The translations under genes were made by a program, and so were the position numbers. The notes under the pieces were generated by a model that was given only the letters and a program-made list of their open reading frames with translations, was not told the origin of the DNA and made no database searches. From a virus: 64,000 nucleotides of DNA. The DNA is taken from positions 186,001 to 250,000 of IMG/VR virus record IMGVR_UViG_3300011113_000805; one strand, written 5' to 3'. Positions within the stretch are counted from its first letter, which is position 1, and the number at the start of each line of letters is the position of its first letter. Shown here piece after piece: positions 1-64,000 of the stretch.

Positions 1-171
1 GAGATATCTCTCAGTCTGAGTGTCTTCCTCCGGAGGCGGCTTGGGAGTGCCTAAACGAACATTTGCAAAGGCGTACTTCCCAAGAGGAGCATTGTGTGGG
101 GCAACCGGGGTATAGGTCTCGTCAGACTCGAGAAGAACTTGGCGAATGAGAGAGCGGAGGAGCTGGGTCAT
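1..171 (-). CDS. ADP-ribosyltransferase-like ejected protein, N-terminal part
   Basis: Only the first 57 codons are inside the window; the gene runs off the left edge. The start ATG (171..169) overlaps the TGA of the upstream gene. Residues 1-16 form the basic tag helix (LLRSLIRQVLLE, then S), ending in the L-x-E motif expected for prohead-protease cleavage. The following APLGKYAFA and a Pro/Glu-rich linker match the linker of the 44.8-47.9 kb ADP-ribosyltransferase paralogs. The catalytic domain lies outside, so the assignment rests on tag and linker similarity. Confidence 0.7.
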   Translation of the reverse strand, partial: MTQLLRSLIRQVLLESDETYTPVAPHNAPLGKYAFANVRLGTPKPPPEEDTQTERYL

Positions 172-1190
172 CTTAGTTTATATCTTAGTTTATCCTTGAG
201 ATGTTCCGGAACATCCTCCCAGTATTTGCGATCGAGGCCGTAGATAGCACCGCGCACCTGGAGATCTATTGGAAGGGAGGTGATACCTGTGCTGTGAAGG
301 ACGAGATCGCCACCCACATGGAGGCCTGTCGGGAGGGAGGTGATAGGGGTGTTGTAGAGGTTGAGATGGCCACCCACGTGGAGGCCTGTCGGGAGGGAGG
401 TGATACCTGTGTTACTGAGGTAGGTATCGCCCTTCATGATCCTCTGATCTTCCGGGAGTTGCTCGAGATGTTTCAGTGCTTTCAAGACTGCCCGTATAGG
501 ATCCCACTTCCCAGCTTCGAAGTCACCCATTGCCGAGCGACGAAGAGCCGACTGCTTCACGGGTCGACCCTCTCTGGCGCTGATATCGGGACGATCGAGA
601 GGCGCAAGAAGAGCTGCCCTGTCAACGGGTGTCCAGGATTTAGAACCAACCTGCTTCCACGCCATTGGAACCGCGGTCGTTGGGTCGTAAACGACGGCGA
701 CCCTACCATCATTCCTGCCTGTGAAGACGATACCCTTTACTTCGTGCTGGAGAGACTCATAGACGTTGTGGGCCGAGCTTGAAGTAAATTTGTTGTCCTT
801 CGGTGGTTTAACCTCCTCCAGCACCTTGATGACTGTCTCACTGTAGCCGACTTCCTGGGCTTGCCCAGCAGGTGTGAGCGGGCGCTTATAGACCTTTAGG
901 GCGATCTCAGGATCAAAGATGATGTACCCGTAGAGGTTCACTTTGAGCTTGATGACGTGGTCACCGTAGTAACCTCTTTCAGTCTTCGTATCTTTAAGGT
1001 CATAGACAGTGTAGAGACCCTTCCCGTACATTGCACCGGCACCGGTACCTGGTGTGAACTTGTCCTGCAGCAGAGCGTCGATGAGAGCCTGTGGGTCAGC
1101 TCCTGTCCCATGATAGACGACGGTCTGGGCGCCATAAACTTCTTCCAGGAGGAGGGTTTCACGAATGAAAGAGCGAAGGAGATATGACAT
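168..1190 (-). CDS. PARP-like ADP-ribosyltransferase with leucine-rich repeats, tagged
   Basis: 340 residues. Residues 1-17 are the tag helix (LLRSFIRETLLLEE). Residues 22-180 resemble the H-Y class of ADP-ribosyltransferases: YHGTG gives His27 and YGKGLY gives Tyr60, as in the NAD-binding core of PARP and diphtheria-toxin folds. The third acidic residue cannot be placed confidently (VVYDP near 166-170 is a candidate). Residues 255-318 hold three 20-residue leucine-rich repeats of the form TGITSLPTGLxVGGxLxL, likely for protein binding. Inferred role: an effector packaged in the capsid and injected to modify a host target. The stop overlaps the next gene's ATG. The enzymatic call is inference; the repeats are directly visible. 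Confidence 0.65.
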   Translation of the reverse strand: MSYLLRSFIRETLLLEEVYGAQTVVYHGTGADPQALIDALLQDKFTPGTGAGAMYGKGLYTVYDLKDTKTERGYYGDHVIKLKVNLYGYIIFDPEIALKVYKRPLTPAGQAQEVGYSETVIKVLEEVKPPKDNKFTSSSAHNVYESLQHEVKGIVFTGRNDGRVAVVYDPTTAVPMAWKQVGSKSWTPVDRAALLAPLDRPDISAREGRPVKQSALRRSAMGDFEAGKWDPIRAVLKALKHLEQLPEDQRIMKGDTYLSNTGITSLPTGLHVGGHLNLYNTPITSLPTGLHVGGDLVLHSTGITSLPIDLQVRGAIYGLDRKYWEDVPEHLKDKLRYKLR

Positions 1191-1199
1191 AAAGGCTAT

Positions 1200-3062
1200 T
1201 TATTCATCATTTGAAGAAAGATTAGCCACTCCTAGAATTTTTGCCTTACGAGGTGCCGGATCTGCCGCAAACCAAGTTTCGAGTGTTGAGCGCAATTCTT
1301 CACCACCTGAGAGCGCAAACATTCTAGGATTTCGAATGATTTCGTTGTAGTCACTATCTTCAAGTGCAGCCAGTCCCTTTTTGTACCCAATGTCCCACTT
1401 TTTGACGTCCTTAGTCTTTTGAGACCAGGCCTCAAAATCCTCGTTTGTATAGAAAGCAATTCTTTCACTGCCTTTCTGTACAACAACAAGAGGTGTCATG
1501 ACTCGACAAATGCGACCTTGTGTAAAGAGCTCAGGCCAATACTTGCCAAAGAAGTTTATCAAAAGACCAGCAATGGAATCACCATCAGGATCGGCATCGG
1601 AGTAGATAAGGACCTTGCCATAGCGGAGTTCCTTAGGTTCCTCACCCATTTTCAGGCCAATTGCAGTGAGGAGATCTTTCACTTCTTGATTTTGAATAAC
1701 ACGTGTATTTGCAAGCTCCATTACATTGATAAACTTGCCTCGAAGTGGAAATGCTCCTTGTGTATTGGAATCACGAAATTTTCTAAATGCTGAGGAAGCT
1801 GAGTCTCCCTCGAAGAGACTAAGGGTGCAGTTCTCTCGATCCTTTCCCTTAGCATCGATGAGTTTCAGAACTTTTCCTTTGCCTACCTGCTTGTTGAGCT
1901 CACGAAGCTGCTTCCTTTCATCAGCAAGGGCTTTCTGTTGTGCCCAGTCCAAAATTCGCTGAACGACTTCGGATGCGAGAATGGCCTTAAGAGTCTTTTC
2001 AGAGATCTCAAACTTCGAGCCGAATTCCTTCGAGTCGGTGATGAGTTTCTCTTTCGTCTGCGATGAGAACGCGGGATTGACGATGTCAGCCTGGACCATC
2101 ACGAAGAAGTGATTCCGCAGCTCGGAGGGTCGGAGATCGATCTTGTGTTTCTTGCGAATCTTCTCGCGAATCCACTCGACGACCTGACTCGAGACGTAGT
2201 CGACGTGGGTGCCGCCATCGCGAGTCTCGACAGAGTTCACGAAGGAGACCTGGGAGAAGGACCCTTCCGAGGGAGCGATGGCGACTTTCCAGCGATCGAC
2301 TTCCTCGTAGATGGCGCCCTCGGAGTAGAGGACGCAGTACTCCTTGAAAGAGGAGAACTTGTGAGTGACGCCGTTGAAAGTGACAGTCAGGCGCGGATTA
2401 CAGGCCGCGAGGTCAACGCAGCGCTTCCGCATAACCTCGACAGTGTCGGCGTCGATAGTCGACATTCCGAATCGCTCGAGATCGGGCTCGAAGAGGATCT
2501 CGGTGAAACCCTCCTTGCATTTGACGATCTTCGCCTCGGTGCGCTCGCGCATATTGTTGTTGAAAGTCTGCTGAAACGCGTTCTTCCTGTCAGCGGTCCT
2601 GATGCGAAACCGCTTCGAGAAAATGTTCGTGAGGGTCGACCCCACGCCGTTCGTCCCGGCGACGAGTCGCTCCTCGTCATCGTTGAAATTCGATCCCGCC
2701 TTCAGAGAAGAGAAGATCATTTCCGGGATCCACTCGTCGTACTCTGCGTGTCGAACGACAGGGATGCCGCCGTTGTCCCACACGGTCACAGTCCCGGCGT
2801 CGGGTTCCACGGTGACGCGAATTTCGTTGAGTTTCGGGTTGCGGCGGTGTTCGTCGACGCTGTTGCTGACGATCTCATCGAAAATCTTCAGGAACGCGGG
2901 GTTCACGACCACCCGTCTCTTCTCGAGGCGACCAGTATCGGCAAGAAGATAAATTTCGTCCTCTCGAATCTTAGTAGAACCAACCCACATACCCGGTCGC
3001 GACAAAACATGGTCAATATCAGATAATTTCCGATATTTTTGCTCAATGTTAGTCGATTTCAT
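1200..3062 (-). CDS. Type II DNA topoisomerase large subunit (T4 gp39-like)
   Basis: 620 residues with GyrB/Top2 layout: GHKL ATPase with FDEIVSNSVDE (Glu/Asn), DNGGIPV and GTNGVGSTLTN, then a transducer region, then a TOPRIM domain with EGDSA and DADPDGDS. It relaxes or untangles phage DNA together with a cleavage subunit (gp52 type) not in the window. Length fits a T4-like subunit in which ATPase and TOPRIM are joined, shorter than bacterial GyrB (about 800). A CTGTTC-N16-ATTATA promoter sits 20-50 bases upstream and a GGAGGAAG ribosome site precedes the ATG. The promoter-proximal half is visibly more GC-rich than the distal half. Confidence 0.95.
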   Translation of the reverse strand: MKSTNIEQKYRKLSDIDHVLSRPGMWVGSTKIREDEIYLLADTGRLEKRRVVVNPAFLKIFDEIVSNSVDEHRRNPKLNEIRVTVEPDAGTVTVWDNGGIPVVRHAEYDEWIPEMIFSSLKAGSNFNDDEERLVAGTNGVGSTLTNIFSKRFRIRTADRKNAFQQTFNNNMRERTEAKIVKCKEGFTEILFEPDLERFGMSTIDADTVEVMRKRCVDLAACNPRLTVTFNGVTHKFSSFKEYCVLYSEGAIYEEVDRWKVAIAPSEGSFSQVSFVNSVETRDGGTHVDYVSSQVVEWIREKIRKKHKIDLRPSELRNHFFVMVQADIVNPAFSSQTKEKLITDSKEFGSKFEISEKTLKAILASEVVQRILDWAQQKALADERKQLRELNKQVGKGKVLKLIDAKGKDRENCTLSLFEGDSASSAFRKFRDSNTQGAFPLRGKFINVMELANTRVIQNQEVKDLLTAIGLKMGEEPKELRYGKVLIYSDADPDGDSIAGLLINFFGKYWPELFTQGRICRVMTPLVVVQKGSERIAFYTNEDFEAWSQKTKDVKKWDIGYKKGLAALEDSDYNEIIRNPRMFALSGGEELRSTLETWFAADPAPRKAKILGVANLSSNDE

Positions 3063-3082
3063 AGTGCTTCCTCCACCAGGAA

Positions 3083-3110
3083 TATAATTAGATCATAGGA
3101 GAATGAACAG
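3083..3110 (-). promoter_or_regulatory. Class I phage promoter
   Basis: On the minus strand this reads CTGTTC, 16 bases, ATTATA, the recurring pattern of the window. It faces the topoisomerase gene. It also lies directly before the plus-strand endonuclease GTG, so the two genes share this short divergent spacer. Confidence 0.65.
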
Positions 3111-4115
3111 GTGGAATTACAGCTATTCAAAAATATTTTGCTTGAAAAGCTTCAAATTTCAAGAAAAGAGCTCGCAATATTTCGCCGTTCGAAATGGGTG
3201 GTTCAAGAACTCGAATCACACACTTCATTTCTTCCAAAGAAAACAAGCGCGGGCATTAGATCCTGGCACATCATCCATGACGTCAAGGAGCAACCTCTTT
3301 GCAGCTATTGCAAAGAGAAAGTTCCGAAATTCAACGCCAACAAATGGGGATATCTTGATTTTTGCAGCGTAAAATGCGGCAGAAATTCTCCGCTGACTCA
3401 AGAAAAACTTGAGATGACTTATCGAAGTCTATATGGAGAGGGTGTCATCAATCCATATCAAGCAGCTATCGTTAAAGAGAAGATTCGTCAAACTTGCGAA
3501 TCTCGATATGGAGTTGATTGTGTGTTCAAAGACACGCAAAAAATGAAATTAGCGATACTCAGAAAGTATGGCGTAGACAAATTCACAAAGACGCCAATGT
3601 TTATCGAAAAAGTCAGAAAAACTTCTTTAGAGCGAACTGGTTTCTTGCACCCTTCTCAATCACCAGCAATCCAAAAAAAGATGAGAGAAACGTGGATGAG
3701 AAATTTTGGAGTTGATCATCCGATGAGAGATCCCACAACTCTGCAGAAAGTTCTGGAGAAAGTCCACTCTTTTAGAGAAGTGGAACTTCCATCTGGAAGA
3801 AAAACCAAACTTCAGGGCTATGAACCTGAAGTTCTACTTCAATTGCTGAATGAATATCCGGAAAACGACATCCTGTTCGGGAAGTCGGAAATTGCGAAAA
3901 GACTCGGAAAAATCACATATGTCGACTTTCAAGGAAAAGAAAGGACGTACTTTCCTGATTTTTACATCATATCAGAGAACAAGGTAATCGAAGTAAAGTC
4001 ATCGTGGACATATGACAAATGCGGAAAAGTTCCTGTCGATAGAAACATCAATCACTTGAAAAGAGATGCCTGTCTTTCTCTCGGTCTTAATTTTGAGTTT
4101 AGAATTCCAAGATAG
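3111..4115 (+). CDS. Putative homing endonuclease (PD-(D/E)XK / EDxHD-like)
   Basis: 334 residues, one of two plus-strand genes. A treble-clef-like zinc site (CSYCKEK...FCSVKCG, about residues 64-93) is followed by four or five modular repeats containing YG-V-D or NFGVDHP (about 105-205), as in nuclease-associated DNA-binding modules. The C-terminus holds a nuclease core, FPDFYII...VIEVKSSWT (about 283-303), with the D...E-x-K pattern. Free-standing homing nucleases interrupt or neighbour topoisomerase genes in T4-type phages, and this one lies beside the gp39-like gene in opposite orientation. GTG start after AGGAG at 3097-3101. It ends 10 bases before the convergent frameshifted gene's likely stop. 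Confidence 0.75.
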   Translation: MELQLFKNILLEKLQISRKELAIFRRSKWVVQELESHTSFLPKKTSAGIRSWHIIHDVKEQPLCSYCKEKVPKFNANKWGYLDFCSVKCGRNSPLTQEKLEMTYRSLYGEGVINPYQAAIVKEKIRQTCESRYGVDCVFKDTQKMKLAILRKYGVDKFTKTPMFIEKVRKTSLERTGFLHPSQSPAIQKKMRETWMRNFGVDHPMRDPTTLQKVLEKVHSFREVELPSGRKTKLQGYEPEVLLQLLNEYPENDILFGKSEIAKRLGKITYVDFQGKERTYFPDFYIISENKVIEVKSSWTYDKCGKVPVDRNINHLKRDACLSLGLNFEFRIPR

Positions 4116-4124
4116 CGAGAGCTT

Positions 4125-4258
4125 TCACTCGCGATCTCCCGCAAGGACAATCTCGTCGAGGATGATCCGCGTCTCCACTGACCCCCGGCGGTCCTATTGA
4201 CAGTGTAGACAATAGTGACAAGATCCCCAGGACTGAAAGACTCCTCAGTGTTCGTCAT
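4125..4258 (-). CDS. SH3-like mini-protein with an apparent frameshift
   Basis: Starts at ATG 4258 after AGAGGGG. The first residues (ESFSPGDLVTIVYTVNRT) have the PGDLV opening of the mini-protein family. The open frame then reads an implausible Arg/Ser-rich tail to 4052, overlapping the endonuclease. Shifting back one base at a GGGGG run (4186..4182) instead gives SVETRIILDEIVLAGDRE and a stop at 4125, just beyond the endonuclease stop. I consider the shifted product real; the cause may be sequencing error, mutation or programmed slippage. Confidence 0.5.
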
Positions 4259-4277
4259 CGCGATCCCCTCTTGGGAC

Positions 4278-4589
4278 TCAGGATAGAGCCATTGCGATCG
4301 CGGTGGCAAAAGTCAGTGAGACACCTCGCCAAATCGAAGTCTCAAAATTCCTTTCAATGTAAGGATCTGGGGGTTTTGCTAGGCTGGCTAAACCTTGTGC
4401 AATCATAACACTGGCAATAATTGCATTACCAACTAAAAAAGGTAACCAAGCACCGGCATGAAGAAGACATCCACCAATGATGCATTGCAGGATTGCATAA
4501 CCTGCAGATTCATACAGGATGCCTTGACGACGAATAACACTCTCAGCAAACCAGACGGTGTGCAAGGTAATCCAAAAACCGATAGCCAA
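4278..4589 (-). CDS. Small membrane protein
   Basis: 103 residues with a TTG start preceded by GGAGG at 5-base spacing. Hydrophobic segments near residues 2-18, 30-45 and 48-68, and a weaker one at the C-terminus, suggest an integral membrane protein of two to four helices. No recognised family. A class I-like promoter (4608-4635) lies just upstream. Confidence 0.65.
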   Translation of the reverse strand: MAIGFWITLHTVWFAESVIRRQGILYESAGYAILQCIIGGCLLHAGAWLPFLVGNAIIASVMIAQGLASLAKPPDPYIERNFETSIWRGVSLTFATAIAMALS

Positions 4590-4607
4590 AGTAACCTCCG
4601 GGCTATA

Positions 4608-4635
4608 TTATAACCACTGAGTGCAAAATGACACA
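4608..4635 (-). promoter_or_regulatory. Class I-like phage promoter
   Basis: Minus strand TGTGTC, 16 bases, TTATAA, followed by the ribosome site of the membrane-protein gene. The first box deviates slightly from CTGTNC, but the spacing is kept. Confidence 0.5.
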
Positions 4636-4660
4636 CAATATTCGTTATTGTGCAAAAATT

Positions 4661-4900
4661 CTATATGGCTTCAATTTCGTGACCTTCAACCCATCGAGCA
4701 ATATGAAAACCATTGGTCTCAAGATTTGGATTTGCTGTGTCGCCATCGTCGACCAACGCCTCAGTCACGTGCTTAATCTTGCCATATGCTCCTACAGCAA
4801 CTTGCCTTATCTTTCTAACAGTGACAATGATGCCCGGGTCGATAAGTTTTACCTTCTCGCCGACATTGAATGGAATCCTGTACGTATCAAAATTATTCAC
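4661..4900 (-). CDS. SH3-like mini-protein
   Basis: 79 residues; GTG start after AGGAG. It has the family shape: an opening basic beta strand (VGEKVKLIDPG), a middle beta hairpin and a closing strand (VEGHEIEAI). Function unknown. Small SH3/KOW-type barrels often bind nucleic acid or protein, but nothing here proves a ligand. Confidence 0.65.
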   Translation of the reverse strand: MNNFDTYRIPFNVGEKVKLIDPGIIVTVRKIRQVAVGAYGKIKHVTEALVDDGDTANPNLETNGFHIARWVEGHEIEAI

Positions 4901-4909
4901 AGTTTTCTC

Positions 4910-5308
4910 CTAACTAAAATTACCGGTAATAAGATCCCACGTGCCACTTCCATGGCCAATGCAATGACGGCCATCAATGGTATGATACTTAAGCTCACGC
5001 TGAGGTGAAGATTGCCTGTATGCCACCAGCTGAATAAGCTCTACATAGTTGATGATATCAAGGTATTCATTCATAATGATCCATTCCGGATCAATGGCCA
5101 TGGCCATCCAGTCCATAAAATCATGAATGCCATGTTCAGGCATAACATGAAGAGAGAACCGCCATCCTCCGGAGCTCTTACCAATGTGAAGGACACCGGT
5201 GCCATGCACACGTGACATGGCTGTCCAATGGTCATAAGGCAGTGAATCACTTTTGGCAAGAATATTAGAAACCATCTCTTGCTTCACAAGATACCAATTC
5301 GTGCCCAT
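4910..5308 (-). CDS. Conserved phage protein (IGKSSGGW family)
   Basis: 132 residues. MGTNWYLV at the start and HIGKSSGGWRFSLHV near residue 41 match a motif I recall from small phage and actinobacterial proteins of unknown function, usually with GTN-Y and KSS-GW. It overlaps the GIY-YIG gene by 44 bases. No catalytic assignment is possible. Confidence 0.7.
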   Translation of the reverse strand: MGTNWYLVKQEMVSNILAKSDSLPYDHWTAMSRVHGTGVLHIGKSSGGWRFSLHVMPEHGIHDFMDWMAMAIDPEWIIMNEYLDIINYVELIQLVAYRQSSPQRELKYHTIDGRHCIGHGSGTWDLITGNFS

Positions 5309-5687
5309 CTTTTAGATCCTCTAGAGGTGAACCCACCGTTAGAAGGTTAAGATAGTTCTTAAGAACTAAGTTTGACTCATCTGACTCAATGCAATGAATA
5401 GAATCATTGCTATTCCAATGTAATCTGCCCTTAGAACGTTTTCCACGTTTAAGAGCAATTTCTGCCTTAAACGCGGAAGACCTTGACTCGTAAGGTCCGT
5501 AAACTTTTCCAAGTAACCAAGGACCTTTTCCACGTGTGCTCTTAGCACCACCACGAATCTCACCATTGTGCTGCTTAACTCTACGAAGTGGATCAGTTGT
5601 AGATCCTACATAGGTGAGATTTCTTGTGCTGGAAACAATAACATAAACCCACCATTTGCATGCAACATTACACAAGTTCGAAAACAT
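5265..5687 (-). CDS. GIY-YIG endonuclease
   Basis: 140 residues. The GIY-YIG core is visible: WVYVIVSS (about 12-19), TYVGSTTDPLRRVKQHN (about 25-41, with the conserved Arg) and AEIALKRGKRSKG downstream. This resembles the stand-alone SLX1/YhbQ-like group, which nicks branched or flapped DNA; phage copies may also be homing nucleases. The C-terminal 50 residues have no recognised domain. The start overlaps the end of the metallophosphoesterase gene. Confidence 0.85.
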   Translation of the reverse strand: MFSNLCNVACKWWVYVIVSSTRNLTYVGSTTDPLRRVKQHNGEIRGGAKSTRGKGPWLLGKVYGPYESRSSAFKAEIALKRGKRSKGRLHWNSNDSIHCIESDESNLVLKNYLNLLTVGSPLEDLKDGHELVSCEARDGF

Positions 5688-6345
5688 TTCCGTTGCTTGT
5701 GATATTGCTCATTATGCCATCATCACAGCATGCACCATTGCTAAAATGGGTTCGAATTCCTGAAATGGTACGAATTCCTGCATTCCTGATGTCAGAAGAA
5801 CCATGCACATGACCAAAAAGATGCCACTGAGGTTTGATTTTCATGATACGCTTTTGAAGCGCTCGGCATCCTACCACTTCAATATTGCCATTCCTGGCAT
5901 AGGTTGAATCAAGAACACCAAATGGAGGCCCATGAGTTACGAGCATGTCGATATCCTCAGGAATATTCTCCCACTTTCGATTGATAGTTTCACGCTGAGT
6001 CATCCAAGCCCAGTCACCATATCGAGGTGTCCATGGAGAACCCCAAATGGTCTTCTGTTCGATTGTGATGAGACTGTCAATGAGAAGGGTGATTCCCATC
6101 GCAGTAACATCAGCCTTTCGAATAAGCCCTCTTTCAAGAGATGTATCATGATTACCAGGCACAAAAATCTTGTGCTTCATAGGTAAGGCTGAGAACCATT
6201 CAAGGAAACGATAAAGCTCTTTCTCATTGAGAATTGGATTGTGTGAGTTCGAGGCATCACCGCTATGAATGACAACATTAACATCATTTGGCACGATCAA
6301 TTGTTCGTGTAATCCATGTGTATCCGAAATGTGCCAAATTTTCAT
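5668..6345 (-). CDS. Calcineurin-like metallophosphoesterase
   Basis: 225 residues from ATG 6345, chosen because GAGG lies six bases upstream; an in-frame GTG lies four codons earlier. The five metal-binding blocks are present: HISDTHG, HSGDAS, GNHD, THGPP and GHVHG. Such enzymes hydrolyse phosphomono- or diesters, but the substrate (nucleotide, RNA or protein phosphate) cannot be inferred. It sits in a string of small early-type genes. Confidence 0.9.
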   Translation of the reverse strand: MKIWHISDTHGLHEQLIVPNDVNVVIHSGDASNSHNPILNEKELYRFLEWFSALPMKHKIFVPGNHDTSLERGLIRKADVTAMGITLLIDSLITIEQKTIWGSPWTPRYGDWAWMTQRETINRKWENIPEDIDMLVTHGPPFGVLDSTYARNGNIEVVGCRALQKRIMKIKPQWHLFGHVHGSSDIRNAGIRTISGIRTHFSNGACCDDGIMSNITSNGNVFELV

Positions 6346-6353
6346 TGGAAACC

Positions 6354-6608
6354 TCACCCAGCTGATTTGCGTTCCCGAAAGAGAGCTCTAAATTTTGTTT
6401 TCACAGGCCTATCAAAGGGCCAAAAATTTGCCTTGTAGATTTCCTCTACGGCTTCCATGAAATTGGCTTCATGGTAGTAAGTTGTCTCAAGGATCCGCTG
6501 CCCCTCCAGGGGCAACTTATCATTTCGAAAGTCCCAGACGGCACATGCAAACATTGACTTGACTGATTCCGGAATATTGAGTCCTGGCCTCTCCCAGCTA
6601 AATGGCAT
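6354..6608 (-). CDS. Hypothetical protein, 84 aa
   Basis: A soluble, charged small protein with a helical C-terminus (FMEAVEEIYKANFWPF). It is tightly linked to the metallophosphoesterase gene (stop within the latter's leader), with an AAGGAGAAAG ribosome site upstream. No recognised family. Confidence 0.65.
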   Translation of the reverse strand: MPFSWERPGLNIPESVKSMFACAVWDFRNDKLPLEGQRILETTYYHEANFMEAVEEIYKANFWPFDRPVKTKFRALFRERKSAG

Positions 6609-6617
6609 TCTTTCTCC

Positions 6618-6848
6618 TTAGTGAAAATCATTCTTTGCCATCATGCCGATGGCATGCCACCCTTCGTGAATAGAAACACTCAGATCGAGAGGAGGAACAC
6701 CTTCACCCAGCTGAGAATAGTGGAATTCACTATTGACCATCTCATCGATGAGATTATTTACGACAAGGTCACCGGCAATACCGGTCGCCGAAGAAAGGGC
6801 CTTAAGGAAAGCGGTTTCGAGAGGAGTGCGCTGACTTTCGGTAACCAT
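6618..6848 (-). CDS. Hypothetical protein, 76 aa
   Basis: Start chosen at the second ATG of an ATGATG pair because GGAGG lies four bases upstream. A largely helical acidic protein with SIHEGWHAIGMM near the end. It is driven by the class I promoter at 6873-6900. No function inferred. Confidence 0.6.
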   Translation of the reverse strand: MVTESQRTPLETAFLKALSSATGIAGDLVVNNLIDEMVNSEFHYSQLGEGVPPLDLSVSIHEGWHAIGMMAKNDFH

Positions 6849-6872
6849 CATACCTCCATTTGGCATGGATAA

Positions 6873-6900
6873 TATAATCACTTTTTAAGCAGCTGGACAG
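6873..6900 (-). promoter_or_regulatory. Class I phage promoter
   Basis: Minus strand CTGTCC, 16 bases ending AAAGTG, then ATTATA. Located 25 bases upstream of the start at 6848. Confidence 0.7.
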
Positions 6901-6924
6901 GCAAAGAGAGAATAATTTTGCAAA

Positions 6925-7137
6925 TTATTCTTCAGGAATCTCATATGAGATTGCAACATTTGGAATATCCATCAGCTCGCCTTCAAAAAGCACTGTGCTA
7001 TAACCAGGTGTATTGGATTTTTTAATCCAAAGCAGGAAAGTGTTTCCTGGAACCCACTTTCTATCCCTATACATCTCTCCTGGCGGGGAATAACCAGATG
7101 TTCCATGACATGTTACTCTTACGAGATGGCAAGTCAT
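6925..7137 (-). CDS. SH3-like mini-protein
   Basis: 70 residues from the internal ATG at 7137, eight bases below the upstream small gene's stop; an open frame extends further upstream. The C-terminal half (VPGNTFLLWIKK...YSTVLFEGELMDI) has the family pattern of strand, loop, then a V-L-x-x-G hairpin and a closing strand. No clear ribosome site. Function unknown. Confidence 0.55.
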   Translation of the reverse strand: MTCHLVRVTCHGTSGYSPPGEMYRDRKWVPGNTFLLWIKKSNTPGYSTVLFEGELMDIPNVAISYEIPEE

Positions 7138-7144
7138 GGAACAT

Positions 7145-7306
7145 TCACTGTGACAAAAGTCGAGCAATTCGAATCATGATATTACGAATCTCGGACTTAA
7201 GTTTTGCAATCTCAGGATCAACAGTTGATGATCTTCGAATGTCATCACTGGCAGATTTTATGCTACGCAGTGCTCGAGTTAGCCAGATTTTCTCATTCTC
7301 TTCCAC
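7145..7306 (-). CDS. Small helical protein, 53 aa
   Basis: Short gene with a GTG start six bases after AGGAGGAG. The product is strongly helical and charged (WLTRALRSIKSASDD, IAKLKSEIRNIMIRIARLL) with heptad-like hydrophobics, suggesting a coiled coil. Its start lies inside the end of the next upstream gene, typical of this packed region. No function inferred. Confidence 0.65.
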   Translation of the reverse strand: MEENEKIWLTRALRSIKSASDDIRRSSTVDPEIAKLKSEIRNIMIRIARLLSQ

Positions 7307-7649
7307 GAATCTCCTCCTCGGCTTTAATCTTTCTTGTAGCTCTCAGCAATCCTATAGGATCTTCGGTGTCTGGTAAAAATTCCTCACCTGGATCTTCGTA
7401 AGGATTTCGAAAGTAAGTAGAGCGGAGTGAGTATGATGCCTCTGTTAACTCGCGAATTATCTCACGAACTGTGAGTCTTATGATCGACTCCTTAGGACCT
7501 TCGATGGCGGCAATCTGGCCTTGCGCCTTCTTCCTCGATGTATGACAATTCGAATGTCTTTTTCCCTTCTTGTCCGTGTAAGAGAGAACGTAGTTGCCAC
7601 TGTCACCATCTGACTGCTTGCACTTTTGTTTTTTGATCTTGTAGGGCAT
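7293..7649 (-). CDS. Basic Cys/His protein with an internal tag helix
   Basis: 118 residues in two parts. Residues 1-52 form a small basic module (KKQKCKQSDGDSGNYVLSYTDKKGK, CHTSRKKAQGQIAAIE) that I recall from other phage proteins of unknown function. Residues 55-71 (IIRLTVREIIRELTEAS) match the capsid-tag helix with the L-x-E site, here internal rather than N-terminal. The 47-residue tail is acidic. If cleaved, the basic module and the tail would separate. Confidence 0.7.
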   Translation of the reverse strand: MPYKIKKQKCKQSDGDSGNYVLSYTDKKGKRHSNCHTSRKKAQGQIAAIEGPKESIIRLTVREIIRELTEASYSLRSTYFRNPYEDPGEEFLPDTEDPIGLLRATRKIKAEEEIRGRE

Positions 7650-7746
7650 GAATTTAAGTATGCCTTACGTGGAAGCTTATTGGTGACTCTTATAGACAAG
7701 GAATAGGAAGAAAAGAAGTCAAAACATCGCAGGAATAATTATGCAT

Positions 7747-8103
7747 TTACATCCGCCCCTTGTGATTAGGATTTCCACCCCATTCGCCAACTTTCTGAGC
7801 ACCATAAGTGTCCATAGAGATTGTGGTGGTATTACCAATTTGGCATGACTTGCCTTTATTATGTCCTGTGCTGTGTCGCCAAGCTTGCATGTATGCATCT
7901 GCTCGCTGTCGATCAGGAAATCGAAGGACTGTGACACCAGCCATCTTGCCTTCACCGGCAGTGACGCCAATGAGGACAGGAGCATGCTCAGTACCAAGTT
8001 CCTCTACGCAATCAGGGCACTCGTTAATGCGTCCTCCTACACGCCGCTTATGCGCAGAATCAAGAGAAAACTCAGAGCCGCAGTGCTTACATTCACGAAG
8101 CAT
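7747..8103 (-). CDS. Zinc-ribbon protein, 118 aa
   Basis: CKHCGSEF near residue 5 and CPDC near residue 29 form a four-cysteine zinc ribbon. A basic C-terminus (NPNHKGRM) follows a mixed region. The zinc site suggests nucleic-acid or protein binding, but no family is recognised. First of several closely spaced small genes. Confidence 0.7.
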   Translation of the reverse strand: MLRECKHCGSEFSLDSAHKRRVGGRINECPDCVEELGTEHAPVLIGVTAGEGKMAGVTVLRFPDRQRADAYMQAWRHSTGHNKGKSCQIGNTTTISMDTYGAQKVGEWGGNPNHKGRM

Positions 8104-8106
8104 AAA

Positions 8107-8319
8107 TCACTCATCCCAGTCATAGAGTTCATCGTCAATTTCATTGCGACAGATGAGACGATTCGCCTCTTTTACTCTGTCCAATTGGACACTTCGAATT
8201 CCGCGCCAATCAGAAAGTGACCCACCGGTGGCAAAGTGAAGTTTACGATCATAGCCGCGTTGACGCTTGCTATGCTCAATTAGATCGGTAGCATGATTAT
8301 TTTGATATCGTTTTGACAT
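8107..8319 (-). CDS. Conserved small phage protein, 70 aa
   Basis: Basic N-terminal half (NNHATDLIEHSKRQRGYDRKLHFATGG...WRG) and acidic tail (DDELYDWDE). It ends just before the zinc-ribbon gene. The His/Lys-rich segment looks like a conserved phage family known to me only as hypothetical. No function inferred. Confidence 0.65.
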   Translation of the reverse strand: MSKRYQNNHATDLIEHSKRQRGYDRKLHFATGGSLSDWRGIRSVQLDRVKEANRLICRNEIDDELYDWDE

Positions 8320-8322
8320 GTC

Positions 8323-8553
8323 TCACACCGGAAGTTCGAAGAAATCTTCATACCCGCCGGCAAGAAGACCCTGCTCGACCATTTCGGCAAGAAATTCCTG
8401 AGTTAGCGTATATGAGTTAGGACCACCAAAGAACGTGGGGAAAATCTCTGCTAGGCGGGACTCTGCATCTTCAACAGTGAATTCACCACCAAGCTCCTCG
8501 GCCATAAGGAGAATTTCATCTTGCATCTGGACATGAATATCAGACATTGACAT
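8323..8553 (-). CDS. Small acidic protein, 76 aa
   Basis: A helical acidic protein whose length and pattern (FTVEDAESRLAEIFP, YTLTQEFLAEMVEQGLL) suggest a small winged-helix-like fold, but no DNA-binding residues stand out. An AGAGG site precedes the ATG. Confidence 0.65.
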   Translation of the reverse strand: MSMSDIHVQMQDEILLMAEELGGEFTVEDAESRLAEIFPTFFGGPNSYTLTQEFLAEMVEQGLLAGGYEDFFELPV

Positions 8554-8554
8554 G

Positions 8555-8752
8555 TTACACCTCTTTTTCAGTAGGAACTAGAATATCGACGTCGACCTGC
8601 AATCGACCTTCCTTAAATAGGACTGTCGCCTCTGTCCAATGATCCCTAAAGTCCTCGAAGGCGTCGATGAGGCCTACTACCTTTCCAAGGGATCCACTAA
8701 GTGGATGACCTGGTAATGAAATGGTGACAGTATCACCAATAGAGATTGCCAT
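8555..8752 (-). CDS. SH3-like mini-protein
   Basis: 65 residues from ATG 8752, six bases after GGAG and overlapping the SWIM gene's TGA. ISIGDTVTISLPG, LGKVVGL and a closing VDVDILVP strand match the family and resemble a KOW-type barrel (GxxGKVVG). Unknown function. Confidence 0.7.
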   Translation of the reverse strand: MAISIGDTVTISLPGHPLSGSLGKVVGLIDAFEDFRDHWTEATVLFKEGRLQVDVDILVPTEKEV

Positions 8753-8979
8753 CAATTGCTCCGAAGATCAAGGCTTAACCAAGTGTCAATCACATTTTCT
8801 GAGGCTCGACCATTGATAGCGGCCTGGGCGATAGGAATGTGTTTACAGTTTCGACCAAAAGATCGAAATCCATCACACTCGCACTCCCACTCTCGCCGTT
8901 GACCACGCCAGTAGCCTACATGATAAACACCGGTGCTACCACGAACAATAACAAGTGCAGTAGGCTCAGATGGAAACAT
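8752..8979 (-). CDS. SWIM zinc-finger protein
   Basis: 75 residues. The SWIM signature C-x-C-x(n)-C-x-H appears as CECDGF...NCKH (about residues 33-47). In larger proteins this module binds DNA or protein; here it is essentially free-standing after a short beta N-terminus. Promoted by the class I element at 8999-9026, with AGGAG ahead of the ATG. Confidence 0.8.
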   Translation of the reverse strand: MFPSEPTALVIVRGSTGVYHVGYWRGQRREWECECDGFRSFGRNCKHIPIAQAAINGRASENVIDTWLSLDLRSN

Positions 8980-8998
8980 CGTATTCTCCTAATAGGAA

Positions 8999-9026
8999 TA
9001 TAATCCCTTCATAGGAATTTGAACAG
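8999..9026 (-). promoter_or_regulatory. Class I phage promoter
   Basis: Minus strand CTGTTC, 16 bases, ATTATA, 20 bases upstream of the SWIM gene start. Confidence 0.7.
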
Positions 9027-9051
9027 GTCTATGATTAACAAAATTGCAAAA

Positions 9052-9375
9052 TTATACTAGTGGCAGCAGATCACCATCTTTAATTTCTGCTGTTAGCAAC
9101 ATTCCGTCAATCAAAAGAACGACATAAATCGATTTTCCTGGACGGTACCATCCTGTTGTAGCAGAAACTTTAGGTCTATCAAAGATGTCAAACTGATTCG
9201 AATTAGTATCTATCAGTAGCACAGGATAACCAATTGGCCATTGACTGCTGCTATCCGTGGTGACCATAGGGCGATTTAGTGTCACCAATTTTCCTACTAA
9301 TCGCTTAGTCAGGTGGTCATTATCGCCAAATAGTCTTTCCAAGCAGCTTTTTAGTAGCCCTATTAGTCTTCCCAT
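9052..9375 (-). CDS. SH3-like mini-protein with N-terminal helix
   Basis: 107 residues. A helical stretch of about 25 residues (LIGLLKSCLERLFG) precedes the family-type beta region (GKLVTLNRP, IYVVLLIDGMLLTAEI, closing LLPLV). The first ATG overlaps the end of the upstream 46-residue gene. The LLIDG hairpin is the most conserved family element. Confidence 0.65.
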   Translation of the reverse strand: MGRLIGLLKSCLERLFGDNDHLTKRLVGKLVTLNRPMVTTDSSSQWPIGYPVLLIDTNSNQFDIFDRPKVSATTGWYRPGKSIYVVLLIDGMLLTAEIKDGDLLPLV

Positions 9376-9503
9376 TCGGAATGCTCATGCTGAGTGACAG
9401 GCGGCCACAGCACAATTCGATCTCCTTCCTGACGTGCAAGTGGCTCATAAAGCCAAGCCTGTTCTGCAACCGCAATAAGAATTTCAGGATCTAGGTGAGA
9501 CAT
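9363..9503 (-). CDS. Small acidic protein, 46 aa
   Basis: Short gene with AGAGG seven bases before the ATG. The product begins MSHLDPEILIAVAEQAWLYE and ends QHEHSEWED. It fills the space between the 9052 and 9513 genes with overlaps, supporting expression. Function unknown. Confidence 0.6.
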   Translation of the reverse strand: MSHLDPEILIAVAEQAWLYEPLARQEGDRIVLWPPVTQHEHSEWED

Positions 9504-9512
9504 TTTTACCTC

Positions 9513-10127
9513 TTAGATGTCATCATCGTTTTTGCTTTCGTGCTGTTCTAGCATCTCCAACATGGAGATCGAGTGCTCAACAGTTTCAATTGCCCAAGTT
9601 TTTTTGGCAATGTTCGTACGATATGATTTTAGGAGTTTTTCAAATTTCTCCATATGCCGCTTATTGAACGCAATCGCCTTAGGCCATCCACCAACTCCAA
9701 CACGAGCAAGATGAATCGTGTCATGTGCCCGAGAGCCTAACATTGTTTGTGCGAACATCGTTGCCGTTACAATGTTAGGTGCAGATACCCAACCAAGCGT
9801 CTCAAATAGAGAGACATTTTCAGTCGTATCTACTGGATACGAATTGCCGGCAATGTGCGGATACTTTTCGTTACGGGAAGCTACGTACATATCCCATGTA
9901 ACCTTCCACACTGAATTAGGAATATAGTCATGGGGGTCAGGCTTAAGTGTATTACAAACCTGTTTCCAAATAACGTTAACCCGACGTGTAATGCCAGTTG
10001 GCTGCAATGTTGGCCAACATTTTTCAGCCTGAGCTTTTACAATATCTTTGCTGATTAGGTTATTCTCGTGCAACTCAGCATAGCTGACTGGTCGCTTCTT
10101 CAGGATTTTTTCAAGAATGTTTTCCAT
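9513..10127 (-). CDS. Hypothetical protein, 204 aa
   Basis: A mixed soluble protein. An N-terminal helix (ILEKILKKRPVSYAELHE) is followed by several Trp-rich segments (ITRRVNVIWKQV, VWKVTWDMY) and a helical C-terminus ending in an acidic tail. AGGTG precedes the ATG. No recognised domain. The class II-like element at 10279-10306 may drive it together with the small membrane gene. Confidence 0.7.
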   Translation of the reverse strand: MENILEKILKKRPVSYAELHENNLISKDIVKAQAEKCWPTLQPTGITRRVNVIWKQVCNTLKPDPHDYIPNSVWKVTWDMYVASRNEKYPHIAGNSYPVDTTENVSLFETLGWVSAPNIVTATMFAQTMLGSRAHDTIHLARVGVGGWPKAIAFNKRHMEKFEKLLKSYRTNIAKKTWAIETVEHSISMLEMLEQHESKNDDDI

Positions 10128-10135
10128 TATTACAC

Positions 10136-10258
10136 CTATTTACTACCAAAGAAAGCTGTTATCGGCAAAACTAGAAACAATCCTACCATCCACCAAAAAA
10201 TCATACTAGTTTCATTAACAGGGCTATTCAACATATCGATGATATGTTTCATCATCAT
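10136..10258 (-). CDS. Small single-pass membrane protein, 40 aa
   Basis: Start at the first of three consecutive ATGs (10258), six bases after GGAG. Residues 19-38 (MIFWWMVGLFLVLPITAFF) form one transmembrane helix followed by GSK. Too short to assign. Such peptides in phages can act on the host membrane or as lysis or exclusion accessories, but that is only a possibility. Confidence 0.6.
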   Translation of the reverse strand: MMMKHIIDMLNSPVNETSMIFWWMVGLFLVLPITAFFGSK

Positions 10259-10278
10259 GATGATCTCCATAATGATCT

Positions 10279-10306
10279 ATTATTATGGTTTTTGACAGCT
10301 GAACAC
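10279..10306 (-). promoter_or_regulatory. Class II-like phage promoter
   Basis: Minus strand GTGTTC, 16 bases, AATAAT then AGATC. It combines a class I-like first box with a class II second box and the AGATC extension. Confidence 0.6.
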
Positions 10307-10323
10307 TAGTTTTTGTCAAATAC

Positions 10324-10599
10324 TTACAAAATTTTTAGACCATCAGGTTTCATACGAAAGTTACGAACATATCCACCTGATAAAACTTCGAAACTTAGTA
10401 AGTCATCATGCGGGCTACATATTTGAGTCCCTGCCGCTAAACCACCAGCTCTCCAATCGCAGCATTTTAGAACTATGACAGTAGTTCCTGCAGAAATGAC
10501 TATTTCTGCAGAGCCATATAGGTGTACATCATACAGAATACTAAATACTTCACCCCTCTTAGAGTTGAAGTATTGAATCCATTCCGTGTTTGTTCTCAT
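10324..10599 (-). CDS. SH3-like mini-protein
   Basis: 91 residues. Central ISAGTTVIVLKCC and a C-terminal DDLLSFEVLSGGYVRNFRM segment show the typical strand-loop-strand layout and the L-x-x-G turn. No strong ribosome site. Function unknown. Confidence 0.6.
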   Translation of the reverse strand: MRTNTEWIQYFNSKRGEVFSILYDVHLYGSAEIVISAGTTVIVLKCCDWRAGGLAAGTQICSPHDDLLSFEVLSGGYVRNFRMKPDGLKIL

Positions 10600-10636
10600 A
10601 ATTCATTATACATGAGAAACCAGAGATTGATAAGTG

Positions 10637-12022
10637 TTAGTGGCCCATTAAGTGACGCAAAAGTGTTTGCGTCTCTATGGCGAGATTTTTGCGAAGTTGT
10701 TTTGATTCATTAACGACTATAACTTTTGAAAAGTTCTTTCCTTTATGCCACTGAACATACTTGTTGTCTGTGAATCGAAGCTCGACCCTTAGCACGTCTT
10801 CAAAAAGACCATTAGAATTTTGCAGATCTACAAAATAAGCTATACCAAAATTTTTCCCTTCACGTAAAATGACTTTTGAAGAGTCATTTCCATCAGGAAG
10901 GGTTACATTTGGAATATTCTTTCTGTTAAATTGCACAATTGCATACGAAGCAGCACCATCGATAATTCCAAGCCATTCACGTGCCTCAAAAAGGAGTGAA
11001 TTTTCCCAATCCGGATTTTGAGCCATCTTTTCATGCACGGTCACCAATGAAGGTTCAATAGGTGCTCTTCCTTTGATTGGGTTCTTGTCTCTTCTCCAAG
11101 TAATACCGGTATCAGGTTCACGTGAGACAGATTTGAAAATTTCACTCGAGGACTTCAGGCCATTGTTGATTTTCAATCGAGAACCACCCAATCTTTTTGT
11201 GTCACCCCACTTGACAGAAATGTCAACCTTTTCTCCATTTGAAAGAATTGCAATCATGTCAACAACACCACTTCCACCAGCAGGTGGATTTCCTGTGACA
11301 TTTGCACCCTCAAGTGCACCTAAATTGCTGGTTAAATTACTTGTCATGACTCTAATTGCATTAATGAAAATTTCACGATCATTAATTCTAGAGTTTGCCC
11401 ATGCATCGGAAATACGTGTATCTTTAACAAAAAGTTTCTCATCTTCCAAAGATGATGAAACAAATTCATCAAATCCTTCATTACGACCTGTGGGGGTTTG
11501 CTCACCACCTAAAGAAAACCAAACCGCCCACTCAGCGGCATATCCCATCATTTTGTCGCTGGTTAGTGTGCTTTTCCCACCTTTTCCTAAGATTGGAATA
11601 AATGGTACAACATACATTCCTGATGTCAAATCAGGATGTTGTGTGATCGTGATAAGAAGAGACTCATATTTTCCAGATCCTACACCAGATTTTGGCGCAG
11701 GATTAGTTCCATCCCATTTTTGAATCTCGATTCCTGGGTTTTTTGCAGCATCTTTAAGGCCGGAAAAAGTCTCTTCGAATGTATCCCATGCTGAGACTTT
11801 TCCTATTTGAACCGGTGATCCAGGACTAAGGTCTGTCTGTAGTCTTCCTCTATTTGCTGTAACAGGAACGACAATGCCACCTGAAAGTTCTGATAGTTTT
11901 AATACCACCTCTCTGTGTTGCTTGGTTCCTTCAGCATAAACTTTAAAGCCCTGACTATTGGGGTTTATTGAAGACTCATTAAGCTGCTTTAAAAGGATCC
12001 GGCAAAGCTCGATTTCTTTCAT
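10637..12022 (-). CDS. Large tagged internal-protein candidate, 461 aa
   Basis: Begins MKEIELCRILLKQLNESS: a short tag-like helix ending in L-N-E followed by Ser. The body is unrecognised. A segment GVVDMIA...GEKVDISVKWGDTKR (about residues 255-285) loosely recalls a PD-(D/E)XK nuclease strand pair, but the usual Glu is absent. A GYAAEWAVWFSLGG motif lies near residue 175. AGGATAACAAG precedes the ATG. Inferred role: packaged in the head and possibly injected. A nuclease activity would be plausible but is unproven. Confidence 0.6.
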   Translation of the reverse strand: MKEIELCRILLKQLNESSINPNSQGFKVYAEGTKQHREVVLKLSELSGGIVVPVTANRGRLQTDLSPGSPVQIGKVSAWDTFEETFSGLKDAAKNPGIEIQKWDGTNPAPKSGVGSGKYESLLITITQHPDLTSGMYVVPFIPILGKGGKSTLTSDKMMGYAAEWAVWFSLGGEQTPTGRNEGFDEFVSSSLEDEKLFVKDTRISDAWANSRINDREIFINAIRVMTSNLTSNLGALEGANVTGNPPAGGSGVVDMIAILSNGEKVDISVKWGDTKRLGGSRLKINNGLKSSSEIFKSVSREPDTGITWRRDKNPIKGRAPIEPSLVTVHEKMAQNPDWENSLLFEAREWLGIIDGAASYAIVQFNRKNIPNVTLPDGNDSSKVILREGKNFGIAYFVDLQNSNGLFEDVLRVELRFTDNKYVQWHKGKNFSKVIVVNESKQLRKNLAIETQTLLRHLMGH

Positions 12023-12093
12023 CTTGTTATCCTAACATATTTGCTAATTATGCATTACCGTAACATACAACAAGCGTGCACCTTAAAATGATC

Positions 12094-12140
12094 TTCCTGT
12101 TGTTCCTGATTAAATCATGTGATATCAGGAACAACAGGAA
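12094..12140. repeat. 17-bp inverted repeat
   Basis: Perfect arms at 12094-12110 and 12124-12140, beginning TTCCTGTTGTTCC, with a 13-base loop, between two minus-strand genes. There is only a short T run after the stem on the minus strand, so it is a weak terminator candidate or a stable RNA hairpin. Confidence 0.8.
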
Positions 12141-12167
12141 ATAGGTATATCCATTGCTTTGCCACAA

Positions 12168-12197
12168 TTCCCTGATAACAACGTTGTTATCAGGGAA
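12168..12197. repeat. 30-bp perfect palindrome
   Basis: TTCCCTGATAACAAC and its exact complement abut with no loop, immediately after the stop of the 12200 gene (minus direction). It could be a binding site for a dimeric protein, or a cruciform or hairpin that ends transcription. Confidence 0.8.
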
Positions 12198-12199
12198 CC

Positions 12200-12577
12200 T
12201 TATCTGTCGTTTCGTCTTGCTGCCTTATATGCTTGACGTGCAGCAGTCTGCAATGATTCTGCATAACCATCATCAGATCCGCCATAAACATCGTCAATTA
12301 GAACCCACCCAAACTTCCATGGCTTGCTGGCAGAATCCATTCTTGCTTCATCTGCATATGCATTGTCACCATTAATGTCAAACACAACTGCAGTTGAGTC
12401 CAATCCAATTTGATTAAAATCTATTCTCCACACTTTGTCATCAGTGCTATCATATTCCAGGGTTACTTCACCGATGTTTGGAATATGAACCCTTGTATCT
12501 GCGCTCTCTAATACTAATCTCTTTATTTCATTACGCACAATTTCACGAATCTTTGACTCACTAATGAGAACAGACAT
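12200..12577 (-). CDS. Tagged internal-protein candidate, 125 aa
   Basis: N-terminal tag LISESKIREIVRNEIKRLVLES; the site here is V-L-E followed by Ser. The remaining 100 residues form a small alpha/beta domain (VTLEYDSTDDKVWRI, VVFDINGDNAY) ending in a basic helix (SLQTAARQAYKAARR). No recognised enzyme family. GGAGACATAAA precedes the ATG. Confidence 0.75.
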   Translation of the reverse strand: MSVLISESKIREIVRNEIKRLVLESADTRVHIPNIGEVTLEYDSTDDKVWRIDFNQIGLDSTAVVFDINGDNAYADEARMDSASKPWKFGWVLIDDVYGGSDDGYAESLQTAARQAYKAARRNDR

Positions 12578-12605
12578 TTTATGTCTCCTTTCATGCTATA
12601 TAGAC

Positions 12606-13892
12606 TTAACAAGCCTTAATTTCTTCACGAATAAGCAACCGAAGAAGATTCACGGCATTTCGACCCTCAGCAACAGGAGGCGGTTTTGAGCTTCCTTTAC
12701 CGTACTTAAAGATCCCTAGGATCATGTTTGCTGCCGCAAAGCTTCCTGTGAATTTATAAGCATTTCCCTTATAAATAAAGACAACTCCCTCCACAGGTGT
12801 TGTCACGTTATCAACAGATCCTAACTTTTCAAGTTGAGACTGAAGAAAACTCATCGATCCAGCATCACCGGCTGCTCTAATATTTGCGATTGCATTACTG
12901 ACTTCCTGCCGAAGACGAACAACCTCAGCGTCATTGTCATTGATAAGAGTAGACTTAAGTCCTCTTAGAAGTTCAACAGCAAATTCATTGATTGCTAATT
13001 CAATAGGCCTAACACAGGCCTTAAGAATCTTTGGTGACTCCTTGACAAAATTATTGACTCTTGTATAAACCTCAGGTGTCAAATTTTTCTTGATATCCGC
13101 CAAAGAAGGAGCACCTGGCATCTTTACACAACGTGCAATCACCATTTCTTCCATTCGTGGTTGCAGTGCCAATTGACCAATCTCGCGCTTAATGCAAGCA
13201 GCTAAATATTGTGCCATGGTTGCTGAGTCATCTAATCCTGTAGAAGACAGTGATTGATCAATTACCGATGTTACCCTATCTAGGATCCTACCATCAGAGA
13301 TGGCACGAAGCCTGGCAATTGCAGGTCCCTTTACCTGCCAAGATTTATCAGATACTGTGTCCTGCATCTGATTTACATAGCCATCAAGAATATCAACACT
13401 TCCATCAGCATCCGGGCCTGCCTCTACTTCACCACCGGAAACATTAAAAACAGGCCAACCGTGAAAGACCAAGGTGTTCTTGTCATAGTTAATGACATTA
13501 GGATTTTTCGTGTAAATGACTTCCATAGAGAACCATCGATCTCCGGATGGGCCAAAAATTCTCGTCCGTTTCTCAGGTGGGATTACACGAAGTGCCTTGG
13601 AAAGAATGCTGAATGCTGAGTCGAAAGCATCCTTAATATTGCCACGACCTTCAAATTTTGCTGCCAATTCCTCAGCATTCATTCCGCCACGTTTAATGTC
13701 ACCACCCGCTCGAGCAACTTTCACATTGCCTTGCTGCTCATCCCAGGTGAAAACAAGGTTCATGCCATCAAGCTTTTCTGTTGCAGATGTCAGTTTTCCT
13801 GACGCAGCGGCAGACAGAATGTCTTTCATCTCCCAAAAGTGAAGATCAGGATTATCATACAAATGCATCAAGTGACCAACTGCACCGCCCAT
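12606..13892 (-). CDS. Ligase-like nucleotidyltransferase with C-terminal tag helix
   Basis: 428 residues. Motif I of covalent nucleotidyltransferases is present as EKLDGMN (K-x-D-G, about residues 39-45). Later come WFSMEVIY (motif III-like), EGVVFIYKG (motif IV-like) and YKFTG (motif V-like). This supports an ATP-dependent ligase-type fold with a lysine-AMP intermediate; whether it joins RNA or DNA is unknown. The last 15 residues (NLLRLLIREEIKA) repeat the tag helix, placed at the C-terminus instead of the N-terminus. GGAGGGTAAAGG precedes the ATG. Inference: a head-packaged repair or modifying enzyme. Confidence 0.7.
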   Translation of the reverse strand: MGGAVGHLMHLYDNPDLHFWEMKDILSAAASGKLTSATEKLDGMNLVFTWDEQQGNVKVARAGGDIKRGGMNAEELAAKFEGRGNIKDAFDSAFSILSKALRVIPPEKRTRIFGPSGDRWFSMEVIYTKNPNVINYDKNTLVFHGWPVFNVSGGEVEAGPDADGSVDILDGYVNQMQDTVSDKSWQVKGPAIARLRAISDGRILDRVTSVIDQSLSSTGLDDSATMAQYLAACIKREIGQLALQPRMEEMVIARCVKMPGAPSLADIKKNLTPEVYTRVNNFVKESPKILKACVRPIELAINEFAVELLRGLKSTLINDNDAEVVRLRQEVSNAIANIRAAGDAGSMSFLQSQLEKLGSVDNVTTPVEGVVFIYKGNAYKFTGSFAAANMILGIFKYGKGSSKPPPVAEGRNAVNLLRLLIREEIKAC

Positions 13893-13941
13893 TTACCTTT
13901 ACCCTCCAAAATTATATCACGTGATTTACAAATTTCAATAC

Positions 13942-14442
13942 TTAATTTTTCTGCTTAACCAACTGAGTTCCACCATAATTTTTCTTGAGCCAATTATTTA
14001 ACTGCACATCAGCGTCAGGTAAAGTGGCATCATCAGGAAGTGATTCAATATCTTTGCCAAGGTCAATGAGAAACTTGTCCTCAACACCGTTGTCTAAGAT
14101 ATCAGAAACATCTGGATCAATTGTAAGAAAGTCCCAAAGCGGACTAGATTCTTTCTCTTTTGGTTTTAGATTTTTTACAATATCAAGGAGATCCTTAATT
14201 TCTGCACCGGCTTCAATTGCATCACTTACAAATGAGGCACCTGGGATAAGAGATAGGGCACCTTTAAGACCTAGAACACCTAACTTTTTTGCCGCATGGG
14301 CACCGGTATCTTTAAGTTTCTTACCTCTAGCGGCACGAAGCTGATTGCGAAGTTCTCCCACTTGGATGTCTTCCTGCATTATTCGCAAAGCTTCATCACG
14401 AATTACCTTACGTAGAGCTGCCTCTGTGATTCTCATAGTCAT
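13942..14442 (-). CDS. Tagged protein with a hydrophobic Gly/Ala helix
   Basis: 166 residues. Tag: MRITEAALRKVIRDEALRIMQED, with I-M-Q-E as a variant cleavage site. A basic stretch (RAARGKKLKDTGAHAAKK) is followed by a hydrophobic Gly/Ala-rich segment (LGLKGALSLIPGASFVSDAI, about 53-72) and an acidic C-terminal domain (WDFLTIDPDVSDIL). The hydrophobic part could contact membrane, but this is speculative. The start overlaps the end of the next gene. Confidence 0.7.
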   Translation of the reverse strand: MTMRITEAALRKVIRDEALRIMQEDIQVGELRNQLRAARGKKLKDTGAHAAKKLGVLGLKGALSLIPGASFVSDAIEAGAEIKDLLDIVKNLKPKEKESSPLWDFLTIDPDVSDILDNGVEDKFLIDLGKDIESLPDDATLPDADVQLNNWLKKNYGGTQLVKQKN

Positions 14443-15059
14443 AACCCCTTTGGCATGTCGCTGCCGGCCTTAATCATTCCAAGATCCCTTAGCTTAATTA
14501 TGACCGAGGGATTGTTTTTTAAGTATCGTTTGGAGAGAGGCGAATCTTCCCAGGCAACATCAGCATCGTATTCAGCTGAATCTTGCTGACAGTTATCTTC
14601 ATCGGTATCAGGTGTCAGCTCATTTTGTAAGTTGTCAAGCTGACGCTTTTCGATATCACTCCTGCCGGCATATTTTTGCCAGACATGACGAGCTCTTTGT
14701 GACACTTCAGCCCGGTCTGACATGAGACCACCACCCTCAAGTGTCGCAATCTCCATTGCAATGTCGTAGAGGAGAGGACCAAGTTTAGGAATCTCCGAGA
14801 GTGACCAAGTGACTTCCCAGGCATCATTGCACACACCCTGCTTCTTAGTAGTTTTAGCAATGTTTATGATGGCTTGGCTGTATGTGCCATGAGTTTTCAT
14901 GTTGGCTATGATTGACCATTGTGGACGGGAACTAGTGCCAGATGATTTCATTATTCTAAACTCGATACCCATTTCCTGAGCTAGCTCAGGTGTCACAGCG
15001 GTCTCTCGAAGGAGCTCACGTCTTACCATGCGGCGAAGTCTTGTCTCTGTGATTCTCAT
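14439..15059 (-). CDS. Tagged protein of the GPLLYDIAME family
   Basis: 206 residues from ATG 15059. Tag MRITETRLRRMVRRELLRET with the L-R-E site. The body shares a block with the genes at 41337 and 44063 and more weakly 15621 and 55999: an opening TPELAQEMGIEFRIMK, then LGPLLYDIAMEIA (about 106-118), LMSDRAEVS, VWQKYA and EDNC. The A-type helix after GLGPLL is reminiscent of the GNAT acetyl-CoA loop, but this is only a resemblance. Likely packaged cargo of unknown activity. Confidence 0.75.
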   Translation of the reverse strand: MRITETRLRRMVRRELLRETAVTPELAQEMGIEFRIMKSSGTSSRPQWSIIANMKTHGTYSQAIINIAKTTKKQGVCNDAWEVTWSLSEIPKLGPLLYDIAMEIATLEGGGLMSDRAEVSQRARHVWQKYAGRSDIEKRQLDNLQNELTPDTDEDNCQQDSAEYDADVAWEDSPLSKRYLKNNPSVIIKLRDLGMIKAGSDMPKGL

Positions 15060-15128
15060 ATGACGAAATCTTCCCCTGCAGCTTGTATGTATGCCAGGTG
15101 AGATAAAACGTGTAATGAAAATTGACAA

Positions 15129-15148
15129 TGGGGGATTATAATCCCCCA
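15129..15148. repeat. 20-bp palindrome around an ATTATAAT core
   Basis: TGGGGGATTATAATCCCCCA, perfectly symmetrical, 70 bases upstream of the 15059 start. The core resembles a -10 box inside an operator-like palindrome, so it may be a regulated promoter or a hairpin. Confidence 0.6.
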
Positions 15149-15205
15149 CGTCATAAATCAGAGACTTAGGCTTGTATGCTTTGTCCCGTTATGAGCTCTT
15201 GTGCC

Positions 15206-15460
15206 TCAAAGATATTCCGGGCCGGCGACATCATTGAGGTAACCCTCACACCATCCACGGACTTCATCCTGCATCATGGCACAAGCATCTTCAGGATCGA
15301 TCCCTGCCATTGTCATCTGATCCATGTATTCTTCCATTGCATTGGACAGTGCCTCAGTCGCGGCTGCCTGGGATTCATTGAGCCGACGTCCTCTCCGGAA
15401 CTTTCCTGCTTCTTCACGAACAATACGACGAAGTGTCGCCTCAGTAAGCTTAACGGCCAT
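15206..15460 (-). CDS. Small tagged protein, 84 aa
   Basis: Tag MAVKLTEATLRRIVREEAGKF followed by RRGRRLNES, where L-N-E then Ser is the likely cleavage site. The remainder is an acidic helical domain (AAATEALSNAMEEYMDQM, DPEDACAMMQDEV). AAAGGAGATACA precedes the ATG. A GCATAGATA motif lies about 40 bases upstream. Confidence 0.75.
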   Translation of the reverse strand: MAVKLTEATLRRIVREEAGKFRRGRRLNESQAAATEALSNAMEEYMDQMTMAGIDPEDACAMMQDEVRGWCEGYLNDVAGPEYL

Positions 15461-15498
15461 TGTATCTCCTTTGGGGGTCTATATGTTGCCCCAGTTTC

Positions 15499-15507
15499 TA
15501 TCTATGC
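15499..15507 (-). promoter_or_regulatory. Candidate late promoter motif GCATAGATA
   Basis: Minus strand GCATAGATA, 39-47 bases before the start at 15460. The same motif occurs at the same distance before the 16220, 16961 and 44029 starts, all tagged-protein genes. Confidence 0.5.
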
Positions 15508-15540
15508 AGCACCCGTAGGAAAGGGCTCAAAAGACCCAAA

Positions 15541-15608
15541 ACTATCCGAGCGCTTGTTGCAAGTGGTGCTTAACAGCTACAGCACCTACTCACGTCTGCT
15601 CGGATAGT
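15541..15608 (-). ncRNA. Structured intergenic element
   Basis: Arms ACTATCCGAGC at 15541-15551 and its exact complement at 15598-15608 enclose an inner hairpin (GGTGCT paired with AGCACC). On the minus strand the outer stem is followed by TTTTGGGTCTTTTG. The TTTTGGGTCTTTTG part recurs near 16290-16310. It may be a terminator or leader RNA. Confidence 0.45.
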
Positions 15609-15620
15609 TGATCCCTATCG

Positions 15621-16220
15621 TCAAATCCCGGGTGGCATATCACTGTCGGCAGTGAGCTGACCAGAATTTTTGAGCTGGATTAATGCAGAGGGACTCCTTA
15701 TTATGTATCGGTACCGGTATATACTATCCTTCTCCCAAGGATTGTTCTTGAGCGTGATCTTTTGGGCACCACTTTCACCACTCATAAACAGACGCCAAAG
15801 ATCCTCATCATAGACATCATCGGCATATAAGCCGTGTTCCGCAACGGCTCCTTTACCTACAAGCGATGCAATTTCGATTCCAAGCGTCCAGAGGAAGACC
15901 CTTAGAGAATGTGGTGCATCGTCATATCCCATGCTCCTAATCTCCCAGGCACCATCAAGGCCCGCAGTATCTGCACTACTGTTATCGATAATGATACCGG
16001 CTACCATATGAGCACCTAGATGATCGGCGCGCGGGGTCCCGTTGTATACCCTCACGTCATAGTATCCCGGCCACTTTGTAAAATATTTGATTCGGAATAT
16101 GTAATTACCCGGCACACCCGCCCCGGTTGTGCTGCCACCTGGCAGCTGCTCGCCTGCCTCTCGAAGGATTTCGCTTCTTACCATACGACGAAGTACTGCC
16201 TCAGTAAGTTTAACTGTCAT
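15621..16220 (-). CDS. Tagged protein, GPLLYDIAME-like family, 199 aa
   Basis: Tag MTVKLTEAVLRRMVRSEILREA with the L-R-E cleavage site. The body has the order seen in its relatives (a beta-rich first half, WEIRSMGYDDAPHSLRVFLWTLGIEIASLVGKG, then an acidic C-terminal half with a closing LIQLKNSGQL). The central block is divergent, so the family link is moderate. Unknown activity, presumed head cargo. Confidence 0.7.
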   Translation of the reverse strand: MTVKLTEAVLRRMVRSEILREAGEQLPGGSTTGAGVPGNYIFRIKYFTKWPGYYDVRVYNGTPRADHLGAHMVAGIIIDNSSADTAGLDGAWEIRSMGYDDAPHSLRVFLWTLGIEIASLVGKGAVAEHGLYADDVYDEDLWRLFMSGESGAQKITLKNNPWEKDSIYRYRYIIRSPSALIQLKNSGQLTADSDMPPGI

Positions 16221-16258
16221 TTTGCCTCCCTTAAGGGCCCATATGTTGGCCTAGTCTT

Positions 16259-16267
16259 ATATCTATG
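16259..16267 (-). promoter_or_regulatory. Candidate late promoter motif CATAGATAT
   Basis: Minus strand GCATAGATAT about 40 bases upstream of the tagged gene starting at 16220. The surrounding 70 bases resemble the 15461-15540 leader. Confidence 0.5.
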
Positions 16268-16311
16268 CAGTCACCGGCTGTGGTGATCCCAAAAGACCCA
16301 AAACTACATTG

Positions 16312-16629
16312 TCACCACGTGCCTTGCCTGGGCATCCACTGATCAATGAATCCGTGCTCGTCGATATCAAGACTAGGATGATTTTGTACGGCTTTGATTA
16401 CGTCATGTGGAGAAACTTTCTTTCCGATTTTCGGAGTCAGAAAATCTGCCATACTTTCAGGAGTCCATGGACCAGGATCCCCTTCCATTAATTCGTCTAG
16501 AATCATTCCACCAATTTCACCGGTGAATGTGTCATATCCTTCATTACCATATGATGGATCAGCATATGCCTCCTTTAGAATTTCCTGCCTAACAATCTTT
16601 CTTAGATGTGACTCTGTGATTCTCGTCAT
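16312..16629 (-). CDS. Small tagged protein, 105 aa
   Basis: Tag MTRITESHLRKIVRQEILKEA with the L-K-E site. The remaining 85 residues are acidic and helical (GGMILDELMEGDPGPW, MADFLTPKIGKKVSPHDVIKAVQNHP), perhaps a small helix-turn-helix-like domain. The ATG overlaps the TGA of the gene before it. Confidence 0.75.
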   Translation of the reverse strand: MTRITESHLRKIVRQEILKEAYADPSYGNEGYDTFTGEIGGMILDELMEGDPGPWTPESMADFLTPKIGKKVSPHDVIKAVQNHPSLDIDEHGFIDQWMPRQGTW

Positions 16630-16961
16630 GCCTCCTTTACTACTAGTGGATCAGCAGAAGTGCCCCAGCAAAAGAGCCCCTTATGGTAATAAGCTTCCCA
16701 TTGTTCCCCATTCTCGCTGTCGCGGAACAATAGAACTGTCTGCTGGGCTGGAACGCCTATCCTGGCTTCCTCACCAGATTCAGTGAACCAGCCAACAAAT
16801 TCGTTAACTCCCGTCATTCCTGAGACATGGTATTTGTTTCCAATCTCCAGGTGCACAAAATTCCGTGTGTTGACTTCTTCTTCCACTTCACCTGTTGATT
16901 CATGCAGCTTTCGAATCTCGTTGCGTACGATTCTACGAAGTTGTGACTCTGTGATTCTCAT
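16626..16961 (-). CDS. Small tagged protein, 111 aa
   Basis: Tag MRITESQLRRIVRNEIRKLHES, site L-H-E followed by Ser. The rest is beta-rich (YHVSGMTGVNEFVGWFTESGEEARI, QQTVLLFRDSENGEQW) and resembles a small barrel. AGGAG precedes the ATG. It is co-transcribed with the gene at 16312. Confidence 0.75.
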   Translation of the reverse strand: MRITESQLRRIVRNEIRKLHESTGEVEEEVNTRNFVHLEIGNKYHVSGMTGVNEFVGWFTESGEEARIGVPAQQTVLLFRDSENGEQWEAYYHKGLFCWGTSADPLVVKEA

Positions 16962-17000
16962 TTAGCTCTCCTATGCAAGCTTGCAATGTGTCCTAGTCTC

Positions 17001-17009
17001 TATCTATAC
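17001..17009 (-). promoter_or_regulatory. Candidate late promoter motif GTATAGATA
   Basis: Minus strand GTATAGATA, 40-48 bases upstream of the tagged gene at 16961. Confidence 0.5.
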
Positions 17010-17341
17010 TCTTCGCGTGATTCTGTCGGTATCATGGAGAAATATGACTAAAAAAGCCCGGGTTTTATTTTTCAGCATGACCCTCCCCACCCAGGCGCGC
17101 GCGGAGGAAAATTGGGTTGCGGCAAGGAGAGAGGGCACTTTCGGATTTGGAGTGTACACTGGTAACACGGGTAAACGGTTTTGGGTCGGCGGGAAGGTAC
17201 TCGGGAAAAAATTTTACTTGCCTTAGGCCCAGAAGACCCACCCGGGAGCCACTGAATATAGCCCCCAGAGATAGCCCTCAGAAGGGCCCTCGGAAGGGCC
17301 CCCAAAATGGGCCCCTTAGACCGGCCCCGGGGAGAGCCCTG
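17010..17341. other. Noncoding GC-rich spacer with GGGCCC repeats
   Basis: No convincing gene. The right part (17220-17340) has repeated GGGCCC and GGGGCC blocks (for example AAGGGCCCTC at 17283 and AAGGGCCCCC at 17295). At 17050-17075 a GCCCGGG core flanked by A and T runs could end transcription on either strand. Confidence 0.4.
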
Positions 17342-17566
17342 TCAGCCGGTCCTGCCAGAACCGCCGGCCCCATTTATCCTTCGGGCGACAGTATCCGTTG
17401 CAACGGCCATTGTGACGGCTAGCCAAACTAGCAATACAAATCCTAGCATCCCCAGCAAGGCACCCAACACCGGAAGAAACCCCTTCACCACCCCAGGCGA
17501 AATGAGATAAATGAGGGTCTCCCAAAACTGGGCAACAAAATCATTCCAAGAAGCAGCAAGAATCAT
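17342..17566 (-). CDS. Small membrane protein, 74 aa
   Basis: ATG 17566 overlaps the upstream gene's end. Residues 25-55 (VVKGFLPVLGALLGMLGFVLLVWLAVTMAV) span the membrane once or as a hairpin, with a short basic Gly-rich tail (ARRINGAGGSGRTG). Holin-like size and topology, but no lysis gene is adjacent, so function stays open. Confidence 0.65.
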   Translation of the reverse strand: MILAASWNDFVAQFWETLIYLISPGVVKGFLPVLGALLGMLGFVLLVWLAVTMAVATDTVARRINGAGGSGRTG

Positions 17567-17844
17567 CACTTTCCGTTCCTCCAACCGCTCACCAGATTCT
17601 TCAGTCCCTCTTGCAGGTCGGAGGCGTTCTCCATAACCTGAGACTTTGCTTTCAGGTCAAGAAGTTCGGTCTCCTGATCGGCACTCAGAACTTTGCACGC
17701 CTGCAAAAAGTTCTGCACGAGACGGAAGGCCTCCCGATTCTTCTTTTTGAGTGCGGAAAGCTCCTTGGAAACCCTCTCAGGGGGATATTCGTTATAATCG
17801 ATTCCGTCGAAACCTTGCCAATCGTACGATTCGAAATCCGTCAT
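17566..17844 (-). CDS. Coiled-coil protein, 92 aa
   Basis: Start ATG 17844 after GGAG. An acidic, aromatic N-terminus (MTDFESYDWQGFDGIDYNEYPPE) precedes a long charged helix (ELSALKKKNREAFRLVQNFLQA...ETELLDLKAKSQVM). Translationally coupled to the membrane protein. No recognised family. Confidence 0.65.
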   Translation of the reverse strand: MTDFESYDWQGFDGIDYNEYPPERVSKELSALKKKNREAFRLVQNFLQACKVLSADQETELLDLKAKSQVMENASDLQEGLKNLVSGWRNGK

Positions 17845-17892
17845 CGTCACTCCATCTTGGTTCCCTAGGGAATGTCTCCCCAACATGAAGAA

Positions 17893-17920
17893 CATAATCA
17901 CTTTTGGGTCAACCGGACAG
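17893..17920 (-). promoter_or_regulatory. Class I phage promoter
   Basis: Minus strand CTGTCC, 16 bases ending AAAGTG, ATTATG; upstream of the coiled-coil gene. Confidence 0.65.
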
Positions 17921-17953
17921 GTACCGGGAGCACATTTTGAACTTATTTTCTGA

Positions 17954-18469
17954 TCAAGAACCAGATCGAATGTGACTCAGAAACCATGTCGACAAGGCTT
18001 CCTTGGCATCTAAATATTCTGGAAGGTACACTAAATTGTCGACCAATTGACTAGCTGTGATCTTGGCATTCTCCGGCTTCATTGTCCCAATGAGCAAATT
18101 GCGGATTTTCACCTGGAGCCTGGAGCCTGTAATAGAGCATGCTCCCCGTTCGGGCATGTCCAGGATCCACGCGGCAGAGATGCTCCCGGGATCTTCTACC
18201 CATTGATCGATGAGGGCCAAGTCGTTGCGAGCCTCAGCATCCAACGGAATGCCTGCGCAGCCGGTGTGGGTACATACACATTCAGTCATGATCTTATCAA
18301 TGCACCAGCGTCCAATGAGCACAATGTCACGATGTGTGACGATGCCGACATGGGCTCCCTCGGGGTCGAAGAGCACATGACCCGGCCGAGCAAGTCCACC
18401 CAAGGCGAGCCTCGTCGATGGAAACTTATCGCCCGTTTCCAGGTTGATGAAATAGTAATCGGTGTGCAT
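17954..18469 (-). CDS. Alanine-rich family relative lacking the Ala-rich segment
   Basis: 171 residues. It keeps the family's first domain (an N-terminal YFINLETG strand, HVGIVTHRDIVLIGRWC near 43-59), the ALIDQWVEDPGSIS helix and a C-terminal LSTWFLSHIRSGS. The middle is an ordinary sequence rather than Ala-Trp repeats. This divergent copy suggests that the Ala-rich segment is an insertion or expansion in the family. Class II promoter upstream. Confidence 0.7.
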   Translation of the reverse strand: MHTDYYFINLETGDKFPSTRLALGGLARPGHVLFDPEGAHVGIVTHRDIVLIGRWCIDKIMTECVCTHTGCAGIPLDAEARNDLALIDQWVEDPGSISAAWILDMPERGACSITGSRLQVKIRNLLIGTMKPENAKITASQLVDNLVYLPEYLDAKEALSTWFLSHIRSGS

Positions 18470-18489
18470 CTGTCCTCCGTATATGATCT

Positions 18490-18517
18490 GTTATTATGCC
18501 GGCAGTGCTTTGTACAG
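18490..18517 (-). promoter_or_regulatory. Class II phage promoter
   Basis: Minus strand CTGTAC, 16 bases, AATAAC, followed by AGATC; 21 bases before the start at 18469. Confidence 0.7.
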
Positions 18518-18537
18518 GTCACCGTTGCAAATAGTTG

Positions 18538-18831
18538 CTAATTTTTTGATGTGTCTCGTTCAATGAAAGTAACGTCTTCCTCAACGATGCATATCCACTG
18601 AGGAGTTCCGTTGATGAGAAGATGAGCGTAACGCCGCGACATCGTACGGATGTGGGCCATTCTGGTCCAGGCATTCCAGAAGATATCTCGGCCTCGGCCA
18701 GTATATGCGGCATCCAACAGAAGACAGATACGATCTGTCTCATTGTCCCAGCCTCGATCACGCCAATAAAGCATGCCCCTGAGCAGGATGAGCTCACCAA
18801 TATGGTCGTTGAGGCGACTAATGAAAGTCAT
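18538..18831 (-). CDS. SH3-like mini-protein, GRGWD subfamily
   Basis: 97 residues. First of three consecutive paralogs. Shared blocks: GELILLRGMLYW, DRGWDNETDRICLLLD and AHLLINGTPQWICI, followed by an acidic-hydrophobic last strand. The last bases overlap the next gene's region by four bases, so the set is translationally coupled. Unknown function. Confidence 0.75.
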   Translation of the reverse strand: MTFISRLNDHIGELILLRGMLYWRDRGWDNETDRICLLLDAAYTGRGRDIFWNAWTRMAHIRTMSRRYAHLLINGTPQWICIVEEDVTFIERDTSKN

Positions 18832-19112
18832 TCAGCGTCTCCATCGATGAGTTCTATGTTATCAAGCTTCAAGCATACCCACCGAGGGATTCCATCAATG
18901 AGAAGATGAGCGTAATAATTGTTGTCTCCACCCGGGGTACTCGCGTCAAAGTCGAAATCGTAACTCGTTTGATCCATATGAAGAACATCCAGCAGCACAC
19001 AGATACGATCTGTCTCATCGTCCCAGCCTCGACCTCCCCACCAGTAAAGCTCGGTATTGAGACGGATGAGGCCGCCGGCGTGGGCCTTGAACCGGTCAAA
19101 CCTGTGGGTCAT
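18828..19112 (-). CDS. SH3-like mini-protein, GRGWD subfamily
   Basis: 94 residues, paralog of the flanking genes: GGLIRLNTELYWWGGRGWD, ETDRICVLLD, AHLLIDGIPRWVCL and IELIDGD. The variable loop between the two blocks differs from its neighbours, as expected for a diverging binding surface. Confidence 0.75.
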   Translation of the reverse strand: MTHRFDRFKAHAGGLIRLNTELYWWGGRGWDDETDRICVLLDVLHMDQTSYDFDFDASTPGGDNNYYAHLLIDGIPRWVCLKLDNIELIDGDAE

Positions 19113-19396
19113 TCAGCACCTTCATGGAGGAGCTCGATGTCATCCATGTCATGAATCTGGATCCACCGCGGTGCGTCATAGATGAAGATCTTTGCGTACG
19201 TAAAGGTACGACTGTTCCCGGCTGCGGTCACAGCCTCGACCAGGCCGGGCATGTTGGAGGTCTCCAACAGGAGACAGATCGTATCTGTCTCATTGTCCCA
19301 GCCTCGACCTCCCCACCAGAAGATCTTGACGTTGAGGCGAATAAGACCACCGGCGTGCGCCTTCAGATCTGAAAGGCAGACCGTATTCCGTGCCAT
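19109..19396 (-). CDS. SH3-like mini-protein, GRGWD subfamily
   Basis: 95 residues: GGLIRLNVKIFWWGGRGWD, ETDTICLLLE, IYDAPRWIQI and IELLHEGAE. First gene of the three-gene overlapping set when read on the minus strand, with a class II promoter 22 bases upstream. Confidence 0.75.
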   Translation of the reverse strand: MARNTVCLSDLKAHAGGLIRLNVKIFWWGGRGWDNETDTICLLLETSNMPGLVEAVTAAGNSRTFTYAKIFIYDAPRWIQIHDMDDIELLHEGAE

Positions 19397-19417
19397 GAAA
19401 TCTCCGTGATGTGATCT

Positions 19418-19445
19418 GTTATGGCGCGGCGACGTTAACGTACAT
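19418..19445 (-). promoter_or_regulatory. Class II phage promoter (variant)
   Basis: Minus strand ATGTAC, 16 bases, CATAAC then AGATC. Both boxes differ by one base from consensus but the spacing is exact. Confidence 0.55.
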
Positions 19446-19447
19446 GT

Positions 19448-19738
19448 TCAAGCCTTCTCCTTCCCCTCCACAGTCTTGCCAGTGACGGGATTGACATAGG
19501 ACACGTTGAAGTACACCGTGTCCTCATGGGACCATTCGGCGCCAATGATCGTGGCCCGAATGTTGTGACGGCTCCGGATTCCATTGATAGGGTCGATGAG
19601 GTTTCTTTCAATCATCATCGTCTTGCCCAGCAATGGGGCAATCTGCTTCCGAAGGATCTTGTTCCGGGCGTTCTCGAGGTCGACCAGCACCGCGTTGCTG
19701 AATTCGTCGATATCAGTATCAGTGATCAAACTGGACAT
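19448..19738 (-). CDS. Hypothetical protein, 96 aa
   Basis: Start ATG 19738 after GAGAGAAAC. A helical first half (DIDEFSNAVLVDLENARNKILRKQIAPLLG) leads into a beta-rich second half (IRATIIGAEWSHEDTVYFNVSYVNP). No recognised family. Confidence 0.7.
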   Translation of the reverse strand: MSSLITDTDIDEFSNAVLVDLENARNKILRKQIAPLLGKTMMIERNLIDPINGIRSRHNIRATIIGAEWSHEDTVYFNVSYVNPVTGKTVEGKEKA

Positions 19739-19760
19739 GTTTCTCTCCGTGATGTGATCT

Positions 19761-19788
19761 GTTATTATAGTGCCGGCACTTTGTACAG
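19761..19788 (-). promoter_or_regulatory. Class II phage promoter
   Basis: Minus strand CTGTAC, 16 bases containing the palindrome GTGCCGGCAC, AATAAC. Drives the gene starting at 19738. Confidence 0.7.
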
Positions 19789-19832
19789 GCACTTTGTGCA
19801 AAAAGTGCAAAATTTAGGTCACATCACGTGTC

Positions 19833-19917
19833 ACCAGAATGATCCAGGATGTATCATGCCGGCAACCAATGGTAACATATGGATATCTAGCTATGATACA
19901 TCCTGGATCATTCTGGT
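19833..19917. ncRNA. Large hairpin element, copy A
   Basis: Perfect 25-bp inverted repeat (arms 19833-19857 and 19893-19917, starting ACCAGAATGATCC) around a 35-base loop containing ATGGTAACATATGGATA. A second copy occurs at 20998-21082 with paired changes in the stem. Confidence 0.75.
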
Positions 19918-19966
19918 ACAACAGTGTGATATTCGTGTATGCCATGAGACATGCGCCTTGAACCGG

Positions 19967-20290
19967 TCAAGACCGAAGGTCATCAGCACCTTCATGGAGG
20001 AGTTCAACATCGCAAAAACGGATCTGGACCCACTTAGGTGCACCATCGATGAGAAGGTGCAAGCAATGGCGTGCGTAGAAGTCACCATGCTGCGCCGCCC
20101 ACAGGCAATATCGACCCTCGGCATCGACCAAGACGTCTTGGTCGATGCCGGCGGTGTTCAACAGAACACAGATACGACCGTGTTTTCGATCAAAGAAGGA
20201 GCCTCCTCGCCAGAAGAGATCGGTGCTGAGCCGGACGAGACCGCCGATATGGGACTTGAGCTGCTCACGATTAGGCGCATGATCAGTCAT
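19967..20290 (-). CDS. SH3-like mini-protein, GRGWD subfamily
   Basis: 107 residues: QLKSHIGGLVRLSTDLFWRGGSFFD, GRICVLLN, LHLLIDGAPKWVQI and DVELLHEGAD. The GRGWD block is altered to GGSFFD. The start overlaps the stop of a tiny reading frame that looks like the tail of another family member. Confidence 0.75.
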   Translation of the reverse strand: MTDHAPNREQLKSHIGGLVRLSTDLFWRGGSFFDRKHGRICVLLNTAGIDQDVLVDAEGRYCLWAAQHGDFYARHCLHLLIDGAPKWVQIRFCDVELLHEGADDLRS

Positions 20291-20352
20291 TCAAGGTCTC
20301 CTTGAATGAGTTCAGCATCATCTTCATGAAGACGCACCCTTCGAGGCTGCAT
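20287..20352 (-). pseudogene. Tail remnant of a GRGWD-family mini-protein
   Basis: A 21-codon frame (start 20352) whose end RRVRLHEDDAELIQGDLE aligns with the C-terminal strands of the neighbouring family (PKWVQIRFCDVELLHEG). The in-frame stretch upstream shows no N-terminal family blocks. The TGA overlaps the next ATG. Most likely a partial duplicate left by recombination. Confidence 0.45.
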
Positions 20353-20423
20353 GACGATCGACCACCAGGAAAGGCGCCTTGTTGCTCGATATCGAGTCGC
20401 TCCAAATACGGAGCTGGCCAGGT

Positions 20424-20702
20424 TCAATCCTCATTGAGGTTATACGATCTGCCAGCATCCGGATCGACCCATGGCACGTCACAACGCGCCTTGGAGGCGT
20501 CGCCGTCCATCTCGGGCGTCCAGTCCTGATGGAGCTGGTGCTGATGCTTCAGAGAGTAGATGATGCTATCCACAACAGCATCAAACTCCGGCGTGTTGAG
20601 CGGAACAGGGATCAGCCGCCGGTTGATGAGATCCCAAGCAATGCGGAGTGCAAGGGTTTCGAAGTGATCCACATGGACCACCAGGGTATCGATGTTCTGC
20701 AT
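20424..20702 (-). CDS. Hypothetical protein, 92 aa
   Basis: MQNIDTLVVHVDHFETLALRI at the start, then a helical segment with several His/Gln (SIIYSLKHQHQLHQDW) and an acidic tail. Its ATG follows directly on the stop of the 20703 gene, indicating an operon. No recognised family. Confidence 0.65.
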   Translation of the reverse strand: MQNIDTLVVHVDHFETLALRIAWDLINRRLIPVPLNTPEFDAVVDSIIYSLKHQHQLHQDWTPEMDGDASKARCDVPWVDPDAGRSYNLNED

Positions 20703-20903
20703 TTACCACCTCCGCCGAGCTGCACCGCCGGCACGTGCGATGTCGTCGAGAGTACAGGCGATCCCGCCCTCCGCGGAGGTGGTCCATTCCCGGATCTCTT
20801 TATTGAGATCACCCTCGTCGAGGATGATGTTGAGCCGCTCCTTGAGGTCAGTGAGGGCGGCATGGATAGCGGTGAGTTCGGCTTCGAGCTGGGAGTTCGT
20901 CAT
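20703..20903 (-). CDS. Small coiled-coil protein, 66 aa
   Basis: Start ATG 20903 after GAGAGGAAT. A helical N-terminus (QLEAELTAIHAALTDLKERLNIIL) is followed by a short basic end (AGGAARRRW). Class II promoter upstream. Confidence 0.65.
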   Translation of the reverse strand: MTNSQLEAELTAIHAALTDLKERLNIILDEGDLNKEIREWTTSAEGGIACTLDDIARAGGAARRRW

Positions 20904-20925
20904 ATTCCTCTCCGTGATGTTATCT

Positions 20926-20953
20926 GTTATTATGGTGACGTCACTTTGTACAG
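20926..20953 (-). promoter_or_regulatory. Class II phage promoter
   Basis: Minus strand CTGTAC, 16 bases, AATAAC; upstream of the 20903 start. Confidence 0.7.
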
Positions 20954-20997
20954 GCACTTTGTGCAAAAAGCACAAATTTTTGATCACATCACAGTTA

Positions 20998-21082
20998 ACC
21001 AGAATGACCCAGGATAGGTTGCAAATTGCGGCCATGGTAACCTATGGATAGGTGCCTGCAATACATCCTGGGTCATTCAGGT
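20998..21082. ncRNA. Large hairpin element, copy B
   Basis: Arms 20998-21015 and 21065-21082 (ACCAGAATGACCCAGGAT) pair with one mismatch. An inner TTGCA/TGCAA stem and the loop word ATGGTAAC-TATGGATA match copy A. Two stem positions differ from copy A on both arms in a base-pair-preserving way. Confidence 0.7.
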
Positions 21083-21165
21083 GCAACAGCGTTGACTTAC
21101 ATGGCCGACTCAAAGCTTCGGATTATCTATCCCTTCTGGCCCCGGAACAGCACCTCCATGAGGGA

Positions 21166-21387
21166 TCAGGTGATGTTCGAGTTCTCAGCAGCTCGAGCGG
21201 CAGAAAGAAAGCTGAGCAGCCCCAGCGGAATCCAGGCAACATGCCAAGGTGCCGGGGCACCAATGGCGAAAAGGATCGCTCCGGAGGCGAAGAAGGCGCA
21301 CATCACAGCATTGATATTCATGAGATTCCACAGAGTGATGAATGTTGTTATCGAGATATGCACGTCATCAATCTGTGATGATTGCAC
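21166..21387 (-). CDS. Small membrane protein, 73 aa
   Basis: Read from GTG 21387, overlapping the end of the 21368 gene by 20 bases; a second in-frame GTG at 21363 is an alternative. Two hydrophobic segments (NAVMCAFFASGAILFAIG and WHVAWIPLGLLSFLSAA) suggest a helical hairpin. No recognised family. Confidence 0.55.
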   Translation of the reverse strand: MQSSQIDDVHISITTFITLWNLMNINAVMCAFFASGAILFAIGAPAPWHVAWIPLGLLSFLSAARAAENSNIT

Positions 21388-21625
21388 GGGCCTCGGCGAT
21401 CGCCCCGATGACGGGCCAGGGGATGGTGACGGCCGAAGTAGGCGGTCCTTCCCAACCCTTCACCCAGATTCCCGTCTCCCAGACTTCAACCTCCACACCG
21501 TAGTACGAGTACGGTGAGAAGACCTGGATCCGGTTCCACTTACACTCAGGGGACCGGATTCGGACTTCCCATCCCTCGTGGGTGAAGATCTGAGCGCCAT
21601 ACTCATTGGTGATCCAGTTGGTCAT
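21368..21625 (-). CDS. Hypothetical beta-rich protein, 85 aa
   Basis: Start ATG 21625 after GAGAGGAAT. Many aromatic beta strands (GWEVRIRSPECKW, YGVEVEVWETGIWVKGW) and a helical end. Class II promoter upstream. Unknown function. Confidence 0.65.
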   Translation of the reverse strand: MTNWITNEYGAQIFTHEGWEVRIRSPECKWNRIQVFSPYSYYGVEVEVWETGIWVKGWEGPPTSAVTIPWPVIGAIAEARAIITD

Positions 21626-21647
21626 ATTCCTCTCCGTGATGAGATCT

Positions 21648-21675
21648 GTTATTACGGTGCCGGTCATTTGTACAG
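21648..21675 (-). promoter_or_regulatory. Class II phage promoter
   Basis: Minus strand CTGTAC, 16 bases, AATAAC, AGATC; 23 bases upstream of the 21625 start. Confidence 0.7.
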
Positions 21676-21725
21676 GCACCGCGAGCAAATAGTCGAAAGT
21701 TTTTGTCTCACCACGGGACGAGGTA

Positions 21726-23072
21726 TCAATTGCCAGGAAGGGGCTTCTTCATGTAGATGGCGGTCTCACGAGCATCCGGCTCACCCCAGGCAAGCTTCTG
21801 CCCAGGAACCAGAACCCAGGCCCGCCGGATCCGGGAGGCCGCCGGCTTCGAAGCGCCACCGTCGGTGAGGATGATGTACCCCTCACACTTCGTCTTGTGG
21901 GCGTGCTTCGTCGGTGCATCGAAGTCGGTGCCTCCACAGCGGGTACGGAGGGTCTTCGGCACCGTGCCACGCTTCCAGGCCAGGGCGTTCTTCTCGTCCA
22001 CCTCGGTGTCGAAGTAGTAGAGCATGAAGTTCACCCGATGGGAGAGGTGGGCAAGCTCACCGAAGAGGAGGGCGATGTCATCGTCGGACATGGAACCCGA
22101 CTGGTCCAGGTAGACGTTGATGGTCGGGACATAGTCCCGGGTGGTGCCCGGGTGAATGCCCGGGTACTTCTTGTTGAGGCGGAAGACCGACGTCATCCGG
22201 TCGGCCCGCTGGGTGCAACCGACGAACTGCCGGAGGACTGCACGCCAGTCGATCTCCCCGATGACCTTCTTCCGGATCTCCTCCCGCATGGAGACAGGCA
22301 CCGACCCCCAGGAGTTCTTGGCATCGGCACGCTCGGTCGCCGACTTCACGATCTGGCGCATCTTCCCGGCGACGAACTCACGATCCTCGTCACTGAGCTC
22401 ATCCCATCCCTCATGAGAGTCCATCTCGCCGAGGCCGCCTTCACTCTCGCCGGCGCCAGAAGCCTGAGTGTACTCCTTGAAGTCGGGGTCCTGCATGAGA
22501 CGAGCGAAGTACTCCTCGCTGGAGAGGTCACGAGGGAGACTCTGCACCAGAGTGCTTACCCGCTTGAGGAGGTCCTGTCGCTCCTGGGGGAGGGAGGCCA
22601 TGTCCTTGGGCATCTTCAGCGCACGACCCGGAAGAAGACCACAGGCCGGCATCTCGTCTGCCGAGAGGGTGCAGTTGATGGCGAGATCGGTGGCCCAGTT
22701 CCAGGCCAGGTGGGGCTGGTACCGGCGGGTCGTGGTGTGCTCGAGCGCGAGGTGCAACGCCTCGTGCTTCAGGATGCCTCGAACACCAGCCTCCGAGTAG
22801 GCCGCCAGGAAGAGCGGGTTCCACCAGAACCGCATGATGCCCTCCTTGAAGAGGACGCCGGCAGTGGGGATGCCTTCGGTCGCCTCCTTGTGGAGGCTCC
22901 GGACGATGTCGGCGTAGAAGGGCTCACGGAAGAGCAAGGCAACGAGATGGGCATCGATGTCGAACCCCGCCGCATCGGCCTTGAGGCGCTCGATGCTGCG
23001 CTCGGGGAAGTCAGGATGCTCAAAGTTGCCCTTGCGGACGAGGGTTTCAGCGGTGCCGGTGTCGTTGGCCAT
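21726..23072 (-). CDS. VWA-like protein with metallopeptidase-type HEALH domain
   Basis: 448 residues from ATG 23072 (GAGAGGAAAGC upstream). The N-terminal domain contains LKHEALHLALEH (about residues 113-124), an HExxH zinc motif with a further His, as in the DUF2201 putative metallopeptidase domain. The C-terminal domain begins VYLDQSGSMSDDD, the MIDAS motif of VWA-like domains, followed by YIILTDGGAS. This HEALH plus VWA arrangement is normally encoded with a MoxR AAA+ ATPase, and such an ATPase lies at 27919-29013. The pair probably remodels or activates a target complex. Peptidase activity is not proven. Confidence 0.85.
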   Translation of the reverse strand: MANDTGTAETLVRKGNFEHPDFPERSIERLKADAAGFDIDAHLVALLFREPFYADIVRSLHKEATEGIPTAGVLFKEGIMRFWWNPLFLAAYSEAGVRGILKHEALHLALEHTTTRRYQPHLAWNWATDLAINCTLSADEMPACGLLPGRALKMPKDMASLPQERQDLLKRVSTLVQSLPRDLSSEEYFARLMQDPDFKEYTQASGAGESEGGLGEMDSHEGWDELSDEDREFVAGKMRQIVKSATERADAKNSWGSVPVSMREEIRKKVIGEIDWRAVLRQFVGCTQRADRMTSVFRLNKKYPGIHPGTTRDYVPTINVYLDQSGSMSDDDIALLFGELAHLSHRVNFMLYYFDTEVDEKNALAWKRGTVPKTLRTRCGGTDFDAPTKHAHKTKCEGYIILTDGGASKPAASRIRRAWVLVPGQKLAWGEPDARETAIYMKKPLPGN

Positions 23073-23164
23073 GTTGCTTTCCTCTCGGTGATGATATCTA
23101 TTATTCACTTTTGAGCCCGGAGGACACCCCTCGGCACACCTTTTTTGCAACTATTTTTAGAGGA

Positions 23165-23488
23165 TCAATCACCCAATTGATGGCCGGGCGGGACAATGCA
23201 GGTGTTGCCATTGGCGATGGCTGTGAGCTGCCCACTGTGGTAGAGGGCAATCCGACGGGCCGCGACCAGGTGCTTCCCGCTGAGCCGGCGGCCGGAACGG
23301 ACCCACTCGGCATAGTAGGAACCAGACCGGCTGCTCCACCCAGCAAACCCACGACCATTGTGATGGCTGGCCGTCTGGGCAATCTGCTCATCGGCCGTTT
23401 GACGTTCCCAAAGAGCCACCATCGCACGCTCGACCCATCGATCCTGAGTTGAAAGCTTTTCTTCGATAGCTTCGCGGGTCCACTTCAT
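23165..23488 (-). CDS. Conserved phage protein, 107 aa
   Basis: Start ATG 23488 after AGGAGAC. It has the layout WVERAMVALWERQTADEQ, NGRGF, GRRLSGKHLVAARRIALYHSGQLTAIAN. I recognise this pattern from phage and plasmid hypothetical proteins that contain a short helical DNA-associated domain, but no activity is known to me. Confidence 0.75.
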   Translation of the reverse strand: MKWTREAIEEKLSTQDRWVERAMVALWERQTADEQIAQTASHHNGRGFAGWSSRSGSYYAEWVRSGRRLSGKHLVAARRIALYHSGQLTAIANGNTCIVPPGHQLGD

Positions 23489-23599
23489 GTGATGTCTCCT
23501 GTGAAGTTGGTTAGATGCGAAAGTCGACCAGGCTTGGTCCTTCATGGAGGCGTCATTAGTATCGGCACTTTGTACAGGCGCCGAGAGAAAATAGCTGAA

Positions 23600-24091
23600 C
23601 TATTTTCCGGACTGGAGGTGTTCAACCAGCCACTTAGCTTGGACTTCGTACGAAGTAGCCTCGGCAGCCCGAGCAGCCCGAGCAGCAGCTCCAGCAGCAC
23701 GAGCAGCCTCAGCAGCAGCCCAAGTAGCCCCAGCATCAGCAGCAGCAGCAGCCCAAGCAGCACGAGCAGCCCAAGCAGCAGCCCGAGCAACACGAGCAGC
23801 CCAAGCAGCAGCTTCCAGCTCCTCAGAAGTGATGCTCTTCTCATCCTCCAGCCACCGGTCCACCAAGGACAGGGCATGTGTCACACTCTGATCCGGCTCA
23901 CGTCCTGATCGAGCCAGTGCCTCACCGGCACACCATCGGGAAAATGACACCAGGTCCCGATGGGTGATGATACCAATGTGCTCCCGGCCTTGCAGGAGGA
24001 TGCAGTTGAGCTGGAGGTTTCGTGTCAGCTCTGCCTCAGACAGAGTCGTCTGCTCACCGGTGACGGGATCAACCAGGACGTACTGGGTCAT
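23600..24091 (-). CDS. Alanine-rich family protein, copy 1
   Basis: 163 residues. Family layout: residues 1-20 QYVLVDPVTGEQTTLSE; residues 25-60 a conserved block NLQLNCILLQGREHIGIITHRDLV; helix ALSLVDRWLEDEKSITSEELEAA; an Ala-rich helix with Trp/Arg at intervals (about 95-145); and the end KWLVEHLQSGK. The Ala-rich part resembles helical segments of some bacterial putative immunity proteins, but no function is established. Own class II promoter; the stop codon lies in an AAATAG palindrome. Confidence 0.8.
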   Translation of the reverse strand: MTQYVLVDPVTGEQTTLSEAELTRNLQLNCILLQGREHIGIITHRDLVSFSRWCAGEALARSGREPDQSVTHALSLVDRWLEDEKSITSEELEAAAWAARVARAAAWAARAAWAAAAADAGATWAAAEAARAAGAAARAARAAEATSYEVQAKWLVEHLQSGK

Positions 24092-24114
24092 GAGATATCT
24101 CCGTGATGAGATCT

Positions 24115-24142
24115 GTTATTACGGTGCCGGCACTTTGTACAG
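24115..24142 (-). promoter_or_regulatory. Class II phage promoter
   Basis: Minus strand CTGTAC, 16 bases with GTGCCGGCAC, AATAAC, AGATC; 24 bases before the ATG of copy 1. Confidence 0.7.
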
Positions 24143-24164
24143 GCACCGAGAGAAAATAGCTGAA

Positions 24165-24644
24165 CTATTTTCCGGACTGGAGGTGCTCCACAAGCCACTT
24201 GGCTTGGGTTTCATATGAAGCAGCCTCAACAGCCCAAGCAGCCCGAGCAGCAGACCGAGCAGCCCAAGCAGCATCAGCAGCCCAAGTAGCATCAGCTGCA
24301 GCCCAAGCAGCCCAAGCAACATCAGCAGCATCAGCAGCAGCAGCCTCAGCAGCCCCAGCAGCAGCTTCCAGCTCCTCAGGAGTAACACTCTGCTGGTCCT
24401 CCAGCCATCGATCGACCATGGTCAGAGCATGGATCGACCTCTGATCAGGCTCATCCACCAGCAGCGTCAGCATCTCACCGGCACACCACCGAGCAAATGC
24501 GACCAAGTCTCGGTGGGTGATGATGCCAATGTGCTCCCGGCCTTGCAGGAGCACGCAATTCTGTCTGAGGTTTCGTATCAGTTCGACCTCAGGCAGAATC
24601 GACTGCTCACCGGTGACGGGATCGATCAAAGTGTACTGGTGCAT
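24165..24644 (-). CDS. Alanine-rich family protein, copy 2
   Basis: 159 residues from ATG 24644. Conserved block NLRQNCVLLQGREHIGIITHRDLV, then VDRWLEDQQSVTPEELEAA, about 50 residues of Ala with periodic Trp/Asp, and QAKWLVEHLQSGK. Close paralog of copies 1 and 3-5, differing mainly in Ala-segment length and composition. Confidence 0.8.
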   Translation of the reverse strand: MHQYTLIDPVTGEQSILPEVELIRNLRQNCVLLQGREHIGIITHRDLVAFARWCAGEMLTLLVDEPDQRSIHALTMVDRWLEDQQSVTPEELEAAAGAAEAAAADAADVAWAAWAAADATWAADAAWAARSAARAAWAVEAASYETQAKWLVEHLQSGK

Positions 24645-24666
24645 GTCGAGCTCCGTGATGAGATCT

Positions 24667-24694
24667 GTTATTATGGCTAAGCCACTTTGTACAG
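24667..24694 (-). promoter_or_regulatory. Class II phage promoter
   Basis: Minus strand CTGTAC-N16-AATAAC in front of alanine-rich copy 2; the spacer palindrome is weakened (GTGGCTTAGCC). Confidence 0.7.
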
Positions 24695-24716
24695 GTCCTG
24701 GGAGCAAATAGTTGAA

Positions 24717-25196
24717 CTATTTTCCGGACTGGAGGTGTTCAACCAGCCACTGAGTTTGAACTTCATATGAAGTAGCCCTGGCAGCAGTCTGAGCAGTCCG
24801 AGCAGCCCAAACAGCAGCCTCAGCAGCCCGATCAGCAGCCATGGTAGTAGTCCAAGAAGCAGCCTCAGCAGCCCGATCAGCAGCCATGGTAGCAGTCCGA
24901 GCATCATAAGCAGCAGCTACCAGCTCCTCAGAAGTGACGCTCTTCTCGTTCTCCAGCCACCGGTCCACCAAGGACAGGGCATGTGTCACCTTCAGGTCAG
25001 GCTCATCCACCAGCAGCGTCAACGTCTCACCGGCACACCATCGAGCAAAGGCGACCAGGTCCCGGTGGGTGATGATGCCCAGATGCTCATTCCCTCGAAG
25101 AAGGATGCAGCTGAGCTGGAGGTTTCGGGTGAGCTCAAGCTCCGACAGAGTCGTCTGCTCACCGGTGACGGGATCGATCAAAGTGTACTGGTGCAT
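24717..25196 (-). CDS. Alanine-rich family protein, copy 3
   Basis: 159 residues from ATG 25196. Its middle contains two near-identical blocks TTMAADRAAEAA, visible as a direct duplication at the DNA level (24837-24900), showing recent in-frame expansion of the Ala-rich segment. N- and C-terminal domains are nearly identical to copy 2. Confidence 0.8.
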   Translation of the reverse strand: MHQYTLIDPVTGEQTTLSELELTRNLQLSCILLRGNEHLGIITHRDLVAFARWCAGETLTLLVDEPDLKVTHALSLVDRWLENEKSVTSEELVAAAYDARTATMAADRAAEAASWTTTMAADRAAEAAVWAARTAQTAARATSYEVQTQWLVEHLQSGK

Positions 25197-25218
25197 GTCA
25201 AGCTCCGTGATGAGATCT

Positions 25219-25246
25219 GTTATTATGGCTGAGCCACTTTGTACAG
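25219..25246 (-). promoter_or_regulatory. Class II phage promoter
   Basis: Minus strand CTGTAC-N16-AATAAC ahead of copy 3, almost identical to the element at 24667-24694. Confidence 0.7.
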
Positions 25247-25268
25247 GTCCTGGGAGCAAATAGTTGAA

Positions 25269-25745
25269 CTATTTTCCGGACTGGAGGTGCTCCACAAGCC
25301 ACTGAGCTTGAGACTCGTACAAAAGCCCACGACTCCCAGCATCCCAAGCAGCCCCGGCAGCAGCCCAAGCAGCAGCCCCAGCAGTCCGAGCAGCCTCAGC
25401 AGCCTCAGCAGCAGCCCGAGCAGCCCGAGCAGCCTGAGCAGCCCGAGCAGCAGCCCCAGCAGCAGCTTCCAGCTCCTCAGGTGTAACACTCTGCTGATCC
25501 TCAAGCCACTGGTCCACCAAGGACAGGGCATGTGTCACCTTCAGGTCAGGCTCATCCACCAGCAGCGTCAGCGTCTCACCGGCACACCATCGAGCAAAGG
25601 CGACCAGGTCCCGGTGGGTGATGATGCCCAGATGCTCATTCCCTCGAAGAAGGATGCAGCTGAGCTGGAGGTTTCGGGTGAGGTCGATCTCAGACAGAAA
25701 AGTTTGCTTACCGGTGACAGAATCAACCAAGGTGTACCGGGACAT
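25269..25745 (-). CDS. Alanine-rich family protein, copy 4
   Basis: 158 residues, starting MSRYTLVDSVTGKQTFLSE. The Ala segment is Trp-poor and ends GSRGLLYESQAQWLVEHLQSGK, a junction also found in copies at 37267 and 40221 (DRGLSYKSQAQW). This suggests exchange of tails between copies. Confidence 0.8.
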   Translation of the reverse strand: MSRYTLVDSVTGKQTFLSEIDLTRNLQLSCILLRGNEHLGIITHRDLVAFARWCAGETLTLLVDEPDLKVTHALSLVDQWLEDQQSVTPEELEAAAGAAARAAQAARAARAAAEAAEAARTAGAAAWAAAGAAWDAGSRGLLYESQAQWLVEHLQSGK

Positions 25746-25766
25746 GAGAACTCCGTGATGAGATCT

Positions 25767-25794
25767 GTTATTTCGGCTGAGTCGCTTTGTACAG
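25767..25794 (-). promoter_or_regulatory. Class II phage promoter
   Basis: Minus strand CTGTAC-N16-AATAAC ahead of copy 4; the spacer reads AAAGCGACTCAGCCGA. Confidence 0.7.
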
Positions 25795-25816
25795 GCGCCG
25801 ACGGAAAATAGCTGAA

Positions 25817-26350
25817 CTATTTTCCGGACTGGAGGTGCTGCTCAAACCACTGAGCTTGGACTTCGTATGAAGTAGCTCCGGCAGCAGCTCCAGCAGCCCG
25901 AGCAGCCCAAACAGCAGCCTCAGCAGCCCGATCAGCAGCCATGGTAGCAGCCCAAGAAGCAGTCTGAGCAGCAGCATGAGCAGCCCAAGCAGCAGTCTGA
26001 GCAGCAATATGAGCAGCCCAAGAAGCCCGAGCAGCAGCCCAAGCAGCCTGAGCAGCTGCTTCAGCAGCGTCTTTCAGCTCCTCATTGCTGAGGCTCCTCT
26101 CATCCTCCAGCCACCGGTCCACCAAGGACAGGGCATGTGTCACCTTCAGGTCAGGCTCATCCACCAGCAGCTTCAGCATCTCACCGGCACACCATCGAAT
26201 GAAGATGACCAGGTCCCGGTGGGTGATGATGCCCAGATGCTCATTCCCTCGAAGAAGGAGGTAGCCAATCTGGAGGTTTCGGGTGAGCTTAAGCTCCGAC
26301 AGAGTCCACTGCCGGCCGGTGGCAGGATCAATCAAAGTGTATTTAGGCAT
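25817..26350 (-). CDS. Alanine-rich family protein, copy 5
   Basis: 177 residues, one of the longest. The Ala segment holds repeated AAQTAAWAAHAAAQTASW units and the TMAADRAAEAAVWAARAA block shared with copy 3. The tail is variant (QAQWFEQHLQSGK). First gene of the 23.6-26.4 kb run in the direction of transcription. Confidence 0.8.
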   Translation of the reverse strand: MPKYTLIDPATGRQWTLSELKLTRNLQIGYLLLRGNEHLGIITHRDLVIFIRWCAGEMLKLLVDEPDLKVTHALSLVDRWLEDERSLSNEELKDAAEAAAQAAWAAARASWAAHIAAQTAAWAAHAAAQTASWAATMAADRAAEAAVWAARAAGAAAGATSYEVQAQWFEQHLQSGK

Positions 26351-26374
26351 TTCCGAAGCTCCGTGATGAGATCT

Positions 26375-26402
26375 GTTATTATGGCTGAGCCACTTTGTAC
26401 AG
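26375..26402 (-). promoter_or_regulatory. Class II phage promoter
   Basis: Minus strand CTGTAC-N16-AATAAC ahead of alanine-rich copy 5. Confidence 0.7.
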
Positions 26403-26605
26403 GTCCCGGGAGCACTTTTCTAAAAATGTTTACTCCTTCGCTAGTACCGTACGAAGTTTCAACTGTGCATAAAAACCTCAGTGATGTCTGGATCGCGGTA
26501 CGAGGTTAGCCTTACCGGTGGTTACCCTCACCGGTGAAAACATTTTCCAGTCAATGTTTTCAATTAAGGTGTCAATCGGAAACCCGATGACTGGTAACAC
26601 GAAGC
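26403..26605. other. Noncoding spacer with hairpin
   Basis: No gene seen. GAAAACATT at 26537 and AATGTTTTC at 26554 form a 9-bp stem downstream (minus strand) of the membrane gene at 26606, a possible terminator. ACCGGTGG and CACCGGTG at 26515-26538 form another short inverted repeat. Confidence 0.4.
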
Positions 26606-26791
26606 TCAGCTAGCTGATACTCCGGAGGCCTTGATCTTCAGAAGGAGGGCAGCGTTGGCTGCAATGATGCCACCAACAATCGGCAGCAGTACCGGTGCTG
26701 AAGGGAGAAGAAGTTGGATGAAACACCACCAACCAAAACCTGCGCCGGTGCCAATGAGGGTGCCAAGAATATGCGACTTCAGCGTTTCCAT
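26606..26791 (-). CDS. Small membrane protein, 61 aa
   Basis: Start ATG 26791 after GGAGAGAGC; the frame opens further upstream but that would run through a tRNA gene. Two hydrophobic helices (LGTLIGTGAGFGWWCFIQLLL and VLLPIVGGIIAANAALLL) joined by a short Pro turn. It follows directly on the tRNA cluster. No function inferred. Confidence 0.65.
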   Translation of the reverse strand: METLKSHILGTLIGTGAGFGWWCFIQLLLPSAPVLLPIVGGIIAANAALLLKIKASGVSAS

Positions 26792-26806
26792 GCTCTCTCC
26801 TTTGAA

Positions 26807-26891
26807 TGGTAGCCCCAGCCGGACTCGAACCGGCACGCTCAATGAACAAGAGATTTTGAGTCTCTCGCGTCTTCCGTTCCGCCATGGGGCC
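26807..26891 (-). tRNA. tRNA-Leu (anticodon CAA)
   Basis: Class II tRNA with a long variable arm. Anticodon stem AGAGA/TCTCT with loop CTCAAAA, T arm GCCGG-TTCGAGT-CCGGC, discriminator A and encoded CCA. Position 1 pairs G-U with position 72. Confidence 0.9.
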
Positions 26892-26898
26892 AATGAAG

Positions 26899-26973
26899 TG
26901 GTGGGTCATCCGAGACTCGAACTCGGAACTAACGGATTAAGAGTCCGCTACTCTACCATTGAGTTAATGACCC
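26899..26973 (-). tRNA. tRNA-Lys (anticodon CTT)
   Basis: Cloverleaf with acceptor GGGTCAT, anticodon loop CTCTTAA, T loop TTCGAGT and encoded ACCA 3' end. Confidence 0.92.
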
Positions 26974-26978
26974 GAAGA

Positions 26979-27054
26979 TGGTGGGTTGTCTGGGGCTTGA
27001 ACCCAGGGCCTACGGATTAAAAGTCCGCTGCTCTACCGACTGAGCTAACAACCC
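26979..27054 (-). tRNA. tRNA-Lys (anticodon TTT)
   Basis: Acceptor GGGTTGT, D arm AGCTCAGTCGGTAGAGC, anticodon loop CTTTTAA, T loop TTCAAGC and encoded CCA. It lies next to the CTT isoacceptor, likely a tandem duplicate that diverged. Confidence 0.92.
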
Positions 27055-27058
27055 ATAA

Positions 27059-27146
27059 TGGAGGAAGCGGTGGGATTCGAACCCACGATCCCTTTCAGGA
27101 TGCCGGTTTTCAAGACCGGAGCCTTAAACCGCTCGGCCACGCTTCC
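27059..27146 (-). tRNA. tRNA-Ser (anticodon TGA)
   Basis: Class II tRNA. Acceptor GGAAGCG, anticodon stem CCGGT/ACCGG with loop CTTGAAA, long variable arm, T arm GTGGG-TTCGAAT-CCCAC and CCA. The discriminator base is U, whereas bacterial serine tRNAs usually have G. Confidence 0.9.
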
Positions 27147-27150
27147 AAGA

Positions 27151-27225
27151 TGGTACTCCCAACGGGAATCGAACCCGTGTTACCGGAGTGAAAATCCGGT
27201 GTCCTGACCGTTAGACGATGGGAGC
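27151..27225 (-). tRNA. tRNA-Glu (anticodon TTC)
   Basis: Anticodon stem CCGGA/TCCGG with loop TTTTCAC, T arm ACGGG-TTCGATT-CCCGT and encoded ACCA. Reads GAA and probably GAG. Confidence 0.92.
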
Positions 27226-27228
27226 GAA

Positions 27229-27302
27229 TGGTTGGGGTGGTAGGATTCGAACCCACATAGCCTGATCCAAAGTCAGGCGTCCTGCCGTTGGACGACACCC
27301 CA
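27229..27302 (-). tRNA. tRNA-Gln (anticodon TTG)
   Basis: Acceptor TGGGGTG, anticodon loop CTTTGGA, T loop TTCGAAT and encoded ACCA. Typical bacterial glutamine tRNA layout. Confidence 0.92.
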
Positions 27303-27319
27303 GTAATGAAAGAATGAAG

Positions 27320-27396
27320 TGGTGCTGAAGGTGGGAATCGAACCCACGGCCTGCGGTTTACAAGACCGCTGCTCTGGCCAACTGAGCTACTTCAGC
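27320..27396 (-). tRNA. tRNA-Thr (anticodon TGT)
   Basis: Acceptor GCTGAAG, anticodon stem GCGGT/ACCGC with loop CTTGTAA, T loop TTCGATT and encoded ACCA. Its first ten bases overlap the last codons of the gene at 27387-27638. Confidence 0.92.
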
Positions 27397-27638
27397 ATTT
27401 TCTCGGCCGTCGCCAGCGACTCATTCACATGAACCCAGCTGCCCTCCCGCAGGAGGATGACACAACCTCCGATAGGCCAATCCAACAGGGTCGGCGGCAA
27501 CATGTTCCAGCTGCTCACCCCTGGAGGAAGAGGGTAAGGAATGCAGGTGAGGATCTCATCCCGAGTAAAGACCCGTTCGGGATAAGTCCACCCGCCGCCG
27601 GGGCCAGGGGTAACAATGCTGAAGGTGAGCTCTTCCAC
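27387..27638 (-). CDS. SH3-like mini-protein inside the tRNA cluster
   Basis: 83 residues, GTG start. The C-terminal half (GGCVILLREGSWVHV) has the strand-turn-strand of the family. The stop codon lies inside tRNA-Thr, so mRNA and tRNA are on one transcript that must be processed. Class I promoter 23 bases upstream. Confidence 0.65.
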   Translation of the reverse strand: MEELTFSIVTPGPGGGWTYPERVFTRDEILTCIPYPLPPGVSSWNMLPPTLLDWPIGGCVILLREGSWVHVNESLATAEKMLK

Positions 27639-27660
27639 GTCGACGTCCTCAGGATTAGAA

Positions 27661-27687
27661 TATAATCACTTTGGTGATTTTGAACAG
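27661..27687 (-). promoter_or_regulatory. Class I phage promoter
   Basis: Minus strand CTGTTC, here 15 bases ending AAAGTG, then ATTATA. It should drive the mini-protein and the seven tRNAs downstream. Confidence 0.65.
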
Positions 27688-27720
27688 GCGGTGCCTGCAC
27701 TTTCTTCAACTTTTCTTGAG

Positions 27721-27796
27721 TGGCTCCGGCAACAGGACTCGAACCTGTGACCCGCGGATTAACAGTCCGCTGCTCTACCGACTGAGCTATGCCGGA
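27721..27796 (-). tRNA. tRNA-Asn (anticodon GTT)
   Basis: Acceptor TCCGGCA, anticodon stem GCGGA/TCCGC with loop CTGTTAA, T loop TTCGAGT, discriminator G and encoded CCA. Confidence 0.92.
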
Positions 27797-27801
27797 ATAA
27801 G

Positions 27802-27878
27802 TGGTCTCCTCGACAGGACTTGAACCTGTGACCCCCGCGTTAGGAATGCGGTGCTCTATCCAACTGAGCTACGAGGAG
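27802..27878 (-). tRNA. tRNA-Arg (anticodon CCT)
   Basis: Acceptor CTCCTCG, anticodon loop TTCCTAA with a mismatched A-C closing pair, T loop TTCAAGT and encoded ACCA. It reads AGG, a rare codon in many bacteria. Confidence 0.9.
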
Positions 27879-27918
27879 GGGTCGACCACCACCAGGCCCG
27901 GTGGTCATGGGCCACGAC

Positions 27919-29013
27919 TCACTTCTTCTTGTCGTTGATGGCCTGGGCGGCCTGGATGACGCTCATGATCTGGTCCTTCACCAGACCGTGAAACATCTTG
28001 ATGTTGTTGCTGTTGCCGCTGCTCATGACACCGCTGTGCAGCGCCATCTTGCACTCACCGGTGAGGATGTCGAAGAACTTCTTGAGGTTCCCCGCCTGGG
28101 CCAGGGTCCACTTGTTCTCCTTCGAGTGGTCCTTGATCTTTTCGATGATCGCCATCTTGCGCTCGGTGCTGAGCTCACCGATACGGGCCTCCACCTTGGA
28201 CCACCGGTTGAGGACGTCCTCCGCCGTGATGACGCTGCTGTAGTTCTTGACAAAGTCGACCAGGGCCGCGGAGGCCTCGACACCAACGAACCCCAGGGAG
28301 AGGGGGTAGAGGATGGCAGGAGGATTGCCACCGCATTCGGTGAGCTCGATGGCGGCCGCCTTCAGAGCACGGTCGAGCATCGCCCAGGAGCGCTGGCTGG
28401 GAGCCACCTTGCCGGGCTCCACGGCCTTGGTGGGGCGGAGGTGAGCAGGCTGCAGCCGAATGAAGTCGATCAGCAGTTCATTGATGTCGCCCTCGGTCTT
28501 CGCCCAAACGAGCCAGTCCTCCACCGAGGGCTTGAACTCGACCACCCAGAACCGGCTCAGGAGGGCCGGGTCCATCTCGGAGACGGTGTAGTCACCGCCC
28601 CAGTTCACTGCCGCAACCACCTGGGTGCCCGGGTGCAGGCGCTTGGGCTTGCCGTCGGGACCGGACCCGAGCTCACGATCCAGGACGATCTGGAACATGC
28701 TGTTCAGCACGCCGGGCAGGCCGCGGTTGAGCTCATCGAGGAAGAGGACGCAGGGCTCGTTGCAGGCCCGAACGTACCACGACGGCAGCGCGAAGGAGGC
28801 GACACCGGTTTCCTTCGTACGCTCGAGGTCGGGGTAGCCGACGACATCACCTTCGGACATCGTGGAGGCACGCACGTCGATGAGCTCGAGGCCGCGGCGG
28901 TGGGCGAGCTGGTGAACGAGCTGGGACTTGCCAACACCGTGGTCGCCGCGGATGAGCACAGCCTGTGCGGCCGGGAGTGCATTGAGGCAGGTGACGAGGG
29001 TCTTCGCGTCCAT
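27919..29013 (-). CDS. MoxR-type AAA+ ATPase
   Basis: 364 residues from ATG 29013; an upstream extension exists in frame but begins within the promoter leader. Walker A GDHGVGKSQ (about 23-31), Walker B VLFLDELNR (about 82-90), sensor-1 region VVAAVNWGG and a Ser/Arg-rich sensor-2 area follow the MoxR order. A C-terminal helical domain of about 120 residues completes it. MoxR ATPases act as chaperones with VWA-domain partners; the VWA/HEALH protein at 21726 is the likely partner. Confidence 0.9.
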   Translation of the reverse strand: MDAKTLVTCLNALPAAQAVLIRGDHGVGKSQLVHQLAHRRGLELIDVRASTMSEGDVVGYPDLERTKETGVASFALPSWYVRACNEPCVLFLDELNRGLPGVLNSMFQIVLDRELGSGPDGKPKRLHPGTQVVAAVNWGGDYTVSEMDPALLSRFWVVEFKPSVEDWLVWAKTEGDINELLIDFIRLQPAHLRPTKAVEPGKVAPSQRSWAMLDRALKAAAIELTECGGNPPAILYPLSLGFVGVEASAALVDFVKNYSSVITAEDVLNRWSKVEARIGELSTERKMAIIEKIKDHSKENKWTLAQAGNLKKFFDILTGECKMALHSGVMSSGNSNNIKMFHGLVKDQIMSVIQAAQAINDKKK

Positions 29014-29075
29014 GATGACGTCCTTTTCCTGAGGGTTTGTGGGGTTTCGGAACCATTCCGCCCCAACAAGATGAA

Positions 29076-29103
29076 TATAATCACTTTCGGTCAAGTTGAA
29101 CAG
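29076..29103 (-). promoter_or_regulatory. Class I phage promoter with conserved leader
   Basis: Minus strand CTGTTC-N16-ATTATA, then a leader of about 60 bases (to 29013) containing GGTTCCGAAACC. The same leader is duplicated at 30467-30537 before the RadA-like gene. Confidence 0.7.
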
Positions 29104-29125
29104 GTACCGGAGCACCTTTTTGCAA

Positions 29126-29428
29126 CTATTTTCCGATCAACTTGAAATGCCTGATGTGCAACTCGAGGATCTCGCCCTCGTACATGACCTTCACATACAC
29201 GTTGCGGAGGGCAAGGTTATCGGTGGCCACCATCCCCAGCCCGAAGATCCAGACCGTCGGCCCTTCGACAATGACGCCAATGGCGCCGCGACCCATGTGG
29301 GGAATCGAAACCAACGCGCCGGGAACCCAGGCTTTGTTGGTGATCGTCCGGTTCTGTCCAGGACCCTTCTGGTGAACCACCCGTTTCTTGGGCTGAATGG
29401 GCTTTTCACTCAGTGTGCGACGCTTCAT
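29126..29428 (-). CDS. SH3-like mini-protein with basic N-terminus
   Basis: 100 residues. A basic leader (MKRRTLSEKPIQPKKRVVHQK) precedes a KOW-like barrel: PGALVSIPHMGRGAIGVIVEG, VWIFGLG and VYVKVMYEGEILEL. The G-x-I-G-V-I turn is typical of nucleic-acid-binding KOW/SH3 barrels, so RNA or DNA binding is plausible. GGAG precedes the ATG. Confidence 0.7.
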   Translation of the reverse strand: MKRRTLSEKPIQPKKRVVHQKGPGQNRTITNKAWVPGALVSIPHMGRGAIGVIVEGPTVWIFGLGMVATDNLALRNVYVKVMYEGEILELHIRHFKLIGK

Positions 29429-29619
29429 CAGGGGCTCCTCGAATAGAAACGTATGCGATTTTTCGTCAGAGAGCAGGACATCTTGTGTCCACCGCGCGGA
29501 TATTGTTCAGATGCTCCCTCGCGCCGACCAGGACATCCTGGGCAGTCTTCGTGCTCAGGCCAGTCCTTGCCATCCGCCTGCCGGGTGGCCTTGTTGTCGA
29601 AGTCATCTTCGTCGTTCAT
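29428..29619 (-). CDS. Small hydrophilic protein, 63 aa
   Basis: Starts MNDEDDFDNKATRQADGKDW after GAGAGGAAT and a class II promoter. Three Cys (EDCPGCPGRR, MSCSL) are not in a clear zinc arrangement. Its stop meets the next ATG. Kept because of promoter, ribosome site and tight coupling. Confidence 0.6.
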   Translation of the reverse strand: MNDEDDFDNKATRQADGKDWPEHEDCPGCPGRREGASEQYPRGGHKMSCSLTKNRIRFYSRSP

Positions 29620-29641
29620 ATTCCTCTCCGCGATGATATCT

Positions 29642-29669
29642 GTTATTATGGTCGGAGGGTTTTGTACAG
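29642..29669 (-). promoter_or_regulatory. Class II phage promoter
   Basis: Minus strand CTGTAC-N16-AATAAC; upstream of the 29619 start. Confidence 0.7.
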
Positions 29670-29716
29670 GTCCGGGGACACCTTTTTTGAAGGAATTTTC
29701 CCCGGACCTGCACCGG

Positions 29717-30466
29717 TCAGGACTCCTCGGAAGCCGCCACCTCGAAGCCGTGACGGCCCAGGCTCAGCCAGCTGGTCCGACCGGTACCGCCGAAGCGGTT
29801 CTTGGTCACCTCGAACTTGCGATGACCGATGAGGGTCTTGTCCTTCTTCTCCCAGCCGAGGTGGATGTGGCAGTCGATCATGTGCTTCATCTTGTTGCTG
29901 CCGGCGAAGGTGCCGCCCTTCGTCACCTGGCCGATGGTGATGACGTTGGTGAAGTTCTCCTTCGCCCAGGTGGTGAGCTTCTCCAGGGAGCGCTCGGCGG
30001 TCCAGCAGGTGATCCGGCCGGTGTCGAACTTGCCATCATCCAGGCACTGGAGGGAGTCGACCATGAGGAAGAAGGGCTTGCCCTTGTTCTCGGGACGATT
30101 GCGGATGGCGTCCGCCGCCTCGATGAGCTTGTCGACGTGGGTCTCACCGCCGACGAGGAAGTTGGGGTCGATGCCGAGGCGGTCCACGGTGCGCTTCACC
30201 TGGAAGAGGCTCTCCTCCGCCGTGTTGAAGAGGACCACGCTGCCGTTCTCGGTGAGGCCGGAGGCCATCGTCAGGAGGGCCGTGGTCTTGCCGGCGCCGG
30301 GCTCGCCGGTGAACATCGTCACCATCGACGGGGTGAACCCCTCGCCACCGAGGCCCTCATCGATCCACTCGATGCCGGAGAGGTGACGCTTCAGGAGCTC
30401 CATCGGCACGCGAACGTCGTTGATGTTGGTACCAACCGCGAAGGTGTCGGAGAACGAGATACGCAT
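29717..30466 (-). CDS. RadA/Sms-like RecA-fold ATPase
   Basis: 249 residues. Walker A GEPGAGKTT (about 54-62), Walker B FFLMVDSLQ (about 128-136) and KNRFGGTGRTSW (about 219-230), which contains the KNRFG motif characteristic of RadA. It lacks the N-terminal zinc finger and C-terminal Lon-like domain of bacterial RadA, leaving a minimal motor. Likely role: branch migration or recombination on phage DNA. Preceded by a long conserved leader and a class I promoter. Confidence 0.9.
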   Translation of the reverse strand: MRISFSDTFAVGTNINDVRVPMELLKRHLSGIEWIDEGLGGEGFTPSMVTMFTGEPGAGKTTALLTMASGLTENGSVVLFNTAEESLFQVKRTVDRLGIDPNFLVGGETHVDKLIEAADAIRNRPENKGKPFFLMVDSLQCLDDGKFDTGRITCWTAERSLEKLTTWAKENFTNVITIGQVTKGGTFAGSNKMKHMIDCHIHLGWEKKDKTLIGHRKFEVTKNRFGGTGRTSWLSLGRHGFEVAASEES

Positions 30467-30531
30467 GTGTATGATGTCCTTTTCCTGAGGGTTTGTGGGG
30501 TTCCGGAACCATTCCGCCCCAACAAGATGAA

Positions 30532-30559
30532 TATAATCACTTTCGGGTCAGTGGGACAG
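30532..30559 (-). promoter_or_regulatory. Class I phage promoter with conserved leader
   Basis: Minus strand CTGTCC-N16-ATTATA followed by a leader of about 65 bases with the palindrome GGTTCCGGAACC. Leader and second box are nearly identical to those at 29014-29081. Confidence 0.7.
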
Positions 30560-30612
30560 GTCTCCGGAGCACCTTTTTGCACATTTTTGTGCAGTGCTCC
30601 GGAGATAGCGTG

Positions 30613-30817
30613 TCACCGCCGGCGCCCGACAGAACCGGCAGAGGCATTGAGAATGGACTCGTACTCCCGATCATCATCGTCCTGGAGCGCTCGAAGCGCG
30701 GAGATAATGCGATCGAGGTCCCCGCTTTCGAGGTGGCCATCAGTCGACAGACTGACATAGCCTTCCTTGTCACGATCGATGTACACAATCACAGAACCAA
30801 TGGGCATGTTCTTCATG
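30613..30817 (-). CDS. Small acidic protein, 67 aa
   Basis: Start ATG 30817 after GGAGCG. MKNMPIGSVIVYIDRDKEG opens a beta hairpin; the rest is an acidic helix (LDRIISALRALQDDDDREYE). No recognised family. Class II promoter at 30863-30890. Confidence 0.65.
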
Positions 30818-30862
30818 AGACGCTCCGGCGCAGGGAGGAACCATTCCGCCCCAACATGTACT

Positions 30863-30890
30863 GTTATTTCGGTGGGTGCACTTTGTACAG
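30863..30890 (-). promoter_or_regulatory. Class II phage promoter
   Basis: Minus strand CTGTAC-N16-AATAAC. The leader after it contains GGCGGAATGGTTCC, a truncated form of the leader shared by the MoxR and RadA genes. Confidence 0.7.
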
Positions 30891-30962
30891 GTCTCCGGAG
30901 CACCTTTTTGCACATTTTTGTGCAATGCTCCGGAGATAGCATGTCACCGACGACGCCCTATG

Positions 30963-31223
30963 TTAGTAGAGCTGCTTGACCGTGCCGTCGTCATCGAGCT
31001 TGAGGAGGATCGACATGGTGCCATCCATGCACCAGTCCGATCCGAAGGCGAGACCCCGCCCGACGAGGAGGGCGGTCATGGGATGAACAGCCTCGTCCAG
31101 TTCGAACTTGAAGGTGCTCGCATTGTGGTGCTCCAGCGCGCCGGTCTGGAAGGCTTCGTAGAGGTCGTCATTATGATCGAGGCTGCCGTCGAGGGCGGCG
31201 ATAACGAAGATGTACTTCTGCAT
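30963..31223 (-). CDS. Hypothetical protein, 86 aa
   Basis: Start ATG 31223 after GGAGTC. Begins MQKYIFVIAALDGSLDH and ends with SILLKLDDDGTVKQL; mixed alpha/beta, acidic. No recognised family. Class II promoter upstream. Confidence 0.65.
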   Translation of the reverse strand: MQKYIFVIAALDGSLDHNDDLYEAFQTGALEHHNASTFKFELDEAVHPMTALLVGRGLAFGSDWCMDGTMSILLKLDDDGTVKQLY

Positions 31224-31267
31224 TGCTGACTCCGTATGTGAGAGGAAACCATCAACCAACATGATCT

Positions 31268-31295
31268 GTTATTATGGTGTCGGCACTTTGTACAG
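31268..31295 (-). promoter_or_regulatory. Class II phage promoter
   Basis: Minus strand CTGTAC-N16-AATAAC, upstream of the 31223 start. Confidence 0.7.
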
Positions 31296-31318
31296 GCACC
31301 GTGAGCAAATAGTTGAAA

Positions 31319-31837
31319 CTATTTTCCGGACTGGAGATGCTCGACCCACCACTGGGCCTGGGCTTCATATGAAGTGTAATCCCGAGAAACCTGAGAAGTA
31401 GCCATGGCTGCATTTGAAGCCCCGTCACCATACACAGCTGCACGCTGCGCGGCAGCCTGGGCAGTCCAAGTGGCAGTTCGGGCAGCAACAAAAGCAACCA
31501 GTGGCGCAGCATCAGTAATAGCAGGAGCAGCAGCCCAAGCAGCAGCACGAGCAGCCGCTTCCAGCTCCTCAGAAGTGACGCTCTTCTCATCTTCAAGCCA
31601 CCGGTCCACCAAGGACAATGCATGGGCCACCCTCTGATTAGGCTCGCCTTTCAATCGAGCCAGCGTCTCATTGGTGCACCATCGAGCGAAGAGAACTAAG
31701 TCTCGGTGAGTGACGATACCGAGGTGCTCCTGGTCTCGGAAGAGAATACAGTTGAGCCTGATATTTTGGGTAAGCTCAAGCTCCGACAGCGTGTGCTGCT
31801 CGCCGGTGACAGGATCGATCAGGGTGTACCGGGCCAT
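31319..31837 (-). CDS. Alanine-rich family protein, copy 6
   Basis: 172 residues from ATG 31837. The family block (NIRLNCILFRDQEHLGIVTHRDLVLFARWC) and VDRWLEDEKSVTSEELEAAARAA are intact. The middle is less regular (AITDAAPLVAFVAARTATWTAQ...) and ends with RDYTSYEAQAQWWVEHLQSGK. A more diverged copy located 5 kb from the first run. Confidence 0.8.
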   Translation of the reverse strand: MARYTLIDPVTGEQHTLSELELTQNIRLNCILFRDQEHLGIVTHRDLVLFARWCTNETLARLKGEPNQRVAHALSLVDRWLEDEKSVTSEELEAAARAAAWAAAPAITDAAPLVAFVAARTATWTAQAAAQRAAVYGDGASNAAMATSQVSRDYTSYEAQAQWWVEHLQSGK

Positions 31838-31858
31838 GAGAACTCCGTGATGAGATCT

Positions 31859-31886
31859 GTTATTATGGTGCCCGCACTTTGTACAG
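31859..31886 (-). promoter_or_regulatory. Class II phage promoter
   Basis: Minus strand CTGTAC-N16-AATAAC ahead of copy 6. Confidence 0.7.
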
Positions 31887-31911
31887 GCTCCGGAGCACCT
31901 TTTTGCAAAAA

Positions 31912-32376
31912 TTATTGAGCCGACCTCAGGTGCTCCACCAGCCATTGGGCTTGGGCTTCGAAGGAAACACCGGCAGAGTTATTAGCAGCCCATGCAGCAG
32001 ACCCAGCAACATCAGCAGCGCCGGCAGCACTAGAAGCAGCCCAAGCAGCCCGCGCAGCAACAGCACCAGGGCAAGCAACATCAGCAGCGGCAGCAGCCTG
32101 TTTCAGCTCCTCACTGGAGGCAGAACCCGGGTCGATCAGCCACTTGTCGACCAGGCCCAGCGCAGTATAGACTTCAGGGGGAACCGTGTGACACTGAGCA
32201 AGAGTCTTCTCAACACACCACCGACAGAAGGAGACAACATCGCGATGTGTGATGACGCCGATGTGTTCATCCCCACGAAGGAGGATATGATTGACCCGCA
32301 TATGATGTGTCAGTTCCGACGCAGCTACCGTCGACGTGCCACCGGTGAATGGATTCAGGAGGGTATACCGGGTCAT
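31912..32376 (-). CDS. Alanine-rich family protein, copy 7
   Basis: 154 residues from ATG 32376. Diverged N-terminus (RYTLLNPFTGGTSTVAASE) with HIGVITHRDVVSFCRWC and a short Ala-rich segment (AAAAADVACPGAVAARAAWAA). Its tail QAQWLVEHLRSAQ differs from the usual LQSGK. It shows that both ends of the gene drift as well as the middle. Confidence 0.8.
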   Translation of the reverse strand: MTRYTLLNPFTGGTSTVAASELTHHMRVNHILLRGDEHIGVITHRDVVSFCRWCVEKTLAQCHTVPPEVYTALGLVDKWLIDPGSASSEELKQAAAAADVACPGAVAARAAWAASSAAGAADVAGSAAWAANNSAGVSFEAQAQWLVEHLRSAQ

Positions 32377-32397
32377 GAGGGCTCCGTGATGAGATCT

Positions 32398-32425
32398 GTT
32401 ATTACGGTGCCGGCACTTTGCACAG
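32398..32425 (-). promoter_or_regulatory. Class II phage promoter
   Basis: Minus strand CTGTGC-N16-AATAAC ahead of copy 7; the first box has G in place of A at the variable position. Confidence 0.65.
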
Positions 32426-32494
32426 GTCCCTGTGCAACTTTTTTGTGAAAATAGTTGCAGGCCTCCCGTGCGCGCGTAATAGGAGATTGCCGTC

Positions 32495-32860
32495 CTAGGG
32501 CCCTGCCGGCTCATGGACTAGCTGGTCACGACGAATCCACATGTGAATGGGCCGGTCCCACATGAAGAGGCACACCCCGACGCTAGGGCCGGCCCATCCA
32601 CCCAGACTGACGACATAGTTGTCAGCAACAACTACAGGCAGAGACTGTGTTTCAGGATGAAAGACCTCCAGAAGAATGCATGCGATCTGTGACTCCGGAG
32701 CTAGTAAGAGGCCGCCGGCGCCAGCAGAGGTCAGGGGCCCCTTAACGAATATGACATCACCCCTCTTTCTTATCAGCTCTGAATAAAATGATTCCCTCTT
32801 CTGAAGACTCACAGCTCGTCCCTTGCCCTGGACATGATGGGGCCCTTTATTTTGTTCCAT
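32495..32860 (-). CDS. SH3-like mini-protein, diverged
   Basis: 121 residues. The first 25 are basic; then GDVIFVKGPLTSAGAGG, IACILLEVFHP, VGVCLFMWDRPIHMWI follow the order of the GRGWD subfamily with unrelated loops. Overlaps the end of the gene before it. Unknown function. Confidence 0.6.
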   Translation of the reverse strand: MEQNKGPHHVQGKGRAVSLQKRESFYSELIRKRGDVIFVKGPLTSAGAGGLLLAPESQIACILLEVFHPETQSLPVVVADNYVVSLGGWAGPSVGVCLFMWDRPIHMWIRRDQLVHEPAGP

Positions 32861-33173
32861 TTTTGAGCTCCAAAATGTCGCGATGTGTGACCCTAGCTAG
32901 CATCACAGAGCCATCTAATACTATGTTAATGTAAAAGGAGCGTATCCACGCAGAGACACAGCTATTGCTCAAGACATGCACGTCTCCGACGTCTTTGAGA
33001 TCACGATCATTTTGATGGTAAGACACAAGGATGACATGTGTATGCGCATCTCGATGACCAAGCCACTTTCTCTGCTTAACGAGATATAGGGGCCCTACCA
33101 ATGTGATGACATTCCCCAACATTGACGTCAATGTCAGCAAATGTTTGTCTTTGTTATCCGTCCTATCCGTCAT
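32847..33173 (-). CDS. SH3-like mini-protein, diverged
   Basis: 108 residues: MLGNVITLVGPLYLV, THVILVSY and YINIVLDGSVMLARV match the strand order of the family. Located downstream (minus strand) of the GGGCCCCC repeat array, which may contain its promoter. Confidence 0.6.
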   Translation of the reverse strand: MTDRTDNKDKHLLTLTSMLGNVITLVGPLYLVKQRKWLGHRDAHTHVILVSYHQNDRDLKDVGDVHVLSNSCVSAWIRSFYINIVLDGSVMLARVTHRDILELKNGTK

Positions 33174-33189
33174 CGAATGCTTCCTATCG

Positions 33190-33365
33190 ACTCTTTATGC
33201 CCCCGTGTGTACGCATGCACACGGGCCCCCTATGCATAGTGTCACATACACCCGGGCCCCCTGGTCATATGCACGGGCCCCCTGGTCATATGCACGGGCC
33301 CCCTGACTGTACGCGGGCCCCCTAGGGGCACACGGCCCCCTGTATATGCTTGGGCGCCCTAGGTG
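33190..33365. repeat. GGGCCCCCT repeat array with 21-bp tandem unit
   Basis: GGGCCCCCT occurs at 33223, 33254, 33275, 33296 and 33315, with degenerate forms near 33333 and 33351. The units at 33254 and 33275 are exact 21-base repeats (GGGCCCCCTGGTCATATGCAC). No gene on either strand is credible. It separates two mini-protein genes. Confidence 0.8.
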
Positions 33366-33420
33366 CATGTGAAGGTCAAAGAAGATGCATGGGGGCCCGG
33401 AAATAATCATCTTGCAAGGG

Positions 33421-33720
33421 TTAATCAAAGAATATGACGCTGCTAGCGTATACCTCAGCTGAATGAATCTTTCCGTCATGCATGAACTGGATTATGCATG
33501 CCTCTTCTGAGGACTTATCGATCGACAAGATGAAATCAATCGGTGAGCACTCATGGGCATGCTTAGCAACACCGGTGAGGACGCATGTAAAATCCGGTAT
33601 ACATTTCAAAGTATGCCAACTCACCAACTCACGAAGTGTGATCACGTTTCCAATATTCTCTCGGAGACGATCAGCAAATGGGCCGTCAAATTGAATATTC
33701 GGTACCGGGAATTTCGACAT
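33421..33720 (-). CDS. SH3-like mini-protein, diverged
   Basis: 99 residues: ENIGNVITLRELVSW, a long loop, then CIIQFMHDGKIHSAEV and a last strand. The D-G-K hairpin matches the family's L-x-D-G turn. Unknown function. Confidence 0.6.
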   Translation of the reverse strand: MSKFPVPNIQFDGPFADRLRENIGNVITLRELVSWHTLKCIPDFTCVLTGVAKHAHECSPIDFILSIDKSSEEACIIQFMHDGKIHSAEVYASSVIFFD

Positions 33721-33729
33721 ATGCCTTGC

Positions 33730-34050
33730 TCACAGGGGGCTCAGGTTACCGGATGATGTATAGAATCTGTATAGCCTATCACGCAAGAAGCCAATCAGCA
33801 TAATATAGCGATCGCGTAGGTTTGCGTAAGAATTCTTAGTGTACAACAGGGGAATATGACGCTCCTCTTCACTGCTGCATAGGGGAGATATTCCAACCAC
33901 GTGGGTGGAATTTCCACCCACACCTACGACAAGAATGATGTGCTGCTCTTCATTTGTGAATTCTTCAAAATTGGCAATGCTAGGCCTGTCGGCACAAAGA
34001 CCACCGGTGTGCACAACCATGTCTCCAACCTTGATGTCATATGCATGCAT
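33730..34050 (-). CDS. SH3-like mini-protein, diverged
   Basis: 106 residues beginning IKVGDMVVHTGG, the G-D-x-V opening of the family, then HIILVVGVGGNSTHV and a C-terminal YIMLIGFLRDRLYRFY hairpin. Unknown function. Confidence 0.65.
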   Translation of the reverse strand: MHAYDIKVGDMVVHTGGLCADRPSIANFEEFTNEEQHIILVVGVGGNSTHVVGISPLCSSEEERHIPLLYTKNSYANLRDRYIMLIGFLRDRLYRFYTSSGNLSPL

Positions 34051-34073
34051 GTGTGGATTAGACCTCTAGAGCG

Positions 34074-34451
34074 TTATGCGATATTTTCAGCACTTTCGAT
34101 GTACGACTCGCGAGTGAAGATGCGATAGACACCAGACCCAATAAGCGCAGTCACAATGATCTCCCGGTCGGCTGGTTCATAAGGCTCATATGAGTCATAG
34201 GAATCGTCACTGTATGAATTCGTGCTTGAGACGAGTGAGTCATCGATAATGTAGGTAAAGGCGTCATAACATTCATTGATGTCGGTATGTTTAACAGCAT
34301 CCAAGATGACAATGAGATGAGGGCTGAAATCCTCGGTGTCGACGATTGGGATGTTCCGGCGAGGGTTTCTAGTGCCAGGCTCAAGCCAGAGAAGGGCGCC
34401 CTTAAGGAAGAAAAGGCCACCGGGGTTCTGTTTAATGGCTTCAAGCATCAT
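34074..34451 (-). CDS. SH3-like mini-protein, GRGWD-related
   Basis: 125 residues from ATG 34451. This start aligns MLEAIKQNPGGLFFLKGALLW with the LLETLQAHKGGLLQIKSQLFW opening of the 49265 gene. The frame remains open further upstream, but that part lies in the 101-bp tandem repeat and is unlikely to be coding. A Ser/Tyr/Asp-rich loop (NSYSDDSYDSYEPYEP) precedes the last hairpin. Confidence 0.65.
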   Translation of the reverse strand: MMLEAIKQNPGGLFFLKGALLWLEPGTRNPRRNIPIVDTEDFSPHLIVILDAVKHTDINECYDAFTYIIDDSLVSSTNSYSDDSYDSYEPYEPADREIIVTALIGSGVYRIFTRESYIESAENIA

Positions 34452-34474
34452 TTGGGTATCGCATCCTTTAAAGG

Positions 34475-34710
34475 ATCTATCCAGAGCGGGGGTCGAAGTC
34501 AATGATTTTTCTATCCCGCCGAGTAGGTTATCATCAGTGATCACTGTGTCACATTGTGCCGGATCGAATGAAAGTATCTATCCAGAGCGGGGGTCGGAGT
34601 CAATGATTTTTCTATCCCGGGGGCCCTAGGATTCTGGTGGATCGCTGTGTCACATTGTGCCGGATCGAATGAAAGTATCTATCCGGAGCGGGGGTCGGAG
34701 TCAATCATCC
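34475..34710. repeat. 101-bp tandem repeat, about 2.3 copies
   Basis: Copies begin at 34475, 34576 and 34677. Conserved parts are ATCTATCC-GAGCGGGGGTCG-AGTCAATGATTTTTCTATCCCG and TGTGTCACATTGTGCCGG; the stretch between them differs, and the second copy carries GGGGGCCCTAGG there. The third copy is truncated and runs into the end of the 34701 gene. Confidence 0.85.
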
Positions 34711-35051
34711 TCTGAAGGGAGCTCCCGGATATCATTGGCATCGATAAGAAGGTATCGGGGCGCGCCATCAACCATTACCCATGCTTTAATTCCTGGCATG
34801 GGAGTACTCCCGGGTGGCATGCCCATTGCTGATGTGAATGTTTCTCCATGGGCCTGAGATCTCAATGGTGGATGATTCTGTCTTTCAGGTGTATCTTCAC
34901 CTAGCCATATGGCATACCGGCTCACAGTATCATCAAATCCGCCATTGGGCCAGAACCAGAAGATCTGACCTCGAATCTCGAAAACGTCACCGGTCTTAAG
35001 ATTTGCAAGGGGGCTCGGGCTCTTGTTCTTGTGCATGATCTTATCGGCCAT
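34701..35051 (-). CDS. SH3-like mini-protein, 116 aa
   Basis: LKTGDVFEIRGQIFWFWPNGGFDDTVSRYAIWLGED matches the order of the GRGWD subfamily (basic strand, W-x-G-G-x-D, hydrophobic strand). A Pro/Met-rich loop leads to AWVMVDGAPRYLLI and an acidic end. AAGGATG precedes the ATG. Confidence 0.7.
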   Translation of the reverse strand: MADKIMHKNKSPSPLANLKTGDVFEIRGQIFWFWPNGGFDDTVSRYAIWLGEDTPERQNHPPLRSQAHGETFTSAMGMPPGSTPMPGIKAWVMVDGAPRYLLIDANDIRELPSEDD

Positions 35052-35085
35052 TGTTCATCCTTGCACATCATTGAACATTTTTAGC

Positions 35086-35148
35086 GTTCCCTATAGCTAT
35101 CCACAACCACCTTGTCAATTTGTCAGTTGTGTAATATCAAATTACACA
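35086..35148. repeat. 63-bp direct repeat, copy 1
   Basis: Begins GTTCCCTATAGCTATCC and ends with the hairpin GTGTAATATCAAATTACAC. Copy 2 starts 117 bases further on and differs only in a four-base block. Confidence 0.85.
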
Positions 35149-35202
35149 TTTGCTTTTAATACTGACATAATTTCGGACGTTGACAGAGTGCCAAAATAGG
35201 CG

Positions 35203-35265
35203 GTTCCCTATAGCTATCCACAACCACCTTGCTGGTTTGTCAGTTGTGTAATATCAAATTACACA
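35203..35265. repeat. 63-bp direct repeat, copy 2
   Basis: Near-identical to 35086-35148. Its last bases overlap the stop of the 35259 gene, so the hairpin could end that transcript. Confidence 0.85.
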
Positions 35266-35501
35266 GTTCCTGGAGAAACCCATGCACTTGGAAGATTCGT
35301 GATGATGAGCTCGGCATGAACCGGGATAACAGGCTCGAGCCATGAGATATCACGAACCTCACCGGAGGCGAGATCGAGCACTTCGAGATTATTGATCTTC
35401 ATGCAAACGGCGCCTCCGAAGTCAGGCACCAGGAAAATGTCACCGATGACGAAGTCCTCGAACTTGTGGGTGTTGAAAACGGTACGATTTGTGATCTTCA
35501 T
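35259..35501 (-). CDS. Conserved phage mini-protein (FxDxxIGDIF family)
   Basis: 80 residues. FEDFVIGDIFLVPDFGGAVCMKI then AVDLASGE-type strand (EVLDLASGEVRDI) matches the same layout as the gene at 51682 (VDLEVGEVFNFGGPFMKV, AVNLQSGNLHHF). I recall this as a common small phage protein of unknown function. Class I promoter upstream. Confidence 0.7.
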   Translation of the reverse strand: MKITNRTVFNTHKFEDFVIGDIFLVPDFGGAVCMKINNLEVLDLASGEVRDISWLEPVIPVHAELIITNLPSAWVSPGTV

Positions 35502-35529
35502 GGGTCATTTCCTCCATTGTTGTCTGTAA

Positions 35530-35557
35530 TATAATCACTCTGTGACAGGATGAACAG
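35530..35557 (-). promoter_or_regulatory. Class I phage promoter
   Basis: Minus strand CTGTTC-N16-ATTATA, 28 bases upstream of the 35501 start. Confidence 0.7.
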
Positions 35558-36041
35558 GTGACGGGAGCACTTTTGTGAAAGATTTTTAGGGGGCCCTAGG
35601 GGACTTGGGCGCCCGCCAACTATAGTCAACTTCCGCCAACTTTATTCTCACACACGCCGCGGCAAAATGTTCAAAAAGAAACCCCTAAATCTCCCATCCC
35701 ATGGGAAAAATGTTTCACCTGATTCAACCAGTACCCATTTAAAAGTTCTCCGGAGAGACATGGTGGAATGCCGCCTGGACCCCGGGCATGCCCACAGAAT
35801 GAGCGGCCCTATGCCTAAAGAGAGTCTCCTGAAGCCTCGTCACATGTACAAAGATACATGCAAGTGGCAAGAAAATGTGTCACAGGAGTCAACTAATGAC
35901 GAGACATAGCAAGAATTTGCATGGCCAGGAAGGGTCTTTCCCGGGGGCCCTAGGGTCTTCCTCGGGGGCCCTATGCGCTGCCGGCGCCGGTGACAGGGTT
36001 CCTTTAAAGGGTGGAATCTATTGGGACAGATGGAGTCTTAT
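35558..36041. other. Long spacer with GGGGGCCCTAGG motifs
   Basis: Contains GGGGGCCCTAGGG at about 35589 and 35942 and GGGGGCCCTATG at 35964. A plus-strand frame of 80 codons (35667-35909) lacks a ribosome site and family features, and I do not accept it. Two CCGCCAACT-x-TA-TC repeats occur at 35613-35645. Confidence 0.5.
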
Positions 36042-36413
36042 TTAATCCACTCCAGTCCTGATGTATTTTCCGACAAACTCTTTTAAAGCTTCTTCCATTT
36101 CATCTTCATTAATGATATCATCCCATGGGACACCATCAGGACCAAGATAGCCATAGCGACTAGTGAATTCTTCTTCGCCCAGGTTTTGATTGATCAAGAC
36201 TGAAGAGTGAGCACGGTTAATCACAATCTTAAGGCTATTAATTAGTTCTGCTGTAATCATAGACGGCCAATTAGATCGCACAATCTCATGGATTTCTGAA
36301 AGTGCATCAAAACCAAAGTAATGAAGAATCGCCAGATGGCCTACACCAATATTTTCGATTAGATTGGTCGTCTCTCCGTCTTCGTATATCGAAAAATAAA
36401 CATTGCTTGTCAC
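36042..36413 (-). CDS. Hypothetical protein, 123 aa
   Basis: Start taken at GTG 36413, overlapping the TGA of the upstream zinc-finger frame (GTGA). An earlier TTG is possible. Mostly helical (SEIHEIVRSNWPSMITAELINSLKIVI) with an acidic end. No recognised family. Confidence 0.6.
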   Translation of the reverse strand: MTSNVYFSIYEDGETTNLIENIGVGHLAILHYFGFDALSEIHEIVRSNWPSMITAELINSLKIVINRAHSSVLINQNLGEEEFTSRYGYLGPDGVPWDDIINEDEMEEALKEFVGKYIRTGVD

Positions 36414-36664
36414 AGACACTTTGCCTCGCTTTTCCAAGCAGCATATTCTTCTTCATTCAGATAAATAGAGCTTTCTTCTTCTAGCATAAGACTCTTTATA
36501 AAGTCTGGCACTTCTGCATAAGTCCAGTTTTGTGCTTCGATTCTGCTCTGGAGCGGTGCATTTTCTAAGAAATAATGGAGTCTTGAGGAGTGGCTGAGAC
36601 ATTCAATGCATTCTTCATTTAGTTTTGCGCCACACTCATTGCAAGGACAAAAGCATTGACTGGA
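36410..36664 (-). pseudogene. Cysteine-rich zinc-finger frame without a start
   Basis: An open frame directly after an in-frame TAA encodes QCFCPCNECGAKLNEECIECL, then a helical acidic protein ending AAWKSEAKCL. The cysteine pattern and the GTGA coupling to the next gene argue for real coding ancestry. No usable start exists before the cysteines, so it seems truncated at its 5' end, next to the alanine-rich gene at 36708. A short stretch upstream (KCTLRSRIDAE) resembles its own inner segment (NAPLQSRIEAQ). Confidence 0.5.
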
Positions 36665-36707
36665 TTATTCAGCATCAATCCTGCTCCGGAGAGTACATTT
36701 TGCATCT

Positions 36708-37193
36708 TTATTGACCGGACTGGAGGTGTTCAACCAGCCACTGAGCTTGGGCTTCATATGAAACAGCCCAAGTAGCACGAGCAGCCCAAGTAGCATGAAC
36801 AGTAGCCCGAGCAACATCAGAAGCAGCCCAAGCAGCCCGAGCAGCAGCCCAAGCAGTAGCCCGAGCAGCAGCCCGAGCAGTAGCCCCAGCATCCCAAGCA
36901 TCAAAAGCAGCAGCTACCAGCTCCTCAGAAGTGATGCTCTTCTCATTCTCCAGCCACCGGTCCACCAAGGACAGGGCATGTGTCACAGTGTGATCCGGTT
37001 CACATTTCAGTCGAGCCAAAATCTTACCAGCGCACCACCGAGTGAAGATGACTAGGTCCCGGTGGGTGATGATTCCCAAATGCTCCCGGCCTTGAAGAAG
37101 AACGCAATTGAGCTGAAGGTTTTGGGTGAGCTCTGCCTCAAACAGAGTCGTCTGCCGGCCGGTGACCGGATCAATCAATGTGTATTGGGCCAC
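36708..37193 (-). CDS. Alanine-rich family protein, copy 8
   Basis: 161 residues: QYTLIDPVTGRQTTLFE, NLQLNCVLLQGREHLGIITHRDLVIFTRWC, VDRWLENEKSITSEELVAA, Ala segment with AWDAGATARAAARATAWAAARAAWAA, tail QAQWLVEHLQSGQ. The AFDAWDAGA motif is shared with copy 14 at 40779. Confidence 0.8.
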   Translation of the reverse strand: MAQYTLIDPVTGRQTTLFEAELTQNLQLNCVLLQGREHLGIITHRDLVIFTRWCAGKILARLKCEPDHTVTHALSLVDRWLENEKSITSEELVAAAFDAWDAGATARAAARATAWAAARAAWAASDVARATVHATWAARATWAVSYEAQAQWLVEHLQSGQ

Positions 37194-37216
37194 GTCAAAT
37201 CTCCGTGATGAGATCT

Positions 37217-37244
37217 GTTATTTCAGCACCGGCACTTTGTACAA
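37217..37244 (-). promoter_or_regulatory. Class II phage promoter
   Basis: Minus strand TTGTAC-N16-AATAAC ahead of copy 8; the first box starts with T. Confidence 0.65.
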
Positions 37245-37266
37245 GCGCCGAGAGAAAATAGCTGAA

Positions 37267-37752
37267 CTATTTTCCGGACTGAAGGTGTTCAACCAGCCAC
37301 TGAGCCTGAGACTTGTAAGAAAGCCCACGATCCTCAGCAGACCGAGCAACATCAGCAGCAACCCAAATAGCCCGAGCAGCCCGAGCAGCAGCCCAAGCAG
37401 CATCAGCAGCAGCCCAAATAGCCCGAGCAGCGTCAGCAGCATCAACAGCAGCCCAAGCAACCTCAGCGACGGCTTCCAGCTCCTCAGGAGTAACTCTCTT
37501 TTCATCCTCCAGCCACCGATCGACCAGGGTCAAGGCATACTGTGCCTCAGGAGTCGATGTGCCCTTCGCTCGAGCAATTGCCTCCATGGCACACCACCGA
37601 GCAAAGGCGACCAAGTCTCGGTGGGTGATGATACCAATGTGCTCCCGGCCTTGCAGGAGGATGTAGTTAGGAGCGAGGTTTTGTGTCAGCTCGACCTCAG
37701 ACAGAGTCGTCTGCTGGCCGGTAATAGGATCGATCAGTGTGTACAGGTGCAT
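37267..37752 (-). CDS. Alanine-rich family protein, copy 9
   Basis: 161 residues from ATG 37752: HLYTLIDPITGQQTTLSE, LAPNYILLQGREHIGIITHRDLV, then ALTLVDRWLEDEKRVTPEELEAVAEVAWAAVDAADAARAIWAA. The tail SAEDRGLSYKSQAQWLVEHLQSGK is nearly identical to copy 13, implying gene conversion between them. Confidence 0.8.
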   Translation of the reverse strand: MHLYTLIDPITGQQTTLSEVELTQNLAPNYILLQGREHIGIITHRDLVAFARWCAMEAIARAKGTSTPEAQYALTLVDRWLEDEKRVTPEELEAVAEVAWAAVDAADAARAIWAAADAAWAAARAARAIWVAADVARSAEDRGLSYKSQAQWLVEHLQSGK

Positions 37753-37774
37753 GTCGAGCTCCGTAATGAGATCT

Positions 37775-37802
37775 GTTATTACAGTGCCGGCACTTTGTAC
37801 AG
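37775..37802 (-). promoter_or_regulatory. Class II phage promoter
   Basis: Minus strand CTGTAC-N16-AATAAC with the GTGCCGGCAC spacer palindrome; ahead of copy 9. Confidence 0.7.
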
Positions 37803-37825
37803 GCACCGCGAGCAAATAGTCGAAA

Positions 37826-38329
37826 CTATTTTTCGGACCGCAGATGCTCCACCAGCCACTGAGCTTGGACTTCGTACGAAGCAGTCTGAGTAGCCCGAGT
37901 AACCCAAGCAGTCCGAGCAGCAGCCCGAGTAGCCCAAGCAACAGCCTCAGCAGCAGCCCAAGCAGCCCCAGCAACAGCCTCAGTAGTAGCTCCAGCAGCC
38001 CAAGCAACAGCCTCAGCAGCCTGAGCAGCCCCAGCAGCCCGAGCAGCAGCTTCCAGCTCCTCAGGAGTAACACTCTGCTGGTCCTCCAGCCACCGGTCCA
38101 CCAAGGACAGGGCATGTGTCACCTTCAGGTCAGGCTCATCCACCAGTCGAGCCAGCATCTTACCAGCGCACCACCGAGCAAAGGCGACCAAGTCTCGGCG
38201 GGTGATGATGCCAATGTGCTTCCTATCTTGAAGAAGAATGCAATTGAGCTGAAGGTTTCGTGTCAGCTCTGCCTCAGACAGAGTCGTCTGCTGGCCGGTG
38301 GCAGGATCGATCAGTGTGTATTGGGCCAT
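37826..38329 (-). CDS. Alanine-rich family protein, copy 10
   Basis: 167 residues. Standard N-terminal domain with a variant loop (LQDRKHIGIITRRDLV, the invariant His before RDLV replaced by Arg). Ala segment rich in Thr and Val (AWATRAAARTAWVTRATQTA). Tail HLRSEK, as in copy 14 and the remnant at 39578. Confidence 0.8.
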   Translation of the reverse strand: MAQYTLIDPATGQQTTLSEAELTRNLQLNCILLQDRKHIGIITRRDLVAFARWCAGKMLARLVDEPDLKVTHALSLVDRWLEDQQSVTPEELEAAARAAGAAQAAEAVAWAAGATTEAVAGAAWAAAEAVAWATRAAARTAWVTRATQTASYEVQAQWLVEHLRSEK

Positions 38330-38352
38330 GTCAAATCTCCGTGATGAGACCT

Positions 38353-38380
38353 GTTATTTCAGTACCGGCACTTTGTACAG
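38353..38380 (-). promoter_or_regulatory. Class II phage promoter
   Basis: Minus strand CTGTAC-N16-AATAAC, then AGGTC; ahead of copy 10. Confidence 0.7.
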
Positions 38381-38403
38381 GTCCTGGGAGCAAATAGTCG
38401 AAA

Positions 38404-38946
38404 CTATTTTCCGGACTGGAGGTGTTCAACCAGCCAACATGCTTGGGCTTCATATGAAGCAATCTCAGTAGCCTCAGCAGCCCAAGCAGCCCGAGCAGCA
38501 GCCCAAGCAGCCTGAGCAGCAAACCGAGCAGCCTCAGCAGCAGCCCAAGCAGCCTCAACAGCCCAAGCAGCCCGAGCAGCAGCCCAAGCAGCCCCAGCAA
38601 CAGCCTGAGCGGCAGTCCAAGCAGCAGCCTCAGCAGTCCGAGCAGCCCAAGCAGCATCAGCAGCAGCTTTCAGCTCCTCAGGAGTAACACTCTGCTGATC
38701 CTCCAGCCACTGGTCGACCATGGTCAGAGTATGTGTCACCTTCAGGTCAGGCTCATCCACCAGTCGAGCCAGCATCTTACCAGCGCACCACCGAGCAAAG
38801 GCGACCAAGTCTCGATGGGTGATGATGCCAATGTGCTCCCCATCTCGAAGGAGGATGCAGCCAATCTGGAGGTTTCGGGTGAGCTCTACCTCAGACAGAG
38901 TCGTCTGCCGGCCGGTGGCAGGATCGATCAGTGTGTATTGGGCCAT
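38404..38946 (-). CDS. Alanine-rich family protein, copy 11 (longest)
   Basis: 180 residues. The Ala segment is about 70 residues with repeating AAWAAARAAWAVEAAWAAAEAARFAAQ units. Otherwise standard: LLRDGEHIGIITHRDLV, VDQWLEDQQSVTPEELKAA and CWLVEHLQSGK. The longest expansion in the family. Confidence 0.8.
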   Translation of the reverse strand: MAQYTLIDPATGRQTTLSEVELTRNLQIGCILLRDGEHIGIITHRDLVAFARWCAGKMLARLVDEPDLKVTHTLTMVDQWLEDQQSVTPEELKAAADAAWAARTAEAAAWTAAQAVAGAAWAAARAAWAVEAAWAAAEAARFAAQAAWAAARAAWAAEATEIASYEAQACWLVEHLQSGK

Positions 38947-38969
38947 GTCAAATCTCCGTGATGAGACCT

Positions 38970-38997
38970 GTTATTTCAGTACCGGCACTTTGTACAG
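38970..38997 (-). promoter_or_regulatory. Class II phage promoter
   Basis: Minus strand CTGTAC-N16-AATAAC, identical in spacer to the element at 38353-38380; ahead of copy 11. Confidence 0.7.
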
Positions 38998-39019
38998 GTC
39001 CCGGGAGCAAATAGCTGAA

Positions 39020-39505
39020 CTATTTTCCGGACTGGAGGTGCTCAACAAACGTTTGTGCTTGAGCTTCATAAGTGATGATAGCATGATAATCAAGTGACCA
39101 GGCTATTTCAGCAATAATCTCCAAGGCCCAATTAGCATTGGCAATAACCCGCACCGGAGAAGCAATAATCCAATCCGGTGACCATATAGAAGTCTCACCA
39201 TTGGTGATCACATATCCTGCAATGAAGTCAAGTTGTTCACAGGACAGGCTATTTGGATCCTCTAACCATTGATCGGCTAGCTGTATAGCATACAAAGAAT
39301 CTGGTTCCGGTAGTTCGATCATCCGATTCTTTATCACATCTGCACACCGTCGAGCGAAGACGACCAAGTCTCTATATGTAACGACACCAATATGGTTATT
39401 CCCTTGAAGAAGAATGCAATTAAGCATAAGATTTTGCAATAGCTCGGTTTTAGGTACAGTTTTGCTAAAGCCTGTGAAAGGATTGATTAGAGTGTAATGG
39501 ATCAT
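39020..39505 (-). CDS. Alanine-rich family relative with low alanine, copy 12
   Basis: 161 residues: HYTLINPFTGFSKTVPK, HIGVVTYRDLVVFARRC, LADQWLEDPNSLSCEQLDFIAG and EAQAQTFVEHLQSGK are all in register. The middle (VITNGETSIWSPDWIIASPVRV...) is a normal mixed sequence of similar length. The DNA here is AT-richer than its neighbours. Best evidence that the middle is a folded domain that became Ala-rich in the other copies, or the reverse. Confidence 0.8.
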   Translation of the reverse strand: MIHYTLINPFTGFSKTVPKTELLQNLMLNCILLQGNNHIGVVTYRDLVVFARRCADVIKNRMIELPEPDSLYAIQLADQWLEDPNSLSCEQLDFIAGYVITNGETSIWSPDWIIASPVRVIANANWALEIIAEIAWSLDYHAIITYEAQAQTFVEHLQSGK

Positions 39506-39526
39506 AGGAATTCCATGATGAGATCT

Positions 39527-39554
39527 GTTATTACAGTGCCGGCACTTTGTACAG
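39527..39554 (-). promoter_or_regulatory. Class II phage promoter
   Basis: Minus strand CTGTAC-N16-AATAAC with the GTGCCGGCAC palindrome; ahead of copy 12. Confidence 0.7.
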
Positions 39555-39577
39555 GCACCGCGAGCAAATAGTCGAAA

Positions 39578-39717
39578 CTATTTTTCGGACCGCAGATGCT
39601 CCACCAGCCACTGAGCTTGAGACTTGTTGTGCTCCTCATCTCGAAGGAGGATGCAATCCTGCCTGAGGTTTCGTGTCAGCTCGACCTTGGACAGGTCGCC
39701 CACCGGCCGGGTCAGGC
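39578..39717 (-). pseudogene. Alanine-rich family remnant
   Basis: In one frame: RPVGDLSKVELTRNLRQDC, then ILLRDEEH, followed directly by NKSQAQWLVEHLRSEK and a TAG stop. N-terminal and C-terminal family ends are joined, and the THRDLV block, the WLED helix and the Ala segment are deleted. Its 5' end is replaced by the nucleotidyltransferase gene at 39712, pointing to an insertion or recombination event. Confidence 0.7.
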
Positions 39718-40131
39718 CACCCTCTTCGATCCGCCCTTCTTGGGGGCAACCGGGCCGCGGAAGACCAGGGTGTTGACCACTCCCAAGTACCCGATCGGCT
39801 CCCCCTCAGCAGCCTTCTGCATCGCCTCGGAGGCTACCTCGTCGAGGCCTTCGGACCCTGGCACGGAGAATGCCACGTCCACGTCAGAGTCGTCACGGAA
39901 CCTGTTCCTCTCAAGAACGGAGCCGATGATCCACACGGACACCTCCTCCGCTGGGAGGTCGAGGACCTCCGCGGCCAGTTCCTTGAGGGAGGGTGCGGCG
40001 CCGGCCACGGCGCGGATGGCATCCTTTCTGTACGCGTCGAGGTCGGGGTCTTGGGAGGCAAGGACCTCGTTGAGGGAATGTGTCACTTCTTCACGGATGA
40101 TAGACTTGAGCTTGGATAACTTTATCTTCAT
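39712..40131 (-). CDS. Tagged minimal nucleotidyltransferase
   Basis: 139 residues from ATG 40131. Tag MKIKLSKLKSIIREEVTHSLNEV with the L-N-E site. The body has the polymerase-beta-like minimal nucleotidyltransferase pattern: VWIIGSVLERNRFRDDSDVDVAF (about 70-92), giving GS and the D-x-D metal ligands. Such domains transfer NMP groups to protein, antibiotic or RNA substrates. GC-rich and embedded in an alanine-rich family remnant, so probably a late arrival. Inferred role: injected AMP/NMP-transferase. Confidence 0.75.
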   Translation of the reverse strand: MKIKLSKLKSIIREEVTHSLNEVLASQDPDLDAYRKDAIRAVAGAAPSLKELAAEVLDLPAEEVSVWIIGSVLERNRFRDDSDVDVAFSVPGSEGLDEVASEAMQKAAEGEPIGYLGVVNTLVFRGPVAPKKGGSKRVA

Positions 40132-40220
40132 GGGCAATAAGTATGTCTGCCGCCGAGAAACCCATTAAAGAATAAAAGCGGGTCAAGTCGTGCGGGCTGT
40201 TTGGAGCAACTTTTGTATCT

Positions 40221-40703
40221 TTATTGACCAGACTTCAGGTGTTCCACAAACCACTGTGCCTGAGACTTGTAAGAAAGCCCACGATCCTCAGCAGACCGAG
40301 CAACATCAGCAGCAGCCTCAGCAGCGTCAGCAGCATCAACAGCAGCCCAAATAGCCTCAGCAGCAGCCCAAGCAGCCCGAGCAGCAGCCTCAGCACCAGC
40401 CCGAGCAGCAGCCTTAGCAGCGTCTTTCAACTCCTCAGAAGTGATGCTTAGCTCATCATCCAGCCACTGGTCGACCATGGTCAGAGCATGCGTCACCTTC
40501 AGGTCAGGCTCATCCACCAGTCGAGCCAGCATCTTACCAGCGCACCACCTAGCAAAGGCGACCAAGTCTCGGTGGGTGATGATGCCAATGTGCTCCCCAT
40601 CTCGAAGAAGGATGCAGTTGAGCTGGAGGTTTCGTGTCAGCTCGACCTCAGACAGAGTCGTCTGCCAGCCGGTGGCAGGATCAATCAAAACATAGTCAGG
40701 CAT
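40221..40703 (-). CDS. Alanine-rich family protein, copy 13
   Basis: 160 residues: DYVLIDPATGWQTTLSE, LLRDGEHIGIITHRDLV, VDQWLDDELSITSEELKDAAKAAARAGAEAAARAAWAA, tail EDRGLSYKSQAQWFVEHLKSGQ. The last third matches copy 9 and the first third matches copy 11, a mosaic. Confidence 0.8.
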   Translation of the reverse strand: MPDYVLIDPATGWQTTLSEVELTRNLQLNCILLRDGEHIGIITHRDLVAFARWCAGKMLARLVDEPDLKVTHALTMVDQWLDDELSITSEELKDAAKAAARAGAEAAARAAWAAAEAIWAAVDAADAAEAAADVARSAEDRGLSYKSQAQWFVEHLKSGQ

Positions 40704-40727
40704 GTCCAGGACTCCGTGATGAGATCT

Positions 40728-40755
40728 GTTATTTCGGCTGAGTCGCTTTGTACAG
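40728..40755 (-). promoter_or_regulatory. Class II phage promoter
   Basis: Minus strand CTGTAC-N16-AATAAC with the spacer of the 25767 element; ahead of copy 13. Confidence 0.7.
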
Positions 40756-40778
40756 GCACCGCGAGCAAATAGTCGAAA

Positions 40779-41270
40779 CTATTTTTCGGACCGCAGATGC
40801 TCCACCAGCCAACGTGCTTGGGCTTCATATGAAGCAATCTCAGCAGCAATCTCGACAGCAGCCCAAGTAGCATGAGCAGCGGCCTGAGCAGCCGTGGTAG
40901 CAGCCCAAGCAGCCCGAGCAGCAGCCCAAGCAGTAGCCCGAGCAGCAGCCCGAGCAGCAGCCCCAGCATCCCAAGCATCAAAAGCAGCAGCTTCCAGCTC
41001 CTCATTGCTGACGCTCTGTTGGTCCTCCAACCACCGGTCGACCAGGATCAAGGCATACTGCGTCTCAGGAGCAGGTGTGCCCTTCACTCGAGCCAGTGTC
41101 TCAACTGCTAGCCATCGAACAAAGACAACCAGATCCCTATGGGTAACAATGCCAATATGCTCATTCTCTCGAGCAAGAATGTCATTGCTGGCTATTTTTC
41201 GTGTTAGATCATGCTCTTGTACAATTTTGTTCATTCCCGTAATGGGATTAATTAGTGTATACTCTGTCAT
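40779..41270 (-). CDS. Alanine-rich family protein, copy 14
   Basis: 163 residues, the last of the run. Diverged N-terminus (EYTLINPITGMNKIVQEHDLTRKIASNDILARENEHIGIVTHRDLV), Ala segment like copy 8 (AFDAWDAGAAARAAARATAW) and tail HLRSEK like copy 10. The promoter is not class II: TTGTAA-N18-TATAAT lies upstream at about 41285-41320. Confidence 0.8.
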   Translation of the reverse strand: MTEYTLINPITGMNKIVQEHDLTRKIASNDILARENEHIGIVTHRDLVVFVRWLAVETLARVKGTPAPETQYALILVDRWLEDQQSVSNEELEAAAFDAWDAGAAARAAARATAWAAARAAWAATTAAQAAAHATWAAVEIAAEIASYEAQARWLVEHLRSEK

Positions 41271-41336
41271 GGCATTTTCCTTAAAGGATTATACCAATCA
41301 AGGTCTCACATTTACAAATTTGAACACCTAACGCTT

Positions 41337-41933
41337 TCACTCGAACTTAATCAATCCCAAACCGGTGAGAGCATCGATGGTTGGTGTTCCTTTCTTTCTA
41401 TAAACTTTGGAAAGTGGTGATCCCTGCCACGTTTCGCCAGGCTGTAGTTTCGCATTAGATGACCTTTGAATACAGTCATCCTCTTCTATGTCAGGTGTGA
41501 TTGTGCCTGGCTTTGAATCAAGCTGTTGATAATGAACATCCGAACGATTGTCATAGTAATACTGCCATACCCTTTTTGCATCAGGTGAAATAATTTTTCT
41601 GTCAGACATCAAGCCAGCAGGACCGGCCAGCTCCATAGCTATATCATAGAGGAGTGGACCCAGCCCGCGGATTCTTGTGTCAGAAGTGTTAACTTCGTAT
41701 GCACCTAAGCAATTCCCGTAGTCTGGCATAGGACGAGCCATTGACAAGGTTCCAACTGAATTGTAGGCATCTTCGAATTTCTCAGCTATAATACGATACC
41801 CGCCTAGTCCAAATTTTGTTTTTGTTACTTTAAAATGTATTCCAAGTTCTGCAGCTTTCTTCGGGGTTAGTGCTGCCTCGACAAGAAGGGTCTCACGGAT
41901 GAGCTGTCGAAGCCTATGCTCAGTGATTCTCAT
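41337..41933 (-). CDS. Tagged protein of the GPLLYDIAME family
   Basis: 198 residues from ATG 41933 (ATGA overlap). Tag MRITEHRLRQLIRETLLVEA with the L-V-E site. The body starts LTPKKAAELGIHFKVTK and contains GLGPLLYDIAMELA, LMSDRKIISPDAKRVWQYY, QQLD and EEDDC in the same order as 14439 and 44063, then a C-terminal LSKVYRK and TIDALTGLGLI. Last gene of the four-gene operon starting at 44029. Confidence 0.8.
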   Translation of the reverse strand: MRITEHRLRQLIRETLLVEAALTPKKAAELGIHFKVTKTKFGLGGYRIIAEKFEDAYNSVGTLSMARPMPDYGNCLGAYEVNTSDTRIRGLGPLLYDIAMELAGPAGLMSDRKIISPDAKRVWQYYYDNRSDVHYQQLDSKPGTITPDIEEDDCIQRSSNAKLQPGETWQGSPLSKVYRKKGTPTIDALTGLGLIKFE

Positions 41934-43027
41934 GATACACTCACAATTTCCATCCAGTCGGCCCAAATTGTTCCAAGACCGATGACTTCCTTTTCACTTG
42001 AGAAGTCTTCAAATTCATCAAGGTCCACACCGTAGAAACCCTCAGCATCGAGGAATTTACCAGGATTATTCGCTTTGCTGGCAGCAAAGACTACGGCATA
42101 CAAATTCTTTCCTCTCCTATGCCTATTACGTAATGAGAATTCCTTGGCAATCTCATATGAGGATGACCATGAGGAGGAAAATCTGTCTTCAAGTGGCTTA
42201 ATCTCGAATTTCCCCTTCATCTCCTGCGTCTTGATGCTTGAATCAATTTTCGTGATATCAATCCCCATTCTTTCAAGATCATCGATGTTGAGCAACATTC
42301 CTCGATAGTAGGTACCAGAAGGAGGTTCCATGAAGATGTCTGGGTAGAGGTTGTCCTTTATAAAGCTCATGGCAAGTTGTGATTGCTGGCGAGAAAGGGA
42401 ACGTTTTCCTAAGAAGTGATTACGGATTGAACGAAGAAGGGCGTTCTCAATACTAGTGTTCTTCTCCATTGGAGGAGGACGGGCATTCATCATCTGTCTT
42501 TGCGGTGAGAATGCATACTTGCCAAGTGGGGATTCAGGTGGTGCCTTGGGCTCATATGCAGCCTCATACTCGGCAGCTCTACGACTCTCATCATCAGCTT
42601 CGCGACTTCTCTTCTCCTTTGTGATGGAGTCCGCATCCTTCCGGAGACGGTTTCCCACCCTCTTGATTCCCCTGGAAGCTCTCAGGTTCTTCCTATCATC
42701 GTTGTTGATGAACCTGACAAGCTGTCGGTAGATCCTAGCTAGGAATTTCCCGCCCGGTGTCTCTTTAAGAACGCTGTCGATGACATCATCAGGAGACTCA
42801 TTGGCACCGTAGTCGAACCTGAAACCGGGTACAGACTCCTCGATGATACCAGCAAACTCACCATATGTCGGCCATCGACCGTTGATCACCTCGAAGCTGG
42901 ATCGAATCGTGAACTTCCAATAGTCAAAGACGCCATGGATGGAGTCACCGTCAGAATAGTTGATCCTCGCCTCCGTTAGTAACGTCTCGCGGACGAGCTG
43001 TCGAAGCCTAGACTCAGTGATTCTCAT
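41930..43027 (-). CDS. Tagged ADP-ribosyltransferase-like protein with extra N-domain
   Basis: 365 residues. Tag MRITESRLRQLVRETLLTEA. Residues 21-160 are an additional charged helical domain not found in the paralogs. Residues 165-365 form the catalytic-type domain: Arg242 in TYYRGMLL, SSSW at 284-287 and E345-K-E347 before VIGLGTI, the R-S-ExE arrangement of arginine-specific ADP-ribosyltransferases such as T4 Alt and ModA. T4 Alt is likewise a packaged, injected enzyme with a cleavable N-terminal tag. Substrate unknown. Confidence 0.8.
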   Translation of the reverse strand: MRITESRLRQLVRETLLTEARINYSDGDSIHGVFDYWKFTIRSSFEVINGRWPTYGEFAGIIEESVPGFRFDYGANESPDDVIDSVLKETPGGKFLARIYRQLVRFINNDDRKNLRASRGIKRVGNRLRKDADSITKEKRSREADDESRRAAEYEAAYEPKAPPESPLGKYAFSPQRQMMNARPPPMEKNTSIENALLRSIRNHFLGKRSLSRQQSQLAMSFIKDNLYPDIFMEPPSGTYYRGMLLNIDDLERMGIDITKIDSSIKTQEMKGKFEIKPLEDRFSSSWSSSYEIAKEFSLRNRHRRGKNLYAVVFAASKANNPGKFLDAEGFYGVDLDEFEDFSSEKEVIGLGTIWADWMEIVSVS

Positions 43028-43503
43028 GGCAGCTCTCCCTTGTAATAATGACTTCCTTTATCTTCCGGAAGTTCACTGAGATCTCGTCTCTCACCCTCTC
43101 GGAAGCCAGCAGCAATAAAGGCTCTTTGCGACTCTTTGTTTATATCTGCAATCCAAACCCTTGCTGGTAAATGCGAAGGATCGTTAAAGAACTCACTGAT
43201 TGCCTTTCTTGCATAGCCTTTGCCTCTTGCCGATGGATCGACGTAAATTGCCCCAGCACGCCAATAGCCTCTATCAAATCTAGGAGTCATAAATCCTACA
43301 GGGTTACCGGAATCATCAAGTATTACGAAACGCGCTGCATCCTTTTCAGGCCCCTTTACGAGGTTCAATCCGGCAAACTCAGGATGCCTGTCTGCATCAT
43401 TAAGGAGACTGTTGAGACGTTCTATGCCTTGATTACCAAGTGATGCTGGTTTAGTCAGTTCCTCCCTAATAAGCTGTCGAAGGAGCGTTTCTATGATGTG
43501 CAT
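43024..43503 (-). CDS. Tagged GNAT acetyltransferase
   Basis: 159 residues from ATG 43503. The tag IIETLLRQLIREELTKPAS ends without a clear L-x-E (I-R-E is the nearest). The GNAT fold is clear: NPVGFMTPRFDRGYWRAGAIYVDPSARGKGYARKAI holds motif A, with the acetyl-CoA loop RGKGYA at about 109-114, followed by VWIADINKESQRAFIAAGF. Likely acetylates a host protein or nucleotide after injection, though this is inference. It overlaps both neighbours. Confidence 0.85.
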   Translation of the reverse strand: MHIIETLLRQLIREELTKPASLGNQGIERLNSLLNDADRHPEFAGLNLVKGPEKDAARFVILDDSGNPVGFMTPRFDRGYWRAGAIYVDPSARGKGYARKAISEFFNDPSHLPARVWIADINKESQRAFIAAGFREGERRDLSELPEDKGSHYYKGELP

Positions 43504-43504
43504 T

Positions 43505-44029
43505 CTAATCATTGTCCTTAAATGATAGACTCCTGGTAACACTTGGCATTGTACTTGTCGCTTTCCTGAAAGCATTCATGTATTCTTTTGATGTTACATT
43601 GTGCCGTCTATTTTTGTAATCAGGGAAGCCTTCATCTGCCATCACCCGTTCCATATGAGACTCATCCTCACCGGCCTCCAAGCGAACCTTGTTAAGATGC
43701 TCAATTGTTCCAGTGTATGGACTATATCGACTACTAAATCCAACAAGACTCTTTGTTAGTGTTTGTGCAGGTTCCTGAATCCACTCATCATCACGTTTAA
43801 TGTATTGTTCATAAACTACCCGACCACCGTCATCAGCATTGTCATCCCGTTGCATCTCAATTACACGCGCAATCTGACCTGCATCACCCGAGAATATGAA
43901 TAAGTCTGAAAAGTGCGGTGTGAGAGTCTTTCGAGAACGCTTTAACTTAAAGTCGACTGGAACAACATCACCTTCATGGATGAGCTCTTCCCTAACAATG
44001 CGTCTTAAGATTTTTTCTGAAATTATCAT
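43505..44029 (-). CDS. Tagged protein of unknown function, 174 aa
   Basis: Tag MIISEKILRRIVREELIHEG with the I-H-E site. The body is beta-rich and charged (LFIFSGDAGQIARVIEMQRDD, VVYEQYIKRDDEWI) with a basic C-terminus. No recognised family. First gene of an overlapping operon; ends in TAG two bases above the GNAT start. GCATAGATA motif about 35 bases upstream. Confidence 0.7.
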   Translation of the reverse strand: MIISEKILRRIVREELIHEGDVVPVDFKLKRSRKTLTPHFSDLFIFSGDAGQIARVIEMQRDDNADDGGRVVYEQYIKRDDEWIQEPAQTLTKSLVGFSSRYSPYTGTIEHLNKVRLEAGEDESHMERVMADEGFPDYKNRRHNVTSKEYMNAFRKATSTMPSVTRSLSFKDND

Positions 44030-44058
44030 AGCTACCCTCCTCGAAAATTTATGTCACT

Positions 44059-44067
44059 ATATCTATG
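44059..44067 (-). promoter_or_regulatory. Candidate late promoter motif CATAGATAT
   Basis: Minus strand GCATAGATAT, 30-39 bases upstream of the 44029 start, overlapping the end of the 44063 gene. Confidence 0.5.
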
Positions 44068-44692
44068 CATAAACGATTAGATCAAGCTCGAGCAACGCAT
44101 CAAGGGTAGATGTTTGTCCATCAGCACGTTTGTAAGCTTTAGACAAAGACGACTCAGGCCACATTTCTTCGGTACCATACATGTCATCTGACCATATTCT
44201 TGCGCTGGATTGCACACAGTCGTCTTCTGGGTCTTTTGTCCGAGGTGCCTCTATATCATCGAGTTGTTGTGACCTGATATCAGGCCTTTTGGCATGATAA
44301 TAATCCCAGACACGATGTGCGTTATGAGATACATTTACACGGTCCGAGGTAAGTGGGTCAGGATTGACAAGGTCAATCATAAGGTCATACATAAGTGGAC
44401 CAAGACCATCAATGTATACATAAGATCCATCAATTGACCAAGCACCTAAACATGGATCATTTTCCTTGTGACAAGATAAAAATCCGGCTGTGGTATTATC
44501 ATTTCGATAATATGCTCGGATTTCAATATACTCTGCCTGACGTCTATCTTTGATCTTAAATTTTATGCCTTTTCTTTGTGCATCACTTGGACTTAAAGCA
44601 GCCTCGGTTAGAAGATAAAACTCACGAATGAGTTGACGCAGTTTACGCTCTGCTAGTTTGATGTTGCATCTCAAGTTAGGGATATTTCTCAT
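44063..44692 (-). CDS. Tagged protein of the GPLLYDIAME family
   Basis: 209 residues from ATG 44692. The tag is displaced by about ten residues: LAERKLRQLIREFYLLTEAALSP. The body shares SPSDAQRKGIKFKIKD, GLGPLMYDLMIDLV, LTSDRVNVSHNAHRVWDYY, QQLDD and DDCVQSSA with the genes at 14439 and 41337. Presumed head cargo of unknown activity. Confidence 0.8.
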   Translation of the reverse strand: MRNIPNLRCNIKLAERKLRQLIREFYLLTEAALSPSDAQRKGIKFKIKDRRQAEYIEIRAYYRNDNTTAGFLSCHKENDPCLGAWSIDGSYVYIDGLGPLMYDLMIDLVNPDPLTSDRVNVSHNAHRVWDYYHAKRPDIRSQQLDDIEAPRTKDPEDDCVQSSARIWSDDMYGTEEMWPESSLSKAYKRADGQTSTLDALLELDLIVYA

Positions 44693-44846
44693 GACTATTT
44701 TCCCTTGCCTGTAGTTTGAATAGCTTTTGTTTCTCAAACGTGGGATCTGTCGCATCTGAAGTGTACTGAAGCTCTTGTGTTCTTTTCGCAAATCCCGCAA
44801 AGTCCTCAAGTAGAATTTCATGAATCAGATTTCTAATAGTGTTCAT
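44676..44846 (-). CDS. Small tagged protein, 56 aa
   Basis: MNTIRNLIHEILLED (L-L-E site), then FAGFAKRTQELQYTSDATDPTFEKQ and a charged end. The segment after the tag resembles the start of the larger tagged protein at 58102 (RQGFKSRTSNINY...), so this is a minimal or truncated relative. The ATG overlaps the previous gene's TGA, and the end overlaps the next gene by 17 bases. Confidence 0.7.
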   Translation of the reverse strand: MNTIRNLIHEILLEDFAGFAKRTQELQYTSDATDPTFEKQKLFKLQARENSHEKYP

Positions 44847-45622
44847 GTGATTCTCACAATATACATGTGATCTAGCTTGATAGATCCAATGCTAATAACT
44901 TCTTGCTCACGTGTATAAATGCCTCCTATGCCACCAATGCCATACAATGACTTAGCATCTAAAAACTTATAACGGTTATCAGCAGGTGATGCACAAAGAA
45001 TTACGTTATACAAATGCTTTGAACCTGCAGGCATAGACCAATATCCTCTATTTGCAAATTCGGTGGCAATTTTAGCGCTGATTGTCCATGAAGACACAGG
45101 GCGATTATCCTTATTTGTGATCACGGTATTGGTGTCATATCGTTCAGCAATTTTTCTCAAATCTTCTGTGGTCTCGATTTCAAATGAATCTTTTGCTTCA
45201 AGAGTCTCGACATCAGAAAACAGATTAGGTGGAAGCATTTTTCTTAATGTGTCGATTGATAGCAAAACACCTCTATAGACAACGTCTTCCTCAGGTTCCT
45301 TAAAAACGTCTGAGTATTTTCCTTTTTTCAAGAAATCAGAAACGATGTTGGCATATTCAGAATTTTTTGTAAATGATTGGCTGCTTTCCGGATCGGAGAA
45401 GTGCATATACAAAGACCAAAAGAGTTTTTGTTCGAAATCCGTATTTGGTTCTTGCGGAGGACGTGGTAGAGGTGCCGGGGGCCCTTGACGCTGTGGAGAA
45501 AAAGCGTACCTCCCTAGTGGCTCATCAGCTGTCATATTGGCAAGAGCCTTTTCGTCTGATTCACTCTCAGCCAATAGGATCTGACGTATAATATGACGAA
45601 TGTTTTTCTCACTCATCATCAT
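44843..45622 (-). CDS. Tagged ADP-ribosyltransferase-like protein
   Basis: 259 residues. Tag MSEKNIRHIIRQILLAES with the L-A-E site. A Pro-rich linker (EPLGRYAFSPQRQ...PRPPQEPNT) joins a domain with Arg117 in VVYRGVLL, SSW at 177-179 and E239-Q-E241 before VISIGSI, the R-S-ExE set. AAGGAGGAGTC precedes three ATG codons. Confidence 0.8.
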   Translation of the reverse strand: MMMSEKNIRHIIRQILLAESESDEKALANMTADEPLGRYAFSPQRQGPPAPLPRPPQEPNTDFEQKLFWSLYMHFSDPESSQSFTKNSEYANIVSDFLKKGKYSDVFKEPEEDVVYRGVLLSIDTLRKMLPPNLFSDVETLEAKDSFEIETTEDLRKIAERYDTNTVITNKDNRPVSSWTISAKIATEFANRGYWSMPAGSKHLYNVILCASPADNRYKFLDAKSLYGIGGIGGIYTREQEVISIGSIKLDHMYIVRIT

Positions 45623-46376
45623 AAGACTCCTCCTTTATTCTGCAGGCCAAAACACTATTGACCTGAATTGTTCCTGTCCCAATGACTTCTTCTTCATAAT
45701 CATAGGAACTAATCTCTCTAAGACGATAAAGTCCTTCACAGTCTATAAATTTTCCTGGATTGTTTTCGATTTTGGCACAGAAAACAATGCAAATATCATC
45801 TTCAACTGCATTCTTTAGGGAAAATTTGACTGCTGTAGAAAGCGCTTTAGTCCAAGATGTTGTATATTTCCCACCCCTGTTTGTGATATCAATTTTCATG
45901 TTAAGCTTTTTCATTCTCTTGCCAATGGCATCAAAATCACCATCGTAATTCATGCCACCAATTGTATTGGGTATGTTGACAAAAGGAATTTTTTCAATGT
46001 CAATATTTGGCAAAACGCTCTTTATGCTTGAAGAACCTTCGAAATGAATTCCACGGTAAATTGTAGCTGCAGGTGGCTCCGCAAAGATATCAGAATAGAG
46101 GCCGACTCTAATGAATTCCTTGATTTGATTAACAGTTTCCTGAGGTATTGGCAAATTATTTCGAAAATGAGAAACTAACTGTAAACGTAAGCCCTCTTCA
46201 TCTGTCGTGTTTTGCTCATAGGGAGGTAATGGTGATCGTGCCCAATGACGATTCGATGCATCGGCAAATGCATACTTTCCAAGTGGGGCATCAATAGGTG
46301 CCTCTGGTTTGTAAGAGTCAACAGCTTCGGTCAAAAGAATATGACGTATAAGCTGTAGGATTGTGGAATCATTCAT
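45609..46376 (-). CDS. Tagged ADP-ribosyltransferase-like protein
   Basis: 255 residues from ATG 46376 (AAAGGAAAC upstream). Tag NDSTILQLIRHILLTEA with the L-T-E site, linker APLGKYAFA...PPYEQNT, Arg108 in TIYRGIHF, TSW at 173-175 (one Ser replaced by Thr), and E228-E-E230 before VIGTGTI. Paralog of its neighbours. Confidence 0.8.
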   Translation of the reverse strand: MNDSTILQLIRHILLTEAVDSYKPEAPIDAPLGKYAFADASNRHWARSPLPPYEQNTTDEEGLRLQLVSHFRNNLPIPQETVNQIKEFIRVGLYSDIFAEPPAATIYRGIHFEGSSSIKSVLPNIDIEKIPFVNIPNTIGGMNYDGDFDAIGKRMKKLNMKIDITNRGGKYTTSWTKALSTAVKFSLKNAVEDDICIVFCAKIENNPGKFIDCEGLYRLREISSYDYEEEVIGTGTIQVNSVLACRIKEESYDDE

Positions 46377-46401
46377 CGCATGTTTCCTTTTAATGGCTTG
46401 T

Positions 46402-47142
46402 TCATGAACTAATAATTTTCTTCGTGACAAATATCTTGTTCACTCGAATCGTATCTACGCCAATAATTTCCCGTTCATCCTTAAATGGTTCGAAATCTCG
46501 AAGCCAATACAGGGGTGACATGTCAATAAACTTTAAAGGGTTCTCTTCCACATCAGCACACAAAATAACCGCATAACCACTTTCACCTTGCGCCAAATTT
46601 AGTTTGTCTAAGTTTCGAATGGCAAATTTCTCAGCTATCTGCTTGCTTTTTGACCATGAGGACGAATATCTGGCTTCTGTATTTGTAATGTCAATATTGA
46701 CATCAATTTCTATTTCTTTGTGAGGTGGCATGTTAAGTATTTGAGATGACTCTACATCAGCCGGCATCCATTTCATCAATGAATTGCTGCTCACGGCTAT
46801 ACCTCGATGTGCTATGACAAATATTGAAGGTTCCGCAAAAATATCAGAATAGAGCCCATTACGAATGAACTCCATAATTTGATTAGCGTATTGATAAGGA
46901 AGTGCATGTTTTCCAACTTCTGTGTGCAATTGCAATGCCCCCAATAGCTTCAATTCTGCGGCATTGTTTCTTTCCCATGGTGGTTTAGGTCTTTGCAGTC
47001 TTTGGTGTAATCCACTGGGCAGATGTGTACCAGCAAATGCATATTTCCCAAGAGGTGCATCAGCAGATTCCTCAGGATCATAAGGCGTAGCAGATTCAGC
47101 CAAAAGGATTTGATGCACAAGAGAACGGAGGTACGTCTTCAT
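46402..47142 (-). CDS. Tagged ADP-ribosyltransferase-like protein
   Basis: 246 residues. Tag MKTYLRSLVHQILLAES with the L-A-E site; linker APLGKYAFAG...PKPPWERNN. Arg113 in AHRGIAV replaces the usual YRG context, SSSW at 160-163, and E223-R-E225 before IIGVDTI. It is the most similar to the fragment at 1-171. The ATG overlaps the TAA of the next upstream gene. Confidence 0.8.
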   Translation of the reverse strand: MKTYLRSLVHQILLAESATPYDPEESADAPLGKYAFAGTHLPSGLHQRLQRPKPPWERNNAAELKLLGALQLHTEVGKHALPYQYANQIMEFIRNGLYSDIFAEPSIFVIAHRGIAVSSNSLMKWMPADVESSQILNMPPHKEIEIDVNIDITNTEARYSSSWSKSKQIAEKFAIRNLDKLNLAQGESGYAVILCADVEENPLKFIDMSPLYWLRDFEPFKDEREIIGVDTIRVNKIFVTKKIISS

Positions 47143-47862
47143 TTAGACGACCCTTCTTACCGTAACAGCACTTGCTCGAATAGGTCCCAGACCGATCACT
47201 TCACTCTCAGATCGAAATTCTTCTTCAAAGTCAGCATCGAAATTGAGAATATAAAGTGGTTCTGCATCAATAAATCTGCCAGGGTTATCTACCGATTGCG
47301 CCTCAAAAACGACTGAATACATAGGGCCCCATCGGGATTTATGCTTCTCGGAAAACACGGATGCATCAATGGATGAGAATCTATCAGTCACACTTCTTAT
47401 CTGCGACCAAGACGATGCAAACCTATCCTTAAGCGGGGCAATGAGATAATTGCCGGTTCCTTTCCATGTCTCACCAACATCTAATGATGGCAGGTCAGGA
47501 ACCATGCTCAATAGTTCGGGTGTGATTAGGCGCATTCCACGATAACAAGTTCCTTCAAAAGGATGAAAGACATCTTTGTAGATGCCTTTCTTAACAAAGT
47601 CAACGATTGCTTCACCATAAGCTTTCGTAAGAGGTCTCATTCCAAAAAAATGATCACGAATTGCACGTAAAAATGCACTTTCCTTAGGATTGTTTTTCTC
47701 TAAAGGAGGTGGTTTCTGAATGCCTTGTCTCTGGGGTGAGAATGCATATTTGTCAAGAAGGGATCCCGCAGGAGCAGCTTCAATGTCACTCTCTAGAGAC
47801 TCACATAAGATCTCCTTTATCAAAAGCCTTAAATCTCTTTCATTCATTATTGAACTATGCAT
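47143..47862 (-). CDS. Tagged ADP-ribosyltransferase-like protein
   Basis: 239 residues from ATG 47862, first gene of a six-gene overlapping operon. Tag MNERDLRLLIKEILCES with the L-C-E site; linker DKYAFSPQRQ...KPPPLEKNN. Arg108 in TCYRGMRL, SSW at 150-152, and E219-S-E221 before VIGLGPI. AAGGG lies nine bases upstream; an ATG 15 bases downstream is an alternative start. Confidence 0.8.
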   Translation of the reverse strand: MHSSIMNERDLRLLIKEILCESLESDIEAAPAGSLLDKYAFSPQRQGIQKPPPLEKNNPKESAFLRAIRDHFFGMRPLTKAYGEAIVDFVKKGIYKDVFHPFEGTCYRGMRLITPELLSMVPDLPSLDVGETWKGTGNYLIAPLKDRFASSWSQIRSVTDRFSSIDASVFSEKHKSRWGPMYSVVFEAQSVDNPGRFIDAEPLYILNFDADFEEEFRSESEVIGLGPIRASAVTVRRVV

Positions 47863-47934
47863 ATGCAACAACCCTTAGGCTTTACTATTTAGGTGGTGGC
47901 ATGCAAAGCATTTAAAGATTGTGCCGAATGTAAA

Positions 47935-48093
47935 TTATCCGGAAATTCTACTACAAATGGCACATGAGTATTCGGTGGAACCAATCACAGGAATGATAGC
48001 ATTCCACCCGCACTTATCACAATATTCCAAAGAACGCTGTTGCAAAAGAAGGTACTGCTTAAGCAATTGCTTGTACTTTTTCTTCCACTTCAT
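47935..48093 (-). CDS. Small zinc-ribbon protein, 52 aa
   Basis: A short gene beginning MKWKKKYKQLLKQYLLLQQR, then YCDKCGWNAIIPVIGSTEYSCAICSRISG. CDKCG and CAIC form a four-cysteine ribbon behind a basic helix, suggesting nucleic-acid binding. The ATG overlaps the TGA of the 48090 gene. Confidence 0.7.
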   Translation of the reverse strand: MKWKKKYKQLLKQYLLLQQRSLEYCDKCGWNAIIPVIGSTEYSCAICSRISG

Positions 48094-48548
48094 TCAAGAT
48101 CACCATCATTTGAGGTATATGTTTCCATGCTCCATGGACCATTCCAATCTGGACCCATTTCAAAAATGGAATTAAATCGTGCCTTTTCGTCAAGAAATGA
48201 TGGAGACTTGTACTTGTCGTTCATAGTATTGCACCACCACAAGTCGATATCATAGAAACAATATCCATCGGCGGTATTAATGATCGGCAAAGACAAGTAC
48301 CTTCCAATAAAACGACCTTTTCTACCAGAATTAATGTTTGTCCATCGGTGCTTGAATGAGGAAATTGTGGTCCACGTATCACGATAAACATTGTAGAATG
48401 GATCACCAATATTCAACATTCGAATATGCTTCATAAGCATATCATATGTCCTGTTGCTATAGGTGCATCCATCAACATGATGGAATTTTACATACTTGTT
48501 AAGTTTATGAAGAGGTTGATCAGACCACCAAGCTTTACTAGTAGGCAT
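48090..48548 (-). CDS. Hypothetical protein, 152 aa
   Basis: Aromatic-rich soluble protein (WWSDQPLHKLNKYVKFHHVDG, YCFYDIDLWWCNTMN, MGPDWNGPWSMET). No recognised domain. Coupled to the zinc-ribbon gene. A strong AAGGAG lies somewhat far upstream, so the start is uncertain. Confidence 0.6.
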   Translation of the reverse strand: MPTSKAWWSDQPLHKLNKYVKFHHVDGCTYSNRTYDMLMKHIRMLNIGDPFYNVYRDTWTTISSFKHRWTNINSGRKGRFIGRYLSLPIINTADGYCFYDIDLWWCNTMNDKYKSPSFLDEKARFNSIFEMGPDWNGPWSMETYTSNDGDLE

Positions 48549-48597
48549 TTATTCGTCCTGCCATATGTTCGTGGTTTCTCCTTAATTGTGCGAGTTC

Positions 48598-48867
48598 CTA
48601 AATGTTCTTTAGCAATTTCCTTGCTTCAGCGGAAGTTTGAAAACTTCCAACTGGTGTATCGACATATCCATAAACTGCCAGGATTTCCCCTCGCTTAGCG
48701 TAATGTGTAAGAGTCTTATTCTTTACACGATAAATAACACCATCTATCGAGTAGATCCCATCAGCTTTGGTTTTTGCCTTTTCGGCAAGTTTATCACGAA
48801 TTTTATCTTCCTTAAGAAGATTCTCAACTTCTTCCTTAACTAAAGTTCTTAGTACAGATTCATTCAT
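48598..48867 (-). CDS. Small tagged protein, 89 aa
   Basis: Start ATG 48867 after GAGAGAGG. Tag MNESVLRTLVKEEVENLLKED with the L-K-E site, then a basic helix (KLAEKAKTKADG) and a small beta domain (YSIDGVIYRVKNKTLTHYAKRG...VYGYVDTPVGSF). Unknown function. Confidence 0.7.
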   Translation of the reverse strand: MNESVLRTLVKEEVENLLKEDKIRDKLAEKAKTKADGIYSIDGVIYRVKNKTLTHYAKRGEILAVYGYVDTPVGSFQTSAEARKLLKNI

Positions 48868-48908
48868 GTGCTTACCTCTCTCTGCATTATACTTATCATC
48901 ATCAGGAT

Positions 48909-49082
48909 TTATAAGGGGCGAAGCTCGTGAAGTGGAATGTATAGGATCTTCCCGTCGACGAGAGTCGGGAATCGTGTGGTCGACCATGATGGGATGGGTC
49001 CCACGATCATGCCGATCTGTGGTGGTCCGGAAGAGTAGTATCCGCCGTGATCGATGATCTCGGCGAGGTCACCGGGCTTCAC
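48909..49082 (-). CDS. SH3-like mini-protein, 57 aa
   Basis: GTG start. MKPGDLAEIIDHGGYYSSG, IGMIVGPIPSW and FPTLVDGKILYIPL give the compact three-strand family form. It begins within the end of the 49069 gene. Shortest clear family member. Confidence 0.7.
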   Translation of the reverse strand: MKPGDLAEIIDHGGYYSSGPPQIGMIVGPIPSWSTTRFPTLVDGKILYIPLHELRPL

Positions 49083-49278
49083 TGATCACCTCCAACCGGT
49101 CCTCAGGCATGCGCCAGTGGGGACTCCCATTGACCATCAACCAGAAGTACCTCACATTTAGGTCGTTGAAGTCGTACGGTTCACGCGCCTCTCTGAGGAT
49201 CAGGCCCACAAGTCCATCATAGCGATCGGGCTCATCATCCTCATCGGGAATCAGGCGGACGAGATCACCCGGCTTCAT
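49069..49278 (-). CDS. SH3-like mini-protein, MKPGDL subfamily
   Basis: 69 residues: MKPGDLVRLIPDEDDE, LVGLILREAREPYDF, YFWLMVNGSPHWRM and LEVI. Canonical opening, central G-x-I turn and closing hairpin. GGAGG precedes the ATG, which overlaps the upstream gene. Confidence 0.75.
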   Translation of the reverse strand: MKPGDLVRLIPDEDDEPDRYDGLVGLILREAREPYDFNDLNVRYFWLMVNGSPHWRMPEDRLEVISEAR

Positions 49279-49549
49279 CGATCACCTCCACATTAGCCTC
49301 GTCCACCCAGACCCAGCGAGGTAAACCGTCGATCAGGAGGAGGGCAGCGTCCACGGACGGCTCGTTGGCGGCGGGAAGGGCGGAGGCGGTGGCTCGTAGA
49401 CGGGCACTGGGGAAGTCGGCGGCGGAGTCCAAGATGAGGCAGATCCGACCTGGGCTCTTGTCCCAGCCTCTGCCATCATACCAGAAGAGCTGGGATTTGA
49501 TTTGAAGCAGGCCGCCCTTGTGGGCTTGAAGGGTCTCAAGAAGGGTCAT
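49265..49549 (-). CDS. SH3-like mini-protein, GRGWD subfamily
   Basis: 94 residues: LLETLQAHKGGLLQIKSQLFWYDGRGWD, GRICLILD, ALLLIDGLPRWVWV, VEVIDE. Clear relative of the 18.5-20.3 kb set although 29 kb away, so the family is dispersed. Confidence 0.75.
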   Translation of the reverse strand: MTLLETLQAHKGGLLQIKSQLFWYDGRGWDKSPGRICLILDSAADFPSARLRATASALPAANEPSVDAALLLIDGLPRWVWVDEANVEVIDEAG

Positions 49550-49940
49550 GTCCCATCCCTGCGAGGCACCCCTTCAACCAAGAAAGCCATTCCGTTTCGC
49601 ACCCGATGTGATCCGCTGGATTGATGATCGATGGGAATCCGGCCGACTGAAGGGTGGCCAGCATCTCCTCACGGACACCCTCGAGGCCTGTGGTGGAGGT
49701 GATGATGACAGGAGTCCCGGAATACCACTCTTCAGCGACCCAGCGTGCCCACATCCTTCCGTCCTGATGAGGCATATCGTGATCGAGAAGGATCCCATCG
49801 AACTGTGTGCGGCCTTCGAGGATGAATGTTTCAGCAAACTCCGGGTCGCAGGTGATGATCCACCGGTGCTTCTCCCGGTCCAGCATTTGGGTGAACTCGT
49901 CATAGCGGGATGGACAATCATCGATGATAAGAAAACGCAT
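49536..49940 (-). CDS. Receiver-domain protein (cREC-like)
   Basis: 134 residues from ATG 49940. MRFLIIDDCPSRYDEF gives the acidic pocket, GILLDHDMPHQDGRMWARWV the phospho-acceptor region (LDHD near residue 68), and PVIITSTTG the following strand and Thr/Ser. The DDCPSR and LDHDMP wording fits the cyclic-phosphate-processing receiver-like group better than classical response regulators. No output domain. It may act on host or phage signalling nucleotides, but this is unproven. Confidence 0.75.
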   Translation of the reverse strand: MRFLIIDDCPSRYDEFTQMLDREKHRWIITCDPEFAETFILEGRTQFDGILLDHDMPHQDGRMWARWVAEEWYSGTPVIITSTTGLEGVREEMLATLQSAGFPSIINPADHIGCETEWLSWLKGCLAGMGHDPS

Positions 49941-49992
49941 GTTAGGTCCTTTGTGTTTTACTATACCACATGGGCGGATGGGTTGCATAGGT

Positions 49993-50205
49993 TCACGAGA
50001 TCACCTCCGAGAAATCCTCGAGCTCTGCGTCGGTTCGCTCATCAATCAACCCATCCCGAAGGATCGACCAGAGGCGAACATGTGATCCTCCATGAAGTCC
50101 CAACTGGATCGGCGTGACCATCCTGTGATCGAGGATGAGAAACACCTTTCCGTCCAACGATGAAAGACGCTTGTTCCATCGGCGAAGCTGGCCCTTCTCG
50201 ATCAC
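49993..50205 (-). CDS. SH3-like mini-protein
   Basis: 70 residues from GTG 50205 after GGAGG. WNKRLSSLDGKVFLILDHR, HVRLWSILRDGLIDE and an acidic end. The opening G-K-V-F-L-I strand and L-x-x-G hairpin fit the family. Confidence 0.65.
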   Translation of the reverse strand: MIEKGQLRRWNKRLSSLDGKVFLILDHRMVTPIQLGLHGGSHVRLWSILRDGLIDERTDAELEDFSEVIS

Positions 50206-50218
50206 TTTCCCTCCATCA

Positions 50219-50402
50219 TTACACACAACTTGGGCAGTAATGCCACTCGAGCTAATCAGCTCCGTGTTCGCAGTGCGTTCCTTTCTTTATCCATCCCGAC
50301 TGGGAGATCTAGGGGTGGTTTGATGCGGGCATCGCAAGAGTTGCATTGGATCTCGACCAAGATTCGCTTTTTGTTGTCTTCACGAACCGCATAGATTTTC
50401 AC
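50219..50402 (-). pseudogene. Disrupted zinc-ribbon gene (frameshift plus amber codons)
   Basis: From GTG 50402 the frame reads VKIYAVREDNKKRILVEIQ, CNSCDARIKPP, then drifts. One frame over, the sequence continues SGWIKKGTHCEHGAD, TAG, LEWHYCPSCV and TAA at 50219. CNSCDARIKP...SGWIKKG...YCPSC is the recognisable order of a small phage zinc-ribbon protein, so the gene is interrupted by one indel and at least one TAG. A second TAG occurs in the shifted frame just before ISQSGW. Confidence 0.6.
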
Positions 50403-50659
50403 TTTCCCTCCATCTCAGCCTTCCGCTCCAGGATCCTCTCCCGCTTCTTCTTGAGTGACCGGATGTTGGAGCGGCACTCCTTCACATTGAGGAGGGCGCA
50501 CCTCAGTCGGGATTCCTCCTCCCTCAAGTCGGCCTCGCAGACCTTCAGCATCGTGTTGATCTGCCAGGCATCGAGCGGGACCTTCCTCGAGGGAATTGTG
50601 GAATCGGAGGCTTGTTCCTAACGCCAGTTCTCGATGGTCTCCTGGTCAAAGTTGGGCAT
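50399..50659 (-). pseudogene. Coiled-coil gene interrupted by an amber codon
   Basis: ATG 50659 after GGAGGAG encodes MPNFDQETIENWR, then TAG (50620..50618), and the same frame stays open as EQASDSTIPSRKVPLDAWQ...LREEESRLRCALLNV...SLKKKRERILERKAEMEGK to TGA at 50399. The second part is a strongly charged coiled coil with no good start of its own. Either a mutated gene or translational read-through. Confidence 0.6.
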
Positions 50660-50973
50660 TACTCCTCCAACCCGAGTACCCGCATTGCCCGGCGCTTTCC
50701 ACGAAGCCAGAACTCATTCGTCTCCTCCCAGTCGCCGCCCTCGTTGGTGTCATCGTTCTCGACGTACCAGCGGAGGCACTCATTGATCTTCTTGAGCTCC
50801 TTGTCCCGCTCGTTCAGGAGGACATTGAGTCGACCGATCTCGGCGTAAAGTGAGGCCCATGCGGATTGTTCGGGCATCGGGATCGAATCGGGCAGGGGAT
50901 TGATGCCCCAGTAAGTGTGATTCGGGCAGCTGACATTGTTTCCGGCGATTCCGCAACTGGGACAGGTGGTCAT
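50659..50973 (-). CDS. Small Cys-motif and coiled-coil protein, 104 aa
   Basis: MTTCPSCGIAGNNVSCPNH forms a small zinc site, then a coiled-coil region (WASLYAEIGRLNVLLNERDKELKKINECLRWY) and a basic end. AGGAGAACCC precedes the ATG. No recognised family. Confidence 0.65.
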   Translation of the reverse strand: MTTCPSCGIAGNNVSCPNHTYWGINPLPDSIPMPEQSAWASLYAEIGRLNVLLNERDKELKKINECLRWYVENDDTNEGGDWEETNEFWLRGKRRAMRVLGLEE

Positions 50974-50982
50974 GGGTTCTCC

Positions 50983-51225
50983 TTAGTATCCAAAGATTCC
51001 AAAGATCAGATTCAATTGGCCAATCGAGCAGTCCTTATCGTGACCCTGATTGGTGTACCCCGAACAGCAGAAGTATGGATCGTAGATTCGACCGTAACCC
51101 CCATCACGATTGTACTCGATGAAGGAAGGCATGTCACCAACGAGGACCTCGATCCTCTTAAGGAGTTCACGACACTGGGAATCGGTGAGGTCATCAATCT
51201 TCACGTTGTAGAACTCGGTGGTCAT
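50983..51225 (-). CDS. Hypothetical protein, 80 aa
   Basis: Start ATG 51225 after AAGGAGGAAG. TEFYNVKIDDLTDSQCRELLKRIEVLV is helical; the second half is Tyr/Gly/Cys-rich (YGRIYDPYFCCSGYTNQGHDKDC) and may bind a metal. No recognised family. Confidence 0.65.
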   Translation of the reverse strand: MTTEFYNVKIDDLTDSQCRELLKRIEVLVGDMPSFIEYNRDGGYGRIYDPYFCCSGYTNQGHDKDCSIGQLNLIFGIFGY

Positions 51226-51482
51226 TCTTCCTCCTTTCCGTTGTCCAGGATTTCCAGGTCCTTCTCCCATCCCCAGAACGTGAAGTGCTCAAGCTCACCA
51301 GGTTCGAGGTAGTACTTTTCTACAGTGAGAAGCTCAATCTCGATCGATCCATGATTTTCCGGTGAAAGTGGACCGTCATCCTCCCAGAGGCTGATGTCTC
51401 GAACGATGCCGGTCCAGCGGTCTCCCCTCTTGTAGAAGTAAGAACCCTTCTTCGGGGCGACAGTGTCTCCGACCTTGATCAT
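51222..51482 (-). CDS. SH3-like mini-protein
   Basis: 86 residues: MIKVGDTVAPKKGSYFYKRGDRWTGIVRDISLW, then IEIELLTVEKYYLEP and an acidic tail. G-D-T-V opening and G-I-V turn fit the family. Overlaps both neighbours. Confidence 0.7.
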   Translation of the reverse strand: MIKVGDTVAPKKGSYFYKRGDRWTGIVRDISLWEDDGPLSPENHGSIEIELLTVEKYYLEPGELEHFTFWGWEKDLEILDNGKEEE

Positions 51483-51685
51483 TCCTCCTCCTTTACGACC
51501 TTGATCTCATTCTTGGGAACATTCAGGACCAGGCGCATGTACTTCTGTGCATCCTCGAGGTCGTAGAACATGGCGCGGGCGGTCGGTCCGTCCTCATCCT
51601 CGGTGATGATCCAGTAGACATCGGAGTCATCGCAGTTGTACACATCGACCGGGGCGCACTCGATGTAGGGATTCGTCATCCTCAC
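51479..51685 (-). CDS. Hypothetical protein, 68 aa
   Basis: Acidic beta-alpha protein: VYWIITEDEDGPTARAMFYDLEDAQKYMRLVL resembles a small ferredoxin-like half. Coupled by ATGA-type overlaps. No recognised function. Confidence 0.6.
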   Translation of the reverse strand: MRMTNPYIECAPVDVYNCDDSDVYWIITEDEDGPTARAMFYDLEDAQKYMRLVLNVPKNEIKVVKEEE

Positions 51686-51879
51686 TCCAATTTCAGGGAG
51701 GCGTTAGGAAGGTGATGGACAAGGGTGTCCTTGGGGAAATGATGTAGGTTGCCGGACTGGAGGTTCACGGCGGTGTCCTCGGCATCGACCTTCATGAATG
51801 GGCCACCAAAGTTGAACACCTCACCAACCTCCAGGTCCACGAAACGGGTCTCACCGGTTTCCTTGCGATTGATCTTCAT
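51682..51879 (-). CDS. Conserved phage mini-protein (VDLEVGEVF family)
   Basis: 65 residues: TRFVDLEVGEVFNFGGPFMKVD, AVNLQSGNLHHF and a short tail. Paralog in layout of the gene at 35259. Common phage small protein of unknown role. Confidence 0.7.
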   Translation of the reverse strand: MKINRKETGETRFVDLEVGEVFNFGGPFMKVDAEDTAVNLQSGNLHHFPKDTLVHHLPNASLKLE

Positions 51880-52118
51880 TCATTCTCCTTTGTGTTATCA
51901 TACCCACCGTCATCGGGATTTACAACCTGCAGGTTCTCCTTCGCCCAGGGCTGGAGTTCCCCGTCGATCAGGACCCACCAGTCGCACCAGGAGTTGATGG
52001 GATGGCCATCCTCAAGGGAAACAGGTTCCATGATAATGCCATAGAGGCCTAGAATGCCTGCGTCGATCTCATAGCCTTCCTTAGCATTTACCGTGACAAC
52101 AAGATCACCTGGTTTCAT
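51876..52118 (-). CDS. SH3-like mini-protein, MKPGDL subfamily
   Basis: 80 residues from ATG 52118 (MKPGDLVVTVNA, matching the start used by relatives; an ATG three codons upstream is possible). GIMEPVSLED loop, then WWVLIDGELQPWA and LQVV. Typical family member. Confidence 0.7.
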   Translation of the reverse strand: MKPGDLVVTVNAKEGYEIDAGILGLYGIIMEPVSLEDGHPINSWCDWWVLIDGELQPWAKENLQVVNPDDGGYDNTKENE

Positions 52119-52323
52119 CAAAGACATTGATCACATCAATTAAGGTTATTGGAAAATAGGGATGACTTAAGACATAATTCGGAAACTTGATTTTGATATC
52201 AAAGAATTCTATTGTGCCGCCGCGCTGATTACAAGAGATAACAATTCCAAATTGACCTTGAACATCATATGCTCTATCTGGACCGGGTACAAGACGAACA
52301 AGATCTCCAACATTTACCTTCAT
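52105..52323 (-). CDS. SH3-like mini-protein
   Basis: 72 residues: MKVNVGDLVRLVPGPDRAYDVQGQFGIVIS and a beta-rich end (IEFFDIKIKFPNYVL). GDLV opening and FGIVIS turn are diagnostic. Overlaps the next gene by 14 bases. Confidence 0.7.
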   Translation of the reverse strand: MKVNVGDLVRLVPGPDRAYDVQGQFGIVISCNQRGGTIEFFDIKIKFPNYVLSHPYFPITLIDVINVFDETR

Positions 52324-52335
52324 AGGGTTTCACCT

Positions 52336-52602
52336 TTAGCAAGGAGAGTAATAATCAGATACCGGTTTTCCTTGAACATCTAACAACCAATCTGTTGGTG
52401 TCCACATGAGTTTGTCATGCATAAAAATTTGGGACCATTTGACCATTTGAAGACCGGATCCAGTAAAATATCGCTGTACTTCAATGACCAGCATGGATTC
52501 TTGAGCATTACATGAATGCATCATTATTGAACCATCTTCAATGTCCAATTCATCATAGAGTGGTGTGCCCTTAACTAGAGTTACTAGGTCACATAGCTCC
52601 AT
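52336..52602 (-). CDS. SH3-like mini-protein
   Basis: 88 residues from ATG 52602 after GGAGATTATTG: MELCDLVTLVKGTPLYDELD, SMLVIEVQRYF, QIFMHDKLMWTPTDWLLDV. The L-x-D-K hairpin replaces L-x-D-G. Confidence 0.7.
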   Translation of the reverse strand: MELCDLVTLVKGTPLYDELDIEDGSIMMHSCNAQESMLVIEVQRYFTGSGLQMVKWSQIFMHDKLMWTPTDWLLDVQGKPVSDYYSPC

Positions 52603-52888
52603 CAATAATCTCCAAATGACGGTCATAAATGTCATATGACACACCATTAAACATTACAGTTGATCCCATTACATCTATGCCTGGCGATATAAATGACTTC
52701 CAGCCACCGATAACGATTCCAATGGTATCTCGTTCTGGACTATCTGTTAGTAGTCGAAACTTATGCGGTCTATACCAGAATTTGTAATCCTCATTGGGGG
52801 CTGGCCTGAACCTAACAAGAGTCCCAACGGGAAGATGGCCTTTGATGAACCTATAGAGCCAATAATAGATTTCATGAAAAATTTTCAT
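52589..52888 (-). CDS. SH3-like mini-protein with N-terminal helix
   Basis: 99 residues. An N-terminal amphipathic aromatic helix (MKIFHEIYYWLYRFIKG) precedes LPVGTLVRFRPAPNEDY, DTIGIVIGGW, STVMFNGVSYDI and LEII. The helix may anchor the barrel to membrane or a partner; similar helices occur in the genes at 9052 and 54541. Confidence 0.7.
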   Translation of the reverse strand: MKIFHEIYYWLYRFIKGHLPVGTLVRFRPAPNEDYKFWYRPHKFRLLTDSPERDTIGIVIGGWKSFISPGIDVMGSTVMFNGVSYDIYDRHLEIIDGAM

Positions 52889-53126
52889 TGATAGTCGCTA
52901 AGTATTCCTCATCAACCCAGCCAATTTGCCCATTATGCAGGACTTGCACCATTTCATTGACCGCGTCCCACCCTTTAAGTAGAATACCAATCTCGCCGCG
53001 CTCCCAGCTCTTCTTTTGCTTAGCATACAATCCTGTCGGGATTCGATCATAAATGTAGACAGAAGTGATAGGAACCCTATAGGTGATGTTCCACTTGCGG
53101 ATTGTAACAAGATCGCCGGGTTTCAT
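52872..53126 (-). CDS. SH3-like mini-protein, MKPGDL subfamily
   Basis: 84 residues from ATG 53126: MKPGDLVTIRKWNITYRVPITSV, GEIGILLKGWDAV, VQVLHNGQIGWVDEEYL. The upstream in-frame extension is ignored because the MKPGDL start is conserved among relatives. Confidence 0.7.
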   Translation of the reverse strand: MKPGDLVTIRKWNITYRVPITSVYIYDRIPTGLYAKQKKSWERGEIGILLKGWDAVNEMVQVLHNGQIGWVDEEYLATINENFS

Positions 53127-53214
53127 GTGATTGCCTTCGAATCTTTGCAAAAAGGCATAGACAAAATTCAATTTTCATTGGCACGCTATGAAAGCGTAAG
53201 GCTCCATTCACATT

Positions 53215-53481
53215 TTATGCAATCACTTCGAAATTTTCATAAACTAATAGCACACCTAAACAACCATTAACACTAAGCCTTCCATGTCTTGTTAACTCAG
53301 GCTTGGCTGGGAAATAGAAAAATCCACGACCTGTGATACGCATACCATTGGGCATCACAATTCCATCCGGATAATCATGATGATCCCAATCAATATCCAT
53401 AAGAATTGCGAAATCATCTTTGACTATTCCCATATGTTCTAAATCATCAACAATAACTCTGACAAGATCGCCGGGTTTCAT
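53215..53481 (-). CDS. SH3-like mini-protein, MKPGDL subfamily
   Basis: 88 residues: MKPGDLVRVIVDDLEHMGIVKDDFAILMDI, a Pro/aromatic loop, and LSVNGCLGVLLVYENFEVI. Canonical ends with a long variable loop. Confidence 0.7.
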   Translation of the reverse strand: MKPGDLVRVIVDDLEHMGIVKDDFAILMDIDWDHHDYPDGIVMPNGMRITGRGFFYFPAKPELTRHGRLSVNGCLGVLLVYENFEVIA

Positions 53482-53699
53482 AGTGGTTCATGCTCGTCAC
53501 TGTATACCCAATGAATAGCACCATTCACAAGAATTTGAGACCGGTCTCTCTTCGTAAATCCGCCAGATATTGAGCCCATGAAAACTGCGACAGTTCCGAT
53601 TGGAACCCAATTCTTGTGAAAGGAAGGTTCGAATTGACCCAATAAAACCTTGTCTTGGTTTTTGTAGGATACTAATTTGATAAGATCACCAGGTTTCAT
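53478..53699 (-). CDS. SH3-like mini-protein, MKPGDL subfamily
   Basis: 73 residues: MKPGDLIKLVSYKNQDKVLLG, IGTVAVFMGSISG, QILVNGAIHWVY. Overlaps both neighbours. Confidence 0.7.
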   Translation of the reverse strand: MKPGDLIKLVSYKNQDKVLLGQFEPSFHKNWVPIGTVAVFMGSISGGFTKRDRSQILVNGAIHWVYSDEHEPL

Positions 53700-53940
53700 G
53701 AAACCACTCTAGAGCTGATGGGCTGATATCAAAAATTTCTCCGTTAATAACACAAGAAATAAGACCAAGTTCGGAATTAAACATATCACTTGAACGGCCT
53801 AATACAAGACAGATTGTTCCTGATTTTGTGCCTCGCACACCTAATGGATAACGAAGTGTAACCAGGTCACCAGCTCTTACAGGCTGTGTGCAACCATATT
53901 GGGATTCAGTGGTCCAAAAGATAATCGGCGCATCGCTCAT
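53686..53940 (-). CDS. SH3-like mini-protein
   Basis: 84 residues: a 20-residue N-terminal extension, then VRAGDLVTLRYPLGVRG, GTICLVLGRSSDM, ISCVINGEIFDISPSAL. Clear family core. Confidence 0.7.
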   Translation of the reverse strand: MSDAPIIFWTTESQYGCTQPVRAGDLVTLRYPLGVRGTKSGTICLVLGRSSDMFNSELGLISCVINGEIFDISPSALEWFHETW

Positions 53941-54212
53941 GTGATCACCTTAACACGACAATCAAATTTCCTAACTTTCCACCTGGGAATGCAATCAATC
54001 AAATTATTGTCAACTAGAACTGTGTAATAACGTCTTAACGACGAACCAGTGATTTTGATTATAAGTCCTGGAAACCAATCTTGTTCTTCTGTAACCCAAA
54101 CCCAGCAAATATCACCAGGGCTGATGTCTGTTTCATGATTGATTACATTCAAACTAAATGTGCTCGAGATGGTATTCAGATACCCAGATAATCTCACCTG
54201 TAGTAAAATCAA
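53937..54212 (-). CDS. SH3-like mini-protein
   Basis: Core DISPGDICWVWVTEEQDWFPGLIIKI, YTVLVDNNLIDCI and a basic end. The start is uncertain: the long form overlaps the next upstream gene by 59 bases, and a TTG about 20 codons in is an alternative. Confidence 0.6.
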   Translation of the reverse strand: MILLQVRLSGYLNTISSTFSLNVINHETDISPGDICWVWVTEEQDWFPGLIIKITGSSLRRYYTVLVDNNLIDCIPRWKVRKFDCRVKVIT

Positions 54213-54504
54213 AAATCTCTACAGCGGATGATGTGGAAAAACCATGAGGAGCACGAATTCGACCCTTCATAACACAATAGACACGGTCGCGGAACACTTC
54301 AACTGATTTTGTCCTGGGAGGTAGATGAGTCTCACCGGCATCATCATGTGGAAGGATTTTGCCTGTCAGAATGTCTTTGCGTAGTTTCTCGCGCCAATAT
54401 TCAATCTCACTATCGGTAAGGGCTTTCCAACCAATAAATCCCGAATGAAAGTTTGGGATGGGCCTAACAAGATCATTCTTATGAAATTTGAACCGTTTCC
54501 CCAT
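54154..54504 (-). CDS. SH3-like mini-protein, 116 aa
   Basis: MGKRFKFHKNDLVRPIPNFHSGF opens the core. A long insertion of about 45 residues with SEIEYWREKLRKDIL follows, then DRVYCVMKGRIRAPHGF and VEIFDFTTGEIIWVSE. Largest loop among the 49-55 kb members. Confidence 0.65.
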   Translation of the reverse strand: MGKRFKFHKNDLVRPIPNFHSGFIGWKALTDSEIEYWREKLRKDILTGKILPHDDAGETHLPPRTKSVEVFRDRVYCVMKGRIRAPHGFSTSSAVEIFDFTTGEIIWVSEYHLEHI

Positions 54505-54540
54505 TGTATAAATCCTCAGGAGTTAATTCATATAGCGAAA

Positions 54541-54816
54541 CTATAGTTCTTCAAGATTTTCAATCTTTGCAAGGAAGATCTTCCCATTGCAAATGACAGC
54601 AATTGGATCACTGCGTTCCCTTGACTTCCATGGAATGATCATGCAAATGTCATTTTCCCTTGGAAATGTTGCTGAGTCGATTGATTGCTGAATCTGCTCA
54701 ATAAGAGTTCCGGAATAGAAGTACTTGACGAGTGTTCCAGGCGGATATGTTCCATACACAAGAAGGTATGCATGCCTCTGCACTTGGACAACAAGTCTAT
54801 GAAAGAATTCTTTCAT
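54541..54816 (-). CDS. SH3-like mini-protein with N-terminal helix
   Basis: 91 residues: helix FFHRLVVQVQRHAYLLVYG, then YPPGTLVKYFYSG, NDICMIIPWKS and IAVICNGKIFLAKI, LEEL. Same two-part design as the gene at 52589. Class I promoter just upstream. Confidence 0.7.
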   Translation of the reverse strand: MKEFFHRLVVQVQRHAYLLVYGTYPPGTLVKYFYSGTLIEQIQQSIDSATFPRENDICMIIPWKSRERSDPIAVICNGKIFLAKIENLEEL

Positions 54817-54833
54817 AACTGCCTCCTAAATAA

Positions 54834-54861
54834 TATAATCACCTCAGAACAGGTTGAACAC
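54834..54861 (-). promoter_or_regulatory. Class I phage promoter
   Basis: Minus strand GTGTTC-N16-ATTATA, 18 bases upstream of the 54816 start. It probably drives much of the 49-54.8 kb mini-protein operon. Confidence 0.65.
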
Positions 54862-54874
54862 TATTTTGAAGCAA

Positions 54875-55132
54875 TTAAGATACCACCCTCAGCATATCGG
54901 ATGTCAGGTAGTGTTTTCCTAAGATATGGGTTTCGCGATAATAATGCAACAATGTGAATATGGCAACAAGATCATTCTTTTCATTGCAATATTGGTCTGG
55001 AGCTTGCTTGACATTCAACACCATGGAAAGGCAACTTCCAGAGGAAACAAACTTTCCTCCAATACTGATGCTGACCAATACCTCGCAAATTTGTCCCAAG
55101 AATTGTTCCCTGATTTCTTCAAATTTAAGCAT
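54875..55132 (-). CDS. SH3-like mini-protein, diverged
   Basis: 85 residues from ATG 55132: IREQFLGQICEVLVSI, SCLSMVLNVKQ and DLVAIFTLLHYYRETHI, then LRVV. The order of strands fits the family; loops do not. No strong ribosome site. Confidence 0.55.
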   Translation of the reverse strand: MLKFEEIREQFLGQICEVLVSISIGGKFVSSGSCLSMVLNVKQAPDQYCNEKNDLVAIFTLLHYYRETHILGKHYLTSDMLRVVS

Positions 55133-55204
55133 GGTAATTACCATTTATACGCAAATGAAGTATCATCTAGATCATTCTGGTGTTCTGGCAGACTACACGG
55201 TGCC

Positions 55205-55525
55205 TTAGTCTAGGTCATCACTGTCAGATGTAGGAGTTGGATTTCGATTGGGACCTGACTTTACCTTTTGAATGCATTTTGCTGGTAGAAAATACCACTC
55301 GAGACCGTTCTTGCCAACAACATGAACCCAAAACCATGGTTGATTTGGGAATTTCGCGGCTGAAATTGGAAAGCTATCAGGCATTCTGGCTTCATGAGGT
55401 GGCATGGCTCCTTGAGCCTTAACGTCAATCAATATAACATGGCCTAACGTTGGGATCTTGACAAGCTCACCGATAAAATTAAGAAGCCGCTTTCTTGCAG
55501 CATCCCTCTCATTTTGAGTAGGCAT
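55205..55525 (-). CDS. SH3-like mini-protein with basic helix
   Basis: 106 residues: helix NERDAARKRLLNF, then IGELVKIPTLGHVILIDVKAQ, FWVHVVGKNGLEWYFLPAKCI and an acidic end. G-E-L-V opening and G-x-x-W hairpin fit the family. Confidence 0.65.
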   Translation of the reverse strand: MPTQNERDAARKRLLNFIGELVKIPTLGHVILIDVKAQGAMPPHEARMPDSFPISAAKFPNQPWFWVHVVGKNGLEWYFLPAKCIQKVKSGPNRNPTPTSDSDDLD

Positions 55526-55530
55526 AGCGC

Positions 55531-55800
55531 TTACCTGGGCATACTTCGAAGTTTTCCCATCGATGGCGGCTTCAGTGCAAAACTTTCCAAGTTTTCATTT
55601 GTGAGATACGGAAGATAAGCCTTTAGCATCATGTTGAAGCTTGATTCCGGAACTTGTCTATGTGAGAGACTATTGCTCTGTTGGTAAGATGCCAAGGCCT
55701 GATTAATCGTGTAAAGTCCATTCCCTTGCAACACCATTTTGTAAATGATGAGACGCTCGGCAGGAGACCAATTTCTTCCACGAGGTAGGCGTTTACTCAT
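55531..55800 (-). CDS. Small basic protein, 89 aa
   Basis: MSKRLPRGRNWSPAERLIIYKMVLQGNGLYTINQAL looks like an N-terminal helix-turn-helix (WSPAER...LYTINQAL), and the rest is helical. Possible DNA-binding protein. Its ATG overlaps the TGA of the 48-residue gene. Confidence 0.6.
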   Translation of the reverse strand: MSKRLPRGRNWSPAERLIIYKMVLQGNGLYTINQALASYQQSNSLSHRQVPESSFNMMLKAYLPYLTNENLESFALKPPSMGKLRSMPR

Positions 55801-55943
55801 TGTTCTTCTTCCTCAGGTGGTCCTAAAACCAATTCAAGTCCTTGATAAACAGCATCGAGAATATCCTCCTCAGGAATTCCCTCGGCTGCAGCCTGAATAA
55901 CTAGCTCATTGATCTTGTTAAGTAAGTCATTTGAGAATGTCAT
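55797..55943 (-). CDS. Small acidic protein, 48 aa
   Basis: Short gene after AGGAGGAG: MTFSNDLLNKINELVIQAAAEG, then EEDILDAVYQGLELVLGPPEEEE. A two-helix acidic peptide, perhaps a partner of the basic protein encoded immediately after it. Promoter TTGTAC-N16-TATAAT upstream. Confidence 0.65.
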   Translation of the reverse strand: MTFSNDLLNKINELVIQAAAEGIPEEDILDAVYQGLELVLGPPEEEEQ

Positions 55944-55960
55944 CAATTTGGCTCCTCCTG

Positions 55961-55988
55961 ATTATAGGACACTGTGCACAGTGTACAA
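55961..55988 (-). promoter_or_regulatory. Promoter with TTGTAC and TATAAT boxes
   Basis: Minus strand TTGTAC, 16 bases containing the palindrome CTGTGCACAG, TATAAT. It links the phage promoter family to the ordinary sigma-70 form. Confidence 0.7.
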
Positions 55989-55998
55989 CTATTTACCA

Positions 55999-56733
55999 TC
56001 AACGTTGATATACTTCATCAAAGATACACGCCAACTGTTTTCCCATCAATCTAGGCATTCTATCAATAGGAAATCCCATTTTGCTTAATGCGACGCGGGC
56101 TTCATTGTGCCTTGCTTCAAGTTGGGACAAACCGTTAGGTTCAGTCTTAATTTTGTATTTGTAATTAAGCCATTGTCGATCTTGCAATTTGCAGTCATCT
56201 TCGATTGGAGGGGTTTGAGGATCCTCATAATTGTCAAACTCTAGTGCCTCTATTTCACCACTCTTTGCGCGATTATTATAGTTCTTCCAAATTTTGGCAG
56301 CTGAGTCACTCGTTTCGCTTCTATCTGATGTGAGTCCGCCATAGTACCACATTGCAGCTTCATATGCAGCAGGTCCCATTCCTGTTCCTGGCCACGCAGC
56401 TGAGAACTCAACATAGTAAGAACCTAAACACTCAGCATTCCAACTCAATTTATTCACTTTTCTAACAAAAACACCTGATTTGACAATGGGATTACCTAAT
56501 TCTAAAGACTCCTCAATAGCAAAAGGTATTGCCTCTGTGGCCCTGGCATATCTCACACTTTCGATTAGCAGATTTGGATCATAGATTGCAACCCCCTCCA
56601 GCTCGTTTTTATGGCCGCGATGCATGATATCGCAAATTGCATATCCCATACTAACAGCACGTGAAATCGGCGATGTTGATTCAGTCAGCATCATGTGAAG
56701 TATTGTTTCTCGAATAAATTCCCTTAGGATCAT
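55999..56733 (-). CDS. Tagged protein, GPAAYEAAM family
   Basis: 244 residues. Tag MILREFIRETILHMMLTES with the L-T-E site. Contains GMGPAAYEAAMWYYGG, LTSDRSETSDSAAKIWKNY and EDDC, a diverged form of the GPLLYDIAME block of the genes at 14439, 41337 and 44063, with a longer front part. Presumed packaged cargo of unknown activity. Confidence 0.75.
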   Translation of the reverse strand: MILREFIRETILHMMLTESTSPISRAVSMGYAICDIMHRGHKNELEGVAIYDPNLLIESVRYARATEAIPFAIEESLELGNPIVKSGVFVRKVNKLSWNAECLGSYYVEFSAAWPGTGMGPAAYEAAMWYYGGLTSDRSETSDSAAKIWKNYNNRAKSGEIEALEFDNYEDPQTPPIEDDCKLQDRQWLNYKYKIKTEPNGLSQLEARHNEARVALSKMGFPIDRMPRLMGKQLACIFDEVYQR

Positions 56734-57443
56734 GTGATTTTTACACCTCTAACTGTGATGGGAAGCACCAATGACCAATTGCCGCTAGCGGCTAGTTGCA
56801 GCATTGCATCAGGCCTATAGACCGTCTTTCGAACCAAGCTATTTTTGCTTCTTAAAAGCCAGTCTTTGCGAGCCCTAAGATAAGCAGTCACCCAGGCTTT
56901 TTCATCACCTCCATTTCTTGGGGAAGCTTCTGGAAACGCTGCTCGATGTGTTGCTACCCTACCAGGACCACTGTGAATGCAGGTATCGTAGATCGCTAAA
57001 ACACCTAGCGCAGTCGATATACCAGCGCTCGCTGCATGATTAAGAGCCGGCTGGAAGTAGTCCTCATCAAAGACTTCATCCTGGGCACGCCACATAATGG
57101 GATCAGGCCCTGCTTCACGAAGAAGCCTGATCAACTGTATCACTTCATCTCCCCAAGGACCCTTAGGTGGGACACGCGTTGAGGTATTCGAGCCAAGAGC
57201 AGGAAGAAAAGCTGCCAGTTCATTTGAAAGTTTTCCACCCAATCGGATGTAAGTTCGAACCACTCTATCTAAAGATCCAGATCGATCTGTAGACTGATGC
57301 TTTCCATATGAGATACCGGCTCCATCTGCAAGTATTGTGCAAGTCGAATACGAGCTAGGGCTCGGGATTCTGCCTGTTTCGAAAATAGAAAGAACGGAGT
57401 CAATAACACGCTTTTGTTCTGTGGTAAGCACTGGTAATGTCAT
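56730..57443 (-). CDS. GH46 chitosanase-like glycosidase
   Basis: 237 residues without the tag. LTTEQKRVIDSVLSIFETG, ISYGKHQSTDRSGSLDRVVRTYI and ALGVLAIYDTCIHSG follow the order I know from GH46 chitosanase/lysozyme-fold proteins: an early Glu (about 22), the G-x-x-Q-x-T-x-x-G-x-L motif and a later YD. It could cut peptidoglycan or another cell-envelope glycan. It lies between two tagged genes with overlapping ends. Confidence 0.75.
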   Translation of the reverse strand: MTLPVLTTEQKRVIDSVLSIFETGRIPSPSSYSTCTILADGAGISYGKHQSTDRSGSLDRVVRTYIRLGGKLSNELAAFLPALGSNTSTRVPPKGPWGDEVIQLIRLLREAGPDPIMWRAQDEVFDEDYFQPALNHAASAGISTALGVLAIYDTCIHSGPGRVATHRAAFPEASPRNGGDEKAWVTAYLRARKDWLLRSKNSLVRKTVYRPDAMLQLAASGNWSLVLPITVRGVKIT

Positions 57444-58105
57444 GCAGTCATTCCTGCAGCTTCTGCAAGAGCTATTACGTGATCTTCACGAACTTTAAAC
57501 ACAACCTGATGATTGACACGTTCAACCCATCCTACATTAAAAAATCTGGGAATTCCGTTCTCTTTTGTGATCCAATGCTCATTTGAAAGTTTCTGATCGG
57601 GAACACAATTTTCTATTGCGGTCCATCGATCGCTATCCGACCACCCAATTTCATCACCATATTCATCAAATTCTGTGTTGTGTTCCTCATATGCCTTCCA
57701 GCTGAAGTCTGGGCCGTAAGGATTGCGAGGGGAGTTTGGGCACCACCACCCAATTGGCTTGAATAATTTCGCATCCTTTGCGGCATAAACATAATGTCTC
57801 GAATACACATCTTCTTCATTTAACCCTTTAAGGCAACCTTGAATTGTTGGGGCGACAGACATTCTGGGAGTTGTTTCATCCTCAATCACATTTCCATGCA
57901 TGTCCTCGTATGGAGAACTTGGCACTTGTAGTCGTGGCATAAATGAATCACCAAGCCATTTAGTGGTTAGGTGAAATGCATTAAACCTCTTCTCAAATTT
58001 TGCAATCTTCCTAGGTTGACGCATGCGTCTCTTTGTGTACAGAGGAATTTCAGTCTCTTCAAGATTGAGGGTTTCAACTAATGACAATATTCTTGAATTT
58101 CTCAT
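57440..58105 (-). CDS. Tagged protein, 221 aa
   Basis: From ATG 58105: MRNSRILSLVETLNLEETE is a short acidic variant of the tag. A basic segment (YTKRRMRQPRKIAKFEKRF) is followed by TPRMSVAPTIQGCLKGL, HYVYAA and VPDQKLSNEHWIT. The APTI-x-x-CL, VY and VPD...E-W order recalls a small conserved domain in phage and Gram-positive hypothetical proteins. No activity known. Confidence 0.65.
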   Translation of the reverse strand: MRNSRILSLVETLNLEETEIPLYTKRRMRQPRKIAKFEKRFNAFHLTTKWLGDSFMPRLQVPSSPYEDMHGNVIEDETTPRMSVAPTIQGCLKGLNEEDVYSRHYVYAAKDAKLFKPIGWWCPNSPRNPYGPDFSWKAYEEHNTEFDEYGDEIGWSDSDRWTAIENCVPDQKLSNEHWITKENGIPRFFNVGWVERVNHQVVFKVREDHVIALAEAAGMTA

Positions 58106-58911
58106 GTATCCCCCGTCCATTTATGAACAAGTTGCTTCCATTCATTCTGCGCCATTGTTTGCATTGTGCTGTTGAAAACTGGTAATCCTGTTTTTTCAAT
58201 TAATTCGATTATGTGCAGAGGGTCATGTCTATGCAAGCTTGTATCGCGTCTATTCCAATCTTCAATAATAATTCCTATAGGACTCCAGTTATCTACAATG
58301 AGTTCATTCGATCCATGCATGTTTTCATCGAACGTTTCCTTGCCAAGGATATAGTAATCGGCTGTCTCATCAAATCCTCCTGCAGGATCAGATAAAAAAA
58401 TGTTTGGTCGTTTTGGCAAGCCAGATGAAGCATACTTTGCAAAGTTTAAAGGCTTGACATGCTTATGATACCCAGAAACAACTGCGTCCATATCATTGGC
58501 GGCCAGCGTTGTTCTTCCTTGAATGACAATTCCAATGGGACCCCACCCACTCATGCGGGTAAGAATCTTTTTTCCAGGAAGATAAGCCATAGTTGACACC
58601 TCGTTCTTCCTGCTCATGGAGAGAAATCTTCCTATATCAGCAGGCTTAACCCAGTGAACTTTAACAAGGGACTTCATAAATTCATGGTCAGCCTCAGCAT
58701 TCCAAGCTCTCTTCACATCTTTGGCACCCTTTTTCAACCAAGAGGGACTTGTATCAAAAAAAGGATCATTTATCCAATAATCAGGTTCTGATTCCTGATC
58801 TATGAATGAGCTTGCATAGACTCTATTATAATTGATGTTACTAGTTCTAGATTTGAAGCCCTGACGATCTTCAGCTAAGAACTCACGTATAAGTGTAAGC
58901 ACAGTCTTCAT
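58102..58911 (-). CDS. Tagged protein, 269 aa
   Basis: From ATG 58911: MKTVLTLIREFLAEDRQ with the L-A-E site. The body contains GFKSRTSNINY, DVKRAWNAEADHEFMKSL, GPIGIVIQGRTTLAANDMDAVVSGY and WSPIGIIIEDW. Its beginning resembles the 56-residue gene at 44676. I have seen this combination in uncharacterised phage proteins; no enzymatic motif is evident. Confidence 0.7.
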   Translation of the reverse strand: MKTVLTLIREFLAEDRQGFKSRTSNINYNRVYASSFIDQESEPDYWINDPFFDTSPSWLKKGAKDVKRAWNAEADHEFMKSLVKVHWVKPADIGRFLSMSRKNEVSTMAYLPGKKILTRMSGWGPIGIVIQGRTTLAANDMDAVVSGYHKHVKPLNFAKYASSGLPKRPNIFLSDPAGGFDETADYYILGKETFDENMHGSNELIVDNWSPIGIIIEDWNRRDTSLHRHDPLHIIELIEKTGLPVFNSTMQTMAQNEWKQLVHKWTGDT

Positions 58912-58954
58912 TCTTGGCAGCACCTTGCTATGTACTACATAGGCATTACATGTG

Positions 58955-59545
58955 TCAGTCTTCATCAAGCAAGGTGTATGTAAATGACTTGAAGCCGTTC
59001 ACGGCAACTTGTCGCTTGCAAAGCTTCATGAACTCTTCGAAGTCCTTGTCCATTGCCCAAACCTGACATCCTGCGCTCCATTTATCGACATTTGTAGAGT
59101 TACGACCGGCACGATGCAAATTGATGCCGTAAAGACCCTCTGTAATAGTTTTAGGATCTAGATTAAGGACATCATCCTTGTTGTTGTCACGATAAGTCTT
59201 TACTGGCTTTACCTGCCTAAGGGCTTCCTTTCCGCTATGAAGACCAATTTCCCAGCCACCACGATACTGACCAGGAACCAACGCAGCGCACCCTTTGGAG
59301 TTCATGGTTGTCTTCATCCAATAAAGACCTGGGTCGGTAGTCGCTACCCAGCTCCAGAGCCTCATTGCACCGGTATCATCCTTGCATGCAACAAAGATGC
59401 GATCATCGAACTTGTTAACGGTGCCAGTTTTCCTTCGAACACCAACAATATTCAGGTCCCAACTCTTTGTTTCAAAGGTGACATAACCCTTTGACTTTAC
59501 CCAATCAAGTAGCTGTTGTGGTGTTTTTATGTCTTCAATTTTCAT
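58955..59545 (-). CDS. L,D-transpeptidase-like cell-wall protein
   Basis: 196 residues. An N-terminal helix (TPQQLLDWVKSKGY) is followed by a beta domain. The C-terminal motif GLYGINLHRAG...VDKWSAGCQVWAMDKDFEEF (about 140-178) recalls the catalytic H...S-x-G-C of YkuD-type L,D-transpeptidases. I recall the same motif from T4-type phage proteins. It may cleave or remodel peptidoglycan. No signal peptide. Confidence 0.65.
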   Translation of the reverse strand: MKIEDIKTPQQLLDWVKSKGYVTFETKSWDLNIVGVRRKTGTVNKFDDRIFVACKDDTGAMRLWSWVATTDPGLYWMKTTMNSKGCAALVPGQYRGGWEIGLHSGKEALRQVKPVKTYRDNNKDDVLNLDPKTITEGLYGINLHRAGRNSTNVDKWSAGCQVWAMDKDFEEFMKLCKRQVAVNGFKSFTYTLLDED

Positions 59546-59563
59546 CTTTATGAATCCTTAGTG

Positions 59564-59836
59564 CTATGTATCACTTTCGTAAGGAAATGGCATCAAATAT
59601 TTCTCTGAAGCCCACGTGAAAGTATGATCTTCAATGCCGTACACAAGGTATTCGTTGGCAAGTTGATACTTTTCAATAAAGATAGAATTGTTATCCCTTG
59701 CACTGCAAATGTGTGATCCACCACAATGATCAAGCCTGACATTCAAAATCATAACTACTGGCGGATTACGAACAAGGTCAGAGATTGAATATCGACAAGA
59801 AAACACTGCCAGATCACCTTTAGAGAACCTGGACAC
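59564..59836 (-). CDS. SH3-like mini-protein
   Basis: 90 residues: MSRFSKGDLAVFSCRYSISDLVRNPPVVMILNV, a Cys/His loop (DHCGGSHICS), then YLVYGIEDHTFTWASEKYLM. K-G-D-L opening fits the family. Class II-like promoter upstream. Confidence 0.65.
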   Translation of the reverse strand: MSRFSKGDLAVFSCRYSISDLVRNPPVVMILNVRLDHCGGSHICSARDNNSIFIEKYQLANEYLVYGIEDHTFTWASEKYLMPFPYESDT

Positions 59837-59860
59837 TGCGTCCTCCCTATGATATGATCT

Positions 59861-59888
59861 GTTACTATAGCACTAGCATTTAGTACAG
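59861..59888 (-). promoter_or_regulatory. Class II-like phage promoter
   Basis: Minus strand CTGTAC-N16-AGTAAC, then AGATC; 25 bases upstream of the 59836 start. Confidence 0.6.
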
Positions 59889-59910
59889 GACAAAGATAAA
59901 CTTTTGCTAA

Positions 59911-60675
59911 TTATTTATTTCCAGAAAGTTTTCTAATTCTTCTTATAGATTGCCCCTGTTTTCGAAGTTCACGAGCACGATTTACTCTATCCTTTGCATC
60001 TGATGACTCATCACCGGTGATGCTATTGATCACAGTAATTTTTGTGATAGGTGTTACGACTCGTTTCACTTCATCAAGATTTCTAATGTCATCATCATAG
60101 AAGTAAATTTCATCGTACACATGCGCTGGAATTCCGCCATTGATAAAGGCTTTTCCTTTGCTTCGATGTGTTGAATCACCCCAGCCTCCAACGCAAATAA
60201 TTCTGGCAATTGGAACTTTGACACCGGCATGCTGAAGAATAAAACTGGCAATTCCACTTTCGTCCCCTGACTTTCTCCCTGTGAGAACCCAAATGTCACT
60301 GCCGGTCTGACTGGCATCCTGCAAGTGTCGAATACCATTAGCAATGGGCTTTGCAGACGTGTGATCAACATGCACGATGTCGCTGAAGTCTAGGGCAACA
60401 ACATGTCCATCGATGAGATCACCGCCATGCTGGATTGATTTGACACCATGCGAGTCCATTGCCTGCGAGAGATCTGCAAACTCTCGGCTAGTGAGAGAAT
60501 ATCGAAGAGCATTTGGCAAATATTCCAGGCGAGAATGACGAGTTTTCTCAAGGCCTGGAATACGATGAATCTCTACGGGATCTCCCTGAAAGTAGGGGTG
60601 TGCATAAATCATCGCATCCGAGTGCGACAGGGTGTCATCAAAGTCAAAGACATGTGCAGTTTTCATTGCCGGCAT
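59911..60675 (-). CDS. HAD-superfamily phosphatase
   Basis: 254 residues. HVFDFDDTLSHSD (D-x-D-x-T), VLTGRKSG (motif II Thr) and YFYDDDIRN (motif IV) are the HAD set. The C-terminal 45 residues are basic (RVNRARELRKQGQSIRRIRKL). Its size and place near the RNA ligase gene suggest a nucleic-acid 3'-phosphatase of the PseT type without a kinase, but other substrates are possible. An ATG three codons downstream is an alternative start. Confidence 0.8.
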   Translation of the reverse strand: MPAMKTAHVFDFDDTLSHSDAMIYAHPYFQGDPVEIHRIPGLEKTRHSRLEYLPNALRYSLTSREFADLSQAMDSHGVKSIQHGGDLIDGHVVALDFSDIVHVDHTSAKPIANGIRHLQDASQTGSDIWVLTGRKSGDESGIASFILQHAGVKVPIARIICVGGWGDSTHRSKGKAFINGGIPAHVYDEIYFYDDDIRNLDEVKRVVTPITKITVINSITGDESSDAKDRVNRARELRKQGQSIRRIRKLSGNK

Positions 60676-60694
60676 CGCTCATTGCATTAAGTAT

Positions 60695-60892
60695 TCACTC
60701 ACATCGCATGGTCTCATCTGCCGGAACTTGAATTAGGGATCCATCCCTGTCAAGCCGAATGGTTGCCCACATTCTTTGCTGCGCTGCTCCACCAACGAGA
60801 TGCATATCTGTCTGATGAAATGTGAGCTCCACAACTGTTCCAACTTGGTTCATGTTGAAAACTGGGTGAACCCTATCATTGATTTTTACCAT
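60695..60892 (-). CDS. SH3/KOW-like mini-protein
   Basis: 65 residues from ATG 60892 after GGAGAAG: MVKINDRVHPVFNMNQVGTVVELTF, MWATIRLDRDGSLIQV and an acidic end. The V-G-T-V-V turn is KOW-like. Confidence 0.65.
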   Translation of the reverse strand: MVKINDRVHPVFNMNQVGTVVELTFHQTDMHLVGGAAQQRMWATIRLDRDGSLIQVPADETMRCE

Positions 60893-61005
60893 CTTTCTTC
60901 TCCGAAACAATATTTTACTTTTGCTATTTAATAGGATATGGCGATTTTTAACAATGTTTAGCTTAAACTCTCACAAATGATACATAGACTTATAGGAGTT
61001 TTGTC

Positions 61006-61344
61006 ATGTTGGACTACACCGAAGTCATTGTTGGTGCACTAACTACCGCAGGAACAGTTCTTGGAAGCTCAGCTGCCTGGAAGTTCTGGGAGAAGAGAGC
61101 TGGTGAGAAGGCAAAACAAGCTGAGATGGATCGAAAGGATGATAACCTCTTCAGAGATGATCTTCGTGAAAGGGTCGCAGCTCTAGAGGCAAAGCTTGAG
61201 AAGTCAGACAAAGAGAAGCAAAGTCTCCAGAAAGAAGTCATCAAGCTTGTGGAGAAAATCGCAATGCTATCTGTTGAAGTAGATTTCCTAAGAAAGGAAA
61301 ACACAGAGTTGCGTGAAAAATTAGGCTATGCAGGAAATGATTAA
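61006..61344 (+). CDS. Membrane-anchored coiled-coil protein
   Basis: 112 residues, on the plus strand. One N-terminal transmembrane helix (VIVGALTTAGTVLGSSAAWKF, about 8-28), then a long charged coiled coil (FRDDLRERVAALEAKLEKSDKEKQ... to residue 105). Resembles small membrane-bound phage proteins with a cytoplasmic or periplasmic coiled coil; a spanin-like or holin-associated role is possible but unproven. TAGGAG eight bases before the ATG. Confidence 0.7.
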   Translation: MLDYTEVIVGALTTAGTVLGSSAAWKFWEKRAGEKAKQAEMDRKDDNLFRDDLRERVAALEAKLEKSDKEKQSLQKEVIKLVEKIAMLSVEVDFLRKENTELREKLGYAGND

Positions 61345-61374
61345 CCATTTCATTCCTTGCAAGATTAAGATCAT

Positions 61375-62499
61375 TCACCTTGTTAGGTAACCGGTACCAA
61401 CCAGCTTATAGCTAATTTTTTCGTTTAGCTGTAGGCCTGGAGAAATTTCAATTGGATAATCACCTCGAATTACAATTCCTTCCCTCACGTGATTTGCGCC
61501 TGGGATATGGGTGGATCCTTCACTAAGGCTAATAATTTCAGAAGGAATTCCCTTCTCGGTGTTCCATGTTGTTTCAGACAAAATCGGCACCATGGGAATG
61601 TCAAGTTCATTGCAAAAATTTACAAGCTCGGCAAAGGTTAGCCATGTTTTGCTATTTGAATTCCAGCAATCGAAAGCCCTAAATTCGGCGCCCTCTTCAA
61701 CACCATATTTTAGGTCTTGCACTTGCCCATACACTTCACCATATAGAAGGTAGCCGGGCTTTGACTTAAGCTTTTCTTTAAGATTAAACTTTTCTGCCAC
61801 ATCCCACCACAAACCACCAGAGCTTCCTTCTTCAGGCTCCTTCTTAAACAAGGTTCGAGATCGGACCCAAAACTTCAAATCACCATGATGGCTAAGCCAG
61901 CCATATGATGAATTTGCTCCATGGATCTTCTCGGTTACCCATACCTGAGTTCCATTTGGAATGTTTTTCCAATTTTTGCTAAGAGAGTCAACATCATATT
62001 TTTCACAAGGCAATAGACCGACTGGACCGGAAACGGCTAGTCCTGGCTTAAATTTGCCACCTGCCTTGCCGGCATGCATGTTTAGTTCATGCTTTTTGAT
62101 TTGGAGTGCATCTGAAATTTCTTTATTTGTTTTTCCGATGTACGCAGAATCAAACGGAACAATAAGCCCCCTGCTCATAATTCCACGAAGCTTCATTGCT
62201 TTAATTTTTGCATAACCATCGGACTTTGCATTTTTTGCAAGAAATGCAAATAGTGGATTAGAAACAGGCACCATAGGCTCGTTGACAGAATCCAGCCACA
62301 GTGCAATGTCACCCTTTTTGAAGGTACCACTCTTCACAATGGCAAAATTAACATTCGAACCATCAGGAGACACCAAATCCAGTGCATCAGCGTTTGGATG
62401 CTTAAAGACATCTTCAATTGAAATAATCTCTACCAAAGGATTTGCTTCAGAAAAGGAGGGGATTTCATCAACAGGTTCATCATTTACATGCGGATTCAT
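61375..62499 (-). CDS. RNA ligase, Rnl5 (DRB0094-like) type
   Basis: 374 residues. An N-terminal OB-fold-like domain of about 150 residues (LVEIISIEDVFKHPNADALDLV, KSGTFKKGDIALW) precedes the nucleotidyltransferase core: motif I TEKIHGAN (Lys about 191), LLYGEVYG (motif III-like), REGIVIRG (motif IV) and YKLVG (motif V). This domain order matches the Deinococcus-type RNA ligase group. It seals RNA nicks, useful for repairing tRNAs cut by host defence nucleases. Convergent with the plus-strand gene. Confidence 0.88.
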   Translation of the reverse strand: MNPHVNDEPVDEIPSFSEANPLVEIISIEDVFKHPNADALDLVSPDGSNVNFAIVKSGTFKKGDIALWLDSVNEPMVPVSNPLFAFLAKNAKSDGYAKIKAMKLRGIMSRGLIVPFDSAYIGKTNKEISDALQIKKHELNMHAGKAGGKFKPGLAVSGPVGLLPCEKYDVDSLSKNWKNIPNGTQVWVTEKIHGANSSYGWLSHHGDLKFWVRSRTLFKKEPEEGSSGGLWWDVAEKFNLKEKLKSKPGYLLYGEVYGQVQDLKYGVEEGAEFRAFDCWNSNSKTWLTFAELVNFCNELDIPMVPILSETTWNTEKGIPSEIISLSEGSTHIPGANHVREGIVIRGDYPIEISPGLQLNEKISYKLVGTGYLTR

Positions 62500-62603
62500 T
62501 TTAACTTATCCTCTTGATTAATTGGTGTGTATTCTAATGATAACCTGGCAACTGCAAATTTAATACGAAATTCCTAACCAACATCTTCAAGCTGAAAATG
62601 CAA

Positions 62604-63170
62604 TCATAATGAAGCCGGCTTCCACCATGATGGTTCAGGTCCGTGTCGCCACTTCGCAAATCTCACCTTAGATCCCAGGTAGTAATTACGATAACTTTGG
62701 ACAGGATCACCTGGCACTTTGTATTCTTCAGGCATTGCCAAGGCAAATGATGTAAGACCACTACCTGTTGATGCCCATGCCGGTGGCTGTGTGTCAATCG
62801 CCCATTGAGTGACAGATTCAGATTTGATAATCTTTCCATATCGTGCAGTATATTCGTGACAAAGTCCTAATCCGTGCTTTGCTAACCAAGCATAATTCTC
62901 AGGTGTTTGTCGGGCCCAAACAGAGCAAGGATGATTTACATGTGTCATACTATAGGGTGGAACAAGATCAGGATCTGGAATATTGATAGCTAGCCACTCC
63001 TTTAGCTTCTTGCCGCGAAGCTCAACAGGCGGTGACAGCATCTTTTGCCAGCCTACCCAATGAACTGAGCATAAAACTTGGCAAGTTTCAAGTGACATTT
63101 TGCAAATATGCTTATCACATAGATCTTTTGCAGCTAGAATCGGATCCAGGTTGGTCACAAAGATATTCAT
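62604..63170 (-). CDS. Pyrimidine-dimer-glycosylase-like phage protein
   Basis: 188 residues. MNIFVTNLDPILAAKDLCDKHICKMSLETCQVL at the start, HVNHPCSVWARQTPENYAWL in the middle and YRNYYLGSKVRFAKWRHG at the end match a conserved family in T4-type phages related to the Pyr_excise group. The D-K-H, E-x-x-Q and S-Y-R-x-Y-Y elements are visible. It sits beside uvdE, fitting DNA-repair use, but activity is not assured. Confidence 0.7.
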   Translation of the reverse strand: MNIFVTNLDPILAAKDLCDKHICKMSLETCQVLCSVHWVGWQKMLSPPVELRGKKLKEWLAINIPDPDLVPPYSMTHVNHPCSVWARQTPENYAWLAKHGLGLCHEYTARYGKIIKSESVTQWAIDTQPPAWASTGSGLTSFALAMPEEYKVPGDPVQSYRNYYLGSKVRFAKWRHGPEPSWWKPASL

Positions 63171-63227
63171 TCATTCCTCTATGAGTATGTGATATCGAAT
63201 TGTATTCATCCGATAGAATAATTTCAA

Positions 63228-64000
63228 TCAAGTGGTAGGAACAAACTTCTTGATATAATCCATCACAGCAAGCTCCTTTGCCTTTGCCTCGATGACAACA
63301 TCAATATCGGCATTAAGATGCCGATAAGGACTATGAATATAGTCACTGTGAGCCGAGGGGGCAACAGATTTACCCTCAGTATTTCGGGCTGAGTTGGAGA
63401 GGTGAAAGACGGGCCGAATACCGCTAGGCCAGGTACTCATTGCAAGGCGAAATGCTTCCTCGTATGAGGTGTCACCGTGATTGTTGGCCACCTCAAAGTG
63501 ATGAGAGTCGAAGACGATGGGAACCCCAAGGCGCTGATGGACAATGGCAAGATCATTGACGCTGTAGAGGGAGCCCTTGTCATCGTTTTCAAGGGTGATT
63601 CGTGCTTTCACGGATTCGGGCAAGAGATCCCAGTTCTTGCACCATCGGTCAATTGCTGATGCTTTGTCACCGAACGAGCCACCCATATGAATGTTGATCT
63701 TGGATTCACGAGACCGAGGAAGGCCCATTGCATCCATGATCTCACCATGAATGCGAAGGTCGCGAACACAATTGAGAACAACTTTCTCACGAGGAGAGGT
63801 GAGGCAATTAAACTGCCCTGGATGAAAGGTGAGACGCTGGCCACCGCGCTTCGCAATGGCCGCGGCACGTTCCAGGTTGGAACGAATCGTTCGCCAATCA
63901 GGAAGATTCTCAAGCTCATATTCGGAAGCCCAAGGAAGGATCTCAGAACTCATTCGATAGAGCTTGATGCCATTCCGATTATTCCAGTCAATGATCTTGC
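63228..64000 (-). CDS. uvdE: UV damage endonuclease UvdE (N-terminus cut by window)
   Basis: The frame continues through the right edge (KIIDWNNRNGIKLYRMSSE precedes the first internal ATG at 63953), so the start lies outside. TIM-barrel metal motifs of UvdE are present: LTFHPGQF, INIHMGG...GDK, TLENDDK and PIVFDSHHFEV. The enzyme nicks DNA 5' of UV photoproducts. The last 40 residues include a helical tail (IEAKAKELAVMDYI). Clear family assignment. Confidence 0.93.
   Translation of the reverse strand, partial: KIIDWNNRNGIKLYRMSSEILPWASEYELENLPDWRTIRSNLERAAAIAKRGGQRLTFHPGQFNCLTSPREKVVLNCVRDLRIHGEIMDAMGLPRSRESKINIHMGGSFGDKASAIDRWCKNWDLLPESVKARITLENDDKGSLYSVNDLAIVHQRLGVPIVFDSHHFEVANNHGDTSYEEAFRLAMSTWPSGIRPVFHLSNSARNTEGKSVAPSAHSDYIHSPYRHLNADIDVVIEAKAKELAVMDYIKKFVPTT

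Follow-up and report, generated by a model that had tools for sequence, protein, structure and literature searches.

Phages carry single inhibitors of host defences, and for most Imm5-like proteins "immunity" is itself a prediction. The homogeneous polyimmunity loci of bacteria consist of many tandem paralogues of one immunity type, located on the same strand and separated by short gaps (Zhang et al. 2012, PMC3482391). They contain no interrupting toxin genes and are probably expressed as one polycistronic message (PMC3482391). The immunity listed for Imm5 is directed against DYW deaminases and CdiA-type toxins (PMC3482391), and the all-helical immunity protein SsdAI covers the active site of the toxin (PMC7901873).

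We analysed a window of 64,000 nucleotides from a T4-like virus record of 257 kb, which contains 15 intact paralogues and one internally deleted remnant. The features are as follows (window coordinates).

17954..18469, minus strand: most divergent family member, 171 aa; middle not Ala-rich, 5' module present
23600..24091, minus strand: run A family member, 163 aa
24092..24141, minus strand: example of the 5' module, TGTACAAAG-N12-AATAACAGATCTCATCACGGAG, upstream of 23600
24165..24644, minus strand: run A family member, 159 aa
24717..25196, minus strand: run A family member, 159 aa; 45-nt in-frame tandem duplication in the array
25269..25745, minus strand: run A family member, 158 aa
25817..26350, minus strand: run A family member, 177 aa; conversion-like tract in common with 37826
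31319..31837, minus strand: middle-pair family member, 172 aa
31912..32376, minus strand: middle-pair family member, 154 aa
36708..37193, minus strand: run B family member, 161 aa; GTG start, 59 identical array bases in common with 40779
37267..37752, minus strand: run B family member, 161 aa
37826..38329, minus strand: run B family member, 167 aa
38404..38946, minus strand: run B family member, 180 aa; longest array, model 1
39020..39505, minus strand: run B family member, 161 aa; Ala-poor middle, model 2 (pLDDT 90, pTM 0.86)
39575..39720, minus strand: remnant of a sixteenth copy, about residue 38 fused to the tail by an internal deletion; start lost at the end of ORF 39712-40137
40221..40703, minus strand: run B family member, 160 aa
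40779..41270, minus strand: run B family member, 163 aa; first gene of the run when read along the minus strand, no 5' module, divergent N-domain

The original prediction had described a family of fifteen genes with common N- and C-terminal domains. All 15 were found on the minus strand where they had been placed, and they could be aligned end to end, with 17 invariant columns and pairwise identities of 25-79% to the 38404 copy; conserved start codons led to corrected coordinates for five of them (24165-24644, 24717-25196, 31319-31837, 31912-32376 and 37267-37752). The count of fifteen is right for the intact copies but overlooked the remnant, whose fragment at window 39629-39697 was the only further trace of the family when all 257 kb of the record were searched. 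The genes are grouped on the same strand into runs of five (A) and seven (B) and a middle pair, with intergenic gaps of 71-75 nt in the runs, except for a single gap of 715 nt that houses the remnant. In each protein, a small beta-beta-alpha-beta-beta N-domain is followed by helices, by a helical, Ala-rich tract that can expand, and by a tail that is conserved. With pI values of 4.6-6.0, every copy is acidic, which makes a DNA-binding or histone-like role unlikely. We regarded NCBIfam hits, such as that to acetyl-CoA synthase delta, as compositional, and rejected CBS-domain hits to the THRD motif at E-values of about 0.1 or worse.

The Ala-rich middle is a diversified and shuffled DNA triplet-repeat array. 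In 13 copies, the middle contains 40-62% Ala over 48-73 residues, and the two relatives that had been singled out as lacking Ala enrichment, 17954 and 39020, have 6% and 15%, respectively. GCT accounts for 92% of the Ala codons in the middle, as opposed to 27% genome-wide, and most of the Trp, Arg and Gly residues are encoded by NGG. Translation of this GCT/NGG triplet array largely accounts for the Ala/Trp/Arg composition. The in-frame duplication already noticed in 24717 is a 45-nt unit with 35 of 36 compared bases identical. Proteins of several unrelated phages likewise have an Ala-rich part encoded by a GCT codon array, so that repeat formation in the DNA shapes the composition no less than a protein motif does. 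This would explain, in a form open to testing, why so many phages encode Ala-rich "putative immunity proteins"; literature searches on Ala-rich or paralogous phage families found nothing useful.

Selection acts differently along the protein. Purifying selection is evident in the N-domain (dN/dS ~0.29), and the tail is constrained (dN/dS 0.15), with a median dS among copies near 1. In the array, pN/pS exceeds 1, a value that misregister in the repeats may inflate, and the Ala-rich tract is free of purifying selection. The copies are also mosaic, with segments exchanged between them, such as a conversion-like tract in 25817 and 37826 and 59 identical array bases in 36708 and 40779. Diversification by duplication and exchange between copies, as originally proposed, is borne out; the N-domain, by contrast, is conserved and not diversifying. 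The suggestion that the proteins are antigens found no support.

Nearly every copy had also been credited with its own promoter, which is partly right. A conserved module, TGTACAAAG-N12-AATAACAGATCtCATcacGGAG, precedes 14 of the 15 genes, its terminal ACAG lying 18-22 nt upstream of the start codon, but the same module is found upstream of at least six other, unrelated ORFs; it is a putative promoter. The region holds 20 copies of the module, compared with none in 100 first-order resamplings of the region. Fourteen family genes have retained the start, the ribosome site and the module, the exception being 40779, whose upstream sequence differs and where a TTGTAA-18-TATAAT-like match was read by eye. 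Considered as an RNA element, the module yielded no consensus structure, and this reading was rejected. In other viruses, single matches to the module in each of 23 contigs were taken as chance.

The helical part of the family is a divergent Imm5-like domain, as indicated by an array-free profile chain, profile-profile comparison and the top fold matches. No family member reached the Pfam cut-off of 25 bits for Imm5_like (PF21805) in the whole record, the best having an E-value of 0.0054. Among 4,733 viral ORFs, an array-free profile of the family helices matched GCT-array proteins only: L167 (4e-6), L155 (8e-5) and L189 (6e-4). Array-free L155 in turn matched the Imm5_like protein L154 at 9e-4, as well as L161, L152 and L185 (1e-25 to 1e-8); L154 lies above the Pfam cut-off, as do L156, L160, L170 and L181. 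Profile-profile comparison of the family with the Imm5-like set gave a probability of 97% (E 1e-11) with the array and 56% (hhalign, E 1.6e-5) without it. The reverse array-free search with the Imm5-like set against the ORFs of this genome returned nothing, which weakens the forward result without cancelling it, and the relation to Imm5_like is for this reason only distant. The chain from the family through L155 to L154, together with the array-free hhalign comparison, points to homology of the helical part with accepted Imm5_like proteins independent of Ala composition.

Predicted structures may agree with this assignment. For the models of both 38404 and 39020, the top viral Foldseek match was an Imm-5-like phage protein (prob 0.97/0.93, E 0.12), with E-values of 0.1 or worse for the Foldseek matches. 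Against the PDB, DUF416 ranked first for both; next came the immunity protein Tsi6 or chain B of the SsdA-SsdAI toxin-immunity complex. DUF416 reached fold Z values of 10.2/9.8 and 9.2/8.7 (rmsd 2.8-3.6 over 124-130 residues), clearly above the next matches for model 2, although helical bundles may attain Z values of 9-10 through arrangement alone, and the family had no Pfam DUF416 match. The likeness to bacterial putative immunity proteins that had been noted at the outset holds for the helical part on profile and fold evidence. The accompanying anti-defence interpretation may be drawn from the immunity-like fold only.

We consider it about evenly balanced whether this phage locus corresponds to the homogeneous polyimmunity loci of bacteria, with proteins that block toxins or effectors. 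In favour are the profile and fold results, the tandem layout, the intact ORFs with their constrained N-domain, the mosaicism and the pN/pS of the array, whereas the sub-threshold Pfam scores, the empty reverse search, fold Z values within reach of helical bundles and the separate 5' modules weigh against it. The gene set resembles a reservoir of variable proteins that would block toxins, and we infer toxin neutralization by the family. The proteins would bind to enzymes that act as toxins or effectors and block them, the candidate targets being abortive-infection or toxin-antitoxin effectors of the host, or toxins of competitors. The N-domain and tail could hold the scaffold, while recombination in the array would alter the length and surface of the helices and might let the set cover a changing range of targets. 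It is possible, albeit doubtful, that the triplet array serves as a DNA-level diversification device, in which in-frame recombination within and between copies would remodel the helical surfaces while the scaffold stays fixed, providing a self-renewing inhibitor repertoire without a dedicated mutator enzyme; the same device would recur in unrelated phages with other N-domains.

The repeats could also have multiplied for their own sake. Unequal recombination at the arrays and common flanks might amplify repeat-rich genes of which most copies are useless to the phage, and the uniform 71-75-nt gaps with their repeated flanks, the occurrence of the array as a DNA repeat in unrelated phages, the one wrecked copy and the Ala-rich tract free of purifying selection all fit such neutral or selfish amplification. 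However, all but one of the 16 copies are intact ORFs, their N-domain and tail are constrained at a median dS near 1, and 14 have kept the start, ribosome site and module; we regard this explanation as unlikely. Slightly harder to sustain is a role in the phage's own programme, with the paralogues acting as scaffold, assembly or regulatory factors in which several subunits are nearly identical, and with their immunity-like helices being no more than a convenient bundle. The conserved N-domain and the regional 5' module shared with unrelated genes would suit it, but the middle and length vary too much for a single assembly role, and the family lacks the capsid-targeting-like N-terminus that neighbouring genes have. 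The family was also absent from 40 viral records whose terminase is related, mostly fragments, which speaks against such a role as well.

Very improbable is self-immunity, whereby the set would guard the infected cell from the phage's own multicopy putative effectors (YGAQAVVYHGT...GAMYGKGLY). Several paralogues of these occur elsewhere in the record (G000 815, 181405, 254095, 255357), but the effector reading was made by eye, neither Pfam nor PHROGs places them in a family of known function, and their genes are not interleaved with the immunity-like family.

If the polyimmunity reading is true, this phage would counter varied abortive-infection toxins with a set of 15 immunity-like genes whose middle recombines. 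The 15-copy expansion and the N-domain appear to be new, without a claim to a new fold for the latter. An N-domain-only profile had zero matches among the 4,733 viral ORFs, and close relatives were found neither in viral-contig pattern scans with 39020, the family alignment, 31912 and 17954, nor in a genome-contig pattern scan with the N-domain, nor by tblastn of phages. The Imm5_like (PF21805)/Imm5 (PF14423) proteins, including the five viral ones above the cut-off, may match the family in fold and share the helical order RD-L..FA.WCA...L....P-D.....A........T.EEL, after which come a helical, Ala-rich tract coded by GCT and a short tail. The family differs in its WLED motif, where Imm5_like has RPR.AIEAA, and in its other N-domain, NGG-flavoured array and fifteen copies. 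DUF416 (3f7c, 2q9r) and DUF6931 (PA2107, 3kaw), the latter a Foldseek match with weak Pfam hits, show no significant sequence match to the family and are single genes, not sets. Proteins of phrog_18326 and phrog_21347 (Sashavirus, Salmonella phage 9NA, Shewanella phage 1/4, Vibrio phages) combine an N-domain, a FACDCA helix, a GCT array and a tail, and family members match phrog_18326 from residue 45 onward (E to 4e-7). Neither the array-free nor the array-only half matched by itself, hhalign of the family against the phrog_21347-type set gave no match, and these proteins have another N-domain, an NNT-flavoured array and a single match per searched record.

Tandem relatives on other viral contigs are L167/L190 (records G041, G042), L187 and L170, with 2-5 copies as opposed to 15. 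L167, which has HIELVKRWLDDPDSVTTEEL plus array, is the best array-free match, but its genes are shorter (80-149 aa) and in most cases have no N-domain at all; the relation to L187 and L170 is more distant. Like the homogeneous polyimmunity loci, the family comprises more than four tandem same-strand paralogues with short gaps, and its putative immunity type is taken from the Imm5-like relation. No toxin families were recognised among the scanned neighbours, several intervening ORFs belonging to no known family. The same strand and short gaps would suit a polycistronic message, yet 14 of the 15 genes have their own 5' module. Such a phage set would be organized like a bacterial polyimmunity locus, from which it differs in residing in a phage genome, in its Imm5-like type, in its internal array and in having one 5' module per gene.

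Alignment of all copies showed 15 family genes, all on the minus strand and with a common domain order, which bears out the fifteen-member family with common N- and C-terminal domains put forward in the original prediction. An N-domain of about 43 residues (consensus M..YTLIDP.TG....LSE.ELT.NL...CILL.G.EHIGIITHRD) is followed by a helical stretch (LV.FARWCA...L.......PD....HAL.LVDRWLED..SVT.EEL), then by the middle, which in 13 of the 15 genes is rich in Ala, and last by a tail (SYE.QAQWLVEHLQSGK). The window spans bases 186001-250000 of the virus record, which is 257,178 bases long and contained no further copies in a whole-record search. The record encodes a T4-type terminase that shares 41% identity with the terminase of Flavobacterium phage immuto. 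The genes, named here by their first window coordinate, are laid out as follows.

17954, minus strand: lone divergent family copy
23600-26350, minus strand: run of five family genes
31319-32376, minus strand: pair of family genes
36708-41270, minus strand: run of seven family genes
39575-39720, minus strand: remnant of a sixteenth copy, in which an internal deletion fuses EEH to the tail

Gaps within runs measure 71-75 nt. The sole exception, of 715 nt, contains the remnant and a nucleotidyltransferase-like ORF (39712-40137; weak Pfam NTP_transf_2 match, E 0.025); the remnant has no start, the loss lying at its junction with the end of that ORF.

GCT accounts for 369 of 399 Ala codons (92%) in the middle, against 38% in the rest of the same genes and 27% in the long ORFs of the genome. 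Within the 13 Ala-rich copies, Arg is encoded by CGG in 40 of 47 cases (6% in the genome) and Gly by GGG in 13 of 20 (7%), while Thr, Val, Ser and Asp are mainly ACT, GTT, TCT and GAT, each a single step from GCT. The tract is therefore a diversified GCT array with interspersed NGG and NAG codons. The predicted Ala/Trp/Arg helix is the translation of this array; the in-frame duplication claimed for copy 24717 exists as a 45-nt tandem duplication. The same feature in another flavour, with TAT, GAT and CGT interspersed, occurs in phages with quite different N-domains, where GCT supplies 56/56 Ala codons in Sashavirus, 69/69 in 9NA, 40/42 in Vibrio 2.044 and 45/47 in Caulobacter phage Cr30. Ala-rich tracts of unrelated phage proteins (L118, L119, L017 and L018) are almost pure GCT arrays with these interspersed triplets; for L119 1824-1897 (Vibrio phage 2.044.O) the public record labels the array 'CRISPR spacers', evidently a misannotated repeat.

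Diversification, as originally proposed, fits the array and the exchange between copies but not the flanking domains, where median dN/dS is low (0.29 across the N-terminal 100 columns, 0.15 across the tail). Array pN/pS was at least 1.5 in 14 of 14 best gapless pairs (pooled 2.3), a value which repeat misregister can inflate and which is thus more safely read as absent constraint than as positive selection. A GENECONV-like permutation test detected conversion-like tracts, in copies lying as far as about 12 kb from each other (25817/37826, global p 0.002); on silent sites alone, only the pair 37267/40779 survived Bonferroni correction (p 2e-4). The copies are mosaics: the N-domain of 40779 has at most 66% DNA identity to any other copy, its middle and that of 36708 share 59 identical bases, and its tail is nearest to 37826.

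Direct Pfam matches of the helical part were weak (Imm5_like, E 0.0054; DUF6931, E 0.018), and by score it is not an Imm5_like member. Searching viral contigs with array DNA and reading their ORFs yielded bridging proteins, several of which exceed the Imm5_like cut-off. The array-free helix profile matched, among 4,733 ORFs, only L167 (four tandem genes), L155 and L189; array-free L155 matched L161 (1e-25), L152 and L185 (about 1e-9) and the Imm5_like protein L154 (9e-4). In profile-profile comparison the probability was 97% (E 1e-11) when the array was included and 56% (E 1.6e-5) when it was left out; the reverse array-free search gave no match. These profile results support the likeness to bacterial putative immunity proteins, and the helical part is probably a divergent Imm5-like domain.

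The predicted structures of 38404, with the longest array (mean pLDDT 84; five models span 63 to 84), and of the Ala-poor 39020 (pLDDT 90, pTM 0.86) both consist of beta-beta-alpha-beta-beta followed by about six helices, the short helix being weaker in the latter. For both, the viral protein with the best structural match was Imm-5-like (prob 0.97 and 0.93, but E 0.12). In VIA-align, DUF416 led the list for each model (Z 10.2 and 9.8 for 38404, 9.2 and 8.7 for 39020). Next came 7jtu chain B of the SsdA-SsdAI complex (Z 8.9) or Tsi6 (Z 5.7), with the DUF416 rows of 39020 3 units clear of the rest. Helical bundles may reach Z values of this size through arrangement only. From its all-helical match, 7jtu chain B would be the immunity protein.

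Tandem relatives occur on other viral contigs: G041 has five, L187 has three GCT-array genes and L170 has two. They indicate that tandem growth of such genes is recurrent, and the 15-copy phage is an extreme case. The family N-domain was not found outside this phage in any search, including 4,733 viral ORFs, and the collections searched contained no near relatives of the phage. The L181 protein at 8673-9377 is a fusion of DUF7666 with an Imm5-like array domain, and L162, L172, L183 and L188 look similar by eye, suggesting an exchangeable N-domain in these proteins.

One 5' module, CCTGTACAAAG-N12-AATAACAGATCtCATcacGGAG, precedes 14 of the 15 genes, with 18-22 nt between its final ACAG and the start codon. 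The region holds 20 copies at one mismatch or fewer against 0 in 100 resamplings, and at three mismatches the rest of the record adds only one. A search for conserved RNA structure in the module found none. The module may act as the promoter predicted for nearly every copy, and its presence upstream of unrelated small ORFs (19448, 20703, 21368, 29428 and others) argues that it marks a regional gene set rather than the Ala-rich family alone.

Adjoining the family is a second divergent, tandem paralogous family of ORFs of about 95-125 aa (18538-20290, 32495-35051; consensus LK..GGLI.L...L.W..GR....ICVLL...IDG.P.W), of which ORF 32847 ends in VTHRDILEL, resembling THRDLV of the Ala-rich family. 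Between the family runs lie a DUF2201 metallopeptidase/VWA-like protein, an AAA_5 (MoxR-like) ATPase and a KaiC-like ATPase (21726-23072, 27919-29013, 29717-30466), and nine tRNA genes (26807-27878). The N-termini of many proteins resemble one another in being basic/amphipathic leaders (M.ITES.LRR.VR.E., MTHLLRSLIRETLLLEE; window 15206-16961, 41337-43512; whole record 815-2011, 181405-185173, 254095-256475), which may be akin to the capsid-targeting leaders of T4-like phages. Multicopy proteins with YGAQAVVYHGT...GAMYGKGLY (whole record 815-2011, 181405-182730, 254095-255360, 255357-256475) by eye resemble ADP-ribosyltransferases, and matched no family of known function in Pfam or PHROGs. A DNA-polymerase-like gene (whole record 26916-31742) seems, by eye only, to be split, its second ORF beginning with an intein-like stretch, HQTYDLEVDHPDHQFYLANGLLTSN.

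PMC3482391 lists Imm5 with the families that give immunity to DYW deaminases and to toxins of the CdiA type. The deaminase toxin SsdA has its active site blocked by SsdAI, an immunity protein built entirely of helices (PMC7901873). By analogy with these roles and with the layout of polyimmunity loci, the likeliest role of the family is that of a set of inhibitors: its proteins, if expressed, would bind and inhibit host or competitor toxins to the benefit of the phage, and array recombination would change their binding surface. In homogeneous polyimmunity loci, many genes of a single immunity type follow one another in tandem, without toxins (PMC3482391); the phage locus fits this layout, with no toxin family recognised among the neighbours scanned.

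What the first reader, a model, noticed from the sequence alone, without database searches (positions are those of the whole stretch)
44843..47862. Tandem array of injected ADP-ribosyltransferase-like paralogs
Four adjacent genes (44843, 45609, 46402, 47143), a fifth at 41930 and a partial sixth at 1-171 share the tag, a PLGKYAF-Pro-rich linker and, in the complete copies, the R / S-S-W / E-x-E set of arginine-type ADP-ribosyltransferases. T4 injects one such enzyme (Alt) and makes two more (ModA, ModB). Five or six divergent injected copies would be exceptional and suggest several host targets or an arms race.
Basis: partly seen in the sequence, partly recalled or inferred. Interest (0 to 1): 0.9.

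Follow-up and report, generated by a model that had tools for sequence, protein, structure and literature searches.

The report
Ten tagged phage ADP-ribosyltransferase-like gene copies
A large T4-like bacterial virus carries at least ten divergent copies of a gene that looks like an ADP-ribosyltransferase (an enzyme that chemically tags host proteins), each beginning with a short signal that probably packs it into the virus head for delivery into the host, and half of them joined to a repeat domain that could choose the target.

Summary
The five window genes and the partial sixth are real paralogs with an N-terminal tag, a PLGKYAF/Pro-rich linker and an R ... S-W ... E-x-E core. The whole 257-kb record has ten such genes. 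Five of them, outside the window or running over its edge, also carry 3-8 leucine-rich repeats of 20 aa and a C-terminal cap. A second tagged family (six genes, H/Y motifs; one at window 168-1190) shares the same repeat-plus-cap module. An AlphaFold model of the core (pLDDT 78) matches viral ADP-ribosyltransferases in structure searches and R-S-E toxins weakly in the PDB. Sequence profiles do not detect the relation, and the family fails Pfam's Alt-type model, which finds T4 Alt. The tag recurs at the N-terminus of about 30 genes in a few islands and mostly ends in L-x-E|A/S, the T4 prohead-protease motif; the phage's own capsid protein has such a site and the phage encodes that protease. Packaging and injection are well supported inference, not shown. 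Many ARTs in one phage is not unprecedented (phage G has at least 10), but a mosaic tandem array of head-targeted ART-LRR proteins appears new.

The parts
47143..47871 (-). Copy A5: tag + linker + ART-like core, no repeats (ORF from TTG; ATG at 47847 likelier). Domain modelled: 47146-47763
47200..47208 (-). E-S-E (E-x-E motif) of copy A5, at the start of a predicted strand
   Evidence: invariant in 11 of 11 sequences; secondary structure
47407..47412 (-). S-W of copy A5 (S-x-S-like motif) on a predicted strand followed by a helix
47539..47541 (-). Arg of the Y-R-G motif of copy A5, on the first predicted strand
46402..47142 (-). Copy A4: tag MKTYLRSLVHQILLAE|S + linker + core
45609..46430 (-). 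Copy A3 (likely start ATG at 46376): tag ...LIRHILLTE|A + linker + core
44843..45622 (-). Copy A2: tag ...IIRQILLAE|S + linker + core; overlaps the end of A3
41930..43027 (-). Copy A1: tag ...LVRETLLTE|A + extra domain of about 110 aa + linker + core; same architecture as the single copy in the relative phage (L013, 55% identity)
1..171 (-). First 57 aa of copy A9 (full gene G000:185170-186171, 333 aa, tag + core + 3 repeats), cut by the window edge
168..1190 (-). Type-B gene B1: tag + H/Y-motif domain (VYHGT ... GKGLYTVYD ... DG) + 3 repeats + C-cap; second ART-like family
44063..44821 (-). Neighbour with a tag (about 54 codons into the open frame, so the true start may be internal), 'GLGPLxYD' family, function unknown
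43024..43575 (-). Tag-bearing GNAT acetyltransferase next to A1
   Evidence: Pfam PF00583 E 1e-6; tag
43505..44029 (-). Tag-bearing gene of unknown function between A1 and A2
41337..41966 (-). Tag-bearing 'GLGPLxYD' family gene (likely start 41933, 4-nt overlap with A1)

Best explanation
This is an expanded family of head-packaged mono-ADP-ribosyltransferase effectors of a T4-like jumbo phage. Steps: (1) late in infection each protein is drawn into the prohead core by its N-terminal tag; (2) the gp21-type protease cuts after L-x-E, releasing the mature enzyme inside the head; (3) the enzymes enter the next host with the DNA; (4) there they transfer ADP-ribose from NAD+ to host proteins (Arg is the expected acceptor for E-x-E enzymes) to favour the phage before its own genes are expressed; (5) divergence between copies, and the leucine-rich-repeat module on half of them, give different copies different targets. 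The genes, tag, motifs, predicted fold, protease gene and mosaicism are shown. Packaging, cleavage, injection, catalysis and targets are inferred.
For: Ten copies with invariant R, S-W and E-x-E. Model pLDDT 78, pTM 0.76, with R on the first strand, S-W on a strand before a helix, and E-x-E at the start of a late strand. BFVD matches with E below 1e-3 include a minor capsid protein; named ARTs follow with weaker scores. Top nine PDB matches are pertussis toxin S1. dN/dS about 0.2-0.5 among repeat-bearing copies, consistent with constraint. Tag profile: 32 hits in 257 kb, the 30 inspected nearly all at ORF starts, clustered in a few islands. Tag ends LLTE|A, LLAE|S, ILRE|A; the phage's MCP has ILKE61|A beside T4 gp23 FLTE65|A. 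S77 prohead protease and gp23-type MCP in the record. gp21 cuts after L/I-X-E, and 10-aa capsid-targeting sequences suffice for packaging and delivery (PMC9026906). Copies A9 and A10, in islands about 67 kb apart, share a block of 95-100% identity inside genes otherwise 60-82% alike.
Against: No sequence-level match to any ART family: Pfam, PHROGs and NCBIfam are silent or name nothing relevant. hhalign to the T4 Alt family gives only P 0.03, although in register at the catalytic Arg. PDB fold matches are weak. No T4-type late promoter motif is enriched. No virion proteomics or host exists for this phage.
Confidence: 0.68

Rival explanations
1. Same fold and delivery, but the target is not host protein arginine: the copies modify nucleic acid, small molecules or NAD+-capped RNA (RNAylation, as T4 ModB), or simply destroy NAD+.
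For: Viral ART superfamilies include RNA- and nucleic-acid-acting members (PMC9503650). A tagged NMNAT-like gene lies near the ART island (TIGR00482 E 6e-12), so NAD+ supply may matter.
Against: E-x-E is the signature of protein-modifying (mostly Arg) R-S-E enzymes; LRRs usually bind proteins (family knowledge).
Confidence: 0.17
2. The tag is not a capsid-targeting sequence. It is another docking or leader peptide, and the enzymes act only where they are made, in the same infected cell.
For: No virion data. The tag is longer than T4's 10-aa sequence and some tagged genes lack a clean L-x-E|A/S end.
Against: N-terminal position in nearly all inspected genes, protease-site ending matching the phage's own MCP, gp21-type protease present, tag shared with a different phage contig.
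Confidence: 0.1
3. Mostly decaying or structural paralogs: only one copy (A1, conserved in the relative phage) is an active enzyme; the others are packaged filler or recombination reservoirs.
For: Only A1 has a clear counterpart in the relative contig; mosaic recombination.
Against: Catalytic residues invariant in all ten, no broken frames, dN/dS below 1.
Confidence: 0.05

Closest known systems
T4 Alt (PF03496-type RNA polymerase ADP-ribosyltransferase)
   Same: Predicted ART fold, R/S/E motif order, head-packaged and proteolysed after L-x-E, T4-like phage; T4 also carries remnants of an alt duplication (alt.-1/-2).
   Different: About 200-aa core without Alt's large N-terminal region; no detectable sequence homology; ten copies; LRR fusions; S-W in place of S-T-S.
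Phage MuF-ART and polyvalent-protein ARTs
   Same: Injected ART domains; one BFVD match is annotated as a minor capsid protein.
   Different: Here short stand-alone proteins with their own tag, not fused to MuF, portal or giant polyproteins.
Bacillus phage G ART set (at least 10 ARTs, PMC9503650)
   Same: Many ARTs in one jumbo phage; phage G Gp233 and Gp53 appear as weak fold matches.
   Different: Here one tandem, tagged, mosaic paralog family; the survey mentions no LRRs (term search of the paper).
LRR effectors of bacterial secretion systems (SlrP/IpaH type)
   Same: 20-aa LRR joined to an enzyme domain in a delivered protein; weak NCBIfam match of the LRR to SlrP (E 0.036).
   Different: Different enzyme, delivery by a phage head, bacterial host; analogy only.

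Membership tests
R-S-E clade of ADP-ribosyltransferases | ART fold | tested here: met
   AF2 model pLDDT 78; BFVD ART-type matches to E 4e-6; PDB best is an R-S-E ART, but weak
R-S-E clade of ADP-ribosyltransferases | R, S-x-S and E-x-E motifs in order on the right elements | tested here: met
   R, S-W and E-x-E invariant in 11 sequences, positions agree with predicted strands; canonical S-T-S is replaced by S-W-S/T
R-S-E clade of ADP-ribosyltransferases | NAD-dependent transfer | not testable with these tools
   needs an enzyme assay
T4 Alt / PF03496 family | profile match above cut-off | tested here: not met
   T4 Alt found at E 4e-38, none in this record
T4 Alt / PF03496 family | profile-profile similarity | tested here: inconclusive
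   hhalign E 0.03, in register at the catalytic Arg only
T4-type capsid-targeting sequence | N-terminal peptide ending in L/I-x-E before A/S/G | tested here: met
   most tags; weaker in several (LLLE|E, REEL); motif from PMC9026906
T4-type capsid-targeting sequence | cognate prohead protease and same site in head proteins | tested here: met
   S77 protease, MCP ILKE61|A, scaffold LxEA sites
T4-type capsid-targeting sequence | protein found processed inside virions | not testable with these tools
   no isolate
H-Y-x clade ART (type-B genes) | ART fold | tested here: inconclusive
   model failed, pLDDT 37; no Pfam match to the enzyme domain; motif resemblance only

The most novel reading that the evidence does not exclude
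A modular, recombining effector arsenal of a phage: capsid tag + enzyme (two ART-like types) + interchangeable LRR and cap module whose repeat number varies from 3 to 8. Copies exchange segments between islands and so retarget ADP-ribosylation to new host or anti-phage proteins, comparable in logic to the LRR effector repertoires of bacterial secretion systems.
Probability: 0.35. Interest if true: 0.85.

Novelty: new variant of a known kind. Interest (0 to 1): 0.68.

Why it matters
Head-packaged ARTs are known singly (T4 Alt). Here one phage appears to devote sixteen tagged genes in several clusters to ART-like proteins, many with a repeat module able to set specificity. That makes the question 'what do injected ARTs modify, and why so many' testable by comparing natural paralogs, and it supplies a tag and a site that let injected proteins of T4-like metagenomic phages be predicted from sequence. 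The sequence family is invisible to Pfam, PHROGs and NCBIfam, so such arsenals are under-counted.

Tried and rejected
DNA and protein searches of isolated phages and plasmids found no relative of the core. Genome contigs found none for either domain. IMG/VR gave one relative phage for type A (none) and five contigs for type B. PDB sequence searches gave only noise. The structure of the type-B domain failed, so no fold search was made with it. The top fold match, a Sinorhizobium phage phiN3 protein, could not be confirmed by sequence: neither the A4 profile nor PF03496 matches that genome. T4 late promoters (TATAAATA) are not enriched. Positive selection across the cores was considered and not supported (dN/dS below 1; dS is near saturation for several pairs). 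A GNAT fold was considered for the core and rejected (GNAT matches at probability 0.01).

Full report
OBSERVATION. The window is bases 186001-250000 of a 257,178-bp virus record. The first and last 165 bases of that record are 98.8% identical, so it is probably a complete, circularly permuted genome cut inside one of the arrays described here. They align over a tag, a PLGKYAF/Pro-rich linker and a core of about 200 aa. A search of the whole record finds ten copies: five in the window, four in G000:180-186 kb (L009, the last being the 'partial sixth'), and one near 253-254 kb (L010). All ten are open and intact.

CORE DOMAIN. In an alignment of ten copies plus one relative, R-G, S-W, E-x-E, D and Y are invariant. 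No curated family matches them above threshold. AlphaFold2 on a six-sequence alignment (five window copies and the relative) gives pLDDT 78 and pTM 0.76, with core blocks above 90. The Arg lies on the first strand, S-W on a strand followed by a helix, and E-x-E at the start of a late strand, as expected for ARTs (family knowledge). Foldseek against viral models gives six matches below 1e-3, the best 4e-6 at probability 1.00; a minor capsid protein is among them, and proteins named ADP-ribosyltransferase or RNA polymerase ADP-ribosylase follow with weaker scores. Against the PDB the first nine matches are all pertussis toxin S1, but E is 0.11 or worse and TM-scores stay below 0.45. Profile comparison with nine Alt homologs is not significant, though the best segment pairs the catalytic Arg regions. 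PF03496 finds T4 Alt at 4e-38 and nothing in this record. Verdict: an R-S-E-type ART-like fold, very likely; a member of the Alt sequence family, no.

TAG. A profile of the tag has 32 hits in the record. The 30 inspected lie, with few exceptions, at the start of an ORF, and they cluster in a few islands (about 181-187, 200-203, 226-235 and 251.5-257 + 0-2 kb). Typical ends are LLTE|A, LLAE|S and ILRE|A. T4 gp21 cuts after L/I-X-E, and N-terminal capsid-targeting sequences are sufficient for packaging and delivery (PMC9026906). The record has a gp21-type S77 protease and a gp23-type major capsid protein with ILKE61|A where T4 gp23 has FLTE65|A. The packaging and injection reading is therefore well supported but untested.

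SECOND TYPE AND REPEATS. Half of the type-A copies end in 3-8 leucine-rich repeats of 20 aa and a C-terminal cap. Six further tagged genes (type B: VYHGT ... GKGLYTVYD ... DG) end in the same module. One of them is in the window (168-1190) and one is interrupted by the record ends. Type B resembles H-Y-x ARTs by motif only; its model failed. Tagged type-B genes, with repeats where the contig is long enough, occur in five IMG/VR contigs, in tandem in one. Type A was found in one relative, which has a single copy with A1's architecture, though that contig ends soon after it.

EVOLUTION. The repeat-bearing type-A copies form one clade; A1 groups with the relative's copy and A5. dN/dS is about 0.2-0.5 between repeat-bearing copies. 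A9 and A10, about 67 kb apart, share a segment of 95-100% nucleotide identity in genes otherwise 60-82% identical, a sign of recombination or gene conversion. The tag-linker and the C-cap are also more alike than the cores.

CONTEXT. The major capsid protein is T4-like but distant: best matches are Microcystis phage Mel-JY01 (35%), uncultured huge phages and Flavobacterium phages. The host is unknown. Neighbouring tagged genes include a GNAT, a 'GLGPLxYD' family, and near the second island an NMNAT-like protein and an untagged Nudix protein.

KNOWN WORK. A survey of viral NAD+/ADP-ribose systems reports ARTs in over 40% of jumbo phages, at least 10 in phage G, and MuF-fused ARTs (PMC9503650). 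Searches of the paper library found no description of tandem, tagged ART-LRR arrays; absence there is not proof of novelty.

CONCLUSION. Remaining doubt concerns catalysis, targets and actual presence in virions.

Noticed in passing
L017:12364-14076 (G000 about 88.4-90.1 kb): The prohead protease gene (S77) is interrupted by an intein-like insert (GE|CVPPGTEILTLSGW ... VVWTGN|CDHPDSS); the Pfam match falls in two halves about 1 kb apart.
   Followed up: partly
L009:4606-5286: NMN/NaMN adenylyltransferase-like protein (TIGR00482 E 6e-12) with a tag-like N-terminus, about 3 kb from the ART-LRR island: a possibly packaged NAD+-making enzyme. The tag profile did not list it.
   Followed up: partly
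window 41337-41966, 44063-44821, 14439-15149; L010:2972-3616: Tagged paralog family with 'GLGPLxYDIxM...SDR...AxRVWxYY' signature, apparently four copies, no family match.
   Followed up: partly
window 13942-16961: A further island of tag-bearing short genes without an ART core was seen in the tag search.
   Followed up: no
L030:1900-3759 and L014:2942-4861 (other phage contigs): Tagged proteins of about 640 aa; the L030 one has leucine-rich-repeat-variant (LRV) repeats (E 7e-47) next to type-B ART-like genes: another tag + repeat architecture.
   Followed up: no
window 26807-27878: Cluster of nine tRNA genes.
   Followed up: no
G000 ends (L018:1-165 and L010:9013-9177): Record ends overlap by 165 bp at 98.8% identity though it is classed as linear; the assembly broke inside a repeat-rich array.
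   Followed up: yes
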